The notes below the pieces were generated by a model, which was not told where the DNA came from, made no database searches, and worked only from the letters and a program-made list of their open reading frames with translations. Shown piece by piece: positions 1 to 64,000 of a stretch of DNA of 64,000 nt (positions within the stretch are counted from its first letter, which is position 1; each line of letters starts with the position of its first letter). Source of the stretch: Litoreibacter halocynthiae. Its GTDB lineage: Bacteria; Pseudomonadota; Alphaproteobacteria; Rhodobacterales; Rhodobacteraceae. The stretch spans positions 1-64,000 of the forward strand of contig NZ_SOBH01000005.1 of assembly GCF_004365635.1 (NCBI RefSeq), read 5' to 3'. The translations under genes were made by a program, and so were the position numbers.

Positions 1-151
1 AGGCGCATCAAGGGCAACGGCACTCCAAATTAAGCTAGCAGACAAGCGAAACGTGTTTGATTCGCGGTAAGCCCCATTACGGCATCTTTCCCTTTTAAGG
101 GGTCAGCGGGCCTTGAGATTGTGCTTCGTTTGTGAGGTTGGGCCCCCTGCC

Positions 152-541
152 CTACCAGTCGGATGCCATCATGATGGTGAGCACGCGCATGGTGGTTGAG
201 AGATTGTCAGGGGTCTCCGCGCCGTAGCGGAAATCGCTATCCGCCTCATAAAGATCGATTTTCCAGAATACCTTTTGCCCTCGGATGTCGACAGCCCCGA
301 AGTCGTGGCATCCGTCTGGATCGTTCTCGGGCTCAAAGGTGTCGAACTCACCTGTTGCTTTGACCGCCTCAGGCATGAAGCCATCCTCGGCTTCAGCAAG
401 AGACCGTGTGACATGCATACGGCCTGCAATGGGCTGATCCGGTGCAATGCCAAGGCAGGCGAGTTTGCGGAAGGCATCATTCTGCACCGCGATTGCTGCG
501 ATGTCGGGGCATTCGGTTTGAGGGAGTGCGGAAGTGGTCAT
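152..541 (-). CDS. DUF3768 family protein
   Basis: Protein of about 129 residues that I recognise as a DUF3768 family member, a small soluble family of unknown function common on alphaproteobacterial plasmids. No catalytic motif is evident; the middle is acidic and the C-terminal half carries a VFWKIDLY-type core. I chose the ATG at 541 because AAAGGA lies about ten bases upstream. The in-frame ATG at 574 lacks such a site. It is last in an operon with ardC and an unknown gene, so a link to anti-restriction or plasmid establishment is possible, but this is inference from position only. Confidence 0.75.
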   Translation of the reverse strand: MTTSALPQTECPDIAAIAVQNDAFRKLACLGIAPDQPIAGRMHVTRSLAEAEDGFMPEAVKATGEFDTFEPENDPDGCHDFGAVDIRGQKVFWKIDLYEADSDFRYGAETPDNLSTTMRVLTIMMASDW

Positions 542-631
542 GGGGCTGTCCTTTCGCGGAAATTGAAAACACAAAACCCAAAGCTTGCTTTCACTCTTTG
601 AGAGCCACCGCCTGCGACAGCACCAGACCTC

Positions 632-1564
632 TCAAGCTGCCTGATCGGTGGCCCCTGCCCTGCCCGCTTCTGACCTCGCGATCAGATAGTCACAGGCCTT
701 CTGCGCATCCGCCGTGTGCTTGAAAATCGCCGTCTTGTCCGAGCGCAGCACACGCAGCCAGTGGTACAAATACGACGCGTTCAGCTCTAGCGTATGCGCA
801 GTGAACCCAAGCTCCTGCCCCAAAAAGCAGGACGTCAGTTCGGCGACGATCTCTTCGCGGGAATAAGCCGTGTTGCCAAACCGGCTAAGACCGTAGTCTC
901 GGTTCAGGCGATGGGGCGTCTTGGTGGCATGAGCCAGCTCGTGCGCCCAGACGCCGTAAAAGTTCAGCGGGTTCTTGAAGCGCTCAATAGCTGGCATGAA
1001 CACTTTATCGACGGGCGGGTTGTAGCGTGCCTCGGTTCCACCAAAGACTGTCGTAATATCGATGGCATCAAAGAACGTCTGCATATGCTCGATTGGCGCG
1101 GACGGCGTATGATCGGGGACCGGACAGGCATCCGGGTAAAAAGCGTCCGGCAAGCCGTCAATTTGGTCTGCGTTGAACACCCGGTATGACTTCTGGAAAC
1201 GAAAGACGCGGGCCTCTTCCGAACTGTCGTCCTTTGCTCCGCTATCGCCTTCTGCCTGTTTGTGGCTTTGCCCGTAGTAAACAACAACGGACGAGCGTTC
1301 GCCCTTTCGGATATTAGCTCCAAGAGTGTTTGCCTGCGGAACGGTCATCCAGAACGGAGAGGTATATCCTGCCATCACCGTGCGCATGGTGAGCAGGAAG
1401 TTGTTCACGCCCTGATAGGGCTCGCTGTTGTGGCGCAATGGACGCGCGCTGCCGCCAGCGGTCCACGGTTTGCGCCATGGGAGAACCCCGCGTTCGATGA
1501 TGCGGATGAGTTCATTGGTGATCGCTTCTGACGCGTCGAATTTGGACGTGCGGGAACGGGCCAT
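632..1564 (-). CDS. ardC: ArdC-like anti-restriction protein, zincin-type
   Basis: 310 residues. The N-terminal half resembles the ssDNA-binding domain of ArdC-type proteins (early ITNEL, LPWRKPW and GVNNFLL motifs). The C-terminal half is a metallopeptidase-like domain with HELAH at residues 208-212 followed by the TKTPHRLNR stretch that is typical of this family. ArdC proteins are known to shield incoming plasmid DNA from host restriction during conjugative entry. The gene is in the middle of a minus-strand operon, between an unknown gene and the DUF3768 gene. The family assignment is strong; whether it is active was not tested. Confidence 0.9.
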   Translation of the reverse strand: MARSRTSKFDASEAITNELIRIIERGVLPWRKPWTAGGSARPLRHNSEPYQGVNNFLLTMRTVMAGYTSPFWMTVPQANTLGANIRKGERSSVVVYYGQSHKQAEGDSGAKDDSSEEARVFRFQKSYRVFNADQIDGLPDAFYPDACPVPDHTPSAPIEHMQTFFDAIDITTVFGGTEARYNPPVDKVFMPAIERFKNPLNFYGVWAHELAHATKTPHRLNRDYGLSRFGNTAYSREEIVAELTSCFLGQELGFTAHTLELNASYLYHWLRVLRSDKTAIFKHTADAQKACDYLIARSEAGRAGATDQAA

Positions 1565-1605
1565 GGCTGGCCTCCTTTCGGTTGAAGTTGATTAGGAAGG
1601 TTGGG

Positions 1606-2076
1606 TTAGGTCGCGCGACCTGCGCGCGGGTCGTTGACGATACGAGCGCCAAGGCGTTCGACAAGATCGAGATAGGTCAGAAGCGGTATCCGGCTGGAGG
1701 ACGTCCAAGGTTCTGGATCAACCGTGCCATCCATTGTGACCTTCGGCAGGTGTGCGAAGGCGATGATGTCGCGAACGATGCGGCAGTCGATAAGAGGCGT
1801 TCCAAGCCGGACGGCCAAGCTGGCGAGCGGCAAGCGTTCGACGGGGGCATAGATCGAGACTGTTGTCAGTCCGAGGTGAAGAATGGTCCCTCCCCCACCG
1901 CAGCTGACATAGGCGTTGGGGTTGTTGATCGCAGTCCGAAGGTAGCCAAGGTCACGTAGGATCGTTCGGCGTTCCAGCCGACAAGCCTCATCAATGTCAC
2001 CAGTTCTTCTAAGCTCTCGATGCCGCCACCACGACTGAGCTTCAGTGCGCAGCACGCGCAATACTTCTGTTTGCAT
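1606..2076 (-). CDS. Unknown protein, first gene of the ardC operon
   Basis: 156 residues; I do not recognise the family. The N-terminal third is rich in Arg and Leu and probably helical (EVLRVLRTEAQSWWRHREL). A glycine run (CGGGGT) sits near the middle. There is no signal peptide or membrane segment. The ATG at 2076 is preceded by AAGGAAC. The stop lies 41 bases before the ardC start, so cotranscription with ardC and DUF3768 is likely. It could be a plasmid-lifestyle accessory protein; no function is claimed. Confidence 0.55.
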   Translation of the reverse strand: MQTEVLRVLRTEAQSWWRHRELRRTGDIDEACRLERRTILRDLGYLRTAINNPNAYVSCGGGGTILHLGLTTVSIYAPVERLPLASLAVRLGTPLIDCRIVRDIIAFAHLPKVTMDGTVDPEPWTSSSRIPLLTYLDLVERLGARIVNDPRAGRAT

Positions 2077-2389
2077 GGGAGGTTCCTTGTCAGGACAGAC
2101 AGGTCGGAAACCGACCCGGACCCGTCAGGAACGCCCACAAGGGTTCCTTCAGACAGTCCCAAAACAAGAAGGAAACTTTCACTTTCCTTAAGTCCGGACC
2201 CTGCCCTTCTTAAAACCAACAGTCCTCACCACGCAGCTCATTGCCGGCACCTCTGCCGAAGCCCTTGATTTGGCGCAACAAATCCAGGTCGGTACTCAAG
2301 ATCGGCAATGTATATCGGCAAAACCTTGCTTCAATCTCTTTAATGTGATTATTTTTCAATTACTTCGCAACCATGAGAGATCGGCAAAA
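2077..2389. other. Gene-free divergent region between the ardC operon and fic
   Basis: 313 bases between two divergently transcribed units. It must hold both promoters, but no clear -35/-10 pair stands out. The left part has imperfect repeats around GGTTCCTT. The right part has three direct copies of ATCGGCAA upstream of fic, listed separately. I see no convincing gene in it. Confidence 0.5.
2301..2387 (+). repeat. Three direct repeats of ATCGGCAA before fic
   Basis: ATCGGCAA occurs at 2301-2308, 2314-2321 and 2380-2387. The first two are 13 bases apart and the third ends two bases before the fic ATG. The spacing suggests a protein-binding site, perhaps for the winged-helix tail of the Fic protein acting on its own promoter. 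That role is inference. Confidence 0.4.
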
Positions 2390-3592
2390 ATGCTGGAAAC
2401 ACCTTCGAGAATTGAACCGTGCTTCTTCGAGGAGCATATTCCGGCGGAGCTGGCAGACCTTTCGGTCGACATCCAGAGGGAAGCCACTCGGCTGGGGCAA
2501 GGATTGCATCCGGACAGCGCTGCCGAGTTGGCCGATCTCGTCCGCGTAATGAACTGCTATTACTCGAACCTAATCGAGGGCCACAACACTCGCCCTCGTG
2601 ACATCGAACGGGCCCTAGAAGGTGCGGAACTCGAAGAAGAGACACGCCCCCTCGCGTTAGAAGCACGATCGCACGTCATAGTTCAACGCGCTATAGACGA
2701 GATGCACCACAAAGGCACCCTGCCCCGCCCTACGTCAGTCGAATTCCTGTCCTGGGTTCACAAGAGCTTCTACGATGAGATGCCCGATGAGTTTCGGGTC
2801 ATCGAACATCCCGACGGCACAGTAGAACCGATCGTTCCGGGACGAATGCGCCAAGAAGACGATCGTGAGGTATCCGTGGGGCGCCACCTGCCCCCCGCTT
2901 CATCACGAGTTGCGGCGTTCATGGAGCACTTCGACAAACGGTTTCAGGTCGCAGCACGATCATCTAGCGGACGGATTATAGCAATAGCCTCTGCCCACCA
3001 TCGATTGAACTACATCCACCCTTTCCCCGATGGGAACGGACGCGTCAGCAGATTGATGTCGCACGCCATGGCGCTTACTGCTGGGATTGGCGGCCAAGGC
3101 TTGTGGTCAGTATCTCGTGGGCTGGCTCGCGGCCTGAACGATCGCGGCGAGTACAAACGGATGATGGATCTTGCTGACAGTCCTCGACAAGGTGATCGCG
3201 ACGGGCGCGGTAACTTGTCCGAGACTGCATTGAAGTCGTACAGCGAATGGTTCCTGAACGTGACTCTCGACCAGATCACGTTTTCCGCAAAGCTGTTTGA
3301 CCTCGGCGGTTTGGACAAGCGCTTCCGTCGCCTCGTTGCAGACACTATCGAGGACAAACGCGCACCTGATCTGGTCTCCGCTGTCCTTCGACATGGCGCA
3401 CTTGAGCGCGGAGACGCGCAGATTGTGCTCAAGACATCTGAGCGCACAGCGCGCAATACACTCAGCAAGCTCACCGCGGCCGGATACCTGGCGTCGGCGT
3501 CGCCTAAGACGCCTGTGAGACTGGCATTTCCTTTGGACTATCGGGAACGGCTCTTCCCCAATCTGTTCGGCGATGCTGAACTGCCTAGGTAA
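2390..3592 (+). CDS. Fic-domain protein with self-inhibitory helix
   Basis: 400 residues from the ATG at 2390; an upstream TTG gives an unlikely 40-residue extension. The Fic active-site motif HPFPDGNGR lies at residues 210-218, with catalytic His210. An inhibitory motif SNLIEG at residues 59-64 matches the S/T-x-x-x-E-G/N pattern of class II Fic proteins, where the Glu blocks ATP until relieved. The C-terminal ~90 residues look like a winged-helix domain. Fic enzymes usually transfer AMP to a protein hydroxyl. There is no separate antitoxin gene, which fits the built-in inhibitor. It lies just upstream of the parS sites and faces repC. Confidence 0.9.
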   Translation: MLETPSRIEPCFFEEHIPAELADLSVDIQREATRLGQGLHPDSAAELADLVRVMNCYYSNLIEGHNTRPRDIERALEGAELEEETRPLALEARSHVIVQRAIDEMHHKGTLPRPTSVEFLSWVHKSFYDEMPDEFRVIEHPDGTVEPIVPGRMRQEDDREVSVGRHLPPASSRVAAFMEHFDKRFQVAARSSSGRIIAIASAHHRLNYIHPFPDGNGRVSRLMSHAMALTAGIGGQGLWSVSRGLARGLNDRGEYKRMMDLADSPRQGDRDGRGNLSETALKSYSEWFLNVTLDQITFSAKLFDLGGLDKRFRRLVADTIEDKRAPDLVSAVLRHGALERGDAQIVLKTSERTARNTLSKLTAAGYLASASPKTPVRLAFPLDYRERLFPNLFGDAELPR

Positions 3593-3667
3593 ACCGCGAT
3601 AGTTGCGATCCTCATCCCATCGCGAAGATGCTGTTAGGAAGTCAGCCGGAGATCGTCACCGCCAAAA

Positions 3668-3683
3668 GTTCACAGCTGTGAAC
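3668..3683. promoter_or_regulatory. parS: parS centromere site 1
   Basis: Perfect 16-bp palindrome GTTCACAGCTGTGAAC, matching the repABC parS pattern GTTNNCNGCNGNNAAC that RepB binds. It lies just beyond the 3' end of repC. Confidence 0.9.
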
Positions 3684-3712
3684 CCGGCTTGGCTTTACCG
3701 CCCAGATACTAA

Positions 3713-3728
3713 GTTCACAGCTGTGAAC
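3713..3728. promoter_or_regulatory. parS: parS centromere site 2
   Basis: Second identical copy of GTTCACAGCTGTGAAC, 45 bases from the first and three bases from the repC stop codon. Paired sites downstream of repC are a known repABC layout. Confidence 0.9.
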
Positions 3729-3731
3729 TCT

Positions 3732-4961
3732 TCATGCGGCCTCCTTTCGCATAAGTGCCATGATCATGGGTCCGCACGAGAATTCTCCAAGCGCCGCTTT
3801 GGCGGACAATGCCCGCAAGTAACCACCAGGTGAACGGATATCTCCGAAGCGTTCGAGCATGGCGACGATGACCACAGCCGCCTCTTCCGGGCCCATATGG
3901 CTTTTGGCTTCGTCCCAAGCGGATGGGGAAATGCCCATCATTGGCCTAATGATGTCTGCAACCCTTACCAAATCATGCCAGTGCCGCACGGGCGGTTCGG
4001 CATATGTTTGGTATTCGCTGCAGGCGGCAAGGACGAGGCCAAGCGGAATCCTTGGTAAGTGATTTTCCTTGGGGATTGTGTCATCCGCTTTATCGGTTTG
4101 GTCGTTCGCAACCGGAGCCTCGGTTTGGTTTGTCGTGACCTCGCCGCCCTGCGCTTTTTCTAAGCGTGGTTCAGAATCATAAGAGTCTATATTTGAATTC
4201 TGATAGTGCTGCTCATATGAGGCATCATTGCTGCTCATATCTTCTGTTTGATCACCTTCTATTACGCCACGTGTGGCATTCAGTGCTTCAGAAAGACCGG
4301 CCTCTATCTGCTGTAGCTCGGCAAAGTCGAGTTTGCGGCGCAGGTCTCGCGCTGTCAGCACCGCGAGATCCGACGCCTGGTCCCAGACAACGAGGTCAGG
4401 GCGCAGAGAGCGGCCGTATTCGACCAGACCCACCAGATCGCGTCGCATGAGGCTCACAGTGGACCTTAGGCGCCTGTAGCGCTCCTCGGCGGCCCGGACA
4501 GCTTCAGCGGCCTCGCAAACTTCGGGAAAGCGTTGGGCGAGGGGTGCCAGATCAAAGCCGAAGGCGATTTTTTCGTCGCCGTAACGACGGGCGTAGCGCT
4601 TGCCGTTGGGGCTGTCGCGCCGCACGACGAAGCCGGTTTGCACCAGATTCGCCAGATGCCGACGCATGGTCGAGCAGGGCATGCCGTTCAGACGCTCGCA
4701 AATAGCCTTGTTGGATGGATGCACGACGAGTTCACTGTTATTGCCGCCAAGAATCGTGGCCTGATGGAAGCTCACCAGCGCCTGGAGAACGCTCAGATCA
4801 CGGTCAGTAAGGCCAAAGGCGACGCGAGCGGCGCCGAGCTCTCTCAGGGCCTCCCATTTGTTGACGCCTGATGGCGGAACTTCCTGTTGCGCCGCAGCCT
4901 GATGTTTCAAGATGGCAGCATTTACCGGTCGCCGGAAAGGCGTTATGGGGGTGTAGTCCAT
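3732..4961 (-). CDS. repC: RepC replication initiator
   Basis: 409 residues, the usual RepC length. The N-terminal ~160 residues carry the conserved RepC winged-helix region, including a run beginning GLTDRDLSVLQALVSFH and a SNKAICERLNGM segment. The middle is helical, the linker at about 240-300 is acidic and variable, and a conserved C-terminal block follows. RepC binds inside its own coding sequence, where the replication origin of repABC plasmids lies, so oriV is probably within this gene. It is third in repABC, separated from repB by a 176-base gap that holds the counter-transcript RNA. Confidence 0.95.
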   Translation of the reverse strand: MDYTPITPFRRPVNAAILKHQAAAQQEVPPSGVNKWEALRELGAARVAFGLTDRDLSVLQALVSFHQATILGGNNSELVVHPSNKAICERLNGMPCSTMRRHLANLVQTGFVVRRDSPNGKRYARRYGDEKIAFGFDLAPLAQRFPEVCEAAEAVRAAEERYRRLRSTVSLMRRDLVGLVEYGRSLRPDLVVWDQASDLAVLTARDLRRKLDFAELQQIEAGLSEALNATRGVIEGDQTEDMSSNDASYEQHYQNSNIDSYDSEPRLEKAQGGEVTTNQTEAPVANDQTDKADDTIPKENHLPRIPLGLVLAACSEYQTYAEPPVRHWHDLVRVADIIRPMMGISPSAWDEAKSHMGPEEAAVVIVAMLERFGDIRSPGGYLRALSAKAALGEFSCGPMIMALMRKEAA

Positions 4962-5010
4962 TTATCATTCACGAAGACAAAGAAATTGCGGCCCGCGAAT
5001 CACTAAAGAC

Positions 5011-5039
5011 TTGCGAAAAACAGCGTCAGAGACTAACTT
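5011..5039 (+). promoter_or_regulatory. Predicted promoter of the ctRNA
   Basis: TTGCGA at 5011-5016 and TAACTT at 5034-5039 are separated by 17 bases on the strand opposite to repABC. Start of transcription is expected near 5046. Confidence 0.55.
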
Positions 5040-5045
5040 GAGAGT

Positions 5046-5099
5046 GCTAAGAACAAGTCTGGGTCTCGTGGGGCGGTCGCTTTGCGGGACCTTTTCTTT
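5046..5099 (+). ncRNA. repABC antisense counter-transcript RNA
   Basis: The repB-repC gap of repABC plasmids normally encodes a ~50-60 nt antisense RNA that limits RepC and sets incompatibility. Here the plus strand has a promoter-like pair followed by a hairpin, GGTCTCG at 5062-5068 pairing with CGGGACC at 5085-5091, then TTTTCTTT. That predicts an RNA of about 54 nt. The 5' end is estimated from the promoter; the 3' end from the terminator. Confidence 0.7.
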
Positions 5100-5137
5100 G
5101 GCCTTATCGTGCCTCCTGTGTTGGTTTCTGCTCTTCC

Positions 5138-6154
5138 TCAGTCTTCCGAGCGCTGTTGCCAACGTTCGTGAAGTTCTTCAATAAAATCATGGGCCTCCAC
5201 CTCAACCCAGTTGGCAAAATCACTGTTTGCCAGTTCGATTGCGACACCCTTAGAGGTGCGTTTGACGATGCCGCTACGCTTGCCACCAATCTTGAGTGGC
5301 ACGCTGGACGCCAGAGAAGCGGAGGAGGCCTTGGCGGGTTTGACCGCCTTGGCAACGGCCTTTGACACGGCCTCGAACGCCTGAACCGAGGGATCGTCGG
5401 TGGTGGTCGCCTCGTCGATCACCATGGCCACGTCGGCCTTGTCATGGGCCTCTTCGGCAATATGGATCAGGCCATCCCGATCCAACCCGTTGTCCGCGAT
5501 GGCACGGCCCATGGCCTCCCACCGCGGACGGCCGATGCCGTGGGCGGCACCTATGGCGCGCACAAGGCCCGCGCCAACCATATCGGCGATGGCAATCGCC
5601 ATAGAGACCGAGGACTTGGTCACGGTCAGAATCTCTGCAACCTGTGATTGATTTCCGAAGCCAGAGGACACGAGCTCTTGCGCAAAAATCGCCTTTTCGA
5701 TGAACGACAGATCACGGCGCGCCATGTTTTCGGAAATCTGGGCGCGCAGGGCGCTGTCGTCATCCAGATTGGCAACCAGTGCGCGCACCTTCGTGACCTT
5801 GTCTGACCGGCGGATCGCCTCAAGCCGACGACGACCATAGACCAGCAGATAGCGATCTGCCTCACTCGGGTGGCGGCGCACGAGGATCGGCACGGTCTGG
5901 CCGTTGGCCTCGATCGCGTCACGCAGATCCATGACATCTGCCGGATCAAGCCGGTCGGCCAAACGGTCATCGACAATGCTGGACGGGTCCAACTCCCAGA
6001 CATGATGTGAATCGACCGCATCACGGGCTGAGCGCAGGGCGCGATTCGAGGTCATCATCGGGGTTGCAGCGCCAGTCTGCGGGGCAGGGGAGGGGCCTCC
6101 GGACGCCGCGAGGCTGTCGAGCATGGACATCCTTTTTTTCTTGCCGCTGGTCAT
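5138..6154 (-). CDS. repB: RepB, ParB-like partition protein
   Basis: 338 residues, normal for RepB. A ParB/Sulfiredoxin-type N-terminal domain is visible (ETNGQ-like EANGQTVPILVRRHP followed by YLLVYGRRRLEA, the GxRR box). A helix-turn-helix region follows (NQSQVAEILTVTKSSVSMAI), then a basic linker and a C-terminal dimerisation tail. It binds parS and stimulates RepA. Its ATG overlaps the repA stop codon (ATGA at 6151-6154), so the two are translationally coupled. Confidence 0.95.
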   Translation of the reverse strand: MTSGKKKRMSMLDSLAASGGPSPAPQTGAATPMMTSNRALRSARDAVDSHHVWELDPSSIVDDRLADRLDPADVMDLRDAIEANGQTVPILVRRHPSEADRYLLVYGRRRLEAIRRSDKVTKVRALVANLDDDSALRAQISENMARRDLSFIEKAIFAQELVSSGFGNQSQVAEILTVTKSSVSMAIAIADMVGAGLVRAIGAAHGIGRPRWEAMGRAIADNGLDRDGLIHIAEEAHDKADVAMVIDEATTTDDPSVQAFEAVSKAVAKAVKPAKASSASLASSVPLKIGGKRSGIVKRTSKGVAIELANSDFANWVEVEAHDFIEELHERWQQRSED

Positions 6155-7338
6155 GAACGCCCCCAGGTTTTCTGAATCAGGTCTGCGACTTCGTCGTTAA
6201 GCACATTCAGGCTTTCGAGTGCGCGGTCATAAGTGGTCCGGGTAAAGGCACTACGCTCAACCTCGTAGAGGGTTTGCTTGGTCAGGCCCGCATCAGAAAT
6301 CGCGGTGGATTTGAGCATTGGGGAATTCAGCACCGCATCGCCATACATGGTGCGCAGAAAGGCGACGATACGGTTCTGCGGCGCATCCTGCGGCTCATAA
6401 CGGGTCAGCGCATAGCGCATCCAGTCGTGAGACATATCCGCGCCGCTTTCGGCGATCACATCCATCAGGTCCGCAGTCATGCGCAGGAACTGGGACATGG
6501 ACATCACATCAAGCATTTCCGGATGGATCGTTACCAATACGCCCGTTGCGGCAGAGAGGGCCGACATAGTCAGGAACCCGAGTTGCGGAGGGCAGTCGAT
6601 AACCACGACGTCATAATCGCCATCTACCTGCGCCAGCGCCTCTTTCACGCGGAAAAAGAACAGGCCAGCATTGCCCTGTGACAGGGCACGCGGCGTTTCG
6701 TGTTCGAATTCCATCAGTTCCAGATTGCCCGGGATCAGGTCGAGGTTCGGGATATAAGTCTTGCGGATAACCGCGCGGATCGGCACGGGGTCGTCATAGC
6801 GGATGGCATCATAGAGCGTGCCGCCATCTTCGAGGTCGAATTCGGGCTGGACGCCGTGCAGCGCGGTAAAGGAAGCCTGCGGATCAAGGTCGATGCCCAA
6901 CACACGGTAGCCGCGCAGGGCGAGCCGCTGGGCAAGGTGGGCCGAGGTCGTTGTCTTGCCCGAGCCGCCCTTGAAGTTCATCACGCCGATGACTTGCAGG
7001 TGGTCACCGTCACGCCTCCCTGGGATGTAGTCGCCGGGTTTGCGAGCGGTCTTTTCCAGGAGCACACGCAAGTCTTGAATATCCTCAGCGGAATAATGCC
7101 TGCGGTTGCCTGCGGTCAGCTCGGGCGACGGGCCCTTGCCATCTAGGTTAAGTTTGCGAAGATAGGAATCGTTCACACCAAGAAGTGCTGCTGCCTCACC
7201 TGAGGTGAATTTGCGCATCGTCTTGCTGGCGTCAGGCGGAAACAGGCTCTCGCGTTGCGAATGCAACTGGTTGGCCAACCATTCGGAATGCTGGCGGATC
7301 ACCGCGTTCAGGTCCTGCTGCACGAAGGTCTTGTTCAT
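6151..7338 (-). CDS. repA: RepA, ParA-like partition ATPase
   Basis: 395 residues from the ATG at 7338, chosen for its GAGGGGG ribosome site and normal RepA length; an in-frame start at 7440 would add 34 residues. A MerR-like N-terminal helix-turn-helix (SGEAAALLGVNDSYLRKL) is followed by the deviant Walker A motif KGGSGKTT at about residues 123-130 and the Walker B region VVVIDCPPQLG. RepA moves plasmid copies apart and represses the repABC promoter. First gene of repABC. Confidence 0.95.
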   Translation of the reverse strand: MNKTFVQQDLNAVIRQHSEWLANQLHSQRESLFPPDASKTMRKFTSGEAAALLGVNDSYLRKLNLDGKGPSPELTAGNRRHYSAEDIQDLRVLLEKTARKPGDYIPGRRDGDHLQVIGVMNFKGGSGKTTTSAHLAQRLALRGYRVLGIDLDPQASFTALHGVQPEFDLEDGGTLYDAIRYDDPVPIRAVIRKTYIPNLDLIPGNLELMEFEHETPRALSQGNAGLFFFRVKEALAQVDGDYDVVVIDCPPQLGFLTMSALSAATGVLVTIHPEMLDVMSMSQFLRMTADLMDVIAESGADMSHDWMRYALTRYEPQDAPQNRIVAFLRTMYGDAVLNSPMLKSTAISDAGLTKQTLYEVERSAFTRTTYDRALESLNVLNDEVADLIQKTWGRS

Positions 7339-7443
7339 CTGCCCCCTCATTCCGCGCCACGCATCTTTGGCGTGTTCACGGTAATTGTCGTTTTTTGCCT
7401 CGTTTCCGTGACTATTGCCCGACAAGGGAGATTCGCGCAAGTG

Positions 7444-7452
7444 TTATCCACA
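7444..7452. promoter_or_regulatory. DnaA box upstream of repA
   Basis: TTATCCACA, a perfect match to the DnaA consensus TTATNCACA, lies 106 bases upstream of the repA ATG. In repABC plasmids the origin is in repC, so this site may tie repA expression to DnaA rather than start replication. Confidence 0.5.
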
Positions 7453-7587
7453 TCTGGTGGGTCAGGTGCGCCAAAACACAAGAGCGTATGCCCGCAGTGT
7501 CTTTTCTCGCAGCGCCCGTGCGGGGCGGGGGTGCGCATTTGCGGGGTTTTGTTGCGCCCAACCAATGCATGATGGGGTTGCGCCTGA

Positions 7588-8694
7588 TTACAGCCCTGCT
7601 GCCTTCGTCAGATTCACCCGGAACCGATCGCGACGCCGCTGATACCGCCGTGTCATTTCAGAAGAGGCGTGACCAAGGTGTTTCTGGACGTGGCGCTCGT
7701 CGACGTCAGCGCTCGACGCAAGGCCAGCCCTCAGGGAATGGCCAGAGAACAGGGCGAGGCGCTCTTTCTCGGGTAGTTCGCTTCGAATTCCTGCGTCCAG
7801 TACGGTTTGCTTGATCAGGCGCGCAACGTGTTTATCGCTTAGCCGTGCTTTGAGCGCTTTCTTCCCATCACGTGTAGTGCGGACAAACACTGGCCCAAAA
7901 TCGATCTTGGCGAAGTGCAGCCATTGTTCAAGCGCATGCACCGGGCAGGTCTGGTCAGAAGAGCCGCGGCCGATCTCGACTTCACGCCAGCCAGTCTTGG
8001 CGTTCAGGGTGAGAATGGTGCCATCGTCCACAGTCTCAATCCATCCGCCGCTGTCCGGGGTATCGTCCTTACCAACGTCTAGACTGACGATTTCGGAGCG
8101 GCGCAATCCGCCTGCGTATCCGAGAAGCAGGATCGCTCGGTCGCGCAACCCGCGCAGATCAAAGGGTAGGGTGGCCACCATGGCCAGGAGGTCTTCCGGT
8201 AGGATCGCCTCTTTCTGCACCGGGGGACGCGCATGCTTACGTTTTATCCCGGCCAGTACCGTGGCGATGTGTCGGTTCTTGCGATCAAGGGTGAAACCGC
8301 GCTGCGTGAGGTTCCAGGCGAGGCCAGAAAGCCGACGCTCGATGGTGGACACCGATAGGGCAGGGACCCCGTTCGTTGGCGCCGCAAGATCGGCAAGATA
8401 AAGGCCGATCATCTCTGGAGACGGCGGCATCGACTCCGCACCTTTCATCCGGCACCAGCGCGTAAAATGCGCCCAATCCTTCGCGTAGGCCTTTAGCGTG
8501 TTCTCAGATGCAGCGTGCTTCGCATAGTCGCGGGCAGTCTCGACCAGCCGATCGAGCGTGCCGGAACCAGCCACAAGGTCAGGAAGGGTCAGAGACTCAG
8601 GGCCGCGCCCGCCGTGCGGGTCCTTGGCGTCGTCCTCGTTGGGCGAGGATGCGTTTGCTGGCTCTGAGCTTGATTTTTCGGTGTTTTTGAACAT
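7588..8694 (-). CDS. Tyrosine recombinase (integrase)
   Basis: About 368 residues from the ATG at 8694; a GTG two codons upstream is also possible. A phage-integrase SAM-like N-terminal domain (about residues 45-150) is followed by the catalytic domain. Catalytic residues are visible as Arg in AGGLRRSE (about 198), Lys in LNAKTGW (about 233), HSLR (about 319-322), the His of HLGH (about 342) and Tyr in TRRY (about 351). The set is complete, so the enzyme is probably active. It could resolve plasmid multimers or drive integration; its position beside repABC favours a plasmid-maintenance job. The DUF1403 gene is divergent from it. Confidence 0.92.
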   Translation of the reverse strand: MFKNTEKSSSEPANASSPNEDDAKDPHGGRGPESLTLPDLVAGSGTLDRLVETARDYAKHAASENTLKAYAKDWAHFTRWCRMKGAESMPPSPEMIGLYLADLAAPTNGVPALSVSTIERRLSGLAWNLTQRGFTLDRKNRHIATVLAGIKRKHARPPVQKEAILPEDLLAMVATLPFDLRGLRDRAILLLGYAGGLRRSEIVSLDVGKDDTPDSGGWIETVDDGTILTLNAKTGWREVEIGRGSSDQTCPVHALEQWLHFAKIDFGPVFVRTTRDGKKALKARLSDKHVARLIKQTVLDAGIRSELPEKERLALFSGHSLRAGLASSADVDERHVQKHLGHASSEMTRRYQRRRDRFRVNLTKAAGL

Positions 8695-8717
8695 ATGCAC
8701 TCAGCATATCTTTTTAC

Positions 8718-8742
8718 GTCCGATAAGGCAAACTTATTGGAC
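8718..8742. promoter_or_regulatory. Inverted repeat next to the integrase, possible recombination core
   Basis: GTCCGATAAG (8718-8727) and CTTATTGGAC (8733-8742) are inverted with one mismatch around a five-base centre. Arms near 10 bases with a short centre resemble tyrosine recombinase core sites, although 6-8 bases is the more usual spacing. It could equally be an operator for the divergent genes. Confidence 0.4.
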
Positions 8743-8820
8743 ATGAAAACATACGACGAGGTGGGGCGGTTGAAGCGCTATTATCTGGATATAAGCGCCC
8801 TAATGAAATAGTGTCACGGC

Positions 8821-9711
8821 ATGACCTATCAGCCAGCCATACACCCTGACGACTTGATAAATGTACCCAAACTCCCCGCTTGGGTCACCTCTGCGCGCGC
8901 TAAAACCCTTGAAGATGTGGCCTTTTTGTCAGGAGCGGCCCTAAACCACCTGCATCTTGTGCTCGCTCATGACGCGACGCCCCAGACCTTGCTTAGAGCG
9001 CATCTGGCGTTGCGCGCCGCGGAGGCCTGTTTGACGCATCAAGGACGCCCAGAGAGGGCAGGGGATCTGCGCGATGCGGCCGCATTCCTGCAACCGGGCG
9101 ACAGTGCCGGTCCAGCTGGTGAGGTCTATTTATCGTGGCGGCGTGCCACGCTGCGGCCGATTTCGGTCAAGGCGTTGCACCGGGCGCTGCCGGAGCTGGA
9201 GGCGGAGCAAATCGCGATCTGGCTTGATGCGGGGCAGGGCGCGCCGGTGATGCGCGCATCCGCGGTTCTGCAAGCCGTGCTTGAGGAGCGGCCGCGGGAT
9301 ATCGTGGCTGCGTTGGTGCTGGCGGATGCAGCTTTGGCACAGGCCCTCGGCTGGGAGTTTATTCTGCCGCTACTGGCGCTCGGTCTGAAACGGGGTGACC
9401 TGCGAAAGACCGGTGCAGAGCTGCGATCGTCCTGTCATCGGGCCGTCGTGGTGTGTGCCGCTGAGACGACACGTCAAGCCTCAGTCTTGAGCCGAGGGAC
9501 AGCCCGATTGCTGGCCGTTGCTCCAAAGCTGCGGGCCAAAGGGGCCGATGAGGCCTTGCAGCATTTTTTGACTGAAGAGGCTGTTGCGCCGACGAGTTTG
9601 ATCTCCCTTGGGTCAAAAAGGGCGTCGCGGCGGTTCTGTGACCGGCTCGTCGAGCTGGGTGTCGTGCGTGAATTGACCGGACGCGATACCTTCCGGCTTT
9701 ACGGGGTCTGA
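8821..9711 (+). CDS. DUF1403 family protein
   Basis: 296 residues. I recognise it as DUF1403, a soluble Ala/Leu-rich helical family of unknown function found mostly on alphaproteobacterial plasmids. There is no signal peptide and no catalytic motif that I can name. The C-terminal ~45 residues (SKRASRRFCDRLVELGVVRELTGRD) look like a winged-helix end, so DNA binding is conceivable. It starts 79 bases past the inverted repeat and is followed after three bases by scpB, which indicates an operon. Confidence 0.85.
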   Translation: MTYQPAIHPDDLINVPKLPAWVTSARAKTLEDVAFLSGAALNHLHLVLAHDATPQTLLRAHLALRAAEACLTHQGRPERAGDLRDAAAFLQPGDSAGPAGEVYLSWRRATLRPISVKALHRALPELEAEQIAIWLDAGQGAPVMRASAVLQAVLEERPRDIVAALVLADAALAQALGWEFILPLLALGLKRGDLRKTGAELRSSCHRAVVVCAAETTRQASVLSRGTARLLAVAPKLRAKGADEALQHFLTEEAVAPTSLISLGSKRASRRFCDRLVELGVVRELTGRDTFRLYGV

Positions 9712-9714
9712 GGG

Positions 9715-10314
9715 ATGGCCAAGCGTCACGCCGATACGGAACTGGATCGAGATCTGGAAGACCTTCCCGCTGAATTGCGGTGGCGGGAGTGGATGCGCCG
9801 GATTGAAGCCGTTCTCTTCGCCAGCGCGTCGCCTGTGCCGCGCGAAGACCTCGTGCGTGTGGTGGGGCAGGGGGCCTCGGTCGATCTGCTTATCGAAGAC
9901 CTGATGGCCGATCTTGAGGGACGGTCGTTTGAAGTCGCAAAGGTCGCTGGTGGCTGGATCATGCGAACGCGGCCAAGCTATGCTCAAGCGATCCGAGCGG
10001 CTGCGGATAGTGGAGGCCAAGACCTCGATCTGCGCGAGTTCGATGTCGCGGTGCTGGCGGCGATTGCTTATCACCAGCCGATGACGCGGGATGGGTTGAA
10101 GGATATGTTCGGCAAGGAGATCAGCCGGGATTTGATCGGGCGCCTGAATGCTCAGGGCCTGATTGGAACCGGTCCGCGATCGCCCCGGCGCGGCGCACCT
10201 TACACATATGTGACGACGGATAGGTTCCTTCTCGCCTTCGATCTGACGTCTCTGCAAGACCTGCCGGATCGAGAGCAACTTGAGGATGCAGGGCTTGGAT
10301 CAGCCGAATCTTGA
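9715..10314 (+). CDS. scpB: Plasmid-encoded ScpB-like segregation protein
   Basis: 199 residues with the two winged-helix regions of ScpB. The first runs from about residue 24 (RRIEAVLFASASPVPREDL); the second includes DVAVLAAIAYHQPMTR, where chromosomal ScpB has LAxIAYxQPxTR. ScpB normally joins ScpA and the SMC condensin. No scpA or smc gene lies nearby, so this copy would have to use host partners or act alone with DUF1403, whose stop is three bases upstream. Confidence 0.88.
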   Translation: MAKRHADTELDRDLEDLPAELRWREWMRRIEAVLFASASPVPREDLVRVVGQGASVDLLIEDLMADLEGRSFEVAKVAGGWIMRTRPSYAQAIRAAADSGGQDLDLREFDVAVLAAIAYHQPMTRDGLKDMFGKEISRDLIGRLNAQGLIGTGPRSPRRGAPYTYVTTDRFLLAFDLTSLQDLPDREQLEDAGLGSAES

Positions 10315-10339
10315 CAATCTTTGCCATAAATCTTAGATC
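10311..10339 (+). promoter_or_regulatory. Predicted parDE promoter
   Basis: TTGACA (10311-10316), 17-base spacer, TAGATC (10334-10339). It overlaps the scpB stop codon. Transcription would begin at or near the parD ATG at 10346, giving a leader of almost no length. Confidence 0.55.
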
Positions 10340-10345
10340 TTGCCC

Positions 10346-10579
10346 ATGGCGACAATGAACGTATCCCTTCCTGGCCCAATGAAATCCTGGGCCGAACACC
10401 GCACGCGAGGCGGTCGGTACAGCAACGTGAGCGACTATGTTCGAGATCTCATTCGCAAAGATCAGGAACGACATGTCGCCATTGAAGAACTGCAGGGCTT
10501 GATCACTGAAGGACTACAAAGTGGCCCGGCCCGCACCTTCGATATGTCGGCATTTATCGCAGGCAAAGTGTCGAAGTGA
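10346..10579 (+). CDS. parD: ParD-family antitoxin
   Basis: 77 residues from the ATG at 10346; a TTG two codons upstream is less likely. The N-terminus MATMNVSLP followed by GRYSNVSDYVRDLIRKDQ is the ribbon-helix-helix fold of ParD antitoxins, which bind DNA and neutralise ParE. Its stop overlaps the toxin GTG start (GTGA), which is the usual coupling in this family. The pair likely stabilises the plasmid. Confidence 0.92.
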   Translation: MATMNVSLPGPMKSWAEHRTRGGRYSNVSDYVRDLIRKDQERHVAIEELQGLITEGLQSGPARTFDMSAFIAGKVSK

Positions 10580-10875
10580 CATACGGTGTTGTGCTGAGGC
10601 CGTCAGCCGAAGCAGATTTGGGCGACATCTGGGACTACACGGTTGGGGCTTGGTCGGAGAAGCAGGCAGAAGTCTATCTCACCGGTTTGGGACAGATTTT
10701 TGACCGACTTGCCCAGTTTCCGGAAATGGCGCGCCTTCGGATGGAGTTCACCCCGCCGGTGCGCATCCTACCTTATCAAAGCCACCTCATTGTCTATCTG
10801 GCAGAAGGTGACCTTATAGACGTGATCCGCGTCCTCCACAGTCGCGCAAACTGGACCACGTTGCTCGCGGAGTAA
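10576..10875 (+). CDS. parE: ParE/RelE-superfamily toxin
   Basis: 99 residues starting at GTG 10576, overlapping parD by four bases. The pattern LRPSAEADLGDIWDYT, then RILPYQSHLIVYL and a C-terminal IRVLHSRANW, is typical of ParE toxins, which poison DNA gyrase. Length and all conserved blocks look intact. Confidence 0.92.
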   Translation: MTYGVVLRPSAEADLGDIWDYTVGAWSEKQAEVYLTGLGQIFDRLAQFPEMARLRMEFTPPVRILPYQSHLIVYLAEGDLIDVIRVLHSRANWTTLLAE

Positions 10876-10975
10876 GGCTAGAACACTTTCGCAGCGAAGC
10901 GCACCAAGGGCGAAGAATTGCGATCATTCGCTGCAGTGGTTGGTAAGCGGCTTCGATAGAAATTCAACAATTCGT

Positions 10976-11005
10976 AAAAAAGCCCGCCTTCGTGAAAGGC
11001 GGGTT
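10976..11005 (-). terminator. Rho-independent terminator of the H-NS-like gene
   Basis: On the minus strand the stem CCCGCCTTT/AAGGCGGG with a short loop is followed by a run of seven T (positions 10982 down to 10976). It lies about 30 bases past the stop of the H-NS-family gene. Confidence 0.85.
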
Positions 11006-11035
11006 TCGAGGTCTCATTTGCTTGTAAGTCGAACG

Positions 11036-11374
11036 CTAGATCTTGAACTCGTCCAAAGAACGCCCGCTGGCAATCGCATCTTTCAGCCATTTGGGTCTTG
11101 CACCAAGGCCGACCCATGTGAGCGTCTTATCATCGGGATGACGATGCGTGACTTTAGCTGGCGCGCGCTTTTTGCGAGTTGGCTTTGCGGCCTTGCCTGC
11201 GCCACCACCCGTTAGCTCATCCAAAGAGAAGCCGAGTGATTTGGCTTTCGCCTGAATCGCGGCCAACGCTTTGTTCCGCTCTCCCTTATCGTGACGCTCA
11301 ATTGCTTTCGCAACGCGAGCGTTCAGCGCCTTTAGTTCTGTGAGTGAGAGACCCTTGAGATCAATTTTTGCCAT
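11036..11374 (-). CDS. H-NS-family nucleoid protein
   Basis: 112 residues. The N-terminal half is a coiled coil (LSLTELKALNARVAKAIERH). A basic linker (KPTRKKRAPAK) leads to the C-terminal DNA-binding domain with the TWVGLGARPKWL motif, the alphaproteobacterial counterpart of the H-NS TWTGxGRxP motif. Such proteins silence AT-rich foreign DNA. Being next to a large acquired island, it may moderate island expression; this is inference. Confidence 0.9.
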   Translation of the reverse strand: MAKIDLKGLSLTELKALNARVAKAIERHDKGERNKALAAIQAKAKSLGFSLDELTGGGAGKAAKPTRKKRAPAKVTHRHPDDKTLTWVGLGARPKWLKDAIASGRSLDEFKI

Positions 11375-11409
11375 TTTGTATAAGCTCCCCAGCTTTTAAG
11401 TGCTCTTGA

Positions 11410-11437
11410 GCTATATCGGATTGGCTTGATTTAACAA
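11410..11437 (-). promoter_or_regulatory. Predicted promoter of the H-NS-like gene
   Basis: On the minus strand TTGTTA (11437-11432) and TATAGC (11415-11410) are 16 bases apart, ending 36 bases before the ATG at 11374. Confidence 0.45.
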
Positions 11438-11450
11438 GGAGGGCGAATTT

Positions 11451-11781
11451 TGTTGAAAAACTCCTGTTGATTTGAGGTGCTGCCGCTGATTCAATTCTCC
11501 CAAGGATGTGGGGGATTTGAGTATGATTGGACCAAAGCAGGAAGCACAGGCAGCTTTGTTTTATGAGTTTTCTCTGGAAGATCACGTCCCGCAAGATCAC
11601 CTGCTGCGCTCGATTGATCGGTTCGTCGATTTGAGTGACATCCGCCAGTATTTGGCTGAGTTTTACAGCCATACAGGCCGTCCGTCGATTGATCCCGAAC
11701 TGCTGATCCGGATGTTGTTGGTTGGGTATTGCTTCGGTATCCGGTCTGAACGCCGGTTGTGCGAAGAGGTGCATTTGAACT
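11451..11781 (+). mobile_element. 5' fragment of an IS1182-type insertion sequence
   Basis: Holds a leader and the first ~86 codons of a DDE transposase. The fragment begins near TGTTGAAAAACTCC, which may be its terminal repeat. It is cut at 11781 by an IS6-family element, and the missing 3' part is not found on the far side of that element. Confidence 0.65.
11523..11781 (+). pseudogene. Truncated IS1182-family transposase
   Basis: From the ATG at 11523 it reads MIGPKQEAQAALFYEFSLED, then DIRQYLAEFYSHTGRPSIDP and RMLLVGYCFGIRSERRLCEE, the DUF772-type N-terminus of IS1182/IS5-like transposases. The frame runs into the inverted repeat of the IS6 element and stops at 11846. The catalytic DDE core is gone. 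The codons at the junction (WFCR) are shared between the expected transposase sequence and the IS6 end, so the cut point is uncertain by some bases. Confidence 0.8.
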
Positions 11782-12608
11782 GGTTCTGTCGCAAAGTTTT
11801 CGCGGTTGGTTGGACTGGCTCGTGCGTGGTAGGTTCGGGCTTTTGAGTTTGAAAGCGAGCGCCTAACCGTGACGATTGATTTCAAAGGGAGCCATTTCCC
11901 GAAGAGCGTGATCCTTTACGCTGTGTTTTTTTATGTCCGCTACGGTGTCTCGTATCGGGATCTTGAGGAGATCATGGCCGAACGCGGCGTTGAAATCGAT
12001 CATGCCACGCTGAACCACTGGGTGGTGAAATTCTCGCCACTGATCGCTGCAAATGCTCAGGCCAGAAAGAATCCGACAGCTGTCTCGTGGCGCATGGATG
12101 AGACTTACATCAAGGTTCGCGGAAAGTGGATGTATCTTTACCGGGCGGTCGACCGCGATGGCCAAACCCTCGATTTCATGCTGTCAGAACGCCGCGATAC
12201 CGCCGCCGCGCGAAGGTTCTTCAAGCGAGCCGTTGGCACCAACGGTGTCCCGGATCGGATTGCCATCGACAAGAGCGGTGCCAATTTAGCTGGTCTGCAA
12301 AGTCTAAACGTCATTCTCAAATTCACGGGAACTGGTCGGATCATCGGTATCGTTCAATCCAAATACCTCAATAATATCGTTGAGCAGGATCACCGTTTCA
12401 TCAAGCGGATCACACGGCCAATGCTCGGGTTCAAAGCATTCCATTCTGCGGCAGCAACGTTAGCTGGGATTGAAACTGCGCATATGATCCGCAAGGGCCA
12501 GCTTGCACAAACAGGTATCTCGGCATTCAAGCAGTTCGCGGCCCTCGCAGCATAAATGTGTCTAGAGAATACCGTTCTTCAACCCAGCGAGTACTTTGCG
12601 ACAGAACC
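11782..12608 (+). mobile_element. IS6-family insertion sequence, apparently intact
   Basis: 827 bp bounded by perfect 16-bp inverted repeats, GGTTCTGTCGCAAAGT at 11782-11797 and its reverse complement at 12593-12608. It carries one complete transposase. The 8-bp flanks (TTTGAACT and TTCACGAC) do not match, so there is no target-site duplication. This fits an IS6-mediated deletion or recombination between copies. Confidence 0.92.
11869..12555 (+). CDS. IS6-family transposase
   Basis: 228 residues, normal for IS6. The start is GTG at 11869. FKGSHFP near the N-terminus, the helix-turn-helix SYRDLEEIMAERGVEID, and DDE residues in MDETYIKV, IAIDKSGAN and NNIVEQDHRFIK are all present, so the enzyme should be active. 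IS6 enzymes move by replicative cointegration and often collect resistance genes next to them. Confidence 0.93.
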   Translation: MTIDFKGSHFPKSVILYAVFFYVRYGVSYRDLEEIMAERGVEIDHATLNHWVVKFSPLIAANAQARKNPTAVSWRMDETYIKVRGKWMYLYRAVDRDGQTLDFMLSERRDTAAARRFFKRAVGTNGVPDRIAIDKSGANLAGLQSLNVILKFTGTGRIIGIVQSKYLNNIVEQDHRFIKRITRPMLGFKAFHSAAATLAGIETAHMIRKGQLAQTGISAFKQFAALAA

Positions 12609-12727
12609 TTCACGACTACCGTTACGTGATTTCCATTTCGTTTCATCAAGTAAATAATACCGGTACTGAGAAGCTCGAACCGTCCACCCTGCAAATCGGA
12701 TCTGAGTCCAAAGTCTCGTAAGTGCCG

Positions 12728-14053
12728 TTAATGAGCGTCATCGTCTTGAAGGGCGGTCCAACGTGACAGATATATCCGCTCATAAACGAAGACACCCGTA
12801 ACGGCGATGGCTGCGTAAAGCACGATCATGGGATCAGACCCCAATTTCATAATGGTGAATGCCACCAAGACAATCGCGTCAAATCCTAGTGCACATAGCA
12901 ATATCAGCCCGTTTGCACCGATTTCCGTGCGTAGATGCCTAAACACTCCCCAATGGACTAGCATGTCCATAATCAGGTAAAAAAACGCGCCAAGGGAAGC
13001 GATACGACTCAGGTCGAAAAAGACAGCCAGTATTGATGCAAGGACCACAGTGTAAACCAGCGTATGGCTGAGAATTGGGCCTGACATGCCAAAATGGCTG
13101 TGAGGGATCATCTTCATGTCGGTCAGCATTGCCAGCATACGCGACACGGCAAAGACGCTTGCCAAAACACCTGATGCCGTCGCGACGGCTGCAAGCACGA
13201 CCGTGAAATAGAATCCCGCCTGACCAAAAGCAGGTTCTGCCGCTTCGGCAAGCGAATAGTCCTTGGCTTCAACAATCTCATCGATCGTCAGATTAGAGCC
13301 GACCGCCAAAGCGACCAACAGGTAGATCACAACGCAGATCGCGATCGAAATCATAATGGTCCGCCCAACATTCCGGTGTGGATCCGTGATTTCGCCGCCG
13401 CTGTTTGTGATTGTGGTAAAGCCCTTAAACGCGAGGATTGAAAGAGCCACGGAAGCAACAAAGCCCGTTTTACTGAATCCGCTGACATTGCCGCTGGCGT
13501 CTGGAAAACTGAACCCGCCGGACCAAAGTGCCACGATGCCGAATAAAGCGATGCCGCCGATCTTTATGACGGCCATAATGATCGACAGGATGCCAACGGA
13601 CTTGTTGCCTGACAGGTTCACAAGAAATGCAAACAGGATTACTCCTACCGCTAGGATCGGGACTAATGGTCCCCCTGCAATGTCGAACGGACGCAAGACA
13701 TATGTCGCAAATGTTCGCGCAACGAGACTTTCAGCGATTACCATCGAGAGCGCCATTAAAAGTGAGGCAGCGGCTGCAATCGCTCCTGGCCCATATGCCT
13801 TTTGCAGAATCATCGCGATCCCGCCTGAGGATGGCCACGTGTTGGACATCTTGATGTAGCTGTAGGCACTAAACGACGTGATGATCGCACCTAATACGAA
13901 AGACAAAGCAAAGTAGGGACCCGCTAGCTGAGCGATCTGCCCGGTCAGCGCAAAAATACCCGCCCCGATCATTACCCCTGTGCCCATGCCCACAGCACCG
14001 CTGAGGCTAATCGAGCCCTTATTGGAATCCTCATCGCCATGGGAGTGTGTCAT
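12728..14053 (-). CDS. APC-superfamily amino acid/polyamine permease
   Basis: 441 residues with about twelve hydrophobic segments. The N-terminal GAVGMGTGVMIGAGIFALTG is the helix 1 signature of the APC superfamily (unwound GxGIFA region). The substrate cannot be read from sequence. Its ATG overlaps the stop of the upstream AarF-like gene (ATGA at 14050-14053), so they are coupled. A fragment of a second related permease start lies at 16207-16292. Confidence 0.9.
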   Translation of the reverse strand: MTHSHGDEDSNKGSISLSGAVGMGTGVMIGAGIFALTGQIAQLAGPYFALSFVLGAIITSFSAYSYIKMSNTWPSSGGIAMILQKAYGPGAIAAAASLLMALSMVIAESLVARTFATYVLRPFDIAGGPLVPILAVGVILFAFLVNLSGNKSVGILSIIMAVIKIGGIALFGIVALWSGGFSFPDASGNVSGFSKTGFVASVALSILAFKGFTTITNSGGEITDPHRNVGRTIMISIAICVVIYLLVALAVGSNLTIDEIVEAKDYSLAEAAEPAFGQAGFYFTVVLAAVATASGVLASVFAVSRMLAMLTDMKMIPHSHFGMSGPILSHTLVYTVVLASILAVFFDLSRIASLGAFFYLIMDMLVHWGVFRHLRTEIGANGLILLCALGFDAIVLVAFTIMKLGSDPMIVLYAAIAVTGVFVYERIYLSRWTALQDDDAH

Positions 14054-16161
14054 GTTTTGGCCCTTCTATTGATTTGCTGATGTGGTCGGGATGAACCCAT
14101 ATTCCAACGGAAATCACAGTGGTCATCGCCCATTGCGATGGTGCCTGTCCTCTCCAGTTTACCGCCCCATTTTTGCGCCAGTGGGTAGTCCAATGCGCAC
14201 CAAGTCTGCACACATAGGTCGCTGGCATCATGTTCCTTAAAGAACGATGCAACTGGGCACTTCGTGCAGTCGAAACCTACAATTTTCGGGTCGGTGTCGA
14301 CATCTCTCCAGCCATACGCAGGCTCACCAAACGGGAACTTTCGGAAGACGCCAGTCGCGATACGCATCTGTTTAGTTGGGTCTACGGTCAGTGTCTTGGC
14401 CAGCATAAGTGGCAGGACTGACATGGGCTCGTAGATCGACCAACCAATTTGATATACGATGCTTTGCGCTTCATCGGCGCTCTGACCCTGTGCAACCAGA
14501 CTTTCGTAAATCGCCAGCGTGATCGCGGCGAGATGCGTTGTGATCATCGCACCTGTTGTTTCCGACACGGGTAAATTGGGTTCCAATTTATCGTACCGGC
14601 ACCATGTTGCTTCCAACACACTTGAAACGTTTAAAGCGGGCTTGGTGGACTGTAGAATTGGCAGCGCATAATGCTCCACCAAGTCGCGTAGCATAGCTCG
14701 CCCCCCGTCAACTTTTGTGAGACCGACTTGCAGTGCAAGGTCATTTGCCAGCGCCTTGGTCGTGGACCAAACCCAGTCCTCATCCATAGCGGTTTGCGGT
14801 GGCAGTTCGCCAAGTAGCAGAAGTTCGGGCAAAATCTGTGACGCGCGTTTGGCCAATCTGTTGGGGGAGGCCACACGCGCTTCAAATTCCTGAGCGATAT
14901 ATGGCCGCGATATTTGTTCAAACCGTGCATCGGGTGCCAGTTCGAACAATAAGGCTTCCGCCGTCGTCAGCGCCTTTGCGTGCAGCATCAAACTCGCAGG
15001 AAATACAAACCCAGCTTGATACCCAGCCTGCATCATCTCAAAATAAACCTTTGCAAGGCTCGTTTCGCGCAAGGGAGAGGTATAAAATTCCTCTGCCAGC
15101 TTAGCAAACTGGCTGTAGAACGCCGCTTCGTCTGCATCCGGAAGTGCATCTGTTTGAGCGCGAAAATGATGAAAGGCGCGGCGCGTCTGTCCTTGAACAA
15201 CGGCCATCCAGTACAGGACGAAGCGGTCTTGCTGGCGTGGCTCCAATTGGCCGTACATACCAAAATCAAGCAGTGTCAGTCGCCCATCAGAATGAAACAC
15301 GATGTTGCCAGGGTGCAGGTCTGCATGGAACAAGCCATCGGACACGAACATCTTCAGCAGCATATTGACCAGACTGCTCACCAAGATGTCTTTCTTTTCA
15401 TCGGTCAATATCTCAGCAGCTTCGCCAAGACGCAGCCCTTCAACCCAATCGATCGTCAAAACGCGCCGTGTGGTCAGTTTTGGGTAGGTGTTGGGGATTA
15501 CGACAGTATCATGGCCGGCAAAATTCAGCCGAAACCTTTCTATCGTTCGGGCTTCGGCGGCAAAATCCAACTCGTTCAGAGTGTATCGGCGGAACTCAGC
15601 GAAAAAGGCTGACAAGTTTGATCGACGCAGCTTGTGGGGTGCAATCCTAGCCAAAATCGTAATGCCCAAGCTTAGCGCCGCCATATCCCGTGAGATCAAA
15701 GCATCCATATCAGATCGTTGAACCTTGACCGCGACCACGGAGCCGTTCCTCAAAGTGGCCCGGTGCACTTGTGCGAGCGACGCTGATGCGACTGGGTCGC
15801 ACTCGAATGTCTCAAAGTGATCAGCTAGTTTGCCACCAAGTTCGCTTTTGATGGTTGCCCTGATGACGTCCAGTGGAACCATTGGAGCCCGTTCTTGCAG
15901 TCGTTTCAGCGCAGCTACGTATTCTTCAGGCAAGACATCGGGTCGAGTGCTGAGAACTTGGCCCAGTTTGACGAATGTAGGGCCGAGTTCGATTAGGGCC
16001 TCAACAAACCGAGACGGGTCGGCTCGGCCGCGGGACTGCAATCTGTATTGACGCAATGCTCGCACTTCACGGCGCAAGGTCCACAAAATCATGCTCAACC
16101 GCCGAATGTTCGAAAACAGGGTCAAGTGCCCGCCCCACAATGTGGGGTGAAGCAATGGCAA
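14050..16161 (-). CDS. AarF/UbiB kinase-like protein fused to an ATC-hydrolase-like domain
   Basis: Up to 703 residues. Residues ~50-430 are an ABC1/UbiB atypical kinase: KxGQ motif in FVKLGQVLSTRPD, Ala-rich loop in SASLAQVHRA, Lys in VAVKVQ, HADLHPGN catalytic loop and LLDFG. The last ~230 residues look like the L-2-amino-thiazoline-4-carboxylate hydrolase family (CTKCPVASFF, CVQTWCALDYPLA). UbiB proteins support ubiquinone or lipid handling in membranes. The start is unsure: the frame opens with TTG at 16161, other TTG codons follow, and the first ATG is at 16092. The gene is directly upstream of the permease. Confidence 0.82.
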   Translation of the reverse strand: MPLLHPTLWGGHLTLFSNIRRLSMILWTLRREVRALRQYRLQSRGRADPSRFVEALIELGPTFVKLGQVLSTRPDVLPEEYVAALKRLQERAPMVPLDVIRATIKSELGGKLADHFETFECDPVASASLAQVHRATLRNGSVVAVKVQRSDMDALISRDMAALSLGITILARIAPHKLRRSNLSAFFAEFRRYTLNELDFAAEARTIERFRLNFAGHDTVVIPNTYPKLTTRRVLTIDWVEGLRLGEAAEILTDEKKDILVSSLVNMLLKMFVSDGLFHADLHPGNIVFHSDGRLTLLDFGMYGQLEPRQQDRFVLYWMAVVQGQTRRAFHHFRAQTDALPDADEAAFYSQFAKLAEEFYTSPLRETSLAKVYFEMMQAGYQAGFVFPASLMLHAKALTTAEALLFELAPDARFEQISRPYIAQEFEARVASPNRLAKRASQILPELLLLGELPPQTAMDEDWVWSTTKALANDLALQVGLTKVDGGRAMLRDLVEHYALPILQSTKPALNVSSVLEATWCRYDKLEPNLPVSETTGAMITTHLAAITLAIYESLVAQGQSADEAQSIVYQIGWSIYEPMSVLPLMLAKTLTVDPTKQMRIATGVFRKFPFGEPAYGWRDVDTDPKIVGFDCTKCPVASFFKEHDASDLCVQTWCALDYPLAQKWGGKLERTGTIAMGDDHCDFRWNMGSSRPHQQINRRAKT

Positions 16162-16206
16162 GCCCGCAGAAAATTCTGATTTTTTGATGCAAGGCTTCTT
16201 GTCCAG

Positions 16207-16292
16207 ATCATGACCCCCGTTCCCATGCCCACAGCGCCGCTGAGACTGATCGAGCCTTTGTTCATGTCTGCGTCGCAGAGGTCATGTCGCAT
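16207..16292 (-). pseudogene. 5' remnant of a second APC permease gene
   Basis: On the minus strand the frame from ATG 16292 reads MRHDLCDADMNKGSISLSGA and on to VGMGTGVMI, nearly identical from NKGS onward to the start of the intact permease at 14053. The match stops at about 16207. The DNA is clearly diverged, so this is a paralogue remnant and not a fresh duplication. It marks a deletion joint just upstream of the AarF-like gene. Confidence 0.8.
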
Positions 16293-16307
16293 AGGGTATC
16301 CCTCGCT

Positions 16308-18638
16308 CTAGATTTTTACGCTGCGCAACCGCAGAGCGTTCAGCACCACGGAAATGGATGATGCGCTCATGGCGAACGCAGCAAACATCGGACTGATCAA
16401 TATCCCGAAGAAAGGAAACAGAACGCCTGCAGCCACAGGGACGCCTGCGGTGTTGTAAATCAGGGCAAAAAACAAGTTCTGGCGGATGTTACGCATGGTT
16501 GCACTGGCTAAACGCCGGGCACGGACGATCCCATCAAGGTTTCCCTTGAGCAGAGTAATCCCGGCGCTTTCGATAGCGACATCTGCTCCGGTCCCCATGG
16601 CTATACCAACGTCAGCTTGCGCCAACGCGGGCGCGTCGTTCACACCGTCGCCCGCCATCGCCACTTTTGCGCCAGCTTCCTGTAATTCGCGCACGATACG
16701 GGCCTTGTCTTCGGGCAGAACGTCAGCGCGGATTTCGTCGATACCCAGACGGGCTCCAATTGCCTTTGCTGTGCGTTCATTGTCACCTGTGGCCATGATG
16801 ATCCTAAAGCCTAGCTCGTGTAGCGCTTTTAGGGCTGCGGGTGTGGTTTCCTTCACGGGGTCCGCGACACTGACCAGTCCTGCAATTTTGCCATCGAGTA
16901 CGACAAACATGACTGTTTCGCCTTCGTCGCGATGCAGGTTTGCCTTTTCGATTAAGTCGCCGCCCTCAAGGCCCATGTCCGTGATCAAGGCGCGATTTCC
17001 AAGGGCGACTTGCTTGCCGTCAACGACACCTTTGACACCCTTACCAGTAATGGCCTCAAAGTCAGTAGCCGTGACCATGTCCGCGCCACGCTCTTCGGCA
17101 CCGCGCACAATTGCTTCGGCAAGCGGGTGTTCTGACCCGCGCTCTAATGACGCTGCAAGGCGCAACACTTCGGCTTCACCGTGGGCGGCTTCAGGTAGGA
17201 CAGCGACCAGTGTTGGCTTCCCTTCTGTTAGCGTACCGGTTTTGTCGACGATCAAAGTATCGACCTTTTCAAACTGTTCCAGCGCCTCGGCGTTCTTGAT
17301 CAGAACACCTGCCTGTGCGCCGCGACCAGTCGCCGTCATGATTGACATTGGTGTAGCCAAACCAAGCGCACAAGGACACGCGATGATCAGCACCGCCACC
17401 GCAGAGATCAGCGCGTATGACAGCGCAGGTGCCGGACCCCAAAGCGCCCAAGCGGCAAAGGCAAGAACCGCCACCAAGATCACAATCGGCACAAAGAAGC
17501 CGGCGACTTGGTCAGCATATTTCTGGATAGGTGCGCGGCTACGCTGCGCGTTCGACACCATTTCGACGATCTGGGACAACATCGTATCGGACCCGACCCG
17601 TGTTGCCGCAATCACAAGGCTGCCGGTGCCATTGATCGTGGCGCCCGTGACGGTATCGCCTTCTACCTTTTCGACGGGAACAGGTTCGCCGGAGATCATG
17701 CTTTCGTCAATGGACGACCGCCCTTCGGCCACTGTCCCGTCAACCGGTACCTTGTCGCCAGGCCGCACACGGACGTGGTCACCGACAAGAACGTCTTCCA
17801 GCGGGATCTCTTCTTCGGTGCCATCTTTGCGTATGACACGTGCGGTTTTGGCCGCCATATCAAGCAGCGCACGGACCGCTTTGCCGGTGCCTTCACGCGC
17901 CCGCAGTTCCATCACTTGCCCGAGTAGAACTAATGTCACAATCACCGCCGCGGCCTCAAAATAGACACCGACATTACCGTCGACATCACGGAAGCCGGTC
18001 GGAAAGATGGACGGCACAAGAACAGCAACGATGCTGAATATCCACGCCGCCATGACGCCCATTGCAATCAGCGAGAACATGTTGAGGTTCATGGTTTTGA
18101 AAGAATTCCAACCGCGCACAAGAAACGGCCAACCGCTATAAAGAACGACAGGCGTGCCAAGGACCAGTTCGATCCAAAGCGTGGCGCGTTCGCCGAATAT
18201 GTCGCGGACAGGCAGGCCCAGATATGGGCCCATCGTCAGGATCAGCAAAGGAATTGTCAAAATAGCGCCGAACCAGAAACGGCGTGTGAAATCGACAAGC
18301 TCGTGGTTGGGGCCGTCGTCCATTGTGGCCGATTCCAATTCTAGCCCCATACCACAGATCGGACAGGACCCTGCATGCGGTTGACGGACGTCTGGGTGCA
18401 TAGGGCACGTGTAGACAGCGCCGTCAAATCCGGCTGGAACAATGTCCAGATCACCAGCGGGTGCCTTTTCAGACCCATGGTGATCGTGGCCTGCGTGCGC
18501 AGCCGCAGTCGCATCTGCTTTTGGCACCAGATGCATTCCGCACTTTGGGCAGTCTCCCGGTCCGTCTTGCTGCACCTCCAGGTGCATGGGGCACACGTAT
18601 TGGGAGGTTTCCGTGGATGAATGGATATGCTGGGCCAT
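16308..18638 (-). CDS. copA: Copper-exporting P1B-type ATPase
   Basis: 776 residues from the ATG at 18638 (AAAGGA upstream). Two heavy-metal-binding CPMH/CPxCGM zinc-ribbon-like domains lie at residues ~15-38 (Cys16, 30, 33) and ~77-99 (Cys78, 92, 95), with a His-rich linker; classical CxxC HMA domains are absent. The CPC transport motif is at 421-423, phosphorylation Asp465 in DKTGT, and [20 protein letters not shown] near the end. It pumps Cu(I) to the periplasm. Its promoter has a CueR-type operator with a 19-base spacer. Confidence 0.95.
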
Positions 18639-18668
18639 GATTTTTTCCTTTAAGCGCTTGCTACCCAG

Positions 18669-18699
18669 CACGTAGTCCTTCCAGTAACTAGAAGGTCAA
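18669..18699 (-). promoter_or_regulatory. CueR-type promoter of the copper ATPase gene
   Basis: Minus-strand TTGACC (18699-18694), exactly 19 bases, then TACGTG (18674-18669). The spacer overlaps a near-perfect dyad, CCTTCTAGT/ACTGGAAGG, typical of Cu-sensing MerR operators. Confidence 0.88.
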
Positions 18700-18816
18700 A
18701 CGATATTGAACGCTTTTCCAGAAAATAGAGATATTTCGCGGAGAATCCGAAAAACCTCTCACAAAAACATGCATTTAGTAGCGATCACTATTTCGTGGCT
18801 GTGCGAACTTTATCCG

Positions 18817-19377
18817 TCATCCCAGCGTCAGAACCATGTCATCGGAAACAGATATTTCGGGGATATGCAGGTTTTCTGGAGCTGGACCTTTTCGAATACG
18901 CCCAGCCGTATCGTAATGTGAGCCATGACAAGGACAAAACCAGCCACCGAAGTCGCCTGCACCATCTCCAAGCGGAACACATCCCAGATGCGTGCAAACG
19001 CCGATCATCACCAAGAACTGCTCATGCCCCTGTACAGATCTGTTTTCGTCTGAAGCCAGAGCGTCAGACGTTACGTTTAGATTCCGCGGGTTAGTATCAG
19101 GTAATTCAGAGACATCCTCTGAACGTGAAGCATTAATTTCTTGCTCAGTACGATACCGGATAAACACGGGTTTACCTCGCCAGCTTACCGTTAGTTGTGT
19201 TCCTAATTGTAGGTCTGAAATATCAACATCTATACGCGTGAGAGCGCGGACATCAGCCGATGGATTCATCTGATTCAACAAAGGCCAAACCGCAGCACCG
19301 GTTGCAATCACCCCGGCGCCAGCAGTCGCATGATAAAGAAAATCGCGGCGCAGTGAAGCTACAGATGTATAAGTCAT
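18817..19377 (-). CDS. Orphan Rieske [2Fe-2S] protein (PetA-like)
   Basis: 186 residues. A short N-terminus with twin arginine ([14 protein letters not shown]) and one membrane segment precedes a Rieske domain with ligands CTHLGC and CPCHGSHY. This is the iron-sulfur subunit form of the cytochrome bc1 complex, but cytochrome b and c1 genes are absent. It might replace the chromosomal subunit under copper stress, or feed the periplasmic cytochromes of the island. The ATG at 19377 has no ribosome site and lies about where transcription from its own CueR-like promoter would begin. Confidence 0.92.
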
Positions 19378-19383
19378 AAGTAT

Positions 19384-19414
19384 ACCCTACAGGCCTCCCG
19401 CGCAGGAAGGTCAA
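19384..19414 (-). promoter_or_regulatory. CueR-like promoter of the Rieske gene
   Basis: Minus-strand TTGACC (19414-19409), 19 bases, TAGGGT (19389-19384). The spacer holds a dyad, CCTTCCTGCGCGGGAGG. The -10 ends seven bases before the ATG, predicting a leaderless or nearly leaderless mRNA. Confidence 0.65.
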
Positions 19415-19467
19415 GCGGCAATGATCAATATGAAATAGGTGGCAGGTACGCCAAGATGACAGCAAAA

Positions 19468-20139
19468 CTAGGGTCTTGCTCGTTTTGACCCGCGCCAGAT
19501 CGCAGTAATAATCAAAGGAAGCGCTGTAGTTAAACCAAGACCAACGATAATCCATTCGGCTTGGCCAAACTCTCCTGTCATAGCTTCGGCTCCGAAATGC
19601 GCTAGCACGAAGCTGGCTGGCAGAATTCCTGCCAATGTCGCAATGAGGAATCGCCAAAGATGTAGTCGGCTCAATCCGGCAGCATAACTCATTGCATCAA
19701 ACGAGACGAAAGGCAGGAGCCGCGATCCGAAGACGGTCAACATCAGCAGGTTTTGTGAACCTAAAAGGCCGAAATTGGCCTTGTCGCCCAACCAACGCTC
19801 CACGTAATCCCGCCCAAGGTGCCTTGCGATAGAGAAGGCCGTAATCGCGCCCAATACTGATCCAATAGCAACGTAAATCGCTCCGGAAAAGTGCCCGTAT
19901 GCAGCACCGCTTATCAAAGCAACAGGAGCGCTTGGAATTGGGCTGGCAACGATGGAGGCTAGCATGAGAACGATGATCAAGATTGGACCCCAAGGCCCTG
20001 CTTTTTCGACTAAGGCGGCAATCATCTGTTGATCGACCTGTGGCAATAGCCCTGTTGCCCACAGGGCAACAGATACCAAGGCAAACGCGAATAGGATTAG
20101 GGCGCCAACACGTTTGAGGTCCATGTTGTTAAGTCGCAT
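19468..20139 (-). CDS. TVP38/TMEM64 (DedA-superfamily) membrane protein
   Basis: About 223 residues from the ATG at 20139, or 218 from the ATG at 20124; neither has a strong ribosome site. Five to six hydrophobic segments and the family core SPIPSAPVALISGAAYG, followed by GSRLLPFVSFDAMSYAAGLS, identify the SNARE-associated/VTT fold. Members are thought to move lipids or support envelope homeostasis. The longer reading upstream of 20139 lies inside the preceding gene and is not real. It overlaps the stop of that gene, so they form an operon. Confidence 0.85.
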   Translation of the reverse strand: MRLNNMDLKRVGALILFAFALVSVALWATGLLPQVDQQMIAALVEKAGPWGPILIIVLMLASIVASPIPSAPVALISGAAYGHFSGAIYVAIGSVLGAITAFSIARHLGRDYVERWLGDKANFGLLGSQNLLMLTVFGSRLLPFVSFDAMSYAAGLSRLHLWRFLIATLAGILPASFVLAHFGAEAMTGEFGQAEWIIVGLGLTTALPLIITAIWRGSKRARP

Positions 20140-20533
20140 AAATAATGGTGAAGAAAAGAGCCGCGGCCAAATCGAAAACCAAGCAAAGAGGGATATACCA
20201 ACGCGGAACCGCTGCACCAAGTATATGGTTGCGGTGCAGTAGGTCCCATACAGCATGAAGGGACAGTCCGATGGGTATCGCGCTCCAATGAAAAAGAAGA
20301 CCGGTGAGGGCGGCCAAGCCAAACATGCCAGCAACCCCAAGTTCCATTGCGAATGTCCGCAAATTGTCTGATCGTGCGCCAAATCCGATATATGCACCGC
20401 CGATTAGACTAAGAGTGACTGCTGCTAGAGCGATAGATGCGTCTTGCGAGAGGAGAAGGTGAATCGGTACAGATAATATGAAAAGAAGGCCGCCGATAAG
20501 GGCAGGGTTCCGTAAATCTAATTCTGATGTCAT
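20129..20533 (-). CDS. Small membrane protein, DUF6010-like
   Basis: 134 residues with four predicted membrane segments. The block LSLHAVWDLLHRNHILGAAV followed by PRWYIPLCLVFD resembles DUF6010 membrane proteins, of unknown function; I rate that match as moderate. It is first of a two-gene operon with the TVP38-type gene. A perfect palindrome and a TTGACC element lie just upstream of its ATG. Confidence 0.7.
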   Translation of the reverse strand: MTSELDLRNPALIGGLLFILSVPIHLLLSQDASIALAAVTLSLIGGAYIGFGARSDNLRTFAMELGVAGMFGLAALTGLLFHWSAIPIGLSLHAVWDLLHRNHILGAAVPRWYIPLCLVFDLAAALFFTIIYAT

Positions 20534-20539
20534 TGCGGA

Positions 20540-20561
20540 CCTACAATCAAGTTATTGTAGG
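20540..20561. promoter_or_regulatory. Perfect palindrome at the DUF6010-like gene start
   Basis: CCTACAAT and ATTGTAGG (8-base arms, 6-base centre) lie seven bases upstream of the ATG at 20533. The minus-strand arm gives a TACAAT -10-like hexamer, so a bound repressor could block the promoter. Confidence 0.5.
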
Positions 20562-20564
20562 CAA

Positions 20565-20595
20565 CCTCTGCAGGTTCCGGCCAGAGGAAGGTCAA
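20565..20595 (-). promoter_or_regulatory. Weak CueR-like element before the DUF6010-like gene
   Basis: Minus-strand TTGACC (20595-20590) is followed by CCTTCC-type arm and CCGGAACC. The hexamer after 19 bases, CAGAGG, is a poor -10, so this is a candidate only. Confidence 0.35.
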
Positions 20596-20607
20596 GGTTT
20601 ATTCGCA

Positions 20608-22050
20608 TCATGCGACACTAAATTGCCCCATCATGCCTCCATCCTCATGTTCCAAAATATGACAGTGATACATAAAGGGAGCCATTTCCAGCGCCGGTTT
20701 TTCGAATTGCATCAATAATTCCGCAGTTCCATCAATAAGCACTGTGTCCTTCCAACCGTCGTTCTGTGCACGCGGTGTTTGACCATTTTCTGATTTGACC
20801 TGAAACCGTACCCCGTGGATGTGGAAGGGGTGCATCATCATATCTGCGCTAACAATCCAACGCTCGACACTATTTTGCGCGACCGTAAAGTTCAGGCTAT
20901 TTTGATCGAAGGTCGCACCGTTGATTGAGAATTGCTGACCCGAGCGCGACATCATCATGCCCATTCCCATCGCCATATCGAGTGAAATGCGTCTAACTGT
21001 CGCGTCTGTTCCGACCAAGTCTGGTATATCACTGTTCAGGTGCTGAGGCATTTTTGTTATTCGGGCGGGCAGGGACCTGTCAATTCTGAAAGGTAACACC
21101 GCAAAGCCAGCACCGCCGCCGGATCCGCCCATCATTCCTCCCATGGGCGAGTTGCTGATATTGTCTGACATCAAAACAGTCTCGTTCCCGTTTGTGAAGT
21201 CGATGAGAACTTCGTATCTTTCACCGGGTGCGAGAGTTAGCTTGGTGAGTGGCAGCGGCTGATCGAGAAACCCACCGTCCGTTGCAACTACATGCATTGG
21301 GCGACCATCCGACAGCGAGAGATTGTAAATACGAGCATTAGAGCCGTTTACCAATCGGCATCGGACCAGACCGCGAGGGACCTCTGCAGCGGTATCAATT
21401 TGACCATTGATCAGCATGGTGTCGCCTTTGAAGCCATTCATCGCCTCATGCATTCCTGCATTGTATTTTATCCGGCCCCTCCAGTCGAGCTGCCGATCTT
21501 GAAGGACGAGCGTCAGATCGTCGATCCCATAGCTTGAAGGAAGACCGCGTTCATCGTCTCGCCCGTCGGTAACGTGCAGAACACCCGCTAGGCCATACAT
21601 AACCTGTCGCGCCGTCGCTCCATGTACATGGCTGTGGTACCATGCCGTTGCTGGGGGCTGATCAAGTGGCAAATCAATGCGCCAGGTCTGTCCGGGCAAG
21701 ATTGACTGGTGTGGGCCTCCGTCTGCTTCGCCAGGAACCATCAACCCATGCCAATGGGCAGAGACGGGAGAGTCCAAAGTATTTTCGACTTCCGCTTTTG
21801 TTGTGACTCCGGTCAGTAGCCGCAGGGTTGGGCCGAGATAGGCTTGATTGAAGCCAAGCGTATCGGTGGCTGCCGAGCCGCCAAATCGGGTTTTCCCTGC
21901 CTGTGCTTTCAAATGAAATTTCTGGGTATCAGTTGCATCGAGCAGTGGTGGAAACTGTAACTTACGAAGTGTTTTTGCGAAAAGAACGCTTGGCGACACA
22001 ATACCCAGCCCGATACCAGCCACAGATTGCATCATTTGACGACGGTTCAT
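20608..22050 (-). CDS. Periplasmic multicopper oxidase, CueO/FtsP-like (1)
   Basis: 480 residues. Tat-type start (MNRRQMMQSVAGIG), then three cupredoxin domains. All copper ligands are visible: HWHG (~100), YHSHVHG (~140), HPFHIHG (~415) and HCHILEHEDGGMM (~460). A short Met/Gly stretch (SPMGGMMGGSGGG, ~305-317) may bind Cu(I). CueO-type enzymes oxidise toxic Cu(I) to Cu(II). It is last in an operon after the EF-hand and rhodanese genes. Confidence 0.93.
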   Translation of the reverse strand: MNRRQMMQSVAGIGLGIVSPSVLFAKTLRKLQFPPLLDATDTQKFHLKAQAGKTRFGGSAATDTLGFNQAYLGPTLRLLTGVTTKAEVENTLDSPVSAHWHGLMVPGEADGGPHQSILPGQTWRIDLPLDQPPATAWYHSHVHGATARQVMYGLAGVLHVTDGRDDERGLPSSYGIDDLTLVLQDRQLDWRGRIKYNAGMHEAMNGFKGDTMLINGQIDTAAEVPRGLVRCRLVNGSNARIYNLSLSDGRPMHVVATDGGFLDQPLPLTKLTLAPGERYEVLIDFTNGNETVLMSDNISNSPMGGMMGGSGGGAGFAVLPFRIDRSLPARITKMPQHLNSDIPDLVGTDATVRRISLDMAMGMGMMMSRSGQQFSINGATFDQNSLNFTVAQNSVERWIVSADMMMHPFHIHGVRFQVKSENGQTPRAQNDGWKDTVLIDGTAELLMQFEKPALEMAPFMYHCHILEHEDGGMMGQFSVA

Positions 22051-22060
22051 AGTTATCTCC

Positions 22061-22528
22061 TCAGATCAATGGCTTCGGTAATGCCGCAATCGCATTTTCA
22101 ATATTTACAACCGGTAGTCCTGCAGCAATCCATCCTTGTCCGCGCTCAGATCCCAACATCCCTTCGGAAACATCGATAAAGCCGTCATACCCAGCATTTT
22201 GCAAACTGCGCATCACACGCCCCGATCGCCCTCCGGTCGCGCAAATCAGTGCGATTTCACGACCATCAGCGAGAACTCGCGCCTCGAATAATCGCTCTGC
22301 GAAGCGGTCTTCATGCAGGCTGATGGCCCAGGCTTTTTCAGCCACACCGGTCTCAACCCATTCCGCACGGGATCGCACGTCGATCATGCGAATCAAGTCC
22401 GAGTCCAAGGCCATATATGTGTCTTTCGCTGACCAAATCTCGGCGGTCTGGGCAACGATGGAGGATGGGACAGCTACTGCGGATGCCAAGGATACCAAGA
22501 CGGCGCGTCGGCCCAATAGGAGTTTCAT
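22061..22528 (-). CDS. Exported rhodanese-like protein
   Basis: 155 residues from the ATG at 22528, chosen for the GGAGAGG ribosome site; 22555 would add nine residues. An N-terminal signal sequence (LGRRAVLVSLASAVAVPSS) is followed by a rhodanese domain with active-site loop CATGGRSGR. These move sulfur or bind thiol-reactive metals. In an operon with the multicopper oxidase (ten-base gap), a periplasmic role in copper or sulfane sulfur handling is likely, though not proven. Confidence 0.87.
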   Translation of the reverse strand: MKLLLGRRAVLVSLASAVAVPSSIVAQTAEIWSAKDTYMALDSDLIRMIDVRSRAEWVETGVAEKAWAISLHEDRFAERLFEARVLADGREIALICATGGRSGRVMRSLQNAGYDGFIDVSEGMLGSERGQGWIAAGLPVVNIENAIAALPKPLI

Positions 22529-22570
22529 CAGCCCTCTCCGCCTAGTTTTCCGCAAGCTCTGCGAGCTGTG

Positions 22571-23140
22571 TTATTTGTCGTCGTCATGGTGATCATCCAT
22601 TCCGGAGCCGCCAGATTTCATCGTCATAGCGCTCATCCGCGTACCAGCAGTTTCGATCTCTTTCTGCGTAATCTGCCCGTCACCATCAGAGTCGAGATGT
22701 TGAAAGCGGTCAACCATGCGTTCGCGCAGGGCTGCCACGTGCAAAGCTTCAAACTCCGAAAGGGTCAAGGCACCGTCATTGTCAGTGTCGAACTCTTCGA
22801 CCTTCGCTTTCATTGCATCACCAAGGTTCGGACCCTTATCTGATGTCATCATCATGGACATGATATCACGGTCCATCATGCCTTGTTCGCCATGTTCCAT
22901 CCCACCGCTGGACATTCCCGCCATATGCATTTGCATCATTGAGCGCATCATAGCGTGGTGGTCGCCGTCCATCATGCCCCTTTTCGAACCCCTGTTCTGC
23001 ATTTCCATCCCTGGCGTTGATGACGCTGAACCTGCACCATCCTTTTTGTCATGCCCATTACCAATATCGGCGAGTGAAGCATTTGCCAGTCCAACTGTGA
23101 TCAACAGTCCAAGGGCCAGAATTTTCTTGTCAGCCATCAT
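22571..23140 (-). CDS. Met/His-rich EF-hand protein, exported
   Basis: 189 residues with a signal peptide. Residues ~45-100 are extremely Met/His-rich (MMRSMMQMHMAGM, MMDRDIMSMMM), fitting a soft-metal sponge for Cu(I). Two EF-hands follow: DTDNDGALTLSEFE and DSDGDGQITQKEIE, with canonical Ca ligands. A His/Asp tail ends the protein. AAGGAGAG precedes the ATG pair at 23140/23137. It heads the operon EF-hand, rhodanese, multicopper oxidase. I infer a copper-buffer role; calcium may set its fold. Confidence 0.85.
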   Translation of the reverse strand: MMADKKILALGLLITVGLANASLADIGNGHDKKDGAGSASSTPGMEMQNRGSKRGMMDGDHHAMMRSMMQMHMAGMSSGGMEHGEQGMMDRDIMSMMMTSDKGPNLGDAMKAKVEEFDTDNDGALTLSEFEALHVAALRERMVDRFQHLDSDGDGQITQKEIETAGTRMSAMTMKSGGSGMDDHHDDDK

Positions 23141-23339
23141 TTCTCTCCTTTTTAAATACTTCTTAGATATTGGGAGTCCTGACGTTGCCGTAAAGGTTTA
23201 GGAGGTTGAGGATTTGTATTCATATGTCACAGAGCACTGATACAATTGAAGACAAAGCAACCTCTAACAGCCTGCGTCTCAAGTTGGTAAAACTGTTGAA
23301 ATCCAAGCCATCAATTTGCCAAATTCGGGGACGACGCCA

Positions 23340-25343
23340 ATGACACCAGAAGTCGGTCACTTCGCTTTAGCCTTAGCGCTGGCTATGGCGTTAGTGCAAA
23401 GTGTACTGCCAATTCTTGGTGCCACGCGGGGGAATGTACTTTGGATGCAATCTGCACGATGGTCAGCACTGGGGCAGGTCGGATTTGTTGGCATTGCCTT
23501 TGCAGCGTTAATGCAGGCTTTCGTTACCAGTGATTTCACCGTTACGAATGTATTCGAGAACTCGCATTCTCTCAAGCCAATGCTATTCAAAATCGCGGGC
23601 ACATGGGGCAGCCACGAAGGCTCGCTGCTCCTGTGGGTTTTCATTTTGACTGTGTTTGGCGCGGCCGTGTCTGTTTTTGGCTCGAACATTCCCGATGCCC
23701 TCAAGGCGCGCACACTTTCTGTTCAAGCTTGGATTAGTGTCGGTTTCTTGACCTTTATGCTATTCACATCTAATCCGTTCGATCGGTTGTATCCTCCACC
23801 GCCCAATGGGCAAGATTTGAACCCATTGTTACAAGACGTGGGCCTTGCGATGCATCCGCCGCTCCTTTATTTCGGGTATGTCGGTTTCTCAATTGTCTTC
23901 TCTTTTGCCGTCGCGGCGCTGCTCGAAGGCCGCGTTGATGCTGCTTGGGCGCGTTGGGTCCGACCTTGGACACTGGCGGCGTGGATGAGCCTGACGGCAG
24001 GTATCGCACTTGGTTCTTGGTGGGCCTACTACGAGCTTGGCTGGGGCGGCTGGTGGTTCTGGGACCCAGTCGAGAATGTTAGCTTCATGCCTTGGCTCAT
24101 GGGGACCGCACTTCTGCATTCCGCAATTGTCACTGAAAAGCGGGGCGCGTTCAAAAGCTGGACCATTCTTTTGGCAATATTGACGTTCTCACTGTCGCTG
24201 TTGGGGACTTTTATTGTTCGGTCCGGGCTGTTGACATCTGTCCATGCATTCGCCGTCGACCCTGAGCGCGGCCTCTACATCCTTGGGCTGCTTGCGCTGT
24301 CAATTGGCGGTTCGCTGGCTCTTTTCAGTTGGCGCGCACCGATGATGGAGCCAGGAGGTTTATTCAAACCGGTTAGCCGGGAAGCCGGGCTTTTGGTCAA
24401 TAATCTCATACTGGCGACCGCCACAGGAGTGGTACTGTTTGGTACGCTCTATCCACTTTTCTACGAGGCCATTACGGGTGGCGAAAAACTGTCAGTTGGT
24501 CCGCCATTTTTCAATGCAGCTTTCATTCCAATGATGCTTCCGTTGGTCTTTGTGATGGGGCTAGGGCCATACCTTTCTTGGAAACGCGCGGATCTTGCTG
24601 GGGTCCTGCAACGATTACGCTTTGTGGCGGTGCTATCTGTACTGGCTACATTGGCTGTCTGGTATTTAACACAAGGCGGGCCCGTGCTGGGGTATCTGGC
24701 GATCATGATTGCTGTTTGGTTGCTTTTGGCGACGGTGCGAGAATGGATGATGCGTGTGCGATTGTTCGAGGTTTCCTTTGCCGAAAGCACCCGGCGCGTC
24801 AAAAGCCTCCCACGGGCGGCACATGGGATGAGTCTTGCCCATGCAGGTCTTGCGGTTGCTATGCTTGGCTTTACGGGGTCAAGCGTTTGGAAGTCTGAAG
24901 AAATCGTCTTTGTCACCCCTGGAGAAGCCGTCACCATTGCTGGTTTTAACGTAACCTTCGAAGGCGCAGATCGTGTGCGTGGCGCAAACTATTTCGCTGA
25001 TCGTGCTAATCTAACGGTTCGAAGAGATGGCGAAATCTTGACGCAACTTTACCCTGAGAGGCGGACATATCCTGTTGCGGGGAGCAACACGACCGAGAGT
25101 GCTATCCGCTCCACGCTTGCTGGCGACCTTTATGCTTCCATTGCTGAACCTGCGTCGAAGGAGGTTGGTGCGAGCGGAGCTTGGACGCTTCGAATCCTTT
25201 ACGAGCCTTTAGTAAACTTCATTTGGATCGGATCGGCGATGCTTGTTCTGGGCGGAGGTTTGTCATTGTCTGACCGCCGATTGCGCGTTGGGGTGCCTCG
25301 GCGGCGCATCGCACTGTCACTTTCTAAAGTTCCGGCAGAATAA
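23340..25343 (+). CDS. ccmF: Cytochrome c haem lyase subunit CcmF
   Basis: 667 residues from the ATG at 23340 (a TTG at 23316 is less likely), starting MTPEVGHFALALALAMALVQ as CcmF does. Around 15 membrane segments and the haem-handling WWFWDPVENVSFMPWL motif (~residues 235-250) are present. CcmF with CcmH/CcmI joins haem to apocytochrome c in the periplasm. It starts a ccmF-ccmG-ccmH-ccmI operon that lacks ccmABCDE, so it must depend on chromosomal genes for haem delivery. Confidence 0.95.
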   Translation: MTPEVGHFALALALAMALVQSVLPILGATRGNVLWMQSARWSALGQVGFVGIAFAALMQAFVTSDFTVTNVFENSHSLKPMLFKIAGTWGSHEGSLLLWVFILTVFGAAVSVFGSNIPDALKARTLSVQAWISVGFLTFMLFTSNPFDRLYPPPPNGQDLNPLLQDVGLAMHPPLLYFGYVGFSIVFSFAVAALLEGRVDAAWARWVRPWTLAAWMSLTAGIALGSWWAYYELGWGGWWFWDPVENVSFMPWLMGTALLHSAIVTEKRGAFKSWTILLAILTFSLSLLGTFIVRSGLLTSVHAFAVDPERGLYILGLLALSIGGSLALFSWRAPMMEPGGLFKPVSREAGLLVNNLILATATGVVLFGTLYPLFYEAITGGEKLSVGPPFFNAAFIPMMLPLVFVMGLGPYLSWKRADLAGVLQRLRFVAVLSVLATLAVWYLTQGGPVLGYLAIMIAVWLLLATVREWMMRVRLFEVSFAESTRRVKSLPRAAHGMSLAHAGLAVAMLGFTGSSVWKSEEIVFVTPGEAVTIAGFNVTFEGADRVRGANYFADRANLTVRRDGEILTQLYPERRTYPVAGSNTTESAIRSTLAGDLYASIAEPASKEVGASGAWTLRILYEPLVNFIWIGSAMLVLGGGLSLSDRRLRVGVPRRRIALSLSKVPAE

Positions 25344-25345
25344 GG

Positions 25346-25909
25346 ATGAAACGTGCTTTAGCTTTTTTGCCGCTGCTCATTGCGCTCATTGTGGGCGGAT
25401 TCTTTCTATGGGGCCTGAATCCGGATCGTGATCCGAATGCAATACCATCCGTTCTGATTGCGAAACCTGTGCCAGAATTTGAGCTGGAGCCAATTGGCGG
25501 CTTGGATACCCCGGGCTTGTCGCGGGAGAACCTGAGCGGCAACAGTGCCCCGGTTATTGTCAATGTCTTTGCGTCGTGGTGTGTCCCTTGCCGTGCAGAA
25601 CACGTTGTGCTCAGCAGATTAGTTGAGAAAGAGGGTCTGACGCTCTTCGGTATCAACTATAAAGACAAGCCCGAGGACGCTGTTCGCTGGCTCACTGAAC
25701 TTGGCAACCCTTACGACAGGATCGGCTCTGATCTTTCAGGACGAGCAGGCATCGAGTGGGGCCTATCCGGTGTTCCAGAAACATTTATCGTAGGGCCCGA
25801 AGGTATGGTTCTATTTCGATATGTTGGGCCGATTATCGGTGATGAAGCCGTTGGAAATTTTCGAGACGCACTCATCGCATCTGGTGCTCTGCAAGGTAAA
25901 CAAGGATGA
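25346..25909 (+). CDS. ccmG: Thioredoxin-like CcmG (DsbE)
   Basis: 187 residues: one N-terminal membrane anchor and a thioredoxin fold with active site WCVPC near residue 77-81 and the cis-Pro loop SGVPETF. CcmG reduces apocytochrome c or CcmH. It begins two bases after the ccmF stop and overlaps ccmH by four bases. Confidence 0.95.
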   Translation: MKRALAFLPLLIALIVGGFFLWGLNPDRDPNAIPSVLIAKPVPEFELEPIGGLDTPGLSRENLSGNSAPVIVNVFASWCVPCRAEHVVLSRLVEKEGLTLFGINYKDKPEDAVRWLTELGNPYDRIGSDLSGRAGIEWGLSGVPETFIVGPEGMVLFRYVGPIIGDEAVGNFRDALIASGALQGKQG

Positions 25910-26379
25910 TGAAACATCTAATTGTACTGTTTTTTCTAATTATTCCTTTTGCCACCTATGCGGTTGAACCAGACGAAATGCTGCAAAACTCAGCCATGGA
26001 AGAGCAAGCACGTGAGATATCCAAGGAATTACGCTGTGTCGTGTGCCAAAATCAAGACATCGACAGTTCGAATGCTGGGGTCGCGCGTGATCTTCGGATA
26101 CTTGTTCGCGAGCGCTTAGTGGCAGGAGACAGCAACACCGAAGTTGTTGATTTTATTCAAGCGCGATACGGAGACTATGTTCTGATGCGCCCACCTTTCA
26201 AGCTGCAGACTTTTGCGCTTTGGTTTGCGCCCCCATTTCTTGCGCTATTGGCATTGGGCGTTGGATGGGTCGTGCTTTTATCGGGACAGCCCAAGCAGGC
26301 CGCAACTGGCCTGACCGATGAAGAAGAGGTAGAAGTTGCGCGCTTCATTGACCTTCACAAATCTGGAGATGAAGCATGA
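25906..26379 (+). CDS. ccmH: CcmH (cytochrome c maturation thiol protein)
   Basis: 157 residues with signal peptide, the LRCVVCQNQ motif (Cys pair near residues 43 and 46), and a C-terminal membrane segment. This matches the short CcmH of three-gene ccmG/H/I systems. It overlaps both neighbours (ATGA type), so translation is coupled. Confidence 0.95.
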   Translation: MMKHLIVLFFLIIPFATYAVEPDEMLQNSAMEEQAREISKELRCVVCQNQDIDSSNAGVARDLRILVRERLVAGDSNTEVVDFIQARYGDYVLMRPPFKLQTFALWFAPPFLALLALGVGWVVLLSGQPKQAATGLTDEEEVEVARFIDLHKSGDEA

Positions 26380-27530
26380 TCTGGAGCCTATTCGCGGTTC
26401 TTTCACTGGTCGCCACAATTCTGATGGGGATGCCCCTGCTGCGTCGTCGACAGGAGGTTTTAGCATCTTCCAATGCAACACCTGCGGTTCTATTGGACCA
26501 ATTGGACGAGTTGAACCGCGACCTTGATCGTGGCGTCATTTCTGCTGCGGAGGCTCAAGCGGCAGAGCAGGAACTTAAACAGCGGATATTATCAGAAGCC
26601 CGCAAGCCTGAGTCCTCAAAGGTGCGCTCTGTTGAAGATGGGCGCGTAGCACTTCTACTAAGTGCTATTTTAGTGCCCGTACTTGCCCTTAGTTACTATG
26701 CCTTTAACGGCTCGCCCGAAGTGTCGGGTATCGCCTTCGCGAAACGCACTGCAGAACGGCAAGAGGCGGCAAAAATAGCGGACCTTACTGACGAATTATC
26801 CGAAAAGCTGGCTTCTGATCCGCAGGGGGGGCCGTCAGAGGGTTGGATGCTGCTTGGCCAAACCTACTCTCGAATGGGGCGTTTCGTAGATGCCGCGAAT
26901 GCTTTCAATACGGTCGCTAAGCGACCCGAAGCGAATTCTGCAGTTTTCTCTATGATGGCCGAAGCTTTGATTAATGAGGAACAGGGAGTGGTTACGCCGA
27001 GGGCTGAAGCCGCAATTGACAGCGCGATTAATCTTGATCCTGCAAATCCAGCAGCGATTTTCTACAAGGCGACCGCGTTGTCTCAGCGTGGTGAACTGAG
27101 AAAGGCGCATGACCTTTTGGTGGCACGATTGGACAATGCAGACGGATTCCATCCATGGATGCAAAGTTTTCTAGCGGAAGCGAACCGGATCGGGGTTGAA
27201 ATTGGTAAGGCACCGCTTTCTATGGCGAGTTTCGCCCCGATGCCGACAGATCTGGGTCCTACGGGCGAAGATATCGCCAATGCGCAGGACATGACTGAAG
27301 AGGACAGACAAGCATTCATCCGCTCGATGGTGGATCGATTAGCGACGCGGCTCGAAGATGAGCCGAATGATCTGGATGGCTGGATGCGGCTGGGAAATGC
27401 CTTTTCAGTACTCGGAGATACCTCATCCGCCGTGAACGCTTTCGAGCGCGCGGAAACACTCTTGTTGAATGTTCCGGAATCCGACCAAAGGCGGAGTGTG
27501 GTGGCAAATGCGCTGAGTGGTCTGCGCTAA
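26376..27530 (+). CDS. ccmI: CcmI, TPR apocytochrome chaperone
   Basis: 384 residues. Two N-terminal membrane segments flank a coiled-coil cytoplasmic loop (LDQLDELNRDLDRGVISAAEA), and a periplasmic TPR domain follows. CcmI holds the C-terminus of apocytochromes c for the haem ligation complex. Last gene of the operon; no terminator hairpin is evident in the 85 bases before the convergent gene. Confidence 0.93.
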   Translation: MIWSLFAVLSLVATILMGMPLLRRRQEVLASSNATPAVLLDQLDELNRDLDRGVISAAEAQAAEQELKQRILSEARKPESSKVRSVEDGRVALLLSAILVPVLALSYYAFNGSPEVSGIAFAKRTAERQEAAKIADLTDELSEKLASDPQGGPSEGWMLLGQTYSRMGRFVDAANAFNTVAKRPEANSAVFSMMAEALINEEQGVVTPRAEAAIDSAINLDPANPAAIFYKATALSQRGELRKAHDLLVARLDNADGFHPWMQSFLAEANRIGVEIGKAPLSMASFAPMPTDLGPTGEDIANAQDMTEEDRQAFIRSMVDRLATRLEDEPNDLDGWMRLGNAFSVLGDTSSAVNAFERAETLLLNVPESDQRRSVVANALSGLR

Positions 27531-27615
27531 TGAGCTTTCGGATGACCTTTGAGCACGGGACCGAGGGCAGTTTACGGTTAACGAGGTCCCATGTCAGTAA
27601 GATGACAAAGACAAT

Positions 27616-27921
27616 TTACGCTCTGAGTTCGCGCGCGATAATTGGTACTTTGCTTGGCTCGGTCTCAACTGCGACGTCTTCAATATTTTCTTTTTTGGAA
27701 CCGTGGCAGGATTTACCCATCATCTTAAACATTAGTATGTGGACGCCGACGCAAAGTGCGATGGGCACAAAAAGACTCACGTTGGCCCAAAGACCAGCAA
27801 TGCTACCACCGGCGACGAAAAATAGGGCAACGGGCAATAGCATAACTGCGCAGCAGGCTATCATTCCGTAGTGCATAACTTTGGACGGGGTGCTCGATTT
27901 TTGAGTATCGGTATTGGGCAT
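27616..27921 (-). CDS. Small Cys/Met membrane protein under CueR-like control
   Basis: 101 residues with two membrane segments (ACCAVMLLPVALFFVAGG and a second ending VGVHILMFKMMGKSCHG). It resembles DUF2933-type small proteins found in metal-resistance clusters; the match is from memory and moderate. Cys, His and Met at the membrane edge suggest metal contact. GAGGT precedes the ATG at 27921. Its promoter has TTGACC, 19 bases and GATAAT with a GCTGGAAG half-site, so copper induction is likely. Confidence 0.75.
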   Translation of the reverse strand: MPNTDTQKSSTPSKVMHYGMIACCAVMLLPVALFFVAGGSIAGLWANVSLFVPIALCVGVHILMFKMMGKSCHGSKKENIEDVAVETEPSKVPIIARELRA

Positions 27922-27950
27922 ATGTACCTCATGGAGAGTAGTTGAGCGTA

Positions 27951-27981
27951 ATTATCTCAGCTTCCAGCAGGGGCGGGTCAA
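27951..27981 (-). promoter_or_regulatory. CueR-like promoter of the small membrane protein
   Basis: Minus-strand TTGACC (27981-27976), 19-base spacer, GATAAT (27956-27951). The right half GCTGGAAG matches Cu-responsive operators; the left half is degenerate. Confidence 0.72.
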
Positions 27982-28161
27982 GGATACATTTGGGTAAATT
28001 TAGGCTATGGCATTCTATCGATCTTCAGACTTTGTATACATTGGTGAGCATCACAGACGTTTTGCGCTTTACACGCGTATGTGAGTGGCTCTGCGTGTTG
28101 AAAAGTACGACGTAAGTGTCCAACCACCTAACGAAAAGACGTGATTGAGGAATCTAGAACC

Positions 28162-28827
28162 ATGTTGACCAGACGCCATTTCGTAATTTCCGCAGCCGCT
28201 CTATTTTCGCCCCCCATTTCAAGAGTAGCGTGGGCTGGTCCAACATCGGATCGATCTAAATGGTCGACTTGGGATGCGCAGGTCACACCTGCCGACTATG
28301 ATCCCGCGACGTCAAATCCTTGGGGTTTTCACCGACGGTTTTTGCCACAACGTGTTGAGGCAAATGCAGGCCTGATACCCGGCGATATTCATGTCGATGC
28401 GGTTGCAAGGTATCTCTATCACATCGGAGATGATGGGACGGCGATGCGCTACGGGGTCGCGATCGCGCGAGGAAATCTCTACGAGCCGGGAACCTATTCG
28501 ATCCGTCGGAAGGCGAAGTGGCCTGTCTGGACGCCGACCGCGGCCATGATCGAGCGCGACCCTGATCTATACCAACAACACGCAGAGGGTGTGAATGCAG
28601 GTCCTAAGAATCCTCTCGGCTCGCGTGCTTTGTATTTATATGTTGGAAACAGAGATACCTATTTGCGCATCCATGGAACTCCAAGTCCAAAATCCATCGG
28701 GGGCCGCGCCAGTTCGGGGTGTGTTCGTATGGCGATGGTCCATATCAATGGACTTTATGAGCAGGTATCTACCGGATCGACGGCGTATTTGTATCCACCC
28801 GAAGATCAGATATCGGCAAAAAGCTAA
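28162..28827 (+). CDS. L,D-transpeptidase, YkuD family (1)
   Basis: 221 residues from the ATG at 28162 (MLTRRHF), giving a Tat-type signal. The YkuD catalytic block RIHGTPSPKSIGGRASSGCVRM has the conserved His and the S-x-G-C nucleophile Cys. Such enzymes make 3-3 peptidoglycan crosslinks or attach lipoproteins to the wall. It is about 75 percent identical by eye to the copy at 50176, and both face a small lipoprotein gene on the opposite strand. Copper is known to inhibit L,D-transpeptidases, which may explain extra copies here. Confidence 0.92.
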   Translation: MLTRRHFVISAAALFSPPISRVAWAGPTSDRSKWSTWDAQVTPADYDPATSNPWGFHRRFLPQRVEANAGLIPGDIHVDAVARYLYHIGDDGTAMRYGVAIARGNLYEPGTYSIRRKAKWPVWTPTAAMIERDPDLYQQHAEGVNAGPKNPLGSRALYLYVGNRDTYLRIHGTPSPKSIGGRASSGCVRMAMVHINGLYEQVSTGSTAYLYPPEDQISAKS

Positions 28828-28884
28828 GTATGCTTGCACGGATTTGAGTGTACCGGTAATTGCTCTAAAAAAGGGCCTGCCTGT

Positions 28885-29166
28885 TTAAGTGGTCTCAGGA
28901 AAGCGTGTACAAATTGGCCTGCCATTTTTTGCGCGCAGCGGTAAGAATGTAGTCTCGACCTTTCCGATGTGGCGATATTCGTAGCAACCGTCCAATGGGT
29001 TGATCTGTACGGCTTTCAGGTCTTGGAATGGGGCGACGATCTCAAGCACACCTTCAGGTAATTCAGCAATAAACGGATTTGACTGCTCGCTGCCACCGCT
29101 CTGAATACCACCACAAGATGCGAGCAATAAAGCCGTCCCTCCAAATAACCAGACTGAGGTCTTCAT
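28885..29166 (-). CDS. Small lipoprotein of unknown function, partner of L,D-transpeptidase (1)
   Basis: 93 residues from the ATG at 29166 (AGGAAGG nine bases upstream). Lipobox LLASC near residue 18. The C-terminal half DGCYEYRHIGKVETTFLPLR and the closing RPIC are shared with the lipoprotein at 50872-51159, including two non-lipid Cys. It is convergent with the transpeptidase, 57 bases apart. I do not recognise a family. The two Cys could form a disulfide or bind metal. Confidence 0.8.
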   Translation of the reverse strand: MKTSVWLFGGTALLLASCGGIQSGGSEQSNPFIAELPEGVLEIVAPFQDLKAVQINPLDGCYEYRHIGKVETTFLPLRAKNGRPICTRFPETT

Positions 29167-29311
29167 ATACGACACCTTCCTTAATGCATTGAATATGATT
29201 GATTTTTATCGGGAATACTAGCCAAATTAGAGCGCATGCGCCTCAACTTTCAAGTTTGAAACGCATGGCTCGATAAAGCGAAGCGTTGTTGTATTTATTG
29301 GCCAGAATAAA

Positions 29312-29839
29312 TCAATGAATACCGTTCCCTTTGGCCATTGCTAAATGGTGTTCTTGGTGATGCGCACCAATAGTCATGAGGCCAATGAATCCCAAGGCCT
29401 GAATTTTGGTCGCAGTCCCGTCTACCTGCAAAAGAACAGCGTGTTCGATCTCTGTAACTTGCACTTTCCAGCCGGTTTCTTTTTCGAGAAATGGTACATG
29501 TGCGGGAACCATAGCTCTTATGGCCTGAAGCGTGCGCTCGTCCCCCGTAATAGTGAAAACGGCACCTTCTTCCGTCTGTTCGGTCGAAACATACGCTCTA
29601 ACGGTGACAAGGTCCATATCAATCAGATGCTGTCGCAGTGGCTCAATGTTAACACGCGACCAGTCCGTCGTGGGATCGTTTTGTAATAGACTGGTAATCT
29701 CGGCGATTGCAGCAAACGCGGATTGGCCTGGCTCTGAGATATCTAAAGCTGGGTGGGTCATCTTGTTAGAGTGGCTCTGTTGCGCCAATGTGGCAGTCGT
29801 CGTTGCGAGCGCTAGGCCAAGTCCTATTAATAACTTCAC
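29312..29839 (-). CDS. Exported protein of unknown function
   Basis: 175 residues with a clear signal peptide (KLLIGLGLALATTTATLA). The start is GTG at 29839 after AAAGGA. Conserved-looking blocks are DWSRVNIEPLRQHLIDMD and the C-terminal GFIGLMTIGAHHQEHHLAMA, whose His-rich segment could bind metal. I do not recognise a family. It lies between copper-related genes. Confidence 0.72.
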   Translation of the reverse strand: MKLLIGLGLALATTTATLAQQSHSNKMTHPALDISEPGQSAFAAIAEITSLLQNDPTTDWSRVNIEPLRQHLIDMDLVTVRAYVSTEQTEEGAVFTITGDERTLQAIRAMVPAHVPFLEKETGWKVQVTEIEHAVLLQVDGTATKIQALGFIGLMTIGAHHQEHHLAMAKGNGIH

Positions 29840-29858
29840 AAGTGGTTCCTTTCAAAGA

Positions 29859-30341
29859 ATGAATCTTTTGATAACAAACCTCTGTGTATCCCCATATGAT
29901 CCTGATCATACAGCACGTGAACCATCTAACTTATTCCTGCCTAATGCTGCTGCGTTAGTGAAGGTGCGGCATGGGGAAGCTTTGTTTCGGTTTGATGTGA
30001 CAACCTTGAATCTGTTCGCGTCGATAAATGTTGCGGTGCGCGTGGGGCAGGATAGGCAATCGACTATGATCCATCGTGCCGTGCTGGGAACCTATTTTGC
30101 GAAAGCTTATTGCCTAGCTCTGGCCCTACATGTGCAACATGTGCGTGAAATCAGGGGAATTCTTGCCATTCGGTCAGCTAAAGAGCGCGTCTTTACAGGG
30201 CTGATTGCAGGATTGCTTGTCGGTAAGGTAATCGACTTTGATGCGACGCTTTCTCTGACACATGAGGCAACTTTTCGGGCGCTTCGCAGGCTGGTAAAAC
30301 AGAGCGGGGTGGAAAAGTGCGGCGTGGTTTTTACAACCTAA
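29859..30341 (+). CDS. Shortened Crp/Fnr-family regulator, probably decayed
   Basis: About 160 residues from ATG 29859, or 127 from GTG 29958. The blocks VRHGEALFRF, HRAVLGTYFAKA, then HVQHVREIRGILAIRSAKERV and SLTHEATFRALRRLVKQSG match a cyclic-nucleotide-binding-like domain and the Crp helix-turn-helix. About 40 residues normally found after FAxA are missing, in frame. So it may be non-functional or a reduced regulator. The open frame further upstream lies antisense to the previous gene and is not part of it. Confidence 0.55.
   Translation: MNLLITNLCVSPYDPDHTAREPSNLFLPNAAALVKVRHGEALFRFDVTTLNLFASINVAVRVGQDRQSTMIHRAVLGTYFAKAYCLALALHVQHVREIRGILAIRSAKERVFTGLIAGLLVGKVIDFDATLSLTHEATFRALRRLVKQSGVEKCGVVFTT
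29896..29909. promoter_or_regulatory. Fnr-like palindrome
   Basis: ATGATCCTGATCAT resembles the FNR/FnrL site TTGATNNNNATCAA except at the outer bases. It lies between the exported protein gene and the GTG 29958 start of the Crp-like gene, which favours the shorter start. Confidence 0.35.
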
Positions 30342-30379
30342 CGCAAACTAGACAACCTCAAAAGAAGCCATCTCGACTG

Positions 30380-31033
30380 TTAGGGTCTGCCCAAAAGCTG
30401 GGTCGACCCGACAGATAGCAGAGTCACCACAAATACGAAGGCGGCACAAAAACCAAGGGTCGCAACCAGCGCTCTCCGCCCCTGCAACAGTGCAAGATAG
30501 CAAACGAAGGCGCCGGGCAGGGCGCTGTAGAGATACACACCAGAGAGGTTCTTGAAAAAAAATGCGCGCTCGAGTGTGGGGCCGATAACTTGCAATGCGG
30601 CCTTGCGATTTCCGCCAAAGGAGGCGAATAGATCTGCGGACATAACGTAGATTATCGCGTGCAGAGCAACAAAAAGCAGTGAACGGGAAAGCACGTCTGC
30701 GAGCAAGTGGCGAAGGCTGTTGCCTTTCCCTTGCCGTTGGAAATGGGAAAACGCGAAAAAGCCCACGTAATTGATCGCAAAAACCATCATAATACCGTTG
30801 GTCAAAACTTGCCGCATGAACCGAGCAAGCGCGGCCTCGTTTGCGATCAGCATCGCGCCCAAACCGGGTGAAAGCCCAATATAAATCAGCAAAAACGGAA
30901 ACAAGCTAAACACGCTGAAAATCAGAACGTTCCAGCAAAAGCGCACAAATGGTAGGTCAGTGTCGAAAAATCTGTTTAGGAAAGACGACCAGAACAAGTT
31001 AGCTGTGTCTCGCGAAGACCTGCGTTGAGCCAT
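30380..31033 (-). CDS. Multi-pass membrane protein of unknown function
   Basis: About 217 residues if started at the ATG 31033. Five to six hydrophobic segments, a coupling with the DUF411 gene through a ~35-base overlap, and no recognisable family. Segments such as FALNYVGFFAFSHFQ-like AINYVGFFAFSHF and LLFVALHAIIYVMSA contain His in or near membrane helices. The longer open frame upstream is out of frame inside the DUF411 gene and is ignored. A true start a little downstream is possible. Confidence 0.6.
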   Translation of the reverse strand: MAQRRSSRDTANLFWSSFLNRFFDTDLPFVRFCWNVLIFSVFSLFPFLLIYIGLSPGLGAMLIANEAALARFMRQVLTNGIMMVFAINYVGFFAFSHFQRQGKGNSLRHLLADVLSRSLLFVALHAIIYVMSADLFASFGGNRKAALQVIGPTLERAFFFKNLSGVYLYSALPGAFVCYLALLQGRRALVATLGFCAAFVFVVTLLSVGSTQLLGRP

Positions 31034-31448
31034 CCTTGAGGACGAGCACCACATCGTAAGCCTCGCGCGCACCGCCCATGTCCATTCCGGGAGAGCCCAT
31101 CGGCATCCCCGGCACAGCAATTCCGCGCGCCTCTGTTGCATTCGCGAGTAGTCGCCGGATGTCTTCGGCAGGAACGTGGCCTTCGATGAAATAATCACCA
31201 ATCGTTGCCGTATGGCAGCCTTCCAGATCCGGTGTGATACCAAGTCGGTCTTTCAAGGCATAAAGCGTGTCTTGGTCAACGTCTTGGGTGTCGACGGCAA
31301 ACCCAGCCTCGCGCATCTGCTCAACCCACGCAGTGCAACATCCACAGGTCGGTGATTTTGCGACTTTTAACGTTGATGTTCCCGCAGCAAGGGCGGGGCG
31401 GACGACGAGGAAGCTCGCCGTGGCTATAAGGAAATGTCGTTTGTGCAT
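30999..31448 (-). CDS. DUF411 periplasmic metal-binding protein
   Basis: 149 residues with signal peptide. The DUF411 signature SPTCGCCTAWVEQM is at about residues 32-45, and a Met-rich segment (VPGMPMGSPGMDMGG) follows at about 112-126. DUF411 proteins (CopG-like) occur in copper-resistance operons and are thought to reduce or bind Cu in the periplasm. Cotranscribed with the membrane protein downstream; divergent from the two-component regulator. Confidence 0.9.
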   Translation of the reverse strand: MHKRHFLIATASFLVVRPALAAGTSTLKVAKSPTCGCCTAWVEQMREAGFAVDTQDVDQDTLYALKDRLGITPDLEGCHTATIGDYFIEGHVPAEDIRRLLANATEARGIAVPGMPMGSPGMDMGGAREAYDVVLVLKDGSTQVFARHS

Positions 31449-31583
31449 GTGCTGGTCCTTCCGATAAGCAATACTTAGTCTGGAACTGCCGAAAAGTCGA
31501 GTATGGTGCCCATCAAGCGCCTGTTACATTTGGCTACAAAAGCAGCCTGGGTGTTTTCGAAACTCATTGGGTATAAAGCCGGC

Positions 31584-32303
31584 ATGAAAGACATTCCACA
31601 TATCCTAGTCGTCGACGACCATTCAGAGATCCGTAACTCTGTTTCGACTTATCTAGAGCGGAACGGGATGCGCACGTCTAGCGCCGAAAACGCAGCGGAT
31701 ATGGAAGTGAAACTTGCCCGAGCGCAGTTTGATTTGATCGTTTTGGATGTGATGATGCCGGGTGAGGACGGCTTGAGTGCATGTAAGCGATTGCGACAAG
31801 ACGGCACTACACCTGTTCTCTTGCTCACAGCGCTAGGAGACGATGATGACCGAATTGCTGGACTTGACGGCGGTGCTGATGACTATTTGGCGAAACCTTT
31901 CAACCCAAGGGAATTACTCGCTCGGATCAATGCGATTCTGCGCCGTACGCAAAACGTTCCGCAGACCGAAACTCTTTCAGGAAAGACGGTCAAGTTTGCT
32001 CACCTCGAACTTGATTTTGATGGACGCACTTTGAAAGACACGGACGGGGGCCGCACACTATTGACCTCAGGTGAGTTGAAGTTGCTTGGTATTTTACTTG
32101 AACGAGCTCGCCAGGTTCTGAGCCGCGATGAATTGTTGTACTTGAGCACCGGGCGCACCGCTGGGCCGCTCGATCGCACGATTGACAATCATATCAGTCG
32201 GTTACGTCGAAAGATCGAGAAAGATGTCTTGCGGCCCCGAGTAATTGCAACAGTTCGAAACGGAGGCTACAGCCTGACTTGCGACGTTGAGGTTCAACCA
32301 TGA
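31584..32303 (+). CDS. OmpR-type response regulator, CopR/CusR-like
   Basis: 239 residues from the ATG at 31584 (MKDIPHILVVDDH). Receiver domain with acidic pair DD near residue 11, phospho-acceptor Asp in LIVLDVMMPGEDG (~54) and Lys in DYLAKPF (~104), then an OmpR winged helix (TSGELKLLGILLERARQVLS, then RTIDNHISRLRRKIE). Its stop overlaps the kinase ATG (ATGA). Given the copper genes around it, a Cu-responsive pair is likely. The sequence alone does not fix the signal. Confidence 0.92.
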   Translation: MKDIPHILVVDDHSEIRNSVSTYLERNGMRTSSAENAADMEVKLARAQFDLIVLDVMMPGEDGLSACKRLRQDGTTPVLLLTALGDDDDRIAGLDGGADDYLAKPFNPRELLARINAILRRTQNVPQTETLSGKTVKFAHLELDFDGRTLKDTDGGRTLLTSGELKLLGILLERARQVLSRDELLYLSTGRTAGPLDRTIDNHISRLRRKIEKDVLRPRVIATVRNGGYSLTCDVEVQP

Positions 32304-33754
32304 AGGCGGTGTCGCTGAGGTTACGCACGCAGATCGCACTTCTCGTTCTGGGCGTGCTTATTGTAGCGCAGGCCCTCAGTCTGTGGCTTTTTGTCGACGA
32401 ACGCAGTTTGGCCGTTCAGGCTGCCATCGGTGCCGAGGCCGCAGGGCGCGCGGCAAATGTGGCGCAGTTGATTGAAGGCGCCCCCTCGGATTTACATGCT
32501 CAGATTATCAGTGCCGCGACGTCGCCACTTGTCCGGTTTGATCTTTCCGACCAACCAAAGGTTACACACGAGCACTTCAACCAAGGCATCGCAGTTGAAG
32601 CCCGCGTTCGCGCCTTGCTTGGTGACAGCTACAGCCGCGACATCCGAGTTGAAGTCCATGAAACCGAGCAAGGCCTGCTTCCACTGCCGAACCTTTCGCC
32701 GGAAATGGCCGAAATGCATGCTGAGATGATGCAAGGTAGGTTAGCCGCGATCGAAATGGAGCTCTCTATCGCTTTGGCTGGTGGGCAATGGTTGAACGTC
32801 GGAACCCGGTTCGAACGCCCACCGCTTCAATGGTCTCTGGCCTCGAACGTGTCATTCGCAATTACAGCGGCTTTGCTGTTGGTTGTAAGTTTTTGGTTTT
32901 TATTGACCCGATTAACGGGCCCGCTGAATACCTTAGCTGAAGCTTCAGACCGTCTGGGGCGAGGTGCCCGGAAAGGGCCGTTACCTGTCGTCGGGCCTAA
33001 AGAAGTTCAAGATCTAACACGCGCATTTAACACAATGCAGGATCGCCTGACTCGGTTCGTATCCGACCGCACGCAGATGTTGGCAGCACTGGCGCACGAT
33101 CTGCGGTCACCTCTAACGGCGCTAAGAGTTCGCGCAGAAATGGTCGAGGATGGCGAAACCCGTGAATCGTTGATTGCTTCAAGCGAAGAGATGCAACAGA
33201 TGGTTGAAGCCACGTTGGACTTCGCGAAGGGCGTAGGTCAACACGAAGAAGTTCTTCCGACCAATTTGAATGACTTGATGGCGGGCTTTGAGGCGCCGGA
33301 ATTGTCCTTGCTGAGTGACAAGGACTTGGTTGTTCCGGTCAAACCGGGCGCGATGCGGCGGGCGCTTCGGAACTTAACCGAAAATGCCATGCGATATGGA
33401 AAAGAAGCCCGTGTGTCTTGGCAGGCAGTGGGTTCCGACGCAGATATTTTCGTGGATGACGATGGCCCAGGCATACCGGACAGTGAATTAGAGACAGTTT
33501 TTAGCCCCTATGTGAGGCTCGAAACGTCACGCTCGCGTAATACCGGAGGTCACGGATTAGGTCTTTCAATCGCGCGAAGCATTATTCTGGAGCACGGTGG
33601 GTCGATTGAATTGTTAAATAGGCCTGAGGGTGGATTGCGTGCGCGGATCCGGTTACCACTAGAGTTGCACACGCAAACTGTCGCGACAGAGAGCTTAGTT
33701 GAACCTAAGAGCGATGGTCAGGATATCGATGTTCGTATCTCTCTGAAAACATAG
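32300..33754 (+). CDS. Sensor histidine kinase, CopS/CusS-like
   Basis: 484 residues: two membrane helices (about 12-30 and 190-210) bounding a ~160-residue periplasmic sensor, HAMP, HisKA with AHDLRSPLTALRVRAEM, and HATPase with N box ENAMRYG, G1 DDDGPGIPD and G2 GGHGLGLSI. The sensor has few Cys but contains Met/Glu clusters (LSPEMAEMHAEMMQG), which could bind Cu. Cotranscribed with the regulator. Confidence 0.92.
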   Translation: MKAVSLRLRTQIALLVLGVLIVAQALSLWLFVDERSLAVQAAIGAEAAGRAANVAQLIEGAPSDLHAQIISAATSPLVRFDLSDQPKVTHEHFNQGIAVEARVRALLGDSYSRDIRVEVHETEQGLLPLPNLSPEMAEMHAEMMQGRLAAIEMELSIALAGGQWLNVGTRFERPPLQWSLASNVSFAITAALLLVVSFWFLLTRLTGPLNTLAEASDRLGRGARKGPLPVVGPKEVQDLTRAFNTMQDRLTRFVSDRTQMLAALAHDLRSPLTALRVRAEMVEDGETRESLIASSEEMQQMVEATLDFAKGVGQHEEVLPTNLNDLMAGFEAPELSLLSDKDLVVPVKPGAMRRALRNLTENAMRYGKEARVSWQAVGSDADIFVDDDGPGIPDSELETVFSPYVRLETSRSRNTGGHGLGLSIARSIILEHGGSIELLNRPEGGLRARIRLPLELHTQTVATESLVEPKSDGQDIDVRISLKT

Positions 33755-33811
33755 AGAGTATTGAGCGCCTTCTTGATTGAAGAAGCGACCGAACCTTCAC
33801 TTTCACGACCG

Positions 33812-33830
33812 TTGAGCGATACATATCATT
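33812..33830 (+). promoter_or_regulatory. Repeated 19-bp motif upstream of the cytochrome/oxidase operon
   Basis: TTGAGCGATACATATCATT; 17 of 19 bases match a site at 42351-42369. TTGAGC may be a -35. It lies 88 bases before the operon start and just after the kinase gene, so it is a candidate target of that two-component system. Confidence 0.45.
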
Positions 33831-33917
33831 ACAAAATTTAGTCACCCATTCTATTTAGAAAAGTGCATCAAACAAGTAACTTGCGGCAATCGCAGGAGCC
33901 TGAATGAGGTACGTCAC

Positions 33918-34487
33918 ATGTCAACGGAAATAAGAAAAGTAGATCGCCGTGGGTTTATCGGAAGTGCCAGCGCGGCCGCATTGTTCGCGCCTTCACTCTT
34001 ACGCGCGCAAGAGCAGTCAAGCGTTCGCCGGAACGTGTCATCATTCCTAACCCACCAGTGGCAGGACCATTTTGACAAAATCGGGAAAGGTATTTTGTTA
34101 TCTGACACCAATACCATGGTTTTGCAGCATTGGACCGCCGATGGTGAAATGCGCATATACCCAACATCAGTACCGCTGTCGGACGACCTGACCAAACGAG
34201 GTTACACCGAAGTGGTCGACAAGCGTGTCGCGCCCGGTTGGGGCCCGACGCCAGCCATGCGGATACGCAATCCCGAGTGGCCGGCGTATATTCAAGGCGG
34301 CGATCCTTTGAACCCGCTTGGGTCGCATGCGATCTACCTGTCATGGCAATACTACCGCATCCACGGCACTCAGGATACGCGCAAGATTGGGCGCAAATCG
34401 TCAAATGGTTGTATCGGCTTATATAATGAGCATATTGCTGAGGTGTTTTCTCGGACACCTGTCGGAACCCAGGTGAAGCTTCTTTAA
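33918..34487 (+). CDS. L,D-transpeptidase, YkuD family (2)
   Basis: 189 residues with a Tat-type start (VDRRGFIGSASAAALFAPS). The YkuD block YRIHGTQDTRKIGRKSSNGC, ending IGLYNEH, has the conserved His and Cys. It is a different subtype from copies 1 and 3. First gene of an operon with cytochromes and a multicopper oxidase; its stop overlaps the next start by one base. A wall-crosslinking enzyme within an electron-transfer operon is unusual. Confidence 0.92.
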   Translation: MSTEIRKVDRRGFIGSASAAALFAPSLLRAQEQSSVRRNVSSFLTHQWQDHFDKIGKGILLSDTNTMVLQHWTADGEMRIYPTSVPLSDDLTKRGYTEVVDKRVAPGWGPTPAMRIRNPEWPAYIQGGDPLNPLGSHAIYLSWQYYRIHGTQDTRKIGRKSSNGCIGLYNEHIAEVFSRTPVGTQVKLL

Positions 34488-34942
34488 TGGCAAAGTCAGG
34501 ACTATTTATTTCAGCTTTTCTGTTTGTCGCTGGAGCTGCAATCGTCTGGCAACAGTTGCAGCCCGTGCCCTCGGGTGCGCATTCGATGACGCCTCCAGAC
34601 TTGTCCGATGTTTCCGAAGGCGGGGCGATTGTACAGGTCACAATTCCTCCTGAGTTCTCCTCCAACGCTCAGATCGGAAAACGTGTATTCGATGGCAAAT
34701 GTGCGGACTGCCACGGCGCGAATGCGGCAGGCCAAAATGGCGTTGCTCCACCGCTGGTACACAAGATTTACGAACCAAGTCACCACGGCGACAGCTCATT
34801 TATATTGGCTGCAAAAAACGGGGTGCGAGCACACCATTGGCGGTTTGGCAACATGCCCGCGGTCGAGGGCTTAACTGACGCGGATGTAAAAATGGTCGTG
34901 GCTTACGTGCGCGAGTTGCAGCGGGCCAACGGGATAAATTAG
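34487..34942 (+). CDS. Monohaem c-type cytochrome (1)
   Basis: 151 residues: signal/anchor helix, one haem site CADCH near residue 73-77, and a Met in HWRFGNMPAVEGLTD as likely sixth ligand. Class I fold. Starts at the last base of the transpeptidase stop codon. It may carry electrons from the oxidase product side or from Cu(I). The partner is inferred from operon position. Confidence 0.9.
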   Translation: MAKSGLFISAFLFVAGAAIVWQQLQPVPSGAHSMTPPDLSDVSEGGAIVQVTIPPEFSSNAQIGKRVFDGKCADCHGANAAGQNGVAPPLVHKIYEPSHHGDSSFILAAKNGVRAHHWRFGNMPAVEGLTDADVKMVVAYVRELQRANGIN

Positions 34943-34961
34943 CAAAACAAGGATATGGGTT

Positions 34962-35531
34962 ATGAGAGCAAGAGTTTGGATAATTTCCACAGTTATTGCG
35001 TCGATAGGCGTTGCAGCCTTTGCGCATAATGGGGCAACCGGTATCGTCAAAGAACGCATGGATGGTATGTCCGCAATGGGCAAAGCCGTTAAGGTGCTGA
35101 CACCGATGATGCGCGGGAAAACATCCTACGACGCGGACCAAGTGCGCGCTTCGGCAGATGTGATGATTATGCATTCAGGTGAACAGATGACGCGTCTGTT
35201 CCCTGAGGGCACCGGGGCTAAGCCATCGTCAGCCTTGCCAACTGTTTGGGAAGACTGGGATGGTTTTGCTGAATTGGCGGAAAATTTGAAAAGCTATGCC
35301 GAGGGTATGAAACTGGGCGCCGATATTGGTCTAGCGAACGCTGCGGGGCAGCAAAGCTCTTCAATGATGGGGGGGGCGGCGAGCGGTTCCATGGGCGGCG
35401 GCATGATGGGCGGCGCTGAACAAGCAATGACACCTGAAATGTTTGCCGCGATGCCATCGGACAGAGCCTTTGCGGCTGTGGCGCAGACGTGTTCCGCATG
35501 TCATCAGAAATTCCGCGCGGAGGAAAACTGA
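34962..35531 (+). CDS. Cytochrome c' family protein (class II)
   Basis: 189 residues with signal peptide. The haem site CSACHQKFR is near the C-terminus, as in class II four-helix cytochromes, and early ERMDGMSAMGKAVK contains the expected Met. A Met/Gly-rich insert (SSSMMGGAASGSMGGGMMGG, ~125-146) is unusual and could bind Cu(I). These cytochromes bind NO or act as electron carriers. Confidence 0.9.
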   Translation: MRARVWIISTVIASIGVAAFAHNGATGIVKERMDGMSAMGKAVKVLTPMMRGKTSYDADQVRASADVMIMHSGEQMTRLFPEGTGAKPSSALPTVWEDWDGFAELAENLKSYAEGMKLGADIGLANAAGQQSSSMMGGAASGSMGGGMMGGAEQAMTPEMFAAMPSDRAFAAVAQTCSACHQKFRAEEN

Positions 35532-35535
35532 TCCA

Positions 35536-36426
35536 ATGCGAGTTTGGATGTGGTTGCTTTTAGCTGGAGCATGCACTGGCCTTGGAGTTATCGCCGCGAC
35601 TGCCGTATGGCCAATTGGCATCGGAGTAGCAGGGATCACGCAATTAGGAGACGTCGAACGCGGTGCTTATTTGGCGCGCGCAAGCGGATGTATAGCTTGC
35701 CACACAAACGCAGAAGTGGGTGGTGCGCCATTGGCAGGGGGTGCGCCTTTGAAAACAGACTTCGGTAGGTTTTATCCACCAAACCTGACAACAGATGTCG
35801 AGTTTGGGATAGGGGGCTGGACAGTCGATGAGTTTGCGAAAGCAGTTCGGCAGGGAATTTCGCCAGACGGAGAGCCCTACTATCCAACCTTCACGTACCC
35901 GTTCTACGCCAACTTTACGGATCAGGACGTCGCAGATCTTTGGGCGGCATTTCAGACGGTTCCAGCTGTCAATGAGGCGGCACTGCCACACGATACTTCA
36001 TTTCCGTTCGATCAGCGTTGGGGGCTAAAACTCTGGCGTGCGGCCTTCCTTGCCCCAACAAATGTAGAGCCCGTTCAGGGCAAGAGTGATGCCTGGAATA
36101 GAGGGAAACTCCTTGTCAGGGGGGCTGCACATTGCGCAGCATGCCACACGCCGCGCAACCTTGCCGGTGCAAGGATTGCATCCAAACGTTTCACGGGCAA
36201 TGCGCTGCTTCCGGTTGGAGGCAAAGCGCCCTCCATCTTGCCTGAGGATCTTTTGGCCGAAGGGTGGTCTGTGGATGATTTGGCCTATGCGCTTCGGTCT
36301 GGAATTACTCCATCTGGCGATGTTTTCGGAGGCTCTATGGCCGAAGTTGTCAAATTTGGAACCGGTTTCCTAAGTGATGATGACCTAGAGGCCATGGCGA
36401 CCTATGTCATGGATAGTGATATCTAA
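35536..36426 (+). CDS. Dihaem c-type cytochrome
   Basis: 296 residues from the ATG at 35536. N-terminal membrane anchor, then two class I haem domains with CIACH (~52-56) and CAACH (~200-204). It resembles the cytochrome subunits that accept electrons from periplasmic dehydrogenases. The longer frame from 35443 runs inside the previous gene. It sits four bases after the cytochrome c' stop and precedes the oxidase. Confidence 0.9.
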   Translation: MRVWMWLLLAGACTGLGVIAATAVWPIGIGVAGITQLGDVERGAYLARASGCIACHTNAEVGGAPLAGGAPLKTDFGRFYPPNLTTDVEFGIGGWTVDEFAKAVRQGISPDGEPYYPTFTYPFYANFTDQDVADLWAAFQTVPAVNEAALPHDTSFPFDQRWGLKLWRAAFLAPTNVEPVQGKSDAWNRGKLLVRGAAHCAACHTPRNLAGARIASKRFTGNALLPVGGKAPSILPEDLLAEGWSVDDLAYALRSGITPSGDVFGGSMAEVVKFGTGFLSDDDLEAMATYVMDSDI

Positions 36427-36439
36427 AAGGGGGCAATCT

Positions 36440-37828
36440 ATGCTCAGACTTAACCGACGCCAGTTTTTAGCATCCGCTGCTTCGTTTGCAACTTTACCCG
36501 TTGGCGCATCTTTAGCGTCCTCTGATCCAATTGACCTTAATGCGCAGGTTGCTGACCTTCAGTTGTTGCCGAACGGATATGGGAAGACGTCAATTTGGGG
36601 CTTTGAAGGGATGACACCCGGGCCAGAAATCCGGCTCGGACAAGGGCAGCGCGTGCAACGTCGGTTGGTGAACGCCCTACCAGACCCTACCTCTGTTCAT
36701 TGGCACGGTATCCGAATTGATAATGCAATGGACGGTGTCTCTGGCTTGACGCAAGCAGCGGTGCCGCGCGGTGAAACGTTCGATTATGATTTCATAGCGC
36801 CTGACGCAGGAACCTATTGGTATCACGCCCATAACCGATCATTTGAACAAGTCGCCCGCGGGCTGGCCGGGGCATTGATTGTTGAAGAAGCTGATACAAT
36901 TGACGTGGACCGAGAAGAGGTTCTGATCCTCGATGATTGGTTACTTGACCCCGATACGGCCCAAATCGTGAGTGATTTCGCGGCACCCCACGCAAGGAGC
37001 CATGGGGGCAGAATTGGAAATTTCGTTACAACCAATGGCATCTATAATTTGGCATTGAATGCGCGGCAAAACGAACGGATGAGGCTGCGCATAATCAATG
37101 CGTCTAACGCCCGGGTTTTTCCCTTACGACTAGATGGCTTGGAAGGGTGGACTGTTGCCTTGGATGGAATGCCGCTTTTGAAGCCGGAACCTGTTACGGA
37201 AACGATCATTCTGGGGCCTGCTCAACGCATTGACCTGATTGTTGATGTCGTGGCCAGCGAAGGAGAGGCCGCACATGTCGTCCATCTGGGCCAATCCGAC
37301 GCCGCCAGTCAGGTTGCTTTTGAAGTTAGTTCTGGCGGTGCTGCCACGCGCCGTGGTGCGCCAGCGCCCCTGCCACCGAATGCACATCAGATGGTTGATC
37401 TTAGCAAAGCCAAAGCGATGCCCTTGAAGATGGAAGGCGGCGCGATGGGAGGGCTTCGATCCGCGACCTTGGATGGCGAGACTAAGTCTATGGCCGAGAT
37501 CGTCGAGGCAGGTCGGTATTGGGCCTTTAACGGAGCAGCTGATGGGCGAGACGGTCCAGCCTTTACAAAGCTTTCGCAAGGCGAGCATGTCCACCTTACC
37601 ATTGCCAACGACACGGCATTTCCGCACGCAATGCATCTGCATGGCATGCATTTTCACGAAGTCAATGCGGATGGAAGCCTCGGGCCGTTGCGGGATACAA
37701 CTCTGATCGAGAGAGGAAATAGTCGCGATATTGCGTTTGTCGCTGACAATCCTGGAAAGTGGTTGTTGCATTGCCACATGCTGTCCCACGCGGCGTCTGG
37801 CATGAGCACATGGATTGATGTGGCATGA
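36440..37828 (+). CDS. Periplasmic multicopper oxidase (2)
   Basis: 462 residues from the ATG at 36440, with Tat signal (LNRRQFLASAASFATLPVG). Copper ligands: HWHGIRIDNAMDG, YWYHAHNRS, HAMHLHGMHFH and LLHCHMLSHAASGM. It is related to copy 3 at 44881 (shared AMDGV and RIGN blocks). It ends with an overlap into the next cytochrome gene (ATGA). Together with the cytochromes it could oxidise Cu(I) and pass electrons on, or reduce oxygen directly. Confidence 0.93.
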   Translation: MLRLNRRQFLASAASFATLPVGASLASSDPIDLNAQVADLQLLPNGYGKTSIWGFEGMTPGPEIRLGQGQRVQRRLVNALPDPTSVHWHGIRIDNAMDGVSGLTQAAVPRGETFDYDFIAPDAGTYWYHAHNRSFEQVARGLAGALIVEEADTIDVDREEVLILDDWLLDPDTAQIVSDFAAPHARSHGGRIGNFVTTNGIYNLALNARQNERMRLRIINASNARVFPLRLDGLEGWTVALDGMPLLKPEPVTETIILGPAQRIDLIVDVVASEGEAAHVVHLGQSDAASQVAFEVSSGGAATRRGAPAPLPPNAHQMVDLSKAKAMPLKMEGGAMGGLRSATLDGETKSMAEIVEAGRYWAFNGAADGRDGPAFTKLSQGEHVHLTIANDTAFPHAMHLHGMHFHEVNADGSLGPLRDTTLIERGNSRDIAFVADNPGKWLLHCHMLSHAASGMSTWIDVA

Positions 37829-38298
37829 GGCACCGACTTGCATATGGCGGGCTGGCCGCATTGGTTCTTGCGGCCGGATCTGCGATTGTTTGGGCAAATT
37901 CGCATGCTGATCTGCCGATTGCAGCAGACTTCCCTATCGATATTGCTAAAGGTGAGTCCCTGTATTTAGAGAGCTGCGCATCATGCCATGGCGCCAATCT
38001 GGAGGGCCAGGAAGATTGGCAAAGCCCTGGGGACGATGGTAAGTTAAAGGCCCCACCGCATGATGAGACGGGCCACACCTGGCACCATCCTGACAGCCTG
38101 CTTTTCACTTACACCAAACTTGGTGGAAAAGAGACTTTGGCGGCACAAGGCATGGAATTTAATAGCGGCATGCCGGGATTTGGGAATCAGCTCAGCAACC
38201 CGGAAATCTGGAGCATTATCGCTTACATCAAGTCAACATGGCCCGAACGGGCCCGTATGGTTCAGGCAGAACGGACAGCCGCAGACGATGGTTCATAA
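37825..38298 (+). CDS. Monohaem c-type cytochrome (2)
   Basis: 157 residues with signal/anchor helix, haem site CASCHGANLEGQ (~52-56), and a Met in FNSGMPGFG as probable axial ligand. Coupled to the oxidase by a four-base overlap, suggesting a direct redox partner. Confidence 0.9.
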   Translation: MRHRLAYGGLAALVLAAGSAIVWANSHADLPIAADFPIDIAKGESLYLESCASCHGANLEGQEDWQSPGDDGKLKAPPHDETGHTWHHPDSLLFTYTKLGGKETLAAQGMEFNSGMPGFGNQLSNPEIWSIIAYIKSTWPERARMVQAERTAADDGS

Positions 38299-38308
38299 GG
38301 GAAATGAT

Positions 38309-39028
38309 ATGAGAATACTTTTCGCAAGCATTGCATTGCTGCTCTTGCCGTTTTCAGCATTTGCTGACGGGTTGGACGAGGGACGGATCAAGGAACTGGT
38401 TCTTGAAGCTATTCGGGAAAACCCTGAGATCGTTCTGGAGGCTGTGGGGATCATTGAAGCACGCGAAAGCGCCGCGCAAGCGGCTGCGTCGATGCAGGTT
38501 CTGTCCTCTCAAAGAGCGGCTCTCGAGCAAGATACCAATGCGCCTGTGCTGGGAAATCCCGAAGGCGATGTCACGGTTGTGGAGTTCTTCGACTATAATT
38601 GCCCATACTGTCGCCAAGTGAAACCGCATATGGAGGCGCTTCTGGCTGCGGATGAAAATGTGCGCGTCGTGTACCGCGAATGGCCGATTCTTGGGGAGGG
38701 ATCAGTTTTTGCGGCCAAAGCTGCGTTGGCATCACGCGAACAGGGCAAATATGATGAATTTCATTGGGCTATGATGGGTCTCAGCGGTCGGGCCGAGGAG
38801 GAGACTGTGATCCGTGCCGCTGAACAGATTGGCCTCGACATCGGCAAATTGCGCCGGGACATGAATGCGCCTGAGGTGGTCGAACATATTGAGACATCGA
38901 TGGATCTTGCCCGCACGCTTGGCTTTAACGGAACACCCTCTTTTGTCATTGGGGAGGCACTGGCCCCAGGTCTGATCGACGCGGATCAGATGATTGAGCT
39001 CGTTAATCAGGCACGCGTTGCGAACTAG
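38309..39028 (+). CDS. DsbA-family thiol oxidoreductase (1), ScsC-like
   Basis: 239 residues from the ATG at 38309 (AAGGGAA upstream). Signal peptide, helical N-terminal region (EGRIKELVLEAIRENPEIVL), thioredoxin fold with CPYC at ~100-103 and cis-Pro loop GTPSF. This layout fits the ScsC/DsbG-like proteins of copper-tolerance (scs) systems. Last gene of the operon, convergent with copZ. It likely repairs copper-damaged disulfides together with the DsbD-like protein at 42638. Confidence 0.92.
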   Translation: MRILFASIALLLLPFSAFADGLDEGRIKELVLEAIRENPEIVLEAVGIIEARESAAQAAASMQVLSSQRAALEQDTNAPVLGNPEGDVTVVEFFDYNCPYCRQVKPHMEALLAADENVRVVYREWPILGEGSVFAAKAALASREQGKYDEFHWAMMGLSGRAEEETVIRAAEQIGLDIGKLRRDMNAPEVVEHIETSMDLARTLGFNGTPSFVIGEALAPGLIDADQMIELVNQARVAN

Positions 39029-39053
39029 TTTTGTAGGGTTTGTAAGTACCGGC

Positions 39054-39248
39054 TTAGGCGGCGGCTGCCTCATAGCCTGCATCCAGAATGGCTTCTTGCA
39101 CATCGGACTGCCCAAGGTTGCTTGAGACTGAAACGTGACGCGTTTCAGTCTCAATCTCTATGCCCGCTGTGGGGTCTTTGGCCAGTATTGCTTTTTTGAT
39201 TGCCGCCGTGCAGTGGCCGCAGCTCATATCAGGGACGTGAAATTTCAT
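39054..39248 (-). CDS. copZ: CopZ-like copper chaperone
   Basis: 64 residues from the ATG at 39248 (GGAG eight bases upstream); ATG 39260 would add four residues. A single HMA domain with the metal site MSCGHC near residues 8-13. It hands Cu(I) to the ATPase or to CueR. Divergent from the second copper ATPase gene with its own CueR-type operator. Confidence 0.92.
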   Translation of the reverse strand: MKFHVPDMSCGHCTAAIKKAILAKDPTAGIEIETETRHVSVSSNLGQSDVQEAILDAGYEAAAA

Positions 39249-39275
39249 GTGGTGCTCCATCAAAAGAATAAGCTC

Positions 39276-39306
39276 TAGATGGGGCTTCCAGTTGGCCGAA
39301 GGTCAA
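39276..39306 (-). promoter_or_regulatory. CueR-type promoter of copZ
   Basis: Minus-strand TTGACC (39306-39301), 19 bases, CATCTA (39281-39276). Spacer has CCTTCGGCC/AACTGGAAG arms. Confidence 0.82.
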
Positions 39307-39342
39307 GCTTTATCGTGAATTTTTTGAAGAGAATCTTTTCTC

Positions 39343-39373
39343 TTGAGCTTCCAGTAGCTGGAATCCATATCGG
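39343..39373 (+). promoter_or_regulatory. CueR-type promoter of the second copper ATPase
   Basis: TTGAGC (39343-39348), 19 bases, TATCGG (39368-39373), with CTTCCAGTAGCTGGAA dyad. The mRNA would start some 20 bases before the ATG at 39401. Confidence 0.85.
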
Positions 39374-39400
39374 TTGAGGTGGAAACCAAAGGAATTACCA

Positions 39401-41911
39401 ATGCCCGATTCGAATATCATCAATCTGTCTGTCGAAGGCATGAGCTGTGCGTCCTGCGTTGGCCGTGTAGATCGGGTTTTGGCGACAGTGCCGGGTGTGC
39501 AGGGCGTATCCGTGAATTTGGCCGCCGAAACGGCATCGTTTGAAGCGAAAGGAGCCGAGCCACTCAAGGCGGCCGCGGCGGCCCTGACGGATCTAGGATA
39601 TCCGGCGCGAACGTCTCGGGTCACGCTGAACGTGGCTTCGATGACCTGCGCATCGTGCGTGGGCCGGGTTGAAAAGGCGCTTGCAGCGGTTTCGGGCGTG
39701 GTCGATGTATCCGTCAACTTGGCCTCTGAGACTGCCACAGTGGAATATCTAGACGGGGTCACGACGCCGGCGGCATTGAGCGCAGCCAGCAAAACGGCTG
39801 GATATCCCGCCGAGATTGCCCAAGCTGATGCGCAAATCACTCGTGTAGAGCGCAAGGCCGATGAAGCGCACACACTACGGCGGCGTATGATTTTCGCGGC
39901 AATTCTAACAGCACCTGTCTTTGTCATGGAGATGGGCGCGCATGCAATTCCCGCCTTTCACATGCTCTTAGAGCGCACGATTGGAACGCAGACCTCGTGG
40001 TTGATCCAATTCGTGCTGACCACCATTGTGTTGTTTGGCCCCGGACGTCAATTCTTTTCCAAGGGCTTGCCTGCCTTGGTCAAAGGCGCTCCGGATATGA
40101 ACAGCCTTGTTGCACTTGGGACGGGGGCGGCTTGGACATACTCGGTTGTTGCCACCTTCCTACCTGCGCTTTTGCCGGATGGTGTCCGTGCAGTTTACTT
40201 CGAGGCTGCCGCCGTCATTGTCGTTTTGATTTTGTTGGGCCGCTTTCTAGAGGCCCGCGCGAAGGGCCGCACTGGTGCCGCGATTCAATCGCTTTTAGGA
40301 TTGCGGTCCAAGACCGCACGCGTGATCCGGAATGGTGCGCCGCTAGAGATGCAGATTGATGACCTGCGCTTTGGGGATGTGATCCTTGTTCGTCCTGGCG
40401 AACGGATACCGGTTGATGGCGACGTGATCGAAGGCACCAGCAATGTAGATGAAAGCATGATTACGGGTGAGCCATTGGCCGTGTCCAAGGTGGCGGGTGA
40501 TGTTGTCACAGGAGGCACTGTGAACGGCACCGGCAGCCTGACCTTCGGCGCGACCCGCGTTGGCGCCGATACAACATTGGCTCAGATCATTCGCATGGTT
40601 GAGGAGGCACAGGGAGCCAAACTACCCATTCAGGGGCTCGTCGATCGCGTCACTATGTGGTTCGTGCCAGCGGTGCTGGGCCTTGCCGCACTGACGGTGG
40701 CAGTCTGGCTTGCAGTTGGCCCTGACCCCGCGCTGACCTTTGCGCTGGTTGCTGGCGTTTCCGTGCTTATCATCGCGTGCCCCTGTGCCATGGGGCTGGC
40801 TACGCCGACCTCGATTATGGTTGGGACGGGCAGGGCGGCAGAAATGGGAGTGCTGTTTCGCAAAGGTGACGCGCTTCAAGGCCTAAGCGATGTGGACGTA
40901 ATCGCGCTCGACAAAACCGGGACCGTGACGCAGGGAAGGCCGACACTGACCGATTTTGTCTTGGTGGAGGGCTTTGATCGGGTGGAGGCCTTGCGCCTTA
41001 TTGCATCTGTCGAAGCGCAATCAGAGCATCCAATTGCCGAGGCCATCGCGCACAGCGCGCGGGGCGAGGGGATTGAGTTGGCCAAGCCAAGTGCGTTCAC
41101 CTCCATTACGGGATACGGGGTCGAAGCTACAGTTGAAGGCCGAAGGGTACTGGTTGGCGCGGACCGCCTGATGACCCGTGAAGGGATCGACCTTGGCCCA
41201 CTCGTAAGGGAAGAAAGCCGATTGGCTGAACGCGGCAGGACAGCGCTTTACGCCGCCATCGACGGACAGCTAGCAGCGGTAATCGCTGTGGCCGACCCCG
41301 TCAAAATATCCAGTGCAGCGGCTATATCAGCATTGCGTGCGCGAGGCATAAAGGTCGTGATGATTACCGGAGACAAGGAGGAAACAGCGCAAGCAATCGC
41401 CCGCGAGACCGGGATCGATCATGTTGTGGCGGGCGTTTTGCCGGACGGCAAGGTCGCTGCTTTGGATAGCATGCGCGCGGTTGGGACGCGCATCGCCTTC
41501 GTGGGCGACGGTATCAACGACGCCCCCGCACTTGCCCACGCGGATGTGGGCATTGCAATCGGCACCGGCACCGATGTGGCAATCGAAAGCGCTGATGTGG
41601 TCTTGATGTCCGGCGATTTGCGCGGTGTGGTCAATGCCATCGAGGTTTCCCAAGCGACGATGCGCAACATACGCCAAAACCTAATCTGGGCGTTCAGCTA
41701 TAACGCGGCCCTTATTCCGGTTGCTGCGGGTGTCCTGTATCCGGCCTTTGGCTTGCTTTTGTCGCCTGTCTTTGCAGCCGGTGCGATGGCGCTATCTTCG
41801 GTCTCTGTCCTCACCAACGCGCTGCGCTTGCGCCGTGTGAAGCCGTTGATGTCGGAGGGCGACTCGCCAGATTCCCACCACGCGAACTTGACCTCCCAGC
41901 CCGCAGAATAG
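39401..41911 (+). CDS. copA: Copper-exporting P1B-type ATPase with two HMA domains
   Basis: 836 residues from the ATG at 39401 (AAAGGA upstream). Two N-terminal HMA domains with CASC at 16-19 and 83-86. Transport motif CPC at 460-462, phosphorylation Asp504, and [20 protein letters not shown]. Classical CopA layout, unlike the first ATPase at 16308. It is followed after nine bases by cueR, so both are probably one transcript under the CueR-type promoter. Confidence 0.96.
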
Positions 41912-41920
41912 GAGCTTAGA

Positions 41921-42316
41921 ATGAACATTGGAGAAGTCGCCGAACGCGCAGGCGTGCCGCCCAAAACCATCCGCTATTATGAAGACATAGGCCTGATCTG
42001 CCCCTTGCGGAGCGACAATGGCTACCGCGCGTTTCAGCCAAAGGATCTACACAAGCTCGCGTTTCTGGGTCGGGCTCGCGCGCTTGGGTTCTCCATCGAA
42101 GACTGTCGCACACTGTTGGCTCTTTACGATGACAGTACCCGCGAAAGTGCGCAGGTTAAGCAGATCGCGGAAGAACACCTGCATCAAATCGACGAGAAAA
42201 TAGCGCAATTGCAGTCTATGCGAAATACGCTAGCTCATCTTGTAGAGGCATGTCAGGGCGATCACAGACCTGATTGTCCTATTCTCGAAGATTTGTCGAA
42301 CACCCTCGTAGATTGA
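41921..42316 (+). CDS. cueR: CueR, Cu(I)-responsive MerR-family regulator
   Basis: 131 residues. MerR winged helix (IGEVAERAGVPPKTIRYYEDIGL), long coiled coil, and the metal loop CQGDHRPDCPIL with Cys111 and Cys119, matching the CueR pair. Position 76 is Ser, not Cys, as in monovalent-metal sensors. It should activate the island promoters with 19-base spacers and GGAAG-type arms. It is downstream of the ATPase gene, so it is self-induced. Confidence 0.95.
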   Translation: MNIGEVAERAGVPPKTIRYYEDIGLICPLRSDNGYRAFQPKDLHKLAFLGRARALGFSIEDCRTLLALYDDSTRESAQVKQIAEEHLHQIDEKIAQLQSMRNTLAHLVEACQGDHRPDCPILEDLSNTLVD

Positions 42317-42350
42317 GGGCAAAAATCTTGCGGAAGGGCGTCTCAATGAA

Positions 42351-42369
42351 TTGAAAGATACATATCATT
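42351..42369 (+). promoter_or_regulatory. Second copy of the repeated 19-bp motif
   Basis: TTGAAAGATACATATCATT, differing at two bases from 33812-33830. The only downstream coding potential on this strand is a tiny open frame. Confidence 0.4.
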
Positions 42370-42408
42370 CTGGCGCGGCATTAACTAGCAGCCTCATGGT
42401 TCAGGAGT

Positions 42409-42486
42409 TTGGCATCTTTTGTGTTTGTAATTGGCACGATCGGTGCCGTTTCCGGATTTAGAGCCGTTTATCTTAAAGAGCGTTAA
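42409..42486 (+). CDS. Possible 25-residue membrane peptide
   Basis: Frame from TTG 42409 (or GTG 42421) encodes a hydrophobic stretch, ASFVFVIGTIGAVSGF, ending RAVYLKER. AGGAG lies nearby but is badly spaced for either start. Supported only by the conserved motif upstream and the sharply amphipathic composition. It may not be translated. Confidence 0.2.
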   Translation: MASFVFVIGTIGAVSGFRAVYLKER

Positions 42487-42637
42487 CTGAAACGTGCATG
42501 CGCCGGAGAGGACTCAATTATTGAATTGGGAATCGGACGTTGACCGAAAACCCGATGGTAGTTCTTATCAAACCTTGGATGCCTTCTCGAGCCATGGGGT
42601 GGTTCTACAATAAGAGCGCTGCACCAGTCAGCAAAGT

Positions 42638-44719
42638 TCAAAAACCGTTCGTCGATTTTTCCGATTGGGCTTCTTCCAACGCACGGATTACAGCGTCAGA
42701 CGACAGGATTTCTGATAGCAGAACGCCACTTGGTGCGTTGGGTCCGTAAACTATGTTGAAGGGGATCCCGAACCGGTTATGTGTCTCGAGGTAACGCGAT
42801 ATCTCGGGGTCTGGCCGCGTCCAGTCTGCCTGCATAGGGACGATGTTTTCTGCCTGCAATAGGCCTGCAACTGGCTCTCTATCCAAGACTAGTGCTTTGT
42901 TCGCTTTACATGTCAGGCACCAATCTGCGGTCACATCAACGAAAACAGTCTTTCCTTGCGAAACCAGTCGCGGAATTTCGCTCCGGTCGAATTCTGCCCA
43001 ATCCTGCGAAGATGTTCTTGGGGTCGGCGCAGTTGTAAAATTGGAAGCAACCAAAAAGGCTAGAGCGGAAATGCTGACGAGCGAAGCGATGCGAACATTT
43101 TCACCAAGCCGTGGCAACGCAGCCAAAAACACAAACCCGACGGACAAGCCGAATACTGTACTTACGACCCACGCTCCTGCCACGCCGTTCAAAACCCAAA
43201 GAAGCCAAATGGCCGTAAGAGTCAGTAAAAGACCCATCACCCACTTGATTACAATCATCCAGCGCCCGGGTTTTGGCAGAAGTTTCACCCACTGCGGTCG
43301 CACAGCAAACAGTAGATAGGGCAGAGCCAGCCCGAGCCCGAGTGAGGTAAACACCAGAACAGTGTCAATCGCTCGACCGGTCAGAGCGAATGCAATAGCT
43401 GTGCCAAGAAACGGTGCAGAACAAGGTGTGGCAAGAACCGCAGCGAAAGCGCCAGTCGCGAAGTCGCCTAGATATCCCTCTCGTGCCCCAGCACTTGCCA
43501 GCCGTCGTTGCAAAGCAGAAGGAAGCGATATCTCAAAAACTCCGAAGAGGTTTGCCGCGAACACAACTAGTATCATAAACATTATCGTTAGAAAGGCGGA
43601 GTTCTGGAATTGCAGCCCCCAGCCGATGCTCATCCCTGCGGCTTGAAGCGCCAAAACGCCGGTAGCCAGCACCCACATGAACGCAAGAACACCTAATGCA
43701 GACATCAAAAACCCGCCGCGCACCGTGTGGGCGGACCGATCAGCATGGGCCATGACCGACGCCAACTTGATTGATAAAACTGGCAGGACACAAGGCATAA
43801 AGTTCAGGATCAACCCACCCAGAAATGCAAAAACAGCGATCGAAATTAGCTGCATGACATCAGGTTGGGCCACTGTAATTTTGTAAGGTGGCTCCGCAGG
43901 AAAGTCGGACCAATCGGGCTGTGCAGTCACCGCACGCGCACCGTCCGTCACAGTTAAGCGCAAAGGCCCAGTAGCGTCATCGCGCGACAGGAGCGGTAAT
44001 TGCGCCCAAAGGGAGGTTCCAGATGCGCTGGTCCGGATATCTGGTTGTCCAAACGTAAAGAACGAGCCCATCTCCGGGAATACATCTGGTGATTGGAAGG
44101 CCTCCGAACTTGTTGCGGTTATGACAAGCGCGTCATTTGTTAAGGCCGCAGATGTGATCACTATATTGCTGGCAGATGGCTCGGCCGGAATTCTCTGTGC
44201 AAACTTCGTTACTAGCGCTGCCGTCTGTGTGTCGACGCCATTGCCTGCCGGAATTGCCAAGGTCAAATTGAAATCATGCGGCACGCAGATGTCTGAGCAA
44301 GTGAGTAACGTAACACGAGCAGCGAGTTCTACCGGAGCGCCTGGCTCCTCTAGAACAACCAAAATCGGGAGCACGACGCGGTCGTGATATCCAAAATTTT
44401 CTATTCCGAAGGCCGTGAAGCGTTGAGGCGCGGGCCAAAGAAGCTCTGATGTTTCAAGGTTCCGTGAGCCTTGCCAATCAATTTCCGGCGGCAGGCCGAC
44501 TTCGCCTGGCGACCGCCAGTAAGCTTTCCAACCTTCCGCCAGTTCAAGATCTAAGCCGAGAGACAACGTTTTTACGTTTGGGGCTACTCCGTTTTCAACC
44601 GATATCAGGCGTGCCGAGAGTGCGAAATTTGAAAAGCTCTCGGAGCTTGCGGCATGCAACAACGGCGCCCAAAGGACGCTGATCAGAAAAATCATTACGC
44701 GCCAAAAGGTAAGCGTCAT
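42638..44719 (-). CDS. DsbD-family thiol-disulfide transporter, ScsB-like
   Basis: 693 residues from the ATG at 44719. Signal peptide, a large periplasmic N-terminal domain with CSDIC at ~118-122, eight-helix central DsbD domain (NFMPCVLPVLSIK and ATPCSAPFLGT carrying the two membrane Cys), and a C-terminal thioredoxin domain with WCLTCK. It passes electrons from cytoplasmic thioredoxin to the periplasm. The N-terminal type fits ScsB, whose partner ScsC-like proteins are at 38309 and 46175. Confidence 0.92.
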   Translation of the reverse strand: MTLTFWRVMIFLISVLWAPLLHAASSESFSNFALSARLISVENGVAPNVKTLSLGLDLELAEGWKAYWRSPGEVGLPPEIDWQGSRNLETSELLWPAPQRFTAFGIENFGYHDRVVLPILVVLEEPGAPVELAARVTLLTCSDICVPHDFNLTLAIPAGNGVDTQTAALVTKFAQRIPAEPSASNIVITSAALTNDALVITATSSEAFQSPDVFPEMGSFFTFGQPDIRTSASGTSLWAQLPLLSRDDATGPLRLTVTDGARAVTAQPDWSDFPAEPPYKITVAQPDVMQLISIAVFAFLGGLILNFMPCVLPVLSIKLASVMAHADRSAHTVRGGFLMSALGVLAFMWVLATGVLALQAAGMSIGWGLQFQNSAFLTIMFMILVVFAANLFGVFEISLPSALQRRLASAGAREGYLGDFATGAFAAVLATPCSAPFLGTAIAFALTGRAIDTVLVFTSLGLGLALPYLLFAVRPQWVKLLPKPGRWMIVIKWVMGLLLTLTAIWLLWVLNGVAGAWVVSTVFGLSVGFVFLAALPRLGENVRIASLVSISALAFLVASNFTTAPTPRTSSQDWAEFDRSEIPRLVSQGKTVFVDVTADWCLTCKANKALVLDREPVAGLLQAENIVPMQADWTRPDPEISRYLETHNRFGIPFNIVYGPNAPSGVLLSEILSSDAVIRALEEAQSEKSTNGF

Positions 44720-44880
44720 TCGGATCGGCTCAATCAATGAAAACAGTAAAGTGATGCATACACCAAAGCGGCATACTTGAAGAGGACAGAAATGTATCAA
44801 AATGTCAGTCCAAGCGTCCCTTACTTCTGGCGGCTTTATATGGTTCAATCCAGCGAATTCTTTCCGAAGGCTCGCTCCGC

Positions 44881-46167
44881 ATGGCCATGAACAGACGAAG
44901 CTTTTTACTTACTTCGGTGGCCTCAATGTTGCCTTTGCCGCTGCACGCTGGGGGGACACGGATAACCCTGCGCCCGGGCCAAGTTTCAGCCCATATCAAT
45001 CAGCAATCAATCGATATGCTCGGCTTTAATGGATCGTGGCCCGGACCAGAAATCCGTCTGAGACAGAACGATCGACTACGCGTCCGTGTTGTAAACGAAC
45101 TTGAGAATGGAACAATTCTGCATTGGCATGGCATCCGGCTGCCCAATGCAATGGACGGTGTCAACGTGCTGACGCAGGACGCGATACCACCGGGGCGGTC
45201 GTTCGACTATGATTTCAAAGTGCCTGACGCAGGCACTTTTTGGTACCACTCTCATTACATGTCAGTTGAACAAGTTAGTCGCGGGATGTTTGGCCCTCTG
45301 ATCGTTGAGGAGATTGACCCTCCTGATGTGGATCAAGACATAACGGTCATGCTTTTTGATGTCCTGCTGGATGCCGATGGCCAGTTCGAGACCGAATTTG
45401 AGCCAGAGCAGTTTGCAACGGCTGGACGGATTGGGAATATCATGACGCCATTTGTGTCGACAGGAAAAGTAAGACTTGGAGAACGCTTGCGGTTGAGGGT
45501 GATTAATCCGGCTCCAGACCGCATTTTCAACATTCGCCTAGATGGGGTGAACGGCAAAATTGTGGCACTTGATGGCATGCCCCTGACCCAGTTGCAGCCT
45601 ATGGAGAATTTGACATTGGCACCGGGGCAACGTGTCGACATTATTGGGGACGTACTCGGCAACGTTTCTATCATTGAGTCTACTGATACTGATGAAACTG
45701 AATTGGTGCGCATCCCGATCGATGGGGAGCGGAAACCTCGTGAGGGTGAAGTCCTGCCTTTGCCGAAAAGTTCCTTGCCGCGCCCAGGGCTTGTAACCTA
45801 CGAGGCCGATCTAGAAATGCAAGGCGGAGCAGGAGGGATGGCGCATGGTGGCTTTGGCACTTGGGCCTTCAACGATACAAGCGGTCTTCCGGATAAACCA
45901 CTCGTCTCTGTGCCTCGTGGAGACACTGTGCGGTTGCGATTGATTAACAATACGGCCTTCCCTCACGGCATCCATTTGCATGGGCACCACTTTTGGGAAA
46001 CGACTACTGACGGTAAGCCAACTTATTTGCGCGATACAACTCTTTTGGCCGCAGGCGAGACACGCGAAATTCTTTGCGTTCTAGATAATCCCGGATCTTG
46101 GCTGCTTCATTGCCACATGCTCAGTCATCAGGTAGACGGCATGGCAACTTGGCTATACGTGAGTTGA
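44881..46167 (+). CDS. Periplasmic multicopper oxidase (3)
   Basis: 428 residues with Tat signal (MNRRSFLLTSVASMLPL; ATG at 44881 or 44887). Copper ligands HWHGIRLPNAMDG, FWYHSHYMS, HGIHLHGHHFW and LLHCHMLSHQVDGM. It is close to copy 2. It is divergent from the DsbD-like gene and convergent with a DsbA-type gene seven bases away. A short Gly/Met segment (MQGGAGGMAHGG) precedes the third domain. Confidence 0.93.
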   Translation: MAMNRRSFLLTSVASMLPLPLHAGGTRITLRPGQVSAHINQQSIDMLGFNGSWPGPEIRLRQNDRLRVRVVNELENGTILHWHGIRLPNAMDGVNVLTQDAIPPGRSFDYDFKVPDAGTFWYHSHYMSVEQVSRGMFGPLIVEEIDPPDVDQDITVMLFDVLLDADGQFETEFEPEQFATAGRIGNIMTPFVSTGKVRLGERLRLRVINPAPDRIFNIRLDGVNGKIVALDGMPLTQLQPMENLTLAPGQRVDIIGDVLGNVSIIESTDTDETELVRIPIDGERKPREGEVLPLPKSSLPRPGLVTYEADLEMQGGAGGMAHGGFGTWAFNDTSGLPDKPLVSVPRGDTVRLRLINNTAFPHGIHLHGHHFWETTTDGKPTYLRDTTLLAAGETREILCVLDNPGSWLLHCHMLSHQVDGMATWLYVS

Positions 46168-46174
46168 GAACAGA

Positions 46175-46960
46175 TTATGCATAGCCGCATTGCTCGGCCC
46201 AGCCTTCCTCACGTTCCAACTCGACTATTCTTTCAATTACCCTGTCGCTGATTTGTCCTTGAATTACCGTGCGTCCAATCACCAAGGCCGGTGTGCCGAC
46301 AAAGGCAAAGGCTCGTGACAAGGCGGCACTGTTTTCTAGCTCTATTCTAACTTCATCGCTGGCCATATCTGCCAGAAATTGGGACTCGTTTATGTTCAGA
46401 TCTTTGACCAGCTGGGACAAGTATTCCGGGCTTACAGAAAAAGCTGATTTCATAAGTCTTCTGTGAAACGCTGCATAGGTGCCTTGCCGTTTCGCAGCCA
46501 AGGCGGCTTTTGCAGCTAGGTCTGAGTTCTCACCCAGCAAGGGCAATTCGTGCCATGCAACCGCAATCTCATCGCCTTTTGTCTCAACAAGTTTAGCCAA
46601 GCGTTTAGTTTGCACTCGGCAATAGGGACAGTAATAGTCGGAAAATGACGCCATAGGCACCTGGCCTGATTTAAGGTCGAGTCCTTCATACAATGCGCCA
46701 CAAATATTTTTGAGCACACGTGTGTCTGCTTTAAGCTTCGCATCTTTTTGCAGCCGGTCTTCTTCCGCGTCTAGTCCAACAAAAAAGTCGAAACTGCCAG
46801 CTGAGCTTTTTCCTGCATTAAGTTTCCTGAAGCCTTGGAGGTCGCTCATCGCCTCCATCTCTAATTTTTGGGGAATCAACGTCGGCACAAAACGAACAGC
46901 AACAAATCCCATTCCAACCGCGCCGATGGCCATGAGGGTATTACGTCTCTGCTTGTTCAC
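46175..46960 (-). CDS. DsbA-family thiol oxidoreductase (2)
   Basis: 261 residues with an N-terminal signal anchor, thioredoxin fold and CPYC at ~111-114 (SDYYCPYCRVQ), plus cis-Pro loop GTPALVIG. The N-terminal ~90-residue leader region is longer than usual for DsbA. Paired with the DsbD-like and DsbB-like genes, it likely makes or repairs disulfides under copper stress. A weak CueR-like element lies upstream. Confidence 0.9.
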   Translation of the reverse strand: MNKQRRNTLMAIGAVGMGFVAVRFVPTLIPQKLEMEAMSDLQGFRKLNAGKSSAGSFDFFVGLDAEEDRLQKDAKLKADTRVLKNICGALYEGLDLKSGQVPMASFSDYYCPYCRVQTKRLAKLVETKGDEIAVAWHELPLLGENSDLAAKAALAAKRQGTYAAFHRRLMKSAFSVSPEYLSQLVKDLNINESQFLADMASDEVRIELENSAALSRAFAFVGTPALVIGRTVIQGQISDRVIERIVELEREEGWAEQCGYA

Positions 46961-46997
46961 GATGTCACCTTAATTGAAAAGACGTGAAATTAGTCTT

Positions 46998-47028
46998 TTC
47001 GATAAGGCCATTTCAGTGGCAAGGTCAA
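46998..47028 (-). promoter_or_regulatory. Candidate MerR-type promoter of DsbA (2)
   Basis: Minus-strand TTGACC (47028-47023), 19 bases, ATCGAA (47003-46998). Weak GCCA/TGGC dyad. Shares the geometry but not the full CueR arms. Confidence 0.4.
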
Positions 47029-47166
47029 CTTTACATACAGATACAATGTTTATCAGGCTCATATCATTCTTTCACTAACCTCAATCTGCGCTACTATCAG
47101 GCAAGTGACCAAAGCTGTTGGGAGAAAAACGAAGCTAAGCTGGGTTCAACTTAAGAAAGGATGATC

Positions 47167-48414
47167 ATGCTGAGATCGGTTTTTGGAAGTTTCGTTGCGA
47201 TATGGGCATTGATGACGGGGTCTGGTATTGCCGCAGAAGTACCCCTTAACTTCGTCACTTTAGACCCGCCCGTCGGTCTAGGGGCACAAGAACCCTCTTT
47301 TTTCGCCCTCACCGATGGACGTGTCGTCATGAGCTGGACAGAACCCGATGGAGATGGGTTCGCCGTCAAAATGGCCATCGGCGACCATATGACATGGACC
47401 GAGGCCCGCACTATCACAAGCTCTGAGGATTTGTTCATAAACTGGGCTGATTTCCCATCCATCACTGCGTTCCCGGACGGGACTTTGGCGGCTCATTGGT
47501 TGCAGGAAGCTGGCGATGGGGCTTACGTCTACGATGTCAATATTGCGCTCTCAAAGGACGAGGGCAAATCTTGGAGCACACCCATAGTTCCGCACCAGGA
47601 CGGCACTCAAAGTCAACATGGGTTTGCAACGCTGATACCAAGTTCAGAAGATTCATTGGTCAGTGTTTGGCTGGATGCCCGCGCGTATAAAAAAGAATTG
47701 CTGGCAAGCCAATCAACAGGACTGCCCGACGCAATGCAATTGCGGGCAACGCAGCTCACATCGGACGGTATATTGTCGGAAGACGTCCTTGTGGACGCTC
47801 AGACATGTACCTGTTGCCAAACCTCCGCAGCGGTCACTGGGGATGGTAAAATACTGGTTGCATATCGCAACCGGACCGACGCAGAAATTCGCGACATCTC
47901 GGTCGTGCGGTTTGAAGACGGGCAATGGTCCAGCTCCAAAATTGTGCACGATGATAACTGGGAAATTTCGGGCTGCCCTGTAAACGGGCCAGCGATTGCA
48001 GCAATGGGTCAGACTGCCGTTGTCGCATGGTTTACATCCGCTGATGATATCCCCGCGGTGAAAGTCGCATTCTCAAGGAACAGTGGTCGAGATTTTGACC
48101 TACCAATCAGGGTTGATCTTGGAGAGGCGGCAGGGCGCGTAGATGCACTAATGTTAAGCGAAACAACTGCGCTTGTGACTTGGGTCGAATGGCAAGACGC
48201 TGGCGAAGTTATTTTTGCCTGCCAGGTCCGGATTGGCGAAACTTGTGAAAAAGAGGAAGCAGTAACTGTCAATACAGGTGATGGATCAGTCAACTTTCCG
48301 CGCATGGCGCGAACGGTAGATGGAGTTTACTTGGCCTGGACACAACCCGCGCTCGAAGGGGGTGGACACCCCACTGGCGAAGCGACTGTTCGGGTTGTGT
48401 ATGCGAAGTATTAG
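47167..48414 (+). CDS. Exported sialidase-like beta-propeller with CTCC motif
   Basis: 415 residues from the ATG at 47167 (AGAAAGG upstream). Signal peptide then BNR/Asp-box repeats (SKDEGKSWSTP, SRNSGRDFDLP), a six-bladed propeller pattern. The catalytic arginine triad of true sialidases is not obvious. A CTCC cluster at about residues 214-217 (QTCTCCQTS) is a probable metal or redox site. Its role is unknown; context suggests periplasmic copper binding. Confidence 0.78.
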   Translation: MLRSVFGSFVAIWALMTGSGIAAEVPLNFVTLDPPVGLGAQEPSFFALTDGRVVMSWTEPDGDGFAVKMAIGDHMTWTEARTITSSEDLFINWADFPSITAFPDGTLAAHWLQEAGDGAYVYDVNIALSKDEGKSWSTPIVPHQDGTQSQHGFATLIPSSEDSLVSVWLDARAYKKELLASQSTGLPDAMQLRATQLTSDGILSEDVLVDAQTCTCCQTSAAVTGDGKILVAYRNRTDAEIRDISVVRFEDGQWSSSKIVHDDNWEISGCPVNGPAIAAMGQTAVVAWFTSADDIPAVKVAFSRNSGRDFDLPIRVDLGEAAGRVDALMLSETTALVTWVEWQDAGEVIFACQVRIGETCEKEEAVTVNTGDGSVNFPRMARTVDGVYLAWTQPALEGGGHPTGEATVRVVYAKY

Positions 48415-48537
48415 TGAATGGATTTGCTGCCGTTACAAACGAATACAAATCTCCAACGAATTAAGAGACTGAGCTGGTGGACGAACATATAATTATTCGG
48501 CAAGAAGTGGGTAACCCTAAATCACGTTGGTGAGTTT

Positions 48538-49038
48538 TTGACATATCCATCTTATAAAATCGGCCTAGCGGCCTCTGCTGGATCTTTGGCACTTTTGCTT
48601 GGAGCTTGGGTATTTCAATCAATTGGATACGCCCCTTGTGCCATGTGCATCTGGCAAAGATACCCTCACGCAATCGCAATCTTTTTGGGCGCACTAGTTT
48701 TTTTCGGTTTGCGCCACAAAGTGATCTATCTCGTCGGTGCCATCGCAACTGCATCCACGGCTGGCATCGGGATATTTCATACCGGAGTAGAGCGAGATTG
48801 GTGGGAAGGGCCAACTTCTTGCACAGGCTCGGGTTTGGATCTGACAACAATGACACCAGAAGATCTACTATCAACTTCTGGGGTGGCAGACTTGGTGATG
48901 TGCGATCAGGTCTCCTGGGAGTTTCTTACTCTTTCGATGGCGAGTTGGAATACATTGCTGAGTTGTGTCCTTGTCGGATTATGGATTATTGCGTCGAAAC
49001 AAGGCAAGCTAGGGTCAGGACTCATAACCAGAATATGA
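48538..49038 (+). CDS. DsbB-family quinone-linked oxidoreductase, 3' end replaced by an IS
   Basis: 166 residues. Start is TTG 48538, the only start in the open frame. Four membrane helices, redox pair CAMC (APCAMCIWQRYPH) and the second periplasmic Cys pair (TSCTGS and MCDQ). DsbB reoxidises DsbA. The last codons, from about 49012, come from the inverted repeat of the IS5-type element, so the natural C-terminus was lost, although all catalytic parts remain. Confidence 0.87.
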   Translation: MTYPSYKIGLAASAGSLALLLGAWVFQSIGYAPCAMCIWQRYPHAIAIFLGALVFFGLRHKVIYLVGAIATASTAGIGIFHTGVERDWWEGPTSCTGSGLDLTTMTPEDLLSTSGVADLVMCDQVSWEFLTLSMASWNTLLSCVLVGLWIIASKQGKLGSGLITRI

Positions 49039-49851
49039 CTGTTACGGCGAGAGCGATTGCTGACAGGAAAACCTTTGGGCAGCGGTCATAACGGGTTGAG
49101 ACACGTCGCCAGTCTTTGAGCCTGTCGAACATCCTTTCGATGCGGTTGCGGCGTTTGTATCGGCGCTTGTCGTACTTGATGGTCTTCTTGCGCGATTTGC
49201 CTCCTGGGATGCAGCGCTTTGTGCCCTTATATATAAGGGTATCTCGAAACCAGTCAGCGTCATATCCTCGATCTGCGAGAAGCCACTCGGCCTCAAGCAG
49301 GCCGTTCATCAAAGCCGCAGCACCAGTATAATCGCTTACCTGCCCTGCCGTGATGAACAGGCGGACAGGACGGCCGCTGGTATCTGTAACGGCGTGCAAT
49401 TTAGTATTCATTCCCACTTTGGTCAGCCCGATCAGGCGTCCACGCAACCTTTTTTAAGCCTCAGACTGGAGGCCGTGCGATGCGCCTTGAGATATGTTGC
49501 ATCAATTGAGATGGTTGCGTTGTCGGGGGCTTGCTCAGCCAGTCCCATCATGATCCGGGCAAACACGCCCATATCACTCCAACGCTTCCAGCGATTATAC
49601 AACGTCTTTGGTGGGCCATACTCGGCAGGTGCATCGCACCACTTTAAACCATTGTGATTGATGAATATAATGCCGCTTAAAACACGGCAATCATCCACGC
49701 GAACGCGACCCCGGCTCTTTGGAAAGTAAGGCCGCAAACGCTTCATCTGCGCCTCCGTAAGCCAGTATAAGTTGCTCATCATATCCCCCGAAACTGGGGA
49801 TCGTGAATCATAGCAGCGCGACAAGCTCAATCAGTTAATGGGGGCTGACCC
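49012..49851 (-). mobile_element. IS5-family (IS427-like) insertion sequence
   Basis: About 840 bp. Both ends begin GGGTCAG (49012-49018, and its complement at 49845-49851), with further partial match. Two overlapping transposase frames are on the minus strand. The four bases at the ends read CTAG and CCAG, so a clean target duplication is not seen. It is inserted at the end of the dsbB gene. Confidence 0.85.
49022..49779 (-). CDS. IS5-family transposase made by frameshifting
   Basis: The first frame (ATG 49779 to 49432) carries LTEAQMKRLRPYFP, and ends shortly after a run of six A and a G (49455-49449 on the minus strand). The second frame (to 49022) carries GLTKVGMNTKLHAVTDTSGRP, ADRGYDADWFR, and RNRIERMFDRLKDWRRV. 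Asp in SIDATYLK and ADRGYD and the Glu of RIERMF form the DDE set. Programmed slippage at the A run joins both halves. Confidence 0.85.
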
Positions 49852-50175
49852 CAGGGAAGATTAATAAATGAAACTCTTTGAGTGCCGCGAAGCAATCAAG
49901 ACTTTTTTGAGTACCTGCATCAATCAATACGATCTATATGATGAACGTTGACCAACATACGAAACAAGCGTGCCCGAAGTTGCTTTAAACCCGACTTTCC
50001 TCAATTAGGTGTAAAATTTAATGTGCCAGCTGTGATGAACATGTTGCTCACTAAATTTTGATCACGAGACGAGATAACAACTTGAACCTACAGCTGCTTG
50101 AGGTTGTATATTTAACAAATTGACCTTGTTGGCGAAAGAGCCCAGCGCGTTCAAAAATTTGCGGGAGACTGATCA
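49852..50175. other. Gene-free region before L,D-transpeptidase (3)
   Basis: 324 bases between the IS and the next gene. It contains a strong MerR-type promoter at 50082-50112. A 27-codon frame at 49868-49951 is too weak to call. AT-rich compared with its neighbours. Confidence 0.5.
50082..50112 (+). promoter_or_regulatory. MerR-type promoter of L,D-transpeptidase (3)
   Basis: TTGAAC (50082-50087), 19 bases, TATATT (50107-50112). The overlapping dyad fits ACCTNNAGCNGCTNNAGGT. Its arms differ from both operator classes elsewhere. The mRNA would start about 57 bases before the ATG. Confidence 0.6.
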
Positions 50176-50838
50176 ATGCTAACACGACGCCACTTTATCT
50201 CGACAACTGCTGCTATGTTCTCGGCGCCATTAGCGAGCCCAGTTTTGGGAAAATCCCAACCAACAAAGGGACAAAAGGCATCTTGGGATGCGCGCGTAAC
50301 CCCAGATGCATACGATCCAGCAACATCCAATCCTTGGGGTCTACCAGCAAGATTTTTACCACAGCGGGTTGTTGCGAATGATGGTTTGGAGCCAGGTGAT
50401 ATTCACGTCGATGCAGTTGCAAGATATCTGTATCACATCGAAGAGGGCGGCACCGCGATGCGATACGGCGTAGCGATCGCGCGTGGCAATCTTTACGAAC
50501 CGGGAACATACACCATTCGGCGAAAAGTAGAGTGGCCGCATTGGACACCCACCGCCTCGATGGTTAAGCGGAACCCCGAATACGCTGAATTTGCCGATGG
50601 GCAGGAGCCTGGCCCTAAGAATGCGCTTGGCTCTAGAGCACTCTATTTATATGTCGGCAATCGCGATACTTACCTTAGAATACACGGCACGCCGTCCCCT
50701 CGTTCGATTGGCGGGAGGGCAAGTTCAGGCTGTGTTCGTATGGTAATGGCCCATATCAATGATCTTTATCCAAATGTCGCTATCGGATCCACAGCATATC
50801 TATACTCCGCTGAAGGAAGCGTAGTTTCGGAGACTTAA
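50176..50838 (+). CDS. L,D-transpeptidase, YkuD family (3)
   Basis: 220 residues starting MLTRRHFIST, Tat-type signal. Catalytic block RIHGTPSPRSIGGRASSGCV with the conserved His and Cys. A close paralogue of copy 1, and like it is convergent with a small lipoprotein gene 33 bases away. It has a MerR-type promoter upstream. Extra L,D-transpeptidases may offset copper inhibition of the housekeeping enzymes. Confidence 0.92.
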   Translation: MLTRRHFISTTAAMFSAPLASPVLGKSQPTKGQKASWDARVTPDAYDPATSNPWGLPARFLPQRVVANDGLEPGDIHVDAVARYLYHIEEGGTAMRYGVAIARGNLYEPGTYTIRRKVEWPHWTPTASMVKRNPEYAEFADGQEPGPKNALGSRALYLYVGNRDTYLRIHGTPSPRSIGGRASSGCVRMVMAHINDLYPNVAIGSTAYLYSAEGSVVSET

Positions 50839-50871
50839 ACTCGCGCTGTAGAACCGTAGTCCACAAAGAAA

Positions 50872-51159
50872 TCAGGTCTTTTTGGCGACACAGATTGGAT
50901 TACCACGAGCAGAACGCAATGGAAGCAGTGTAGTCTCGACGCGACCTCTGTGCTCGTACCAGTAACAGCCGTCTTCCGGCAGCAGACGGGCTGTGCTGAG
51001 GTCCTGACCGAGTGCTGCCAAATTAACGACTTCGTCTGGAACTTGCCTGACCTTAGATGACCTATTGGGAGATATTGTTGCTGTGCACGCGCTCAATAGA
51101 AAAGCGCCGACCACTAATGTTCCAGTTACAGTTCGCACGATAGTCCCCTGTCTATTCAT
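50872..51159 (-). CDS. Small lipoprotein of unknown function, partner of L,D-transpeptidase (3)
   Basis: 95 residues from the ATG at 51159, or 88 from GTG 51138, which has a better ribosome site (AGGGGA). Lipobox LLSAC. The C-terminal half DGCYWYEHRGRVETTLLPLR and closing NPIC repeat the pattern of the lipoprotein at 28885-29166. Family unknown. The repeated pairing with a transpeptidase suggests a shared task at the wall. Confidence 0.8.
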   Translation of the reverse strand: MNRQGTIVRTVTGTLVVGAFLLSACTATISPNRSSKVRQVPDEVVNLAALGQDLSTARLLPEDGCYWYEHRGRVETTLLPLRSARGNPICVAKKT

Positions 51160-51318
51160 TCAAATCCAGTGTCTGGAAATATCCATTACATTACTCGGTT
51201 CCCGTTGCAACAAGCGCAATTCCGTCGCACGCGGGACAATGTACCGACAGCACAGTTAGGTCTTGAACCTATGCAGCAAAAAATTACTTTTGTGCCAATT
51301 TATTGGGGTCAGGTGCGC

Positions 51319-52728
51319 CTAGCGATGCCCGATCCAGCCACGATCGTCCGTGAAGGGGCTGCTTGCCGCCAGTGTCGTAACCATAAAATCAGCAGGCAAC
51401 CGGTCGAGTGGCGCGAGCGGCGTGGGCGAGGCCGTCAGGATGAAATTAGCATAGCCACGCGCACTTACAGGTCCGACTACCGCCGTTACATACGGATAAA
51501 GTTGCGTCAGGATCGCATGGGTTCCACGTACAAGTTGCCCGTTTGGCTCATCGATAAGGTTCACATACACTGGCCCGGTGACGATCTCGCGCAGGCGCTG
51601 ATAAGTTTCCAAAGTAACCAGATGTGCAGGGACAGATCCGGATGAAAATGCATCCATGACAACCGCATCAAACTGGCGTTCTGTTTCGTTTATATACCTT
51701 CGCCCGTCCGCATGCACTATTTCGAGCCGCCTGTTATCTTTTATCACCGACGCGGCCCAAGGGAAATTCTCTTGCACCACCGCAGTCACGAGCGGATCAA
51801 TCTCAACCGCCACCGCCCGTGCATTCGGGCGCATACTCAACAACTGACTTGGCAATGTATACCCACCGCCACCCACAAACAGAACGTTCGCACTCGTGGG
51901 CAAATCATGTGACATGCGCGCCCACAGCATTTGCGTATAATTCAGAACCAGCGGATCTTCCTGCGAAGGAGTATTATCAGAATTTATTCGCTCGGCTGCT
52001 TGAGCGATGCGATCTGAAAACAGGTGTAATTCACCGTCCCGATAACCGACATCGATGCACGATAAGCCTGATTCATACCGGCAGACCGACCCGTTTGCGA
52101 AGCTCAACGCAATGATCAATCCTGCTGGTGCGATGATCTCTAATATGGACTGCGGGCCACCACGCACAAAAGACACGCACATTAGAGCCACAGCCCCGCA
52201 TCCCGCAAAGGTCAGCGCCGAACCCACTATTGGCAAGGCGACAAATCCGGCAAGAACCGCCCCTAAAATAGCGCCCAGCGAACCCGCAGCCAGTACAATA
52301 CCCAGTGATGATCCCTCTCTCCCTGGCCGCGCTTCTACAGCCAGCTTCGCCAAATAGGGAGAAGGGAAGCTAACCAGTACTGACGCGGGAAAGAAAGCGA
52401 CGATAACCGAAAGGATCATTCCACCAGTGCCTCGCGCTCCTAGCCCATACAGCATCGACAGGATCATCGGTGAGAGCGCCATTAGTAGCGCCGTTGCGAT
52501 CAGGGCCCGCCGGACGAGCTGTGCCGCCACATCTCTCTCGCGTTCCGCAATCAGCCCGCCGAGTGCGCTACCGAATGAAAACCCTGCCAAAACTGTCGCG
52601 ATTACTGTGGTCCACGTAACGAGCGACGTCCCAAAAAACGGCGCTAATACACGGCCCGCCGCAATCTCATACGTGAGCCCAACTGCGGACAAAACTAGAA
52701 TAAGGCCGACTGTCTCCCAAAACCGCAT
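51319..52728 (-). CDS. Membrane-fused spermidine-synthase-like protein
   Basis: 469 residues from the ATG at 52728 (GGAG upstream). The N-terminal ~190 residues have six or seven membrane helices; the C-terminal half is a Rossmann methyltransferase-like fold (NVLFVGGGGYTLPSQLL, VAVEIDP, HADGRRYI, VVMDAFSSGSVPAHL) like spermidine synthases. True aminopropyltransferase activity is uncertain for this fused type. It precedes the decayed IS6 element; no copper link is visible in the sequence. Confidence 0.85.
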   Translation of the reverse strand: MRFWETVGLILVLSAVGLTYEIAAGRVLAPFFGTSLVTWTTVIATVLAGFSFGSALGGLIAERERDVAAQLVRRALIATALLMALSPMILSMLYGLGARGTGGMILSVIVAFFPASVLVSFPSPYLAKLAVEARPGREGSSLGIVLAAGSLGAILGAVLAGFVALPIVGSALTFAGCGAVALMCVSFVRGGPQSILEIIAPAGLIIALSFANGSVCRYESGLSCIDVGYRDGELHLFSDRIAQAAERINSDNTPSQEDPLVLNYTQMLWARMSHDLPTSANVLFVGGGGYTLPSQLLSMRPNARAVAVEIDPLVTAVVQENFPWAASVIKDNRRLEIVHADGRRYINETERQFDAVVMDAFSSGSVPAHLVTLETYQRLREIVTGPVYVNLIDEPNGQLVRGTHAILTQLYPYVTAVVGPVSARGYANFILTASPTPLAPLDRLPADFMVTTLAASSPFTDDRGWIGHR

Positions 52729-52796
52729 GACAGCTCCATGTTTCGCGTACACGCGCGATACATGGGCATCGCACGAGCCGCAATAACGCCCTGATC

Positions 52797-53658
52797 GGCA
52801 CTGTTGCATTATTTTCGATGTGGCCTGATGCTGGGGGAATTGTTTACAGGAGTTCGCCATGACCGGCGGAGATCCATTCAAACATCACCGTTTCCCGCAA
52901 GACGTGATCTTGCTGGCGGTGCCCTGGTAGTGTCGATATCCGCTGTCCTATCGCGATGTGCGGGACCTGCTCGCTGAGCGCGGTATCGCAGTAGACGCAG
53001 CAACAGTCTACCGTTGGGTACAAAAGTTCGGTCCTGAAATTCGTAAACACGCCTATGGTCGACATCGCTCATGGCGTGGTTTGCAATGGCATGTGGACGA
53101 AACCTACGTGCGGGTGAATGGTCCCCTCTCATCGCTGCAAGCAGCGACTGCCGGGCAGTGGATGGTGCTATCTGTGGCGGGCTGTCGATCAGCGTGGGCA
53201 ATTGATTGACTTCCGGCTGACCGCACGACAAAACTCCAAAGCCGCAAGGGCCTTCATGCGACAGGCCTGCGATACTGTCCGCTGCTACAAACCAATGACG
53301 ATCATCACCGACAAAGCCCACAGCTATGCCAAGGTCATCCGAGAAATGAATTTCGGAAACGGGCCGAATGACGCAATCATTCATGTTGATCGCAAGCACC
53401 TGAACAATCGGATCGAGGGCGATCAGGGCGCTCTCAAACAATTGCTCCGACCAAAGCGTGGCTTCCGACAACTGACCGCAGCAAAGAATACCCTCAAAGG
53501 CATTGAAACTCACTGCGCGATAAAGAAGGGTCACTTCGCAAACAACGAGCCTGGCGTGCTCAACGAAGTTGCCTTCGTCGCAAAACTCTTCACGAAGGCA
53601 GCATGATACGATCGCCAACAGCCGTCTCCAGTTCCACATTAACTAGGGCAACAGAACC
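52797..53658 (+). mobile_element. Decayed IS6-family insertion sequence
   Basis: About 860 bp. Ends GGCACTGTTGC (left) and GGTTCTGTTGC (right, inverted) are related but imperfect. The 8-bp flanks do not match. It differs in sequence from the IS6 element at 11782. The transposase is broken. Confidence 0.75.
52859..53606 (+). pseudogene. IS6-family transposase pseudogene
   Basis: From ATG 52859 (MTGGDPFKHHRFPQDVILLA) a TAG stop interrupts codon 24 (52928-52930), where a Tyr is expected before CRYPLSYRDV. About 40 extra bases near 53118-53158 shift the frame between VRVNG and WCYLWRAVDQRG. The remaining blocks (HVDETYVRV, IITDKAHSY, NNRIEGDQGALK) keep the DDE residues. It cannot make an intact protein. 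Confidence 0.88.
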
Positions 53659-53869
53659 CATCGTTTAAACATGAGTTTGACGTCCTACTAGTCTTTCGGA
53701 AATATCATTCACTCAGTTTTCTCGAATCGAACTCCATGTTCTGCAATGCGATCGCGTGCTGTCATGAGGTTTTTCTCCGGAAAAGTGGCTTAAACTCAAT
53801 AGTTCTGGTTATTTGCAGCCTCTATTCCAAATCGGGTATCAACTTATTTTTTCCGGCATCATTTTTCCC

Positions 53870-53900
53870 TTGAACCTCTAGTTACTGTAGAATGTATGCA
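53870..53900 (+). promoter_or_regulatory. Divalent-metal MerR promoter of the Zn/Cd-type ATPase
   Basis: TTGAAC (53870-53875), 19 bases, TATGCA (53895-53900). Spacer dyad CTCTAGTTACTGTAGA is like ZntR/CadR operators. It overlaps an earlier in-frame ATG at 53896, which supports the start at 53932. Confidence 0.85.
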
Positions 53901-53931
53901 AAGGGCATCATTGCGATTCCGAGGATACTTT

Positions 53932-56235
53932 ATGCCACATGATGCCGCTCATCACAGTCACGATCATTCTGAAAAAGCAGCCAAACCCGGCGGAAGCTGC
54001 TGCGGGGATGAAGCCGTCGCACAGACACAGATACAGCCTACCGACGGCCGAAGTTTTTACGTCAGCGGTTTGGACTGTGCTGAAGAGGTGTCAATCCTGA
54101 ACCGTGTCGTGGGACCCGAGGTCGGCGGCATAGAGTATCTGGCGTTTGATGTGATAAACGCGCGGATGACAGTCTTGGATGGCGGAAGCGACTCATCCTC
54201 GGACAGAATCATCAAGCTGGTTGCGACCACCGGAATGACAGCCAAAACTTGGAACGCCGAGGATGCCAACACGGAACAGGCCGCGCATCTGAAAACCCAG
54301 AAACGCTTTACAGCGTTGAGCGGCGGCTTTTGGGCGGCCGGTTTCATATACCATGTTGTCGAGACCGGGTTTGGTGGCGCCATCGGATTGTTTGCAGGCC
54401 ATGGTGAGGCGCCGATGCCAGTGGCCGAAGCGGGACCATTCGCGGTGGCCATCCTGTTTGGCGTATGGCTCGTTGCCCCAAAAGCTTGGTCGTCCGCACG
54501 CCGTTTTTCTCCGGATATGAATTTGTTGATGGTCGTGGCCGTGGCCGGTGCCATCGGGCTCGAAGAGTTTTTCGAGGCCGCAACAGTGGCATTCTTCTTC
54601 TCGCTCTCGTTGTATCTCGAAAGCTGGAGTGTTGGGCGCGCGCGCAATGCTATCTCGGCGCTGCTTGATCTCGCGCCCCCGACGGCGCGGGTACTTTATG
54701 ACGATGGCTCGGAAGCGGACGTTCCCGCCGCGGCGGTTGCTGTCGACGCGCGGTTCATTGTGCGCGGCGGTGACCGTATTCCGCTCGACGGAGAAGTGGT
54801 TGACGGAGCGGGAGCCGTCGATCAAGCTCCTATCACTGGCGAAAGTGCCTTGGTGCCAAAAGAGGCTGGCGATGAGGTCTATGCCGGCACGATCAATGGT
54901 GATGGCACGCTGACGGTACGGGCGACGAAGGCCGCCTATGACACGGTGCTATCCAAGATCATCCGCATGGTGGACGACGCCCATTCCCGAAGGGCAGAGG
55001 TCGAGCAATGGGTGACGAAATTTGCCCGTATCTACACACCGGTCGTGATGGCGCTTGCTATTCTCATAGCACTTCTGCCGCCTCTTGTGGCCGGCGGTGA
55101 CTGGGGTTTTTGGTTCTATAACGCGCTGGTGCTTCTGGTCATTGCCTGCCCTTGCGCCCTGGTGATCTCAACGCCCGTCTCCATTGTTGCAGCCCTTGCG
55201 TCATCGGCGCGCAACGGCGTGTTGATCAAGGGCGGGGCCTATGTAGAAGCGCCGGGTCGCACCACAGCGATTGCCATGGACAAGACCGGCACGATCACGA
55301 TGGGGGAGCCCGAAGTGGCCGGTGTATACCCAATTGGCGAAATATCGGAACGCGATCTTCTGATGCGCGCCGCAGCGCTCGAAGCGCGGTCCTCCCACCC
55401 GCTGGCAAGGGCGATCCTTAGCCGCGCGGGGCGGGACAACATTTCCTTCGCTTCCGCTGACAACACACGCACGGTCCCGGGTCGCGGGCTTGAGGGCGAG
55501 ATGAGCGGCATGTCTATCTGGCTAGGATCGGACCGCTTTGCAAAGGAAAAAGGATTCGGGTTTACCATCCCACCAGAGCTGCGTGACCAGATTGAAGGAG
55601 CTGGAAACACTCTTGTGGCAGTTGGGGACGACAGTGGTGTCAGCGGCGTGCTGGAACTGCGTGACCAGATACGTCCCGACGCCAAGGGGATCGTTGCGCG
55701 GCTCCACGCCCAAGGGGTCAAAAAGATCGTGATGCTGACAGGCGACAACGCGGCAACGGCACGGGCGGTGGCAGCCGAAGTGGGCATAGACGAGGTGCGC
55801 GCCGAACTCCTGCCAGAGGACAAGGTAAACGCTATTGAGGAATTGGTGGCAGAGCATGCCACTGTCGCGATGATTGGAGATGGCGTGAACGATGCCCCGG
55901 CAATGGCGCGCGCGCATTATGGCATCGCGATGGGCGCTGTCGGGTCAGACGCTGCGATTGAAACCGCTGATATTGCGCTGATGACCGACGACATTGGCAA
56001 AGTGCCTTGGCTAATCGGGCATTCCCGCCAGGCCATGTTGATCATCAAGCAGAACATTGGTTTGTCACTTGCTACCAAAGCCGTCTTCGTCGTCGCGACA
56101 GCGTTCGGCATGGCCTCAATGTGGGGCGCGATCGCTGCTGACGTCGGCGTGTCGCTCCTCGTTGTCGCCAACGCGTTGCGCTTACTGAATGCGCGAGACG
56201 ATCAACCAGGAACACAAGATGACACAACTGGATAG
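53932..56235 (+). CDS. Zn/Cd/Pb-type P1B ATPase, ZntA-like
   Basis: 767 residues from the ATG at 53932. The N-terminus is His-rich (HDAAHHSHDHSE) with GGSCCGDE (Cys23, Cys24), followed by a degenerate HMA-like domain with only one Cys (GLDCAEE, Cys49). Transport motif CPC at 406-408, phosphorylation Asp450, [20 protein letters not shown]. The pattern is that of Zn/Cd/Pb exporters, not copper ones. The operator upstream matches the regulator at 60635. Confidence 0.93.
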   Translation: MPHDAAHHSHDHSEKAAKPGGSCCGDEAVAQTQIQPTDGRSFYVSGLDCAEEVSILNRVVGPEVGGIEYLAFDVINARMTVLDGGSDSSSDRIIKLVATTGMTAKTWNAEDANTEQAAHLKTQKRFTALSGGFWAAGFIYHVVETGFGGAIGLFAGHGEAPMPVAEAGPFAVAILFGVWLVAPKAWSSARRFSPDMNLLMVVAVAGAIGLEEFFEAATVAFFFSLSLYLESWSVGRARNAISALLDLAPPTARVLYDDGSEADVPAAAVAVDARFIVRGGDRIPLDGEVVDGAGAVDQAPITGESALVPKEAGDEVYAGTINGDGTLTVRATKAAYDTVLSKIIRMVDDAHSRRAEVEQWVTKFARIYTPVVMALAILIALLPPLVAGGDWGFWFYNALVLLVIACPCALVISTPVSIVAALASSARNGVLIKGGAYVEAPGRTTAIAMDKTGTITMGEPEVAGVYPIGEISERDLLMRAAALEARSSHPLARAILSRAGRDNISFASADNTRTVPGRGLEGEMSGMSIWLGSDRFAKEKGFGFTIPPELRDQIEGAGNTLVAVGDDSGVSGVLELRDQIRPDAKGIVARLHAQGVKKIVMLTGDNAATARAVAAEVGIDEVRAELLPEDKVNAIEELVAEHATVAMIGDGVNDAPAMARAHYGIAMGAVGSDAAIETADIALMTDDIGKVPWLIGHSRQAMLIIKQNIGLSLATKAVFVVATAFGMASMWGAIAADVGVSLLVVANALRLLNARDDQPGTQDDTTG

Positions 56236-56342
56236 ATGAACAGACGACCAAAGGTGCACTAGCACACGGACGTTGATTGTGGACTGACTTGGCGATATCA
56301 AGTTGCTAGAAAAGACCTCAAACAATGAGGCATCAAGCCGTG

Positions 56343-56852
56343 ATGATTAAAAAAAATCCTAGACGGTTCTTCCTTGCGGGCGGCATGGCTGCCGTCCTTT
56401 CTGGATGTGCAAGCAAATTTCGATCCTACAGCGGTCCAGAAGTCACTCGCATTCGCCTTTATAAGTCGGACAGACTGCTGGTTCTGGACGGTTCGCAGGG
56501 TGTGTTGAGCACTTATCCGGTCGGCCTAGGATTCTCTCCGACGGGACATAAGCAGTTTGAAGGGGACGGGCGGACGCCGGAAGGCACCTACACTATTGAT
56601 CGCCGCAATCCAAATAGCTTGTTCCACCTGTCTATTGGCATTTCCTATCCAAATGAGGCGGACATCGCATTTGCTAAGGCGCAAGGCCAATCTCCCGGTG
56701 GCGACATCTTCATCCACGGGGGTCCGCGATGGGGCATCGACCCGCTGAACAAGCGAGACTGGACTGCCGGATGCATTTCGGTCACCGACCGGCAGGTCGA
56801 AGAAGTCTATGCGATGGTGCGCGACGGCACGCCCATAGAAATCTACGCCTGA
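56343..56852 (+). CDS. L,D-transpeptidase, YkuD family (4), lipoprotein form
   Basis: 169 residues from the ATG at 56343 (or 175 from 56325). A signal with lipobox LSGC near residue 20 (RRFFLAGGMAAVLSGCAS) predicts a lipid anchor. YkuD blocks PEGTYTIDRR, FIHGGPRWGIDPL, and DWTAGCISVTDRQ carry the conserved His and Cys. It is a distinct subtype from the other three. It follows the ATPase gene after 107 bases; no metal operator was found there. Confidence 0.9.
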   Translation: MIKKNPRRFFLAGGMAAVLSGCASKFRSYSGPEVTRIRLYKSDRLLVLDGSQGVLSTYPVGLGFSPTGHKQFEGDGRTPEGTYTIDRRNPNSLFHLSIGISYPNEADIAFAKAQGQSPGGDIFIHGGPRWGIDPLNKRDWTAGCISVTDRQVEEVYAMVRDGTPIEIYA

Positions 56853-56886
56853 GAATCCCTCACGAACACAAGCATGTCTGGCGATC

Positions 56887-57669
56887 TTAACCGAGCCAGA
56901 CGTCTAAAAATAGCATTAGGACCAGACCTACGGCAAGGCCCAGCGTCGCTTTGTTCTGGTGCCCGCTTCGATGCGTCTCGGGAATGATCTCGTGGCTAAT
57001 GACATAGAGCATCGCACCTGCTGCGAAGGCGAGACCCCACGGCAGGAGTGGTTGTGAAAAGGTGATTATCCCGGCTCCCAGCACCCCGCCGATGGGCTCG
57101 ACCATTCCCGTGAGCGCCGCAATGCCCCAGGCTCGAAACTTCGAATACCCTTCGCCAAGAAGGGACACCGCTACGGCTAAACCCTCAGGGGCATTTTGCA
57201 GACCGATTCCGATGGCCAGCGGCAGGCCGCCGGAAACGCCTTCTGCGCCAAAGCCGACACCGACTGCAAGACCCTCAGGGAAATTGTGGATTGTAATGGC
57301 GATAATAAATAGCCAGACGCGGCGTAGAGACGCGCCCTCAGGCCCTTCTCGGCCAGAGCTGAAATGCTCGTGCGGAAGCTTTTCGTTCATCAGCGCCACG
57401 GCACCCATCCCAAGGAGAATTGCCACGCATACGATTGCTGCGGGAGCGGCTGCATTTTGGTACCGCATTTCAGCGGCATCAAGAGCGGGGATAATCAACG
57501 AAAAAAAAGATGCCGCAAGCATAACGCCGGCCGCAAATCCAAGTGACAGATCCCTTGTTGCGCGAGACGGAATCCTCCCAAAGAGTACAGGTATGGCACC
57601 GACAGCTGTTAGAGATCCAGCGGCCAGACTGCCCAGAAATCCAAGCATTATGGGGGATAAGGATTCCAT
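56887..57669 (-). CDS. ZIP-family divalent metal transporter
   Basis: 260 residues with eight helices. The paired signatures HNFPEGLAVGVGF and QNAPEGLAVAVSL form the binuclear metal centre of ZIP proteins, usually Zn or Fe. Last gene of the SCO operon. A ZIP uptake protein under a Zn/Cd-type operator would be counter-intuitive unless it handles another metal or acts in reverse; this is unresolved. Confidence 0.9.
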   Translation of the reverse strand: MESLSPIMLGFLGSLAAGSLTAVGAIPVLFGRIPSRATRDLSLGFAAGVMLAASFFSLIIPALDAAEMRYQNAAAPAAIVCVAILLGMGAVALMNEKLPHEHFSSGREGPEGASLRRVWLFIIAITIHNFPEGLAVGVGFGAEGVSGGLPLAIGIGLQNAPEGLAVAVSLLGEGYSKFRAWGIAALTGMVEPIGGVLGAGIITFSQPLLPWGLAFAAGAMLYVISHEIIPETHRSGHQNKATLGLAVGLVLMLFLDVWLG

Positions 57670-57683
57670 TTTTGTACTTTCTG

Positions 57684-58295
57684 TTAAGCTCTTGTCAGCA
57701 CGCGGCGGATCTTTGGCACTGCAAATTCTCGTGGTTCATGGTAGTCTATGGTACCGAGAAACTGCCCCTCTGAAGCGAAGAGGAAAACGCTCGCAGTGTG
57801 GTTCATCGTATAGTCGCCGCCCTCGGTCGCGACTTTTTCATAACTTGCGCGGAAGCCTGCCGCGGCGCGTGTCGTTTCACTCAGCGTTCCGCTCCAACCT
57901 TGGATAGCGGGGTGAAAATAGCTGACATATTCAGCCATGGCCGCCACTGTATCGCGCTTTGGATCAACCGTAATGAACACAACGTTCATGTCGGCAACGT
58001 CGTCTCCAAGGTCGTCGAGCCAACCAGAAATGTCCGACAATGTGGTCGGGCACACATCGGGGCAGTATGTGAAGCCAAAAAACACTATAGATGGATTACC
58101 TAAAAGCGTCGTTGGTCCGACCGTTGACCCGTCTTGGTCGGTCATCTGAAATTTCATCTGAGTAAGCGGCAAGGGCCGCTGTGCTGCCGGTTCAGGTGTG
58201 CCTGGCCCATCCACCTGCCACCAACCGACAAATAGCGCGAGCGCAAGTACGCCGCTCGCTGCAGCACCATAAGTGATGAGGGTGCTTCGGTTCAT
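57684..58295 (-). CDS. SCO family copper/redox protein (1)
   Basis: 203 residues: one anchor helix then a thioredoxin fold with CPDVCPTTL (metal Cys pair) and a distal His in NHTASVFLF. SCO proteins deliver copper to the CuA site of cytochrome oxidase or act as thiol reductases. Its start overlaps the PCuAC stop by one base. Confidence 0.93.
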   Translation of the reverse strand: MNRSTLITYGAAASGVLALALFVGWWQVDGPGTPEPAAQRPLPLTQMKFQMTDQDGSTVGPTTLLGNPSIVFFGFTYCPDVCPTTLSDISGWLDDLGDDVADMNVVFITVDPKRDTVAAMAEYVSYFHPAIQGWSGTLSETTRAAAGFRASYEKVATEGGDYTMNHTASVFLFASEGQFLGTIDYHEPREFAVPKIRRVLTRA

Positions 58296-58759
58296 CAGCC
58301 CTCTGGCCCACGCGCCGCAATCCCAAGAATGGGCACGTCAACGGTCAGAGCTCCGCCATCGGCAAAGTTCAATGTCAACGGAAAGGTTTCGCCTTCAACC
58401 ATCTTGATTTGCAGTCGCATCAGCATGGCATGCAGGCCACCCGGCTCAAGCGAAACTGTTTCGCCTGGTGGAACCATGATGTCTCCTGCAGGTGCCATAG
58501 AACTCACACCATTTGCGTCGGTCGTCGTTTCATGAATATCCGGCATCATGGCGAGAGGCGTTTCCAAGCCCACTAACGTCACCGGATCGGTACCCGTATT
58601 GCGCAGGGTCATATAAGCAGCACCCGGACGGTTGATGCCGATAGAGGCGCGAGACCAGGCGTCTTCGACCACAACGTCCTCAGACCCAGCAACTGTTATC
58701 GTCGGCAGCCCGATGAACAGGCACGATGCAAAGACAGTGGCAGCAATGGATGATTTCAC
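58295..58759 (-). CDS. PCuAC periplasmic copper chaperone
   Basis: 154 residues from GTG 58759 (GAGAGGA upstream); the longer frame to 58867 overlaps the previous gene and is unlikely. Signal peptide, then the H-M...H-x-M copper site spread over MMPDIHETT, SSMAPAG and GGLHAMLM. It partners SCO in CuA centre assembly. Between the DsbA-like and SCO genes. Confidence 0.92.
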   Translation of the reverse strand: MKSSIAATVFASCLFIGLPTITVAGSEDVVVEDAWSRASIGINRPGAAYMTLRNTGTDPVTLVGLETPLAMMPDIHETTTDANGVSSMAPAGDIMVPPGETVSLEPGGLHAMLMRLQIKMVEGETFPLTLNFADGGALTVDVPILGIAARGPEG

Positions 58760-58787
58760 GGGTTCGTTCCTCTCAATAGTAAGTTGG

Positions 58788-59447
58788 TCACGAGCCGATC
58801 GCCGCGACTTCTGCGGCGACCAACGCGCGCAGTTCGTCAGCTCCGAACGGATCAAGGGGTTTGCCATTCACAAAAAAGGTGGGAGTCTGGCGCACGCTCA
58901 TTGTCTCAACATCCGCGCGGTCTTGATTGAGGATCGCCAGCGTTTGTGGCGCTCTCATTTGGTTTTTTGCGGCGTGAACATCCAGGCCAGCCTGTTCCGC
59001 AATGCCGAGAATCAAACCGGGCGCTGGTTCGCCGTGAGACGCCCAACGTGACTGAAACTCAAGGATCGCTTCTTTGACCGGAACATAAACGTCTTGCATA
59101 CGCGCGGCTTCCATCACTCTGATGGCTTCTTCCGAGGCCGCACCATGGAACGCGGTGTAGCGAAGAACAACCCGAACCTGTCCGTCGTGCTCCGCCATGA
59201 TATCCTTGATGACCGGGTAGAATGCCCGACAGGCTTCACAGGCTGGATCAAAGAACTCCACGATTGTGACAGGCGCATCCTCTGGCCCCATGATGGGCGA
59301 GTAGGGACGCATCAGTGCCTCCGCTATTTCGGGCTGGATCGGCTCGACTTGTGCAATCGAGGCAGGGCGGGACTGATACCAGAAAGCGGCGGCAAAGATC
59401 GCTAGGCCAACAGCCAAGACGGATAGTACGATTGATCTGTTTTTCAT
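58788..59447 (-). CDS. DsbA-family thiol oxidoreductase (3)
   Basis: 219 residues from the ATG at 59447. Anchor/signal helix, thioredoxin fold with active site CEAC (FDPACEACRAF) and cis-Pro loop TPTFFVNG. The start overlaps the dsbB stop (ATGA). Family of DsbA/BdbD-type oxidants. It likely keeps SCO and PCuAC thiols in the right state. Confidence 0.92.
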   Translation of the reverse strand: MKNRSIVLSVLAVGLAIFAAAFWYQSRPASIAQVEPIQPEIAEALMRPYSPIMGPEDAPVTIVEFFDPACEACRAFYPVIKDIMAEHDGQVRVVLRYTAFHGAASEEAIRVMEAARMQDVYVPVKEAILEFQSRWASHGEPAPGLILGIAEQAGLDVHAAKNQMRAPQTLAILNQDRADVETMSVRQTPTFFVNGKPLDPFGADELRALVAAEVAAIGS

Positions 59448-59869
59448 GTGCGGGGCTCCTTCAGGGAGAGAAATGATAAGAACGCGATGAGCGCAAAAGC
59501 GATGAACGCCAAGAGCGGAATAGGAATCCCAAAAAACAGCTGATTGTCGCCGGTGCAGGCCGGGCCTGTCGCTGTGCAGGGTTGGATGGGTTCCGGCAGG
59601 ATTCCGGTGTAAAGGCCCATGTGCCAAAGCGCGACCGCAGCACCCCCAAGCGCAAGTGCGATGCCATAGCGGCCGACCCGATCATCCTGCCACCATAGGC
59701 CAAGACCCAGAACGACAGCCAAAGGAAACATGAACGCGCGCTGAAACCAGCATAGGTTGCAAGGTGCTTGCCCTATCACCTCGCCAATATAGAGCACGGA
59801 TAGCGAACTTGTAAGCGCTACGATCCATGCCCCAATCAAAGCGGTGTCTTTAGAAATTGCATAAATCAC
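59444..59869 (-). CDS. DsbB/BdbC-family membrane oxidoreductase
   Basis: 141 residues with four helices; CNLC redox pair in APCNLCWFQRA and the second pair in CTATGPACTGD. It reoxidises the neighbouring DsbA-type protein. It starts two bases after the SCO stop. Confidence 0.92.
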   Translation of the reverse strand: MIYAISKDTALIGAWIVALTSSLSVLYIGEVIGQAPCNLCWFQRAFMFPLAVVLGLGLWWQDDRVGRYGIALALGGAAVALWHMGLYTGILPEPIQPCTATGPACTGDNQLFFGIPIPLLAFIAFALIAFLSFLSLKEPRT

Positions 59870-59871
59870 AT

Positions 59872-60462
59872 CTACAGCCTCGCCCTTAGATCAGAGACGA
59901 TTTCTTCCGCCGGCGTGCCGTAAGTCCAAGCTCCAGCATATCCGTCCTGCGTATCAAAGAGGAACAATTGCGAGGAATGCCCCATGGTATAGCCATCTGG
60001 CGAGGCGGCTTCCTCGATCTTTTCGTAGTAGATGCGAAAGGTCTCAGATGTTCGCTTGATCTGATCTGCAGTTCCGGTAAGCCCAATGAGGTCAGCGTCG
60101 AAGTAAGGAATGAACTCAGCGAGCGCTTGTGGTGTGTCCCGTTCCGGATCAATCGAAATAAACAGCGGCTGTACTTGCACCGCATCGGAGCCAAGCGCAT
60201 CCATGACAGCGGCAACCTCGGCCAGTGTCGTGGGACAAACATCAGGGCAGTTTGCAAAGCCGAAGAAAACAAGCATCCAGCGCCCTGCAAAATCTTCGTC
60301 TGTTTGCATCATGCCTTGGTGATCAGTCAGTTCGAAATCTGCCCGGAACGCAGGCTCGTCAGTTCGCTGATCACTCCTGCTAGAAACTTGCAGCCAAACG
60401 AACCCCACAATCGCAATCGCGGCGAGGCCCCAAAGCATTCTTTGCAAGGCAGATAGTCTCAT
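59872..60462 (-). CDS. SCO family copper/redox protein (2)
   Basis: 196 residues, anchor helix, CPDVCPTTL metal site and a His in MGHSSQLFLFD. First gene of the operon SCO-dsbB-dsbA-PCuAC-SCO-ZIP. The promoter has a divalent-metal MerR operator. Two SCO copies in one operon suggest separate copper-delivery and redox roles. Confidence 0.93.
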   Translation of the reverse strand: MRLSALQRMLWGLAAIAIVGFVWLQVSSRSDQRTDEPAFRADFELTDHQGMMQTDEDFAGRWMLVFFGFANCPDVCPTTLAEVAAVMDALGSDAVQVQPLFISIDPERDTPQALAEFIPYFDADLIGLTGTADQIKRTSETFRIYYEKIEEAASPDGYTMGHSSQLFLFDTQDGYAGAWTYGTPAEEIVSDLRARL

Positions 60463-60499
60463 TGGTCGAATTACGCCCGATTCGGTACATTTTTATTGC

Positions 60500-60530
60500 G
60501 TTGTAAATGTTCTAGTTGCTAGAGGTTCAA
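60500..60530 (-). promoter_or_regulatory. Divalent-metal MerR promoter of the SCO operon
   Basis: Minus-strand TTGAAC (60530-60525), 19 bases, TACAAC (60505-60500). Dyad CTCTAGCAACTAGAA matches the ATPase and 61103 sites. Confidence 0.85.
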
Positions 60531-60634
60531 GCTGTTTCTTGGCACAGTGACGGCGTGTCACGGACCCGTGAACAGAGCACTGGCTTGCACATGCCGATAC
60601 CTATAGCTACCAACACTATAGCTATGGAGGTTAC

Positions 60635-61063
60635 ATGCTTACAATTGGCAGCTTGGGTAAGAAAACCGGAACGAAGGTTCAGACCATTCGGTACTATGAA
60701 CAGATTGGGCTAATGCCCGAGCCGGGCCGGACCGAAGGAGGCCAGAGGCGTTATGGGGACACTGAGGTCGACCGCCTGTCCTTCATCAGACACTCACGTC
60801 AGTTGGGATTTCCTCTGGAAGCCATCCGTGAACTTCTTGATCTCAGCGATAATCCCGACCGCTCATGCCATGAGGCCGACTCCATCGCGCGTCGGCAACT
60901 CAAACAGGTCGAATTGCGGATGGATCGACTAAAAGCGCTGCGCACCGAACTGAAACGCATGATCCAGGAATGCAGCGGCGGAAACACAGCGGACTGCAAG
61001 GTTCTCGAAGTCTTGCGTGATCATTCGGAGTGTCTAACCGACCATGACGGGATTGGAGCTTAG
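60635..61063 (+). CDS. MerR-family divalent metal regulator, ZntR/CadR/PbrR-like
   Basis: 142 residues. MerR winged helix (IGSLGKKTGTKVQTIRYYEQIGL), Cys78 in RSCHEADSI, and loop Cys113/Cys121 (ECSGGNTADCKVLE), plus Cys133. Cys at position 78 (79 in ZntR) marks sensors of divalent ions. Its likely targets are the three promoters with CTCTAG/CTAGAG arms. Which metal (Zn, Cd or Pb) cannot be told. Paired CTATAGCTA repeats lie just upstream, perhaps for autoregulation. Confidence 0.93.
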   Translation: MLTIGSLGKKTGTKVQTIRYYEQIGLMPEPGRTEGGQRRYGDTEVDRLSFIRHSRQLGFPLEAIRELLDLSDNPDRSCHEADSIARRQLKQVELRMDRLKALRTELKRMIQECSGGNTADCKVLEVLRDHSECLTDHDGIGA

Positions 61064-61102
61064 CCCTTACAAGGGCCCGAACGGATCAAACGGAAAAGCC
61101 AC

Positions 61103-61133
61103 TTGAAGCTCTAGTCACTAGAGCAATTACATC
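61103..61133 (+). promoter_or_regulatory. Divalent-metal MerR promoter of the transglutaminase-like operon
   Basis: TTGAAG (61103-61108), 19 bases, TACATC (61128-61133), with perfect dyad CTCTAGTCACTAGAG. Confidence 0.88.
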
Positions 61134-61162
61134 TATACATATATGATTCGTGGAGATGTAAA

Positions 61163-61933
61163 ATGTGTGCTGATGATCCGCTACTGGCAGCAACCCCAAT
61201 CCTGGATTTCGCCCATCCGTCGATTGGAAGACTGATTGAGAGTCGGGGCTGGAACGCCCTGTCGACACATGTCCGGATTGGGGCAATCTACGATTTTGTG
61301 CGGAATGAAATCGCCTTCGGATACAATCGGGCAGATTACATCTCGGCTGCTGAGGTGCTGACTGACGGGTTCGGCCAATGCAACACCAAGGGCACTCTTC
61401 TAATGGCGCTTTTGCGCGCGGTCGGCGTGCGCTGCCGTCTTCATGGATTCACCATCCACAAAGAACTGCAGCGGGGTGTCGTTCCTGAACTCGTCTATCC
61501 CATTGCTCCCGAAGAAATCCTTCATTCCTGGATTGAGGTCGAAACGGAGACGGGTTGGGCGAACCTCGAAGGATTTATTCTTGATGCTCAGTTTCTTTCG
61601 ACTCTCCAATCCGCATTCACCGATACACAAAGCCTCTGCGGCTATGGGGCAGGGACTGATTGTCTGACGGCCCCGCCAGTCGAGTGGACCGGTAGCGACA
61701 CCTACATCCAGAAAACAGGCATCGTGCAGGACTTCGGAACTTTTGACGCGCCCGACGACTTCTACATTCATCATCGGCAGTCGCTCAGTTTGATGAAGGA
61801 TTTTCTTTATCGACACCTCATCCGCCATTGGATGAATGCCCGCGTTCGCCGCATTCGGACCGGGCGCCTACCGCGCATTCCTGGCATGGCAATGCCCAAT
61901 CATCACCACGAGGGATCACATCATGCCTCATGA
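61163..61933 (+). CDS. Transglutaminase-like cysteine protein with His tail
   Basis: 256 residues starting at ATG 61163 (GGAG upstream). The transglutaminase core is seen as FGQCNTKGTLLMALLRAVG (Cys ~74), LHSWIEVET (His ~114) and ANLEGFILD (Asp ~130). No signal peptide. The C-terminus ends NHHHEGSHHAS, a likely metal-binding tail. Its substrate is unknown. It overlaps the CDF gene and shares its promoter, so a role in Zn/Cd/Pb tolerance is inferred. Confidence 0.85.
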   Translation: MCADDPLLAATPILDFAHPSIGRLIESRGWNALSTHVRIGAIYDFVRNEIAFGYNRADYISAAEVLTDGFGQCNTKGTLLMALLRAVGVRCRLHGFTIHKELQRGVVPELVYPIAPEEILHSWIEVETETGWANLEGFILDAQFLSTLQSAFTDTQSLCGYGAGTDCLTAPPVEWTGSDTYIQKTGIVQDFGTFDAPDDFYIHHRQSLSLMKDFLYRHLIRHWMNARVRRIRTGRLPRIPGMAMPNHHHEGSHHAS

Positions 61934-62840
61934 CGGCCACGCGCATATCGACCCTGCATCCGGTGATCGTCGTGTCTCCATCGCGATCTGGGCGAACGCA
62001 CTTCTGACAGTTGCGCAGATTGTGGGCGGCATCCTGTCGGGCAGTCTCGCACTCATTGCAGATGCGTTGCACAACTTCTCTGATATGGCTTCTCTGGTAA
62101 TTGCGTTCGCGGCCCGAAAGATTGCCAGACGTCCCGCTGATGAAAGAATGACATTTGGCTATGGCAGGATCGAAGTCGTCGCGGCGTTGATCAACTACAC
62201 AACCCTCATCCTAGTCGGTGTATACGTCATATATGAAGGCGGAATGCGACTGATTAAACCGACCGAAGTGGCTGGTTGGACAGTGGTGATCCTTGGCTCT
62301 GTAGCGCTAGTCGTCGATACGCTGACAGCGCTGCTGACGTATTCTATGCAAAAGCGCAGTGTGAACATCCGGGCGCTCTTCCTGCATAACTTGTCAGATG
62401 CTTTAGCCTCCGTGGCCGTAATCATCGGCGGCTCGCTTATCCTGCTTTATAACATGTGGTGGGTCGATCCTGCGATCACGATTGGCATCGCCCTGTATAT
62501 TCTCTACCTCGCCGTCACGGAAATTGGCGGCCCCATACGCATTCTGATGCTGGGAAGTCCGCCAGACCTCGACAACGAGGCGGTCATTGCCGCCATTAGA
62601 GCTGTCGAGGGGGTGCATGACGTCCACCACGTTCATCTTTGGCAAATGCAGGAGAACCAGGCCGCATTGGATTGCCATGTGGTGATCAGTGACGGTGCTC
62701 CCGGCGAAGGAGTCAAAACGGCGCTAAAGGCCCGTCTTGCCGACGAGTTCGGCATCCAGCATTCCACGCTGGAAATTGAATACCTAGAGCATGCGCATGA
62801 AGGCGCACAGCTCTATGGACACAAAGAGAGCGAGGCATGA
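61923..62840 (+). CDS. CDF-family Zn/Cd efflux protein, CzcD/ZitB-like
   Basis: 305 residues from the ATG at 61923. Six helices with HxxxD metal sites in ALIADALHNFSDM (helix II) and LFLHNLSDALAS (helix V), and a cytoplasmic CDF domain (HDVHHVHLWQM). Exports divalent metal by proton exchange. Overlaps both neighbours, so the three genes are one transcript. Confidence 0.93.
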   Translation: MPHDGHAHIDPASGDRRVSIAIWANALLTVAQIVGGILSGSLALIADALHNFSDMASLVIAFAARKIARRPADERMTFGYGRIEVVAALINYTTLILVGVYVIYEGGMRLIKPTEVAGWTVVILGSVALVVDTLTALLTYSMQKRSVNIRALFLHNLSDALASVAVIIGGSLILLYNMWWVDPAITIGIALYILYLAVTEIGGPIRILMLGSPPDLDNEAVIAAIRAVEGVHDVHHVHLWQMQENQAALDCHVVISDGAPGEGVKTALKARLADEFGIQHSTLEIEYLEHAHEGAQLYGHKESEA

Positions 62841-63388
62841 TGCAGACGACGCTGATTCTTCTTGGTCTGGGAATTGCCGCCGCGACGCTCGCTTCAATCC
62901 TGTGGTCCATTGCAGTTCCGAAGCGCCGCATTTGGCCCCCTCGACGCTATACAGTCATGACGCCTGTTCTGGTCTGGGCGCCCACACTCTCGCTGTTTGG
63001 CATTCTTATTGTCCTTGGGATCTGGGGGTGGGGCGATCTTCCTTTGGCAGGCTGGTTGCGTTTCGGGGTTGGGATTCCACTTATCTTGGTCGGCAATTTT
63101 GTCGTCTGGTCTGAAGTCGCTCATTTCGGAATACCACAAACAGGCGGTGCGAAGGGCAATCTGAGAACCGCTGGGATGTATCGATACTCACGCAATCCTC
63201 AGTATGTGGCCGATATCGCGATTGTCGGTGGTTGGATAATTCTCACATCAGCAACGCCGGCGCTCATCGTAGGAATGGCAGGAATCCTCGTTCTGTTAGC
63301 TGCACCATTCGCAGAAGAGCCGTGGCTTAAAGAAGAGTATGGTTCCGAATTTGATGATTATGCCGTGCGTGTCCGAAGGTTTCTTTGA
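62837..63388 (+). CDS. ICMT/PEMT-type membrane methyltransferase-like protein
   Basis: 183 residues with about five helices and the C-terminal motif GMYRYSRNPQYVADI, then AEEPWLKEEYGSEFDDYAVRVRRFL, of the isoprenylcysteine carboxyl methyltransferase / phospholipid methyltransferase superfamily. The bacterial substrate is unknown. It is coupled to the CDF gene by ATGA overlap; lipid modification in metal stress is a guess. Confidence 0.87.
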   Translation: MMQTTLILLGLGIAAATLASILWSIAVPKRRIWPPRRYTVMTPVLVWAPTLSLFGILIVLGIWGWGDLPLAGWLRFGVGIPLILVGNFVVWSEVAHFGIPQTGGAKGNLRTAGMYRYSRNPQYVADIAIVGGWIILTSATPALIVGMAGILVLLAAPFAEEPWLKEEYGSEFDDYAVRVRRFL

Positions 63389-63570
63389 TTTCGAGGCACT
63401 TTTAGCAAGGTCGCCTGTCGCCACCTAGTTATGGGTCAGAGCAGATTTTCGCCGCCACACGGGCGGATGACTGTTTTCGCTGAAATGCCGATCAAAGCAA
63501 AATTTATTAACATAACACGCATTACAGGTTGAAAACAAAGCAAGAACGATTGGGCTGATCCCCACTGAAA

Positions 63571-63915
63571 TTACTTGTTGCTATCAATCCAAAGCGACAT
63601 CAGCCCGCGATCTCTAAAGCACTCAGGTGGTACGTCGCTGCGTTTGTACCGCGCAATACGCTCTGCGAATGCAACTTGCTTGGATGACGGATAATTCGCA
63701 AACTTGTTCGAGCTCGGAGCCTCGCGGTTCTCATCGATCCAGCGCGACAGAGCCTGGCGATCTTGCTGGGTTTCCCATGGCAGGACCTGGCCCGTCCTAA
63801 AGGAAATTTGGCGCGCGAAGTTCAACTGCTTCTCGGTTACAGGCAACCGATGGTAGTCGTTGCTCGACGTATTAAGAGCCCCGTTGTCGGTTCCAACTGA
63901 TGATGATTGCTGCAT
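63571..63915 (-). CDS. Small protein with two KQ-FA-IA-WID repeats
   Basis: 114 residues from the ATG at 63915 (GGAGGGA upstream). Two related ~38-residue units: TEKQLNFARQISFRTGQVLP to LSRWIDEN, and SSKQVAFAERIARYKRSDVP to LMSLWIDSN. From memory such units occur at the C-terminus of some plasmid topoisomerase III proteins, so nucleic-acid binding is possible. No signal peptide. The family is not certain. It may be the edge of the plasmid backbone again. Confidence 0.7.
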   Translation of the reverse strand: MQQSSSVGTDNGALNTSSNDYHRLPVTEKQLNFARQISFRTGQVLPWETQQDRQALSRWIDENREAPSSNKFANYPSSKQVAFAERIARYKRSDVPPECFRDRGLMSLWIDSNK

Positions 63916-64000
63916 TGATCCCTCCATCTTTGTTCGACTCACAATGTAGAACATAATGGGAACAAAATCAATATGTATGGGTATAGAATTCAGCACCTAC

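Follow-up and report, generated by a model that had tools for sequence, protein, structure and literature searches.

Four YkuD genes of three subtypes lie in a metal-resistance region on a plasmid of Litoreibacter halocynthiae, a plasmid that appears to protect this marine bacterium against toxic copper and zinc. The genes are linked to metal-resistance genes, their subtypes are partitioned between copper and zinc/cadmium genes, their order is conserved in relatives and metal-type operators are present. The explanation we favor, with a probability of roughly 45%, is that the four genes encode spare, metal-induced, cysteine-dependent envelope enzymes, which would be working parts of a mobile copper and zinc/cadmium island. 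Judging from the candidate operator of LDT_A2, a metal sensor probably activates at least this one of the cell-wall enzyme genes.

Four YkuD genes on one plasmid

The window, i.e. the whole stretch of 64,000 nucleotides that was analysed, belongs to a contig of 111,608 bases (C5) carrying all four YkuD genes. Since repABC genes are present, this contig is a plasmid.

3732..7440, minus strand: repABC replication/partition genes (Pfam RP-C, RepB/ParB_N, AAA_31)
28162..28827, plus strand: LDT_A1, YkuD L,D-transpeptidase with Tat-like signal (PF03734, 70.3 bits for the frame from 28141)
33918..34487, plus strand: LDT_B, YkuD (PF03734, 66.7 bits)
50176..50838, plus strand: LDT_A2, YkuD L,D-transpeptidase with Tat-like signal (PF03734, 74.7 bits)
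56325..56852, plus strand: LDT_C, YkuD enzyme with lipobox-like start (PF03734, 69.4 bits)

All four frames are open, with Pfam YkuD scores of 66.7–74.7 bits against a cut-off of 23.4, and the catalytic His and Cys motif is intact in each (HG...SxGC or HG...TAGC). An earlier note had described four genes of three subtypes, and Pfam, motifs and tree bear this out: LDT_A1 and LDT_A2 are 69% identical, while LDT_B and LDT_C are placed in separate parts of the YkuD tree. Its positions hold for the genes as such, with the correction that the frame of LDT_C starts at ATG 56325, the ATG at 56343 lying six codons downstream in the same frame. The frame of LDT_A1 is open already from GTG 28141, its start being probably ATG 28162. 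Structure models match the YkuD fold, among them that of LDT_A2 (AlphaFold2 pLDDT 89), which has no bearing on metal sensitivity.

Genome-wide we counted 10 YkuD genes in 3.68 Mb, four on this 111.6-kb contig, four on contig C4 and two on contig C1. The four plasmid genes span 28.7 kb, and as the expected number of such clusters is 0.0004, the clustering is not due to chance. NCBIfam equivalogs of the E. coli LdtE/ErfK type were not matched by LDT_A1 (66.9 vs 480 bits), LDT_A2 (58.1 vs 480) or LDT_B (57.6 vs 517), nor was the DpaA/LdtF/YafK amidase model NF040599 by LDT_C (35.7 bits vs a curated cut-off of 365). LDT_C resembles DpaA/Pgp2-type YkuD proteins and may therefore not be a crosslinker.

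Copper and zinc/cadmium blocks and their operators

The surroundings of the four YkuD genes include a copper block and a zinc/cadmium-type block. Up to position 46167 the other genes are:

16308..18671, minus strand: CopB-like Cu+ P-type ATPase with HMBD domains (Pfam HMBD, E1-E2_ATPase)
20608..22050, minus strand: multicopper oxidase MCO_1 (Pfam Cu-oxidase)
23316..27530, plus strand: second cytochrome c maturation set, ccmF, ccmG-like redoxin, ccmH, ccmI (Pfam)
30999..31448, minus strand: DUF411-like metal-binding protein (tblastn, 49% to an R. litoralis DUF411 protein)
31503..33754, plus strand: CopR/CopS-like response regulator and histidine kinase (Pfam)
34487..39028, plus strand: c-type cytochromes, multicopper oxidase MCO_2 and ScsC/DsbA-like protein, downstream of LDT_B (Pfam)
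39374..42316, plus strand: copper ATPase CopA and CueR-like regulator (NCBIfam IB1_Cu, 600.9 bits; Pfam MerR)
42638..44848, minus strand: ScsB/DsbD-like thiol-disulfide reductase (Pfam DsbD_TM, DsbD_N, Thioredoxin_7)
44881..46167, plus strand: multicopper oxidase MCO_3 (Pfam)

The ZntA-type exporter of the zinc/cadmium block and the genes beyond it:

53896..56235, plus strand: ZntA-type Zn/Cd/Pb P-type ATPase (NCBIfam IB2_Cd, 504.6 bits vs a cut-off of 313.5)
56887..60462, minus strand: ZIP transporter, SCO1, PCu(A)C, DsbA-like, DsbB, SCO1 (Pfam)
60635..61063, plus strand: MerR-family regulator (Pfam MerR)
61163..62840, plus strand: transglutaminase-like protein and CDF metal exporter (Pfam)

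As in a plasmid-borne copper-resistance operon, a Cu+ ATPase, multicopper oxidase and both CopRS-like and CueR-like sensors are found. The CopB-like ATPase carries what we take to be the Cu+ signatures of TM7 and TM8; two of the three multicopper oxidases were scored on the CopA-oxidase model TIGR01480, both falling under its cut-off. The other ccm set of the genome, on contig C1, is 41–72% identical to the plasmid set. The stop codon of LDT_B overlaps the start of the following cytochrome gene (TAATG), and LDT_B is probably the first gene of the copper operon.

A purely copper region, as assumed in a first count that took both the 53896 ATPase and the 60635 regulator for copper genes, was discarded on the NCBIfam scores: on the copper model this ATPase reaches 385.5 bits, below the cut-off of 397. 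Its TM motifs presumably also point to the Zn/Cd type, and the regulator, with Cys where CueR has Ser, we take to be of the Zn/Cd/Pb type. Neither is counted as a copper gene in the linkage counts below. LDT_A2 and LDT_C consequently sit in a zinc/cadmium-type block, LDT_C beginning about 90 bases past ZntA with no terminator-like site on the plus strand of the gap. That the YkuD genes lie among copper genes, as the earlier note put it, is thus true of the surroundings of LDT_B and LDT_A1, but LDT_A2 and LDT_C are tied to a Zn/Cd-type exporter.

Candidate operators were located as follows:

18680-18699, minus strand: MerR-type operator of the CopB-like ATPase
39343-39362: MerR-type operator of the CopA/CueR-like unit
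50082..50101, plus strand: MerR-type operator before LDT_A2 (TTGAAC, 19-base spacer, TATATT; 3 mismatches to the pattern)
53870..53889, plus strand: MerR-type operator before the ZntA-type ATPase
60511-60530, minus strand: MerR-type operator of the ZIP/SCO1/DsbA-like gene block
61103-61122: MerR-type operator of the transglutaminase-like/CDF exporter unit
33820..33835, plus strand: candidate CopR site (direct repeat) before LDT_B, suggestive only

A 19-base spacer is the rule for MerR-family operators, and sites with this spacer and a dyad between TTGA and the -10 element occur seven times in the window against 0.39 expected. The candidate before LDT_A2 resembles those ahead of the plasmid’s metal exporters. 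In relatives its box is conserved at 0.84, the flanks at 0.44–0.47, and an operator precedes all 22 LDT_A genes in tandem with ZntA but only one of 52 paralogues without metal neighbors. In the LDT_A clade it is present at just 2 of the 17 genes that have copper genes as their sole metal neighbors. The pattern has no match upstream of LDT_A1, and none of the 12 LDT_B and 22 LDT_C clade genes examined has a MerR-type operator of its own.

The CopR-type direct repeat has four matches in the window against 0.15 expected: besides the site before LDT_B these are 23213-23228 (minus strand), 31525-31540 (plus strand, just within the listed regulator frame) and 28629 (minus strand, inside LDT_A1). Its role as a copper operator is suggestive; of 43 matches in the loci of relatives, five stand before LDT_B and 35 before no gene matching a window protein.

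Linkage in related genomes

Linkage was assessed in 120 genomes of the family, own genome included, with clade identity thresholds of 60, 60.5 and 72% chosen after gaps in the identities had been seen, and with controls not matched for plasmid location. Twelve of 13 LDT_B clade members lie near strict copper genes, compared with 2 of 29 other LDT_B-like genes (p 1e-7), and the next annotated gene is a cytochrome gene in 13/13. LDT_C clade members lie near Zn/Cd genes in all seven cases as opposed to none of 19 core paralogues (p 1.5e-6); strict copper genes were found near none of them. The association of YkuD with copper genes proposed earlier is therefore real for LDT_B, whereas LDT_C goes with Zn/Cd. 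LDT_A relatives occur in both kinds of block, 23/37 clade members having copper or Zn/Cd neighbors (10/62 in the comparison group, p 5e-6). LDT_C directly follows ZntA within 1 kb at 5 of 11 sampled ZntA genes and at 19 of 28 in the named set. In the latter, copper, zinc or copper-chaperone genes are present in 63/67 loci and strict copper genes in 37. The loci are not independent, because the islands move between genera.

The same subfamilies form a core LDT_C-LDT_B pair, side by side in 19 Rhodobacteraceae stretches picked for the pair; there LDT_C is away from the tested copper and Zn/Cd genes (0/19 within 10 kb). Beyond the family, LDT_B relatives at E <1e-45 were found in 3 of 192 genomes of the class, a sample containing the own genome; one of the three is that genome, and the other two belong to its family. 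The predicted association with copA/MCO genes is seen at family level; elsewhere in the class no YkuD gene stood beside canonical CopA-type oxidases at any of the 30 best loci, each of about 4.7 kb with flanks of 1.5 kb. This negative is weak, since the class-wide profiles find LDT_A and LDT_B well but LDT_C hardly, and missed two remote YkuD genes of the own genome (L012, L015).

The LDT genes might simply ride on plasmid islands with no role in metal tolerance. Of the 37 LDT_A clade genes, 14 have no metal neighbor, and plasmids often carry LDT_A genes: an LDT_A2 relative at E 1e-50 is present in 178 plasmid records, 105 of them typed conjugative. However, three subtypes hold fixed places in metal operons, some LDT genes overlap the following operon gene stop-to-start, and a metal-type operator is conserved, so that we regard mere passengers as very improbable. 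No shared neighbor of weight explained the 15 LDT_A loci lacking metal genes in the first gene count; shared groups link 4, 2 and 2 of them, excluding LDT and an antisense-looking ORF group.

Thiol-redox or Ccm genes lie within 10 kb of 27/57 clade members compared with 8/110 others. Among 49 island-type loci we found lspA in 11, lnt in 6 and M23 genes in 5, each being absent from 65 controls.

Possible roles: spare, resistant or reinforcing enzymes

DsbG protects the cysteine thiols of LDTs. If toxic metal disables cysteine-dependent envelope enzymes or makes them limiting, spare plasmid copies of YkuD enzymes could be made when metal rises, LDT_B and probably LDT_A1 serving the copper block and LDT_A2 and LDT_C the zinc/cadmium block. 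Further spare or protective parts for the same compartment would be the Scs/Dsb reductants encoded alongside, the extra cytochrome c maturation set and, in some sister islands, additional lnt, lspA and M23 genes. We infer metal induction, enzyme activity and a benefit from extra dose rather than from an intrinsically resistant active site. Linkage, fixed gene order, operators, thiol-redox genes and the inhibition of LDTs by copper all support the spare-enzyme explanation. The last, the premise of the earlier note, is backed by PMC8263019 and PMC11390936.

The same inhibition would also suit plasmid enzymes that remain active at copper levels stopping the core enzymes, and clade-specific changes do exist: in 97% of 39 LDT_A rows the fifth residue past the catalytic Cys is Met instead of Asn, and in LDT_C a GIDP stretch is inserted between the motifs of His and Cys (8/8). 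The LDT_A Met is found in members without metal neighbors as well, however, and LDT_A2 and LDT_C are located in the Zn/Cd block. Aligned over 49 LDT_A and 37 LDT_B rows, the motif residues His, Gly, Ser, Gly and Cys do not vary. For LDT_B, the subtype most closely tied to copper, the alignment of 37 island and other proteins shows no variation around the catalytic His and Cys, and the catalytic residues match those of core paralogues. A copper-resistant active site was accordingly rejected as a candidate, with no discriminating change in LDT_B and changes in LDT_A and LDT_C that do not track copper; copper-resistant enzymes, as suggested before, are improbable.

Other observations count against spare enzymes. 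In V. cholerae copper was the only tested metal salt that inhibited LDT activity (PMC11390936), so that the Zn/Cd linkage is left unexplained. R. litoralis, whose plasmid pRLO149_83 carries relatives of LDT_A2, LDT_B and LDT_C, is more zinc-tolerant but less copper-tolerant than R. denitrificans (PMC3141670). Records of a 102-kb D. shibae plasmid carry an LDT_B relative, and are probably the plasmid for which PMC9426580 reports unchanged copper, cobalt and zinc resistance and slightly increased silver resistance. Plasmid-cured derivatives of D. shibae are described in PMC9426580 as well. The LDT_A genes without metal neighbors, the missing own operators of the LDT_B and LDT_C clades and that of LDT_A1 weigh in the same direction.

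The Zn/Cd linkage is covered, together with copper, if metal instead induces extra LD-crosslinks or protein-to-wall anchoring that block autolysins and stiffen a metal-damaged envelope, regardless of any inhibition of housekeeping LDTs. This would work like the Cpx-LdtD response of E. coli: PMC6863773 places LdtD in the Cpx regulon and names copper and zinc as possible inducers of Cpx and/or Bae. LD-crosslinks also inhibit lytic transglycosylases, according to PMC11390936, and the M23 endopeptidase, lnt and lspA genes of some sister islands are consistent with work on the envelope in general. On the other hand copper would inhibit the reinforcing enzymes themselves unless they are protected, and LDT_C looks closer to YkuD types with hydrolytic activity. 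We consider wall reinforcement rather unlikely. Cpx is a general envelope-stress regulator, whereas the plasmid LDT genes adjoin metal exporters, one with a MerR-type operator.

For the spare-enzyme explanation, the best reading of the islands is a logic similar to that of the mobile copper operon of Listeria and Enterococcus, in which lit2 and lgt2 provide a second-copy, copper-induced envelope-maturation enzyme (PMC8275575 and PMC7387801); E. coli lipoprotein acylation is inhibited by copper (PMC6538781). Those are lipoprotein acylation enzymes of Firmicutes, while here peptidoglycan YkuD enzymes of Rhodobacteraceae accompany copper and Zn/Cd blocks, and induction is only predicted from gene order and operators. 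Similar gene blocks including LDT genes are present on Roseobacter metal plasmids (pRLO149_83, D. shibae plasmids), and in D. shibae DFL 12 the plasmid records NC_009955 and NC_009957 contain LDT_A and LDT_B relatives; the main text of the papers on such plasmids that we searched by term discusses metal genes and does not contain the word transpeptidase.

Taken together, these findings suggest that metal tolerance includes protection or reconstruction of the cell envelope. Tentatively, metal islands of marine Rhodobacteraceae could be a regulated whole-envelope kit of LDTs, lipoprotein and cytochrome c maturation and thiol redox, with three YkuD subfamilies recruited separately to copper or Zn/Cd regulons. 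If true, wall upkeep or remodelling would stand next to efflux and oxidation as a core part of metal resistance, which would then extend beyond the export and oxidation of metal to the replacement of the metal's targets. Transferable plasmids appear to encode this link, together with a specific operator and genes that are deletable in a laboratory bacterium, which makes it directly testable.

YkuD genes of a composite metal island

The contig, 111.6 kb in length and carrying repABC genes, belongs to a genome of 3.68 Mb in nine contigs; its first 64 kb make up the window. A composite metal island spans approximately 16–63 kb of the window:

Left part, copper block: CopB-like ATPase, three multicopper oxidases (MCO), CopRS-like genes, c-type cytochromes, ScsC-like and DsbD/ScsB-like genes, CopA, CueR-like regulator, extra ccmFGHI set
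Right part, zinc/cadmium-type block: ZntA-type ATPase, ZIP, two SCO1, PCu(A)C, DsbA/DsbB, MerR regulator, transglutaminase-like protein, CDF exporter
28162–28827: LDT_A1, intact YkuD gene
33918–34487: LDT_B, intact YkuD gene
50176–50838: LDT_A2, intact YkuD gene of the same subtype as LDT_A1
56325–56852: LDT_C, intact YkuD gene

The right-block MerR regulator carries a Cys where CueR has Ser. That four YkuD genes share one metal-resistance region, as the earlier note had claimed, was confirmed: of the 10 YkuD genes in the genome four intact ones lie within 28.7 kb, compared to 0.0004 expected, and this clustering is not due to chance. The description of them as lying among copper genes fits the left block, but the right block with its ZntA-type ATPase is zinc/cadmium-type. 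All four proteins have a twin-arginine-like start, and LDT_C a lipobox-like Cys in addition. Across the LDT_A alignment the arginine pair hardly varies, and across that of LDT_B it does not vary at all, so it is not island-specific.

We also noticed in LDT_A a clade-specific Met replacing Asn five residues past the catalytic Cys (residue 191 of LDT_A2), and a GIDP insertion separating the His and Cys motifs in 8/8 island LDT_C. The second ccmFGHI set is complete on the plasmid (23316–27530) and adjoins LDT_A1; on another contig of the genome (C1) ccmFGHI, DsbD-like, ScsC-like and LDT_B-like genes are grouped. An EF-hand protein with a Met/His-rich stretch (22571–23140, minus strand) probably binds metal in the periplasm. 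DUF1403 and ScpB-like genes adjoin a tyrosine recombinase at 8821–10314.

Linkage to metal genes in Rhodobacteraceae

Ruegeria, Roseovarius, Sulfitobacter and Dinoroseobacter are among the Rhodobacteraceae in which window genes have relatives. We searched a family sample of 120 genomes (the one with the window and 119 others) with LDT_A2, LDT_C and LDT_B. The 120 stretches fetched comprised 35 LDT_A relatives, 45 other YkuD homologues (among the matches listed), 20 LDT_B/LDT_C relatives, 19 core LDT_C–LDT_B pairs and one extra LDT_B-like gene. Metal genes were called by blastp against the window proteins (≥40% identity, ≤10 kb away), leaving window genes out of the counts. A named set comprised the best 80 matches from genome contigs, representing 67 distinct loci; the two sets overlap in some genomes (e.g. 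L140, L142 and L162 are contigs of L019–L021).

Island-type relatives of each LDT (clade) were compared with the remaining paralogues, which are controls unmatched for plasmid location. Strict copper genes were located near 12/13 LDT_B clade members vs 2/29 other LDT_B-like genes (p 1e-7), and Zn/Cd genes near 7/7 LDT_C clade members vs 0/19 core LDT_C (p 1.5e-6); within 10 kb of the LDT_C clade strict copper genes amounted to 0/7. For the LDT_A clade we found Zn/Cd genes nearby in 14/37 vs 0/62 other LDT_A-like genes (p 1.6e-7), neither type in 14/37, and strict copper genes in 15/37 vs 10/62 (p 0.009), the latter contrast being conservative because these 10 include island copies (L021–L023, L073, L105). 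The association of YkuD with copper genes across genomes, put forward as a check in the earlier note, held for the LDT_B clade and in part for the LDT_A clade, but not for LDT_C; outside Rhodobacteraceae a broader, weak test was negative. Within the family the linkage to metal genes is firm.

In the named set 63/67 loci contain metal genes, and 37 of these loci have strict copper genes; three of the remaining 4 are short. LDT_A', MCO_3 and LDT_A2 belong to a copper island that recurs in near-uniform form in 25/67 loci (L156–L190) from many genera, which indicates transfer between genera, so that the loci are not independent. Its recurrent content is MCO_2, cytochrome, ScsC, CopA, CueR, LDT_A', MCO_3, LDT_A2, EF-hand protein and CopB.

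We placed 175 YkuD proteins in a quick tree, on which the label “near metal”, which also counted Zn/Cd-type genes, changes 20 times vs 49 in shuffles (0/500 as low). The LDT_C island clade (8/8 near metal) and the main LDT_B island clade (11/12) have starred support and are nested in families mostly without metal neighbours; one LDT_A clade of 22 has 17 near metal. These clades suggest separate recruitment of at least three YkuD subfamilies.

Gene order and a MerR-type operator

The first annotated gene downstream of LDT_B is a cytochrome gene in 13/13 clade members, and the stop codon of LDT_B and the start of the following gene overlap in the window, L047, L099 and L106, unlike in most other relatives. 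LDT_A lies immediately upstream of ZntA (same strand, ≤1 kb) in 28/88 LDT_A clade genes of the named and 6/37 of the sampled set, and LDT_C follows within 1 kb downstream of 19/28 and 5/11 ZntA genes, respectively. LDT_A2 and ZntA are direct neighbours in many relatives; in the window the gap is 3 kb. A spermidine-synthase-like gene and a further ORF on the minus strand (51319–53639) separate them.

The operator pattern TTGAnCCTnTAGTnnCTAnA (≤3 mismatches) was derived from LDT_A upstream regions, which makes the LDT_A counts partly circular, but not the sites of other genes. The window contains 7 sites vs 0.39 expected (7 reached in 0/100 shuffles): six upstream of CopB, CopA, LDT_A2, ZntA, the SCO1 operon and transglutaminase/CDF, and a seventh within ccmF. 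With 3 mismatches, the site before LDT_A2 belongs to the weakest of them. SCO1 and PCu(A)C, which are copper chaperones, seem to be controlled from an operator (60511–60530, minus strand) of the same MerR type as that of the Zn/Cd exporter.

In relatives, upstream regions identical over the last 100 bases were counted once and starts were set by rule of thumb. The operator precedes 22/22 LDT_A in tandem with ZntA vs 11/46 other LDT_A clade genes. Grouped by neighbourhood, it was found for 21/23 clade genes with Zn/Cd genes only, 6/10 with both, 2/17 with copper only and 4/18 with none, and for LDT_A paralogues in 1/52 without and 0/12 with metal neighbours. It was absent upstream of the LDT_B clade (0/12), LDT_B-like genes without metal neighbours (0/26), the LDT_C clade (0/22) and core LDT_C (0/19); LDT_B-like genes near Zn/Cd in other islands carry it in 2/4 cases (4/4 at ≤4 mismatches). 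Mean conservation was 0.84 in the operator box columns vs 0.44–0.47 in the flanks (16 upstream regions <75% alike). For the LDT_A–ZntA cassette we regard this signal of regulation as firm, for the window's LDT_A2 alone as weaker.

Envelope functions and metal tolerance

Of the island-clade LDTs, 27/57 have thiol-redox or Ccm genes no more than 10 kb away, vs 8/110 others. On R. litoralis pRLO149_83 (L206, 16064–20722) lnt, lspA and an M23 peptidase gene are located beside LDT_A, ZntA and LDT_C. Island-type loci exceed controls in lspA (11/49 vs 0/65), lnt (6/49 vs 0/65) and M23 (5/49 vs 0/65), with 7/67, 5/67 and 16/67, respectively, in the named set; by these counts they are a minority feature. 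Sister-island Zn/Cd blocks with such genes also include L147, L192 and L205; neither the window nor the remainder of the contig gave a match.

The inhibition of L,D-transpeptidases by copper, invoked in the earlier note, agrees with the literature: LdtD is inhibited, DpaA likewise at ~sixfold lower concentration (PMC8263019), and V. cholerae LdtA by copper and no other metal salt tested (PMC11390936). The claim originates in Peters 2018, as cited in later papers. Such inhibition leaves the Zn/Cd linkage unexplained, which counts against the reading as spare enzymes given below; wall reinforcement is the strongest rival of that reading, copper-resistant isozymes a weaker one. R. litoralis with such a plasmid has higher zinc and lower copper tolerance than R. 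denitrificans (PMC3141670), and the 102-kb plasmid of D. shibae leaves copper, cobalt and zinc resistance unchanged, silver differing slightly (PMC9426580); both results likewise count against the spare-enzyme reading.

A literature search of titles and abstract openings returned no report of a YkuD–metal island association, though one may exist elsewhere in print. Lipoprotein acylation in E. coli is impaired by copper (PMC6538781), and a mobile copper operon of Listeria and Enterococcus carries lit2 and lgt2 (PMC8275575, PMC7387801). The island LDTs are most likely a variant of this kind of system: by a mechanism that we infer, they would be spare envelope enzymes, subject to regulation and carried by a mobile island for metal tolerance.
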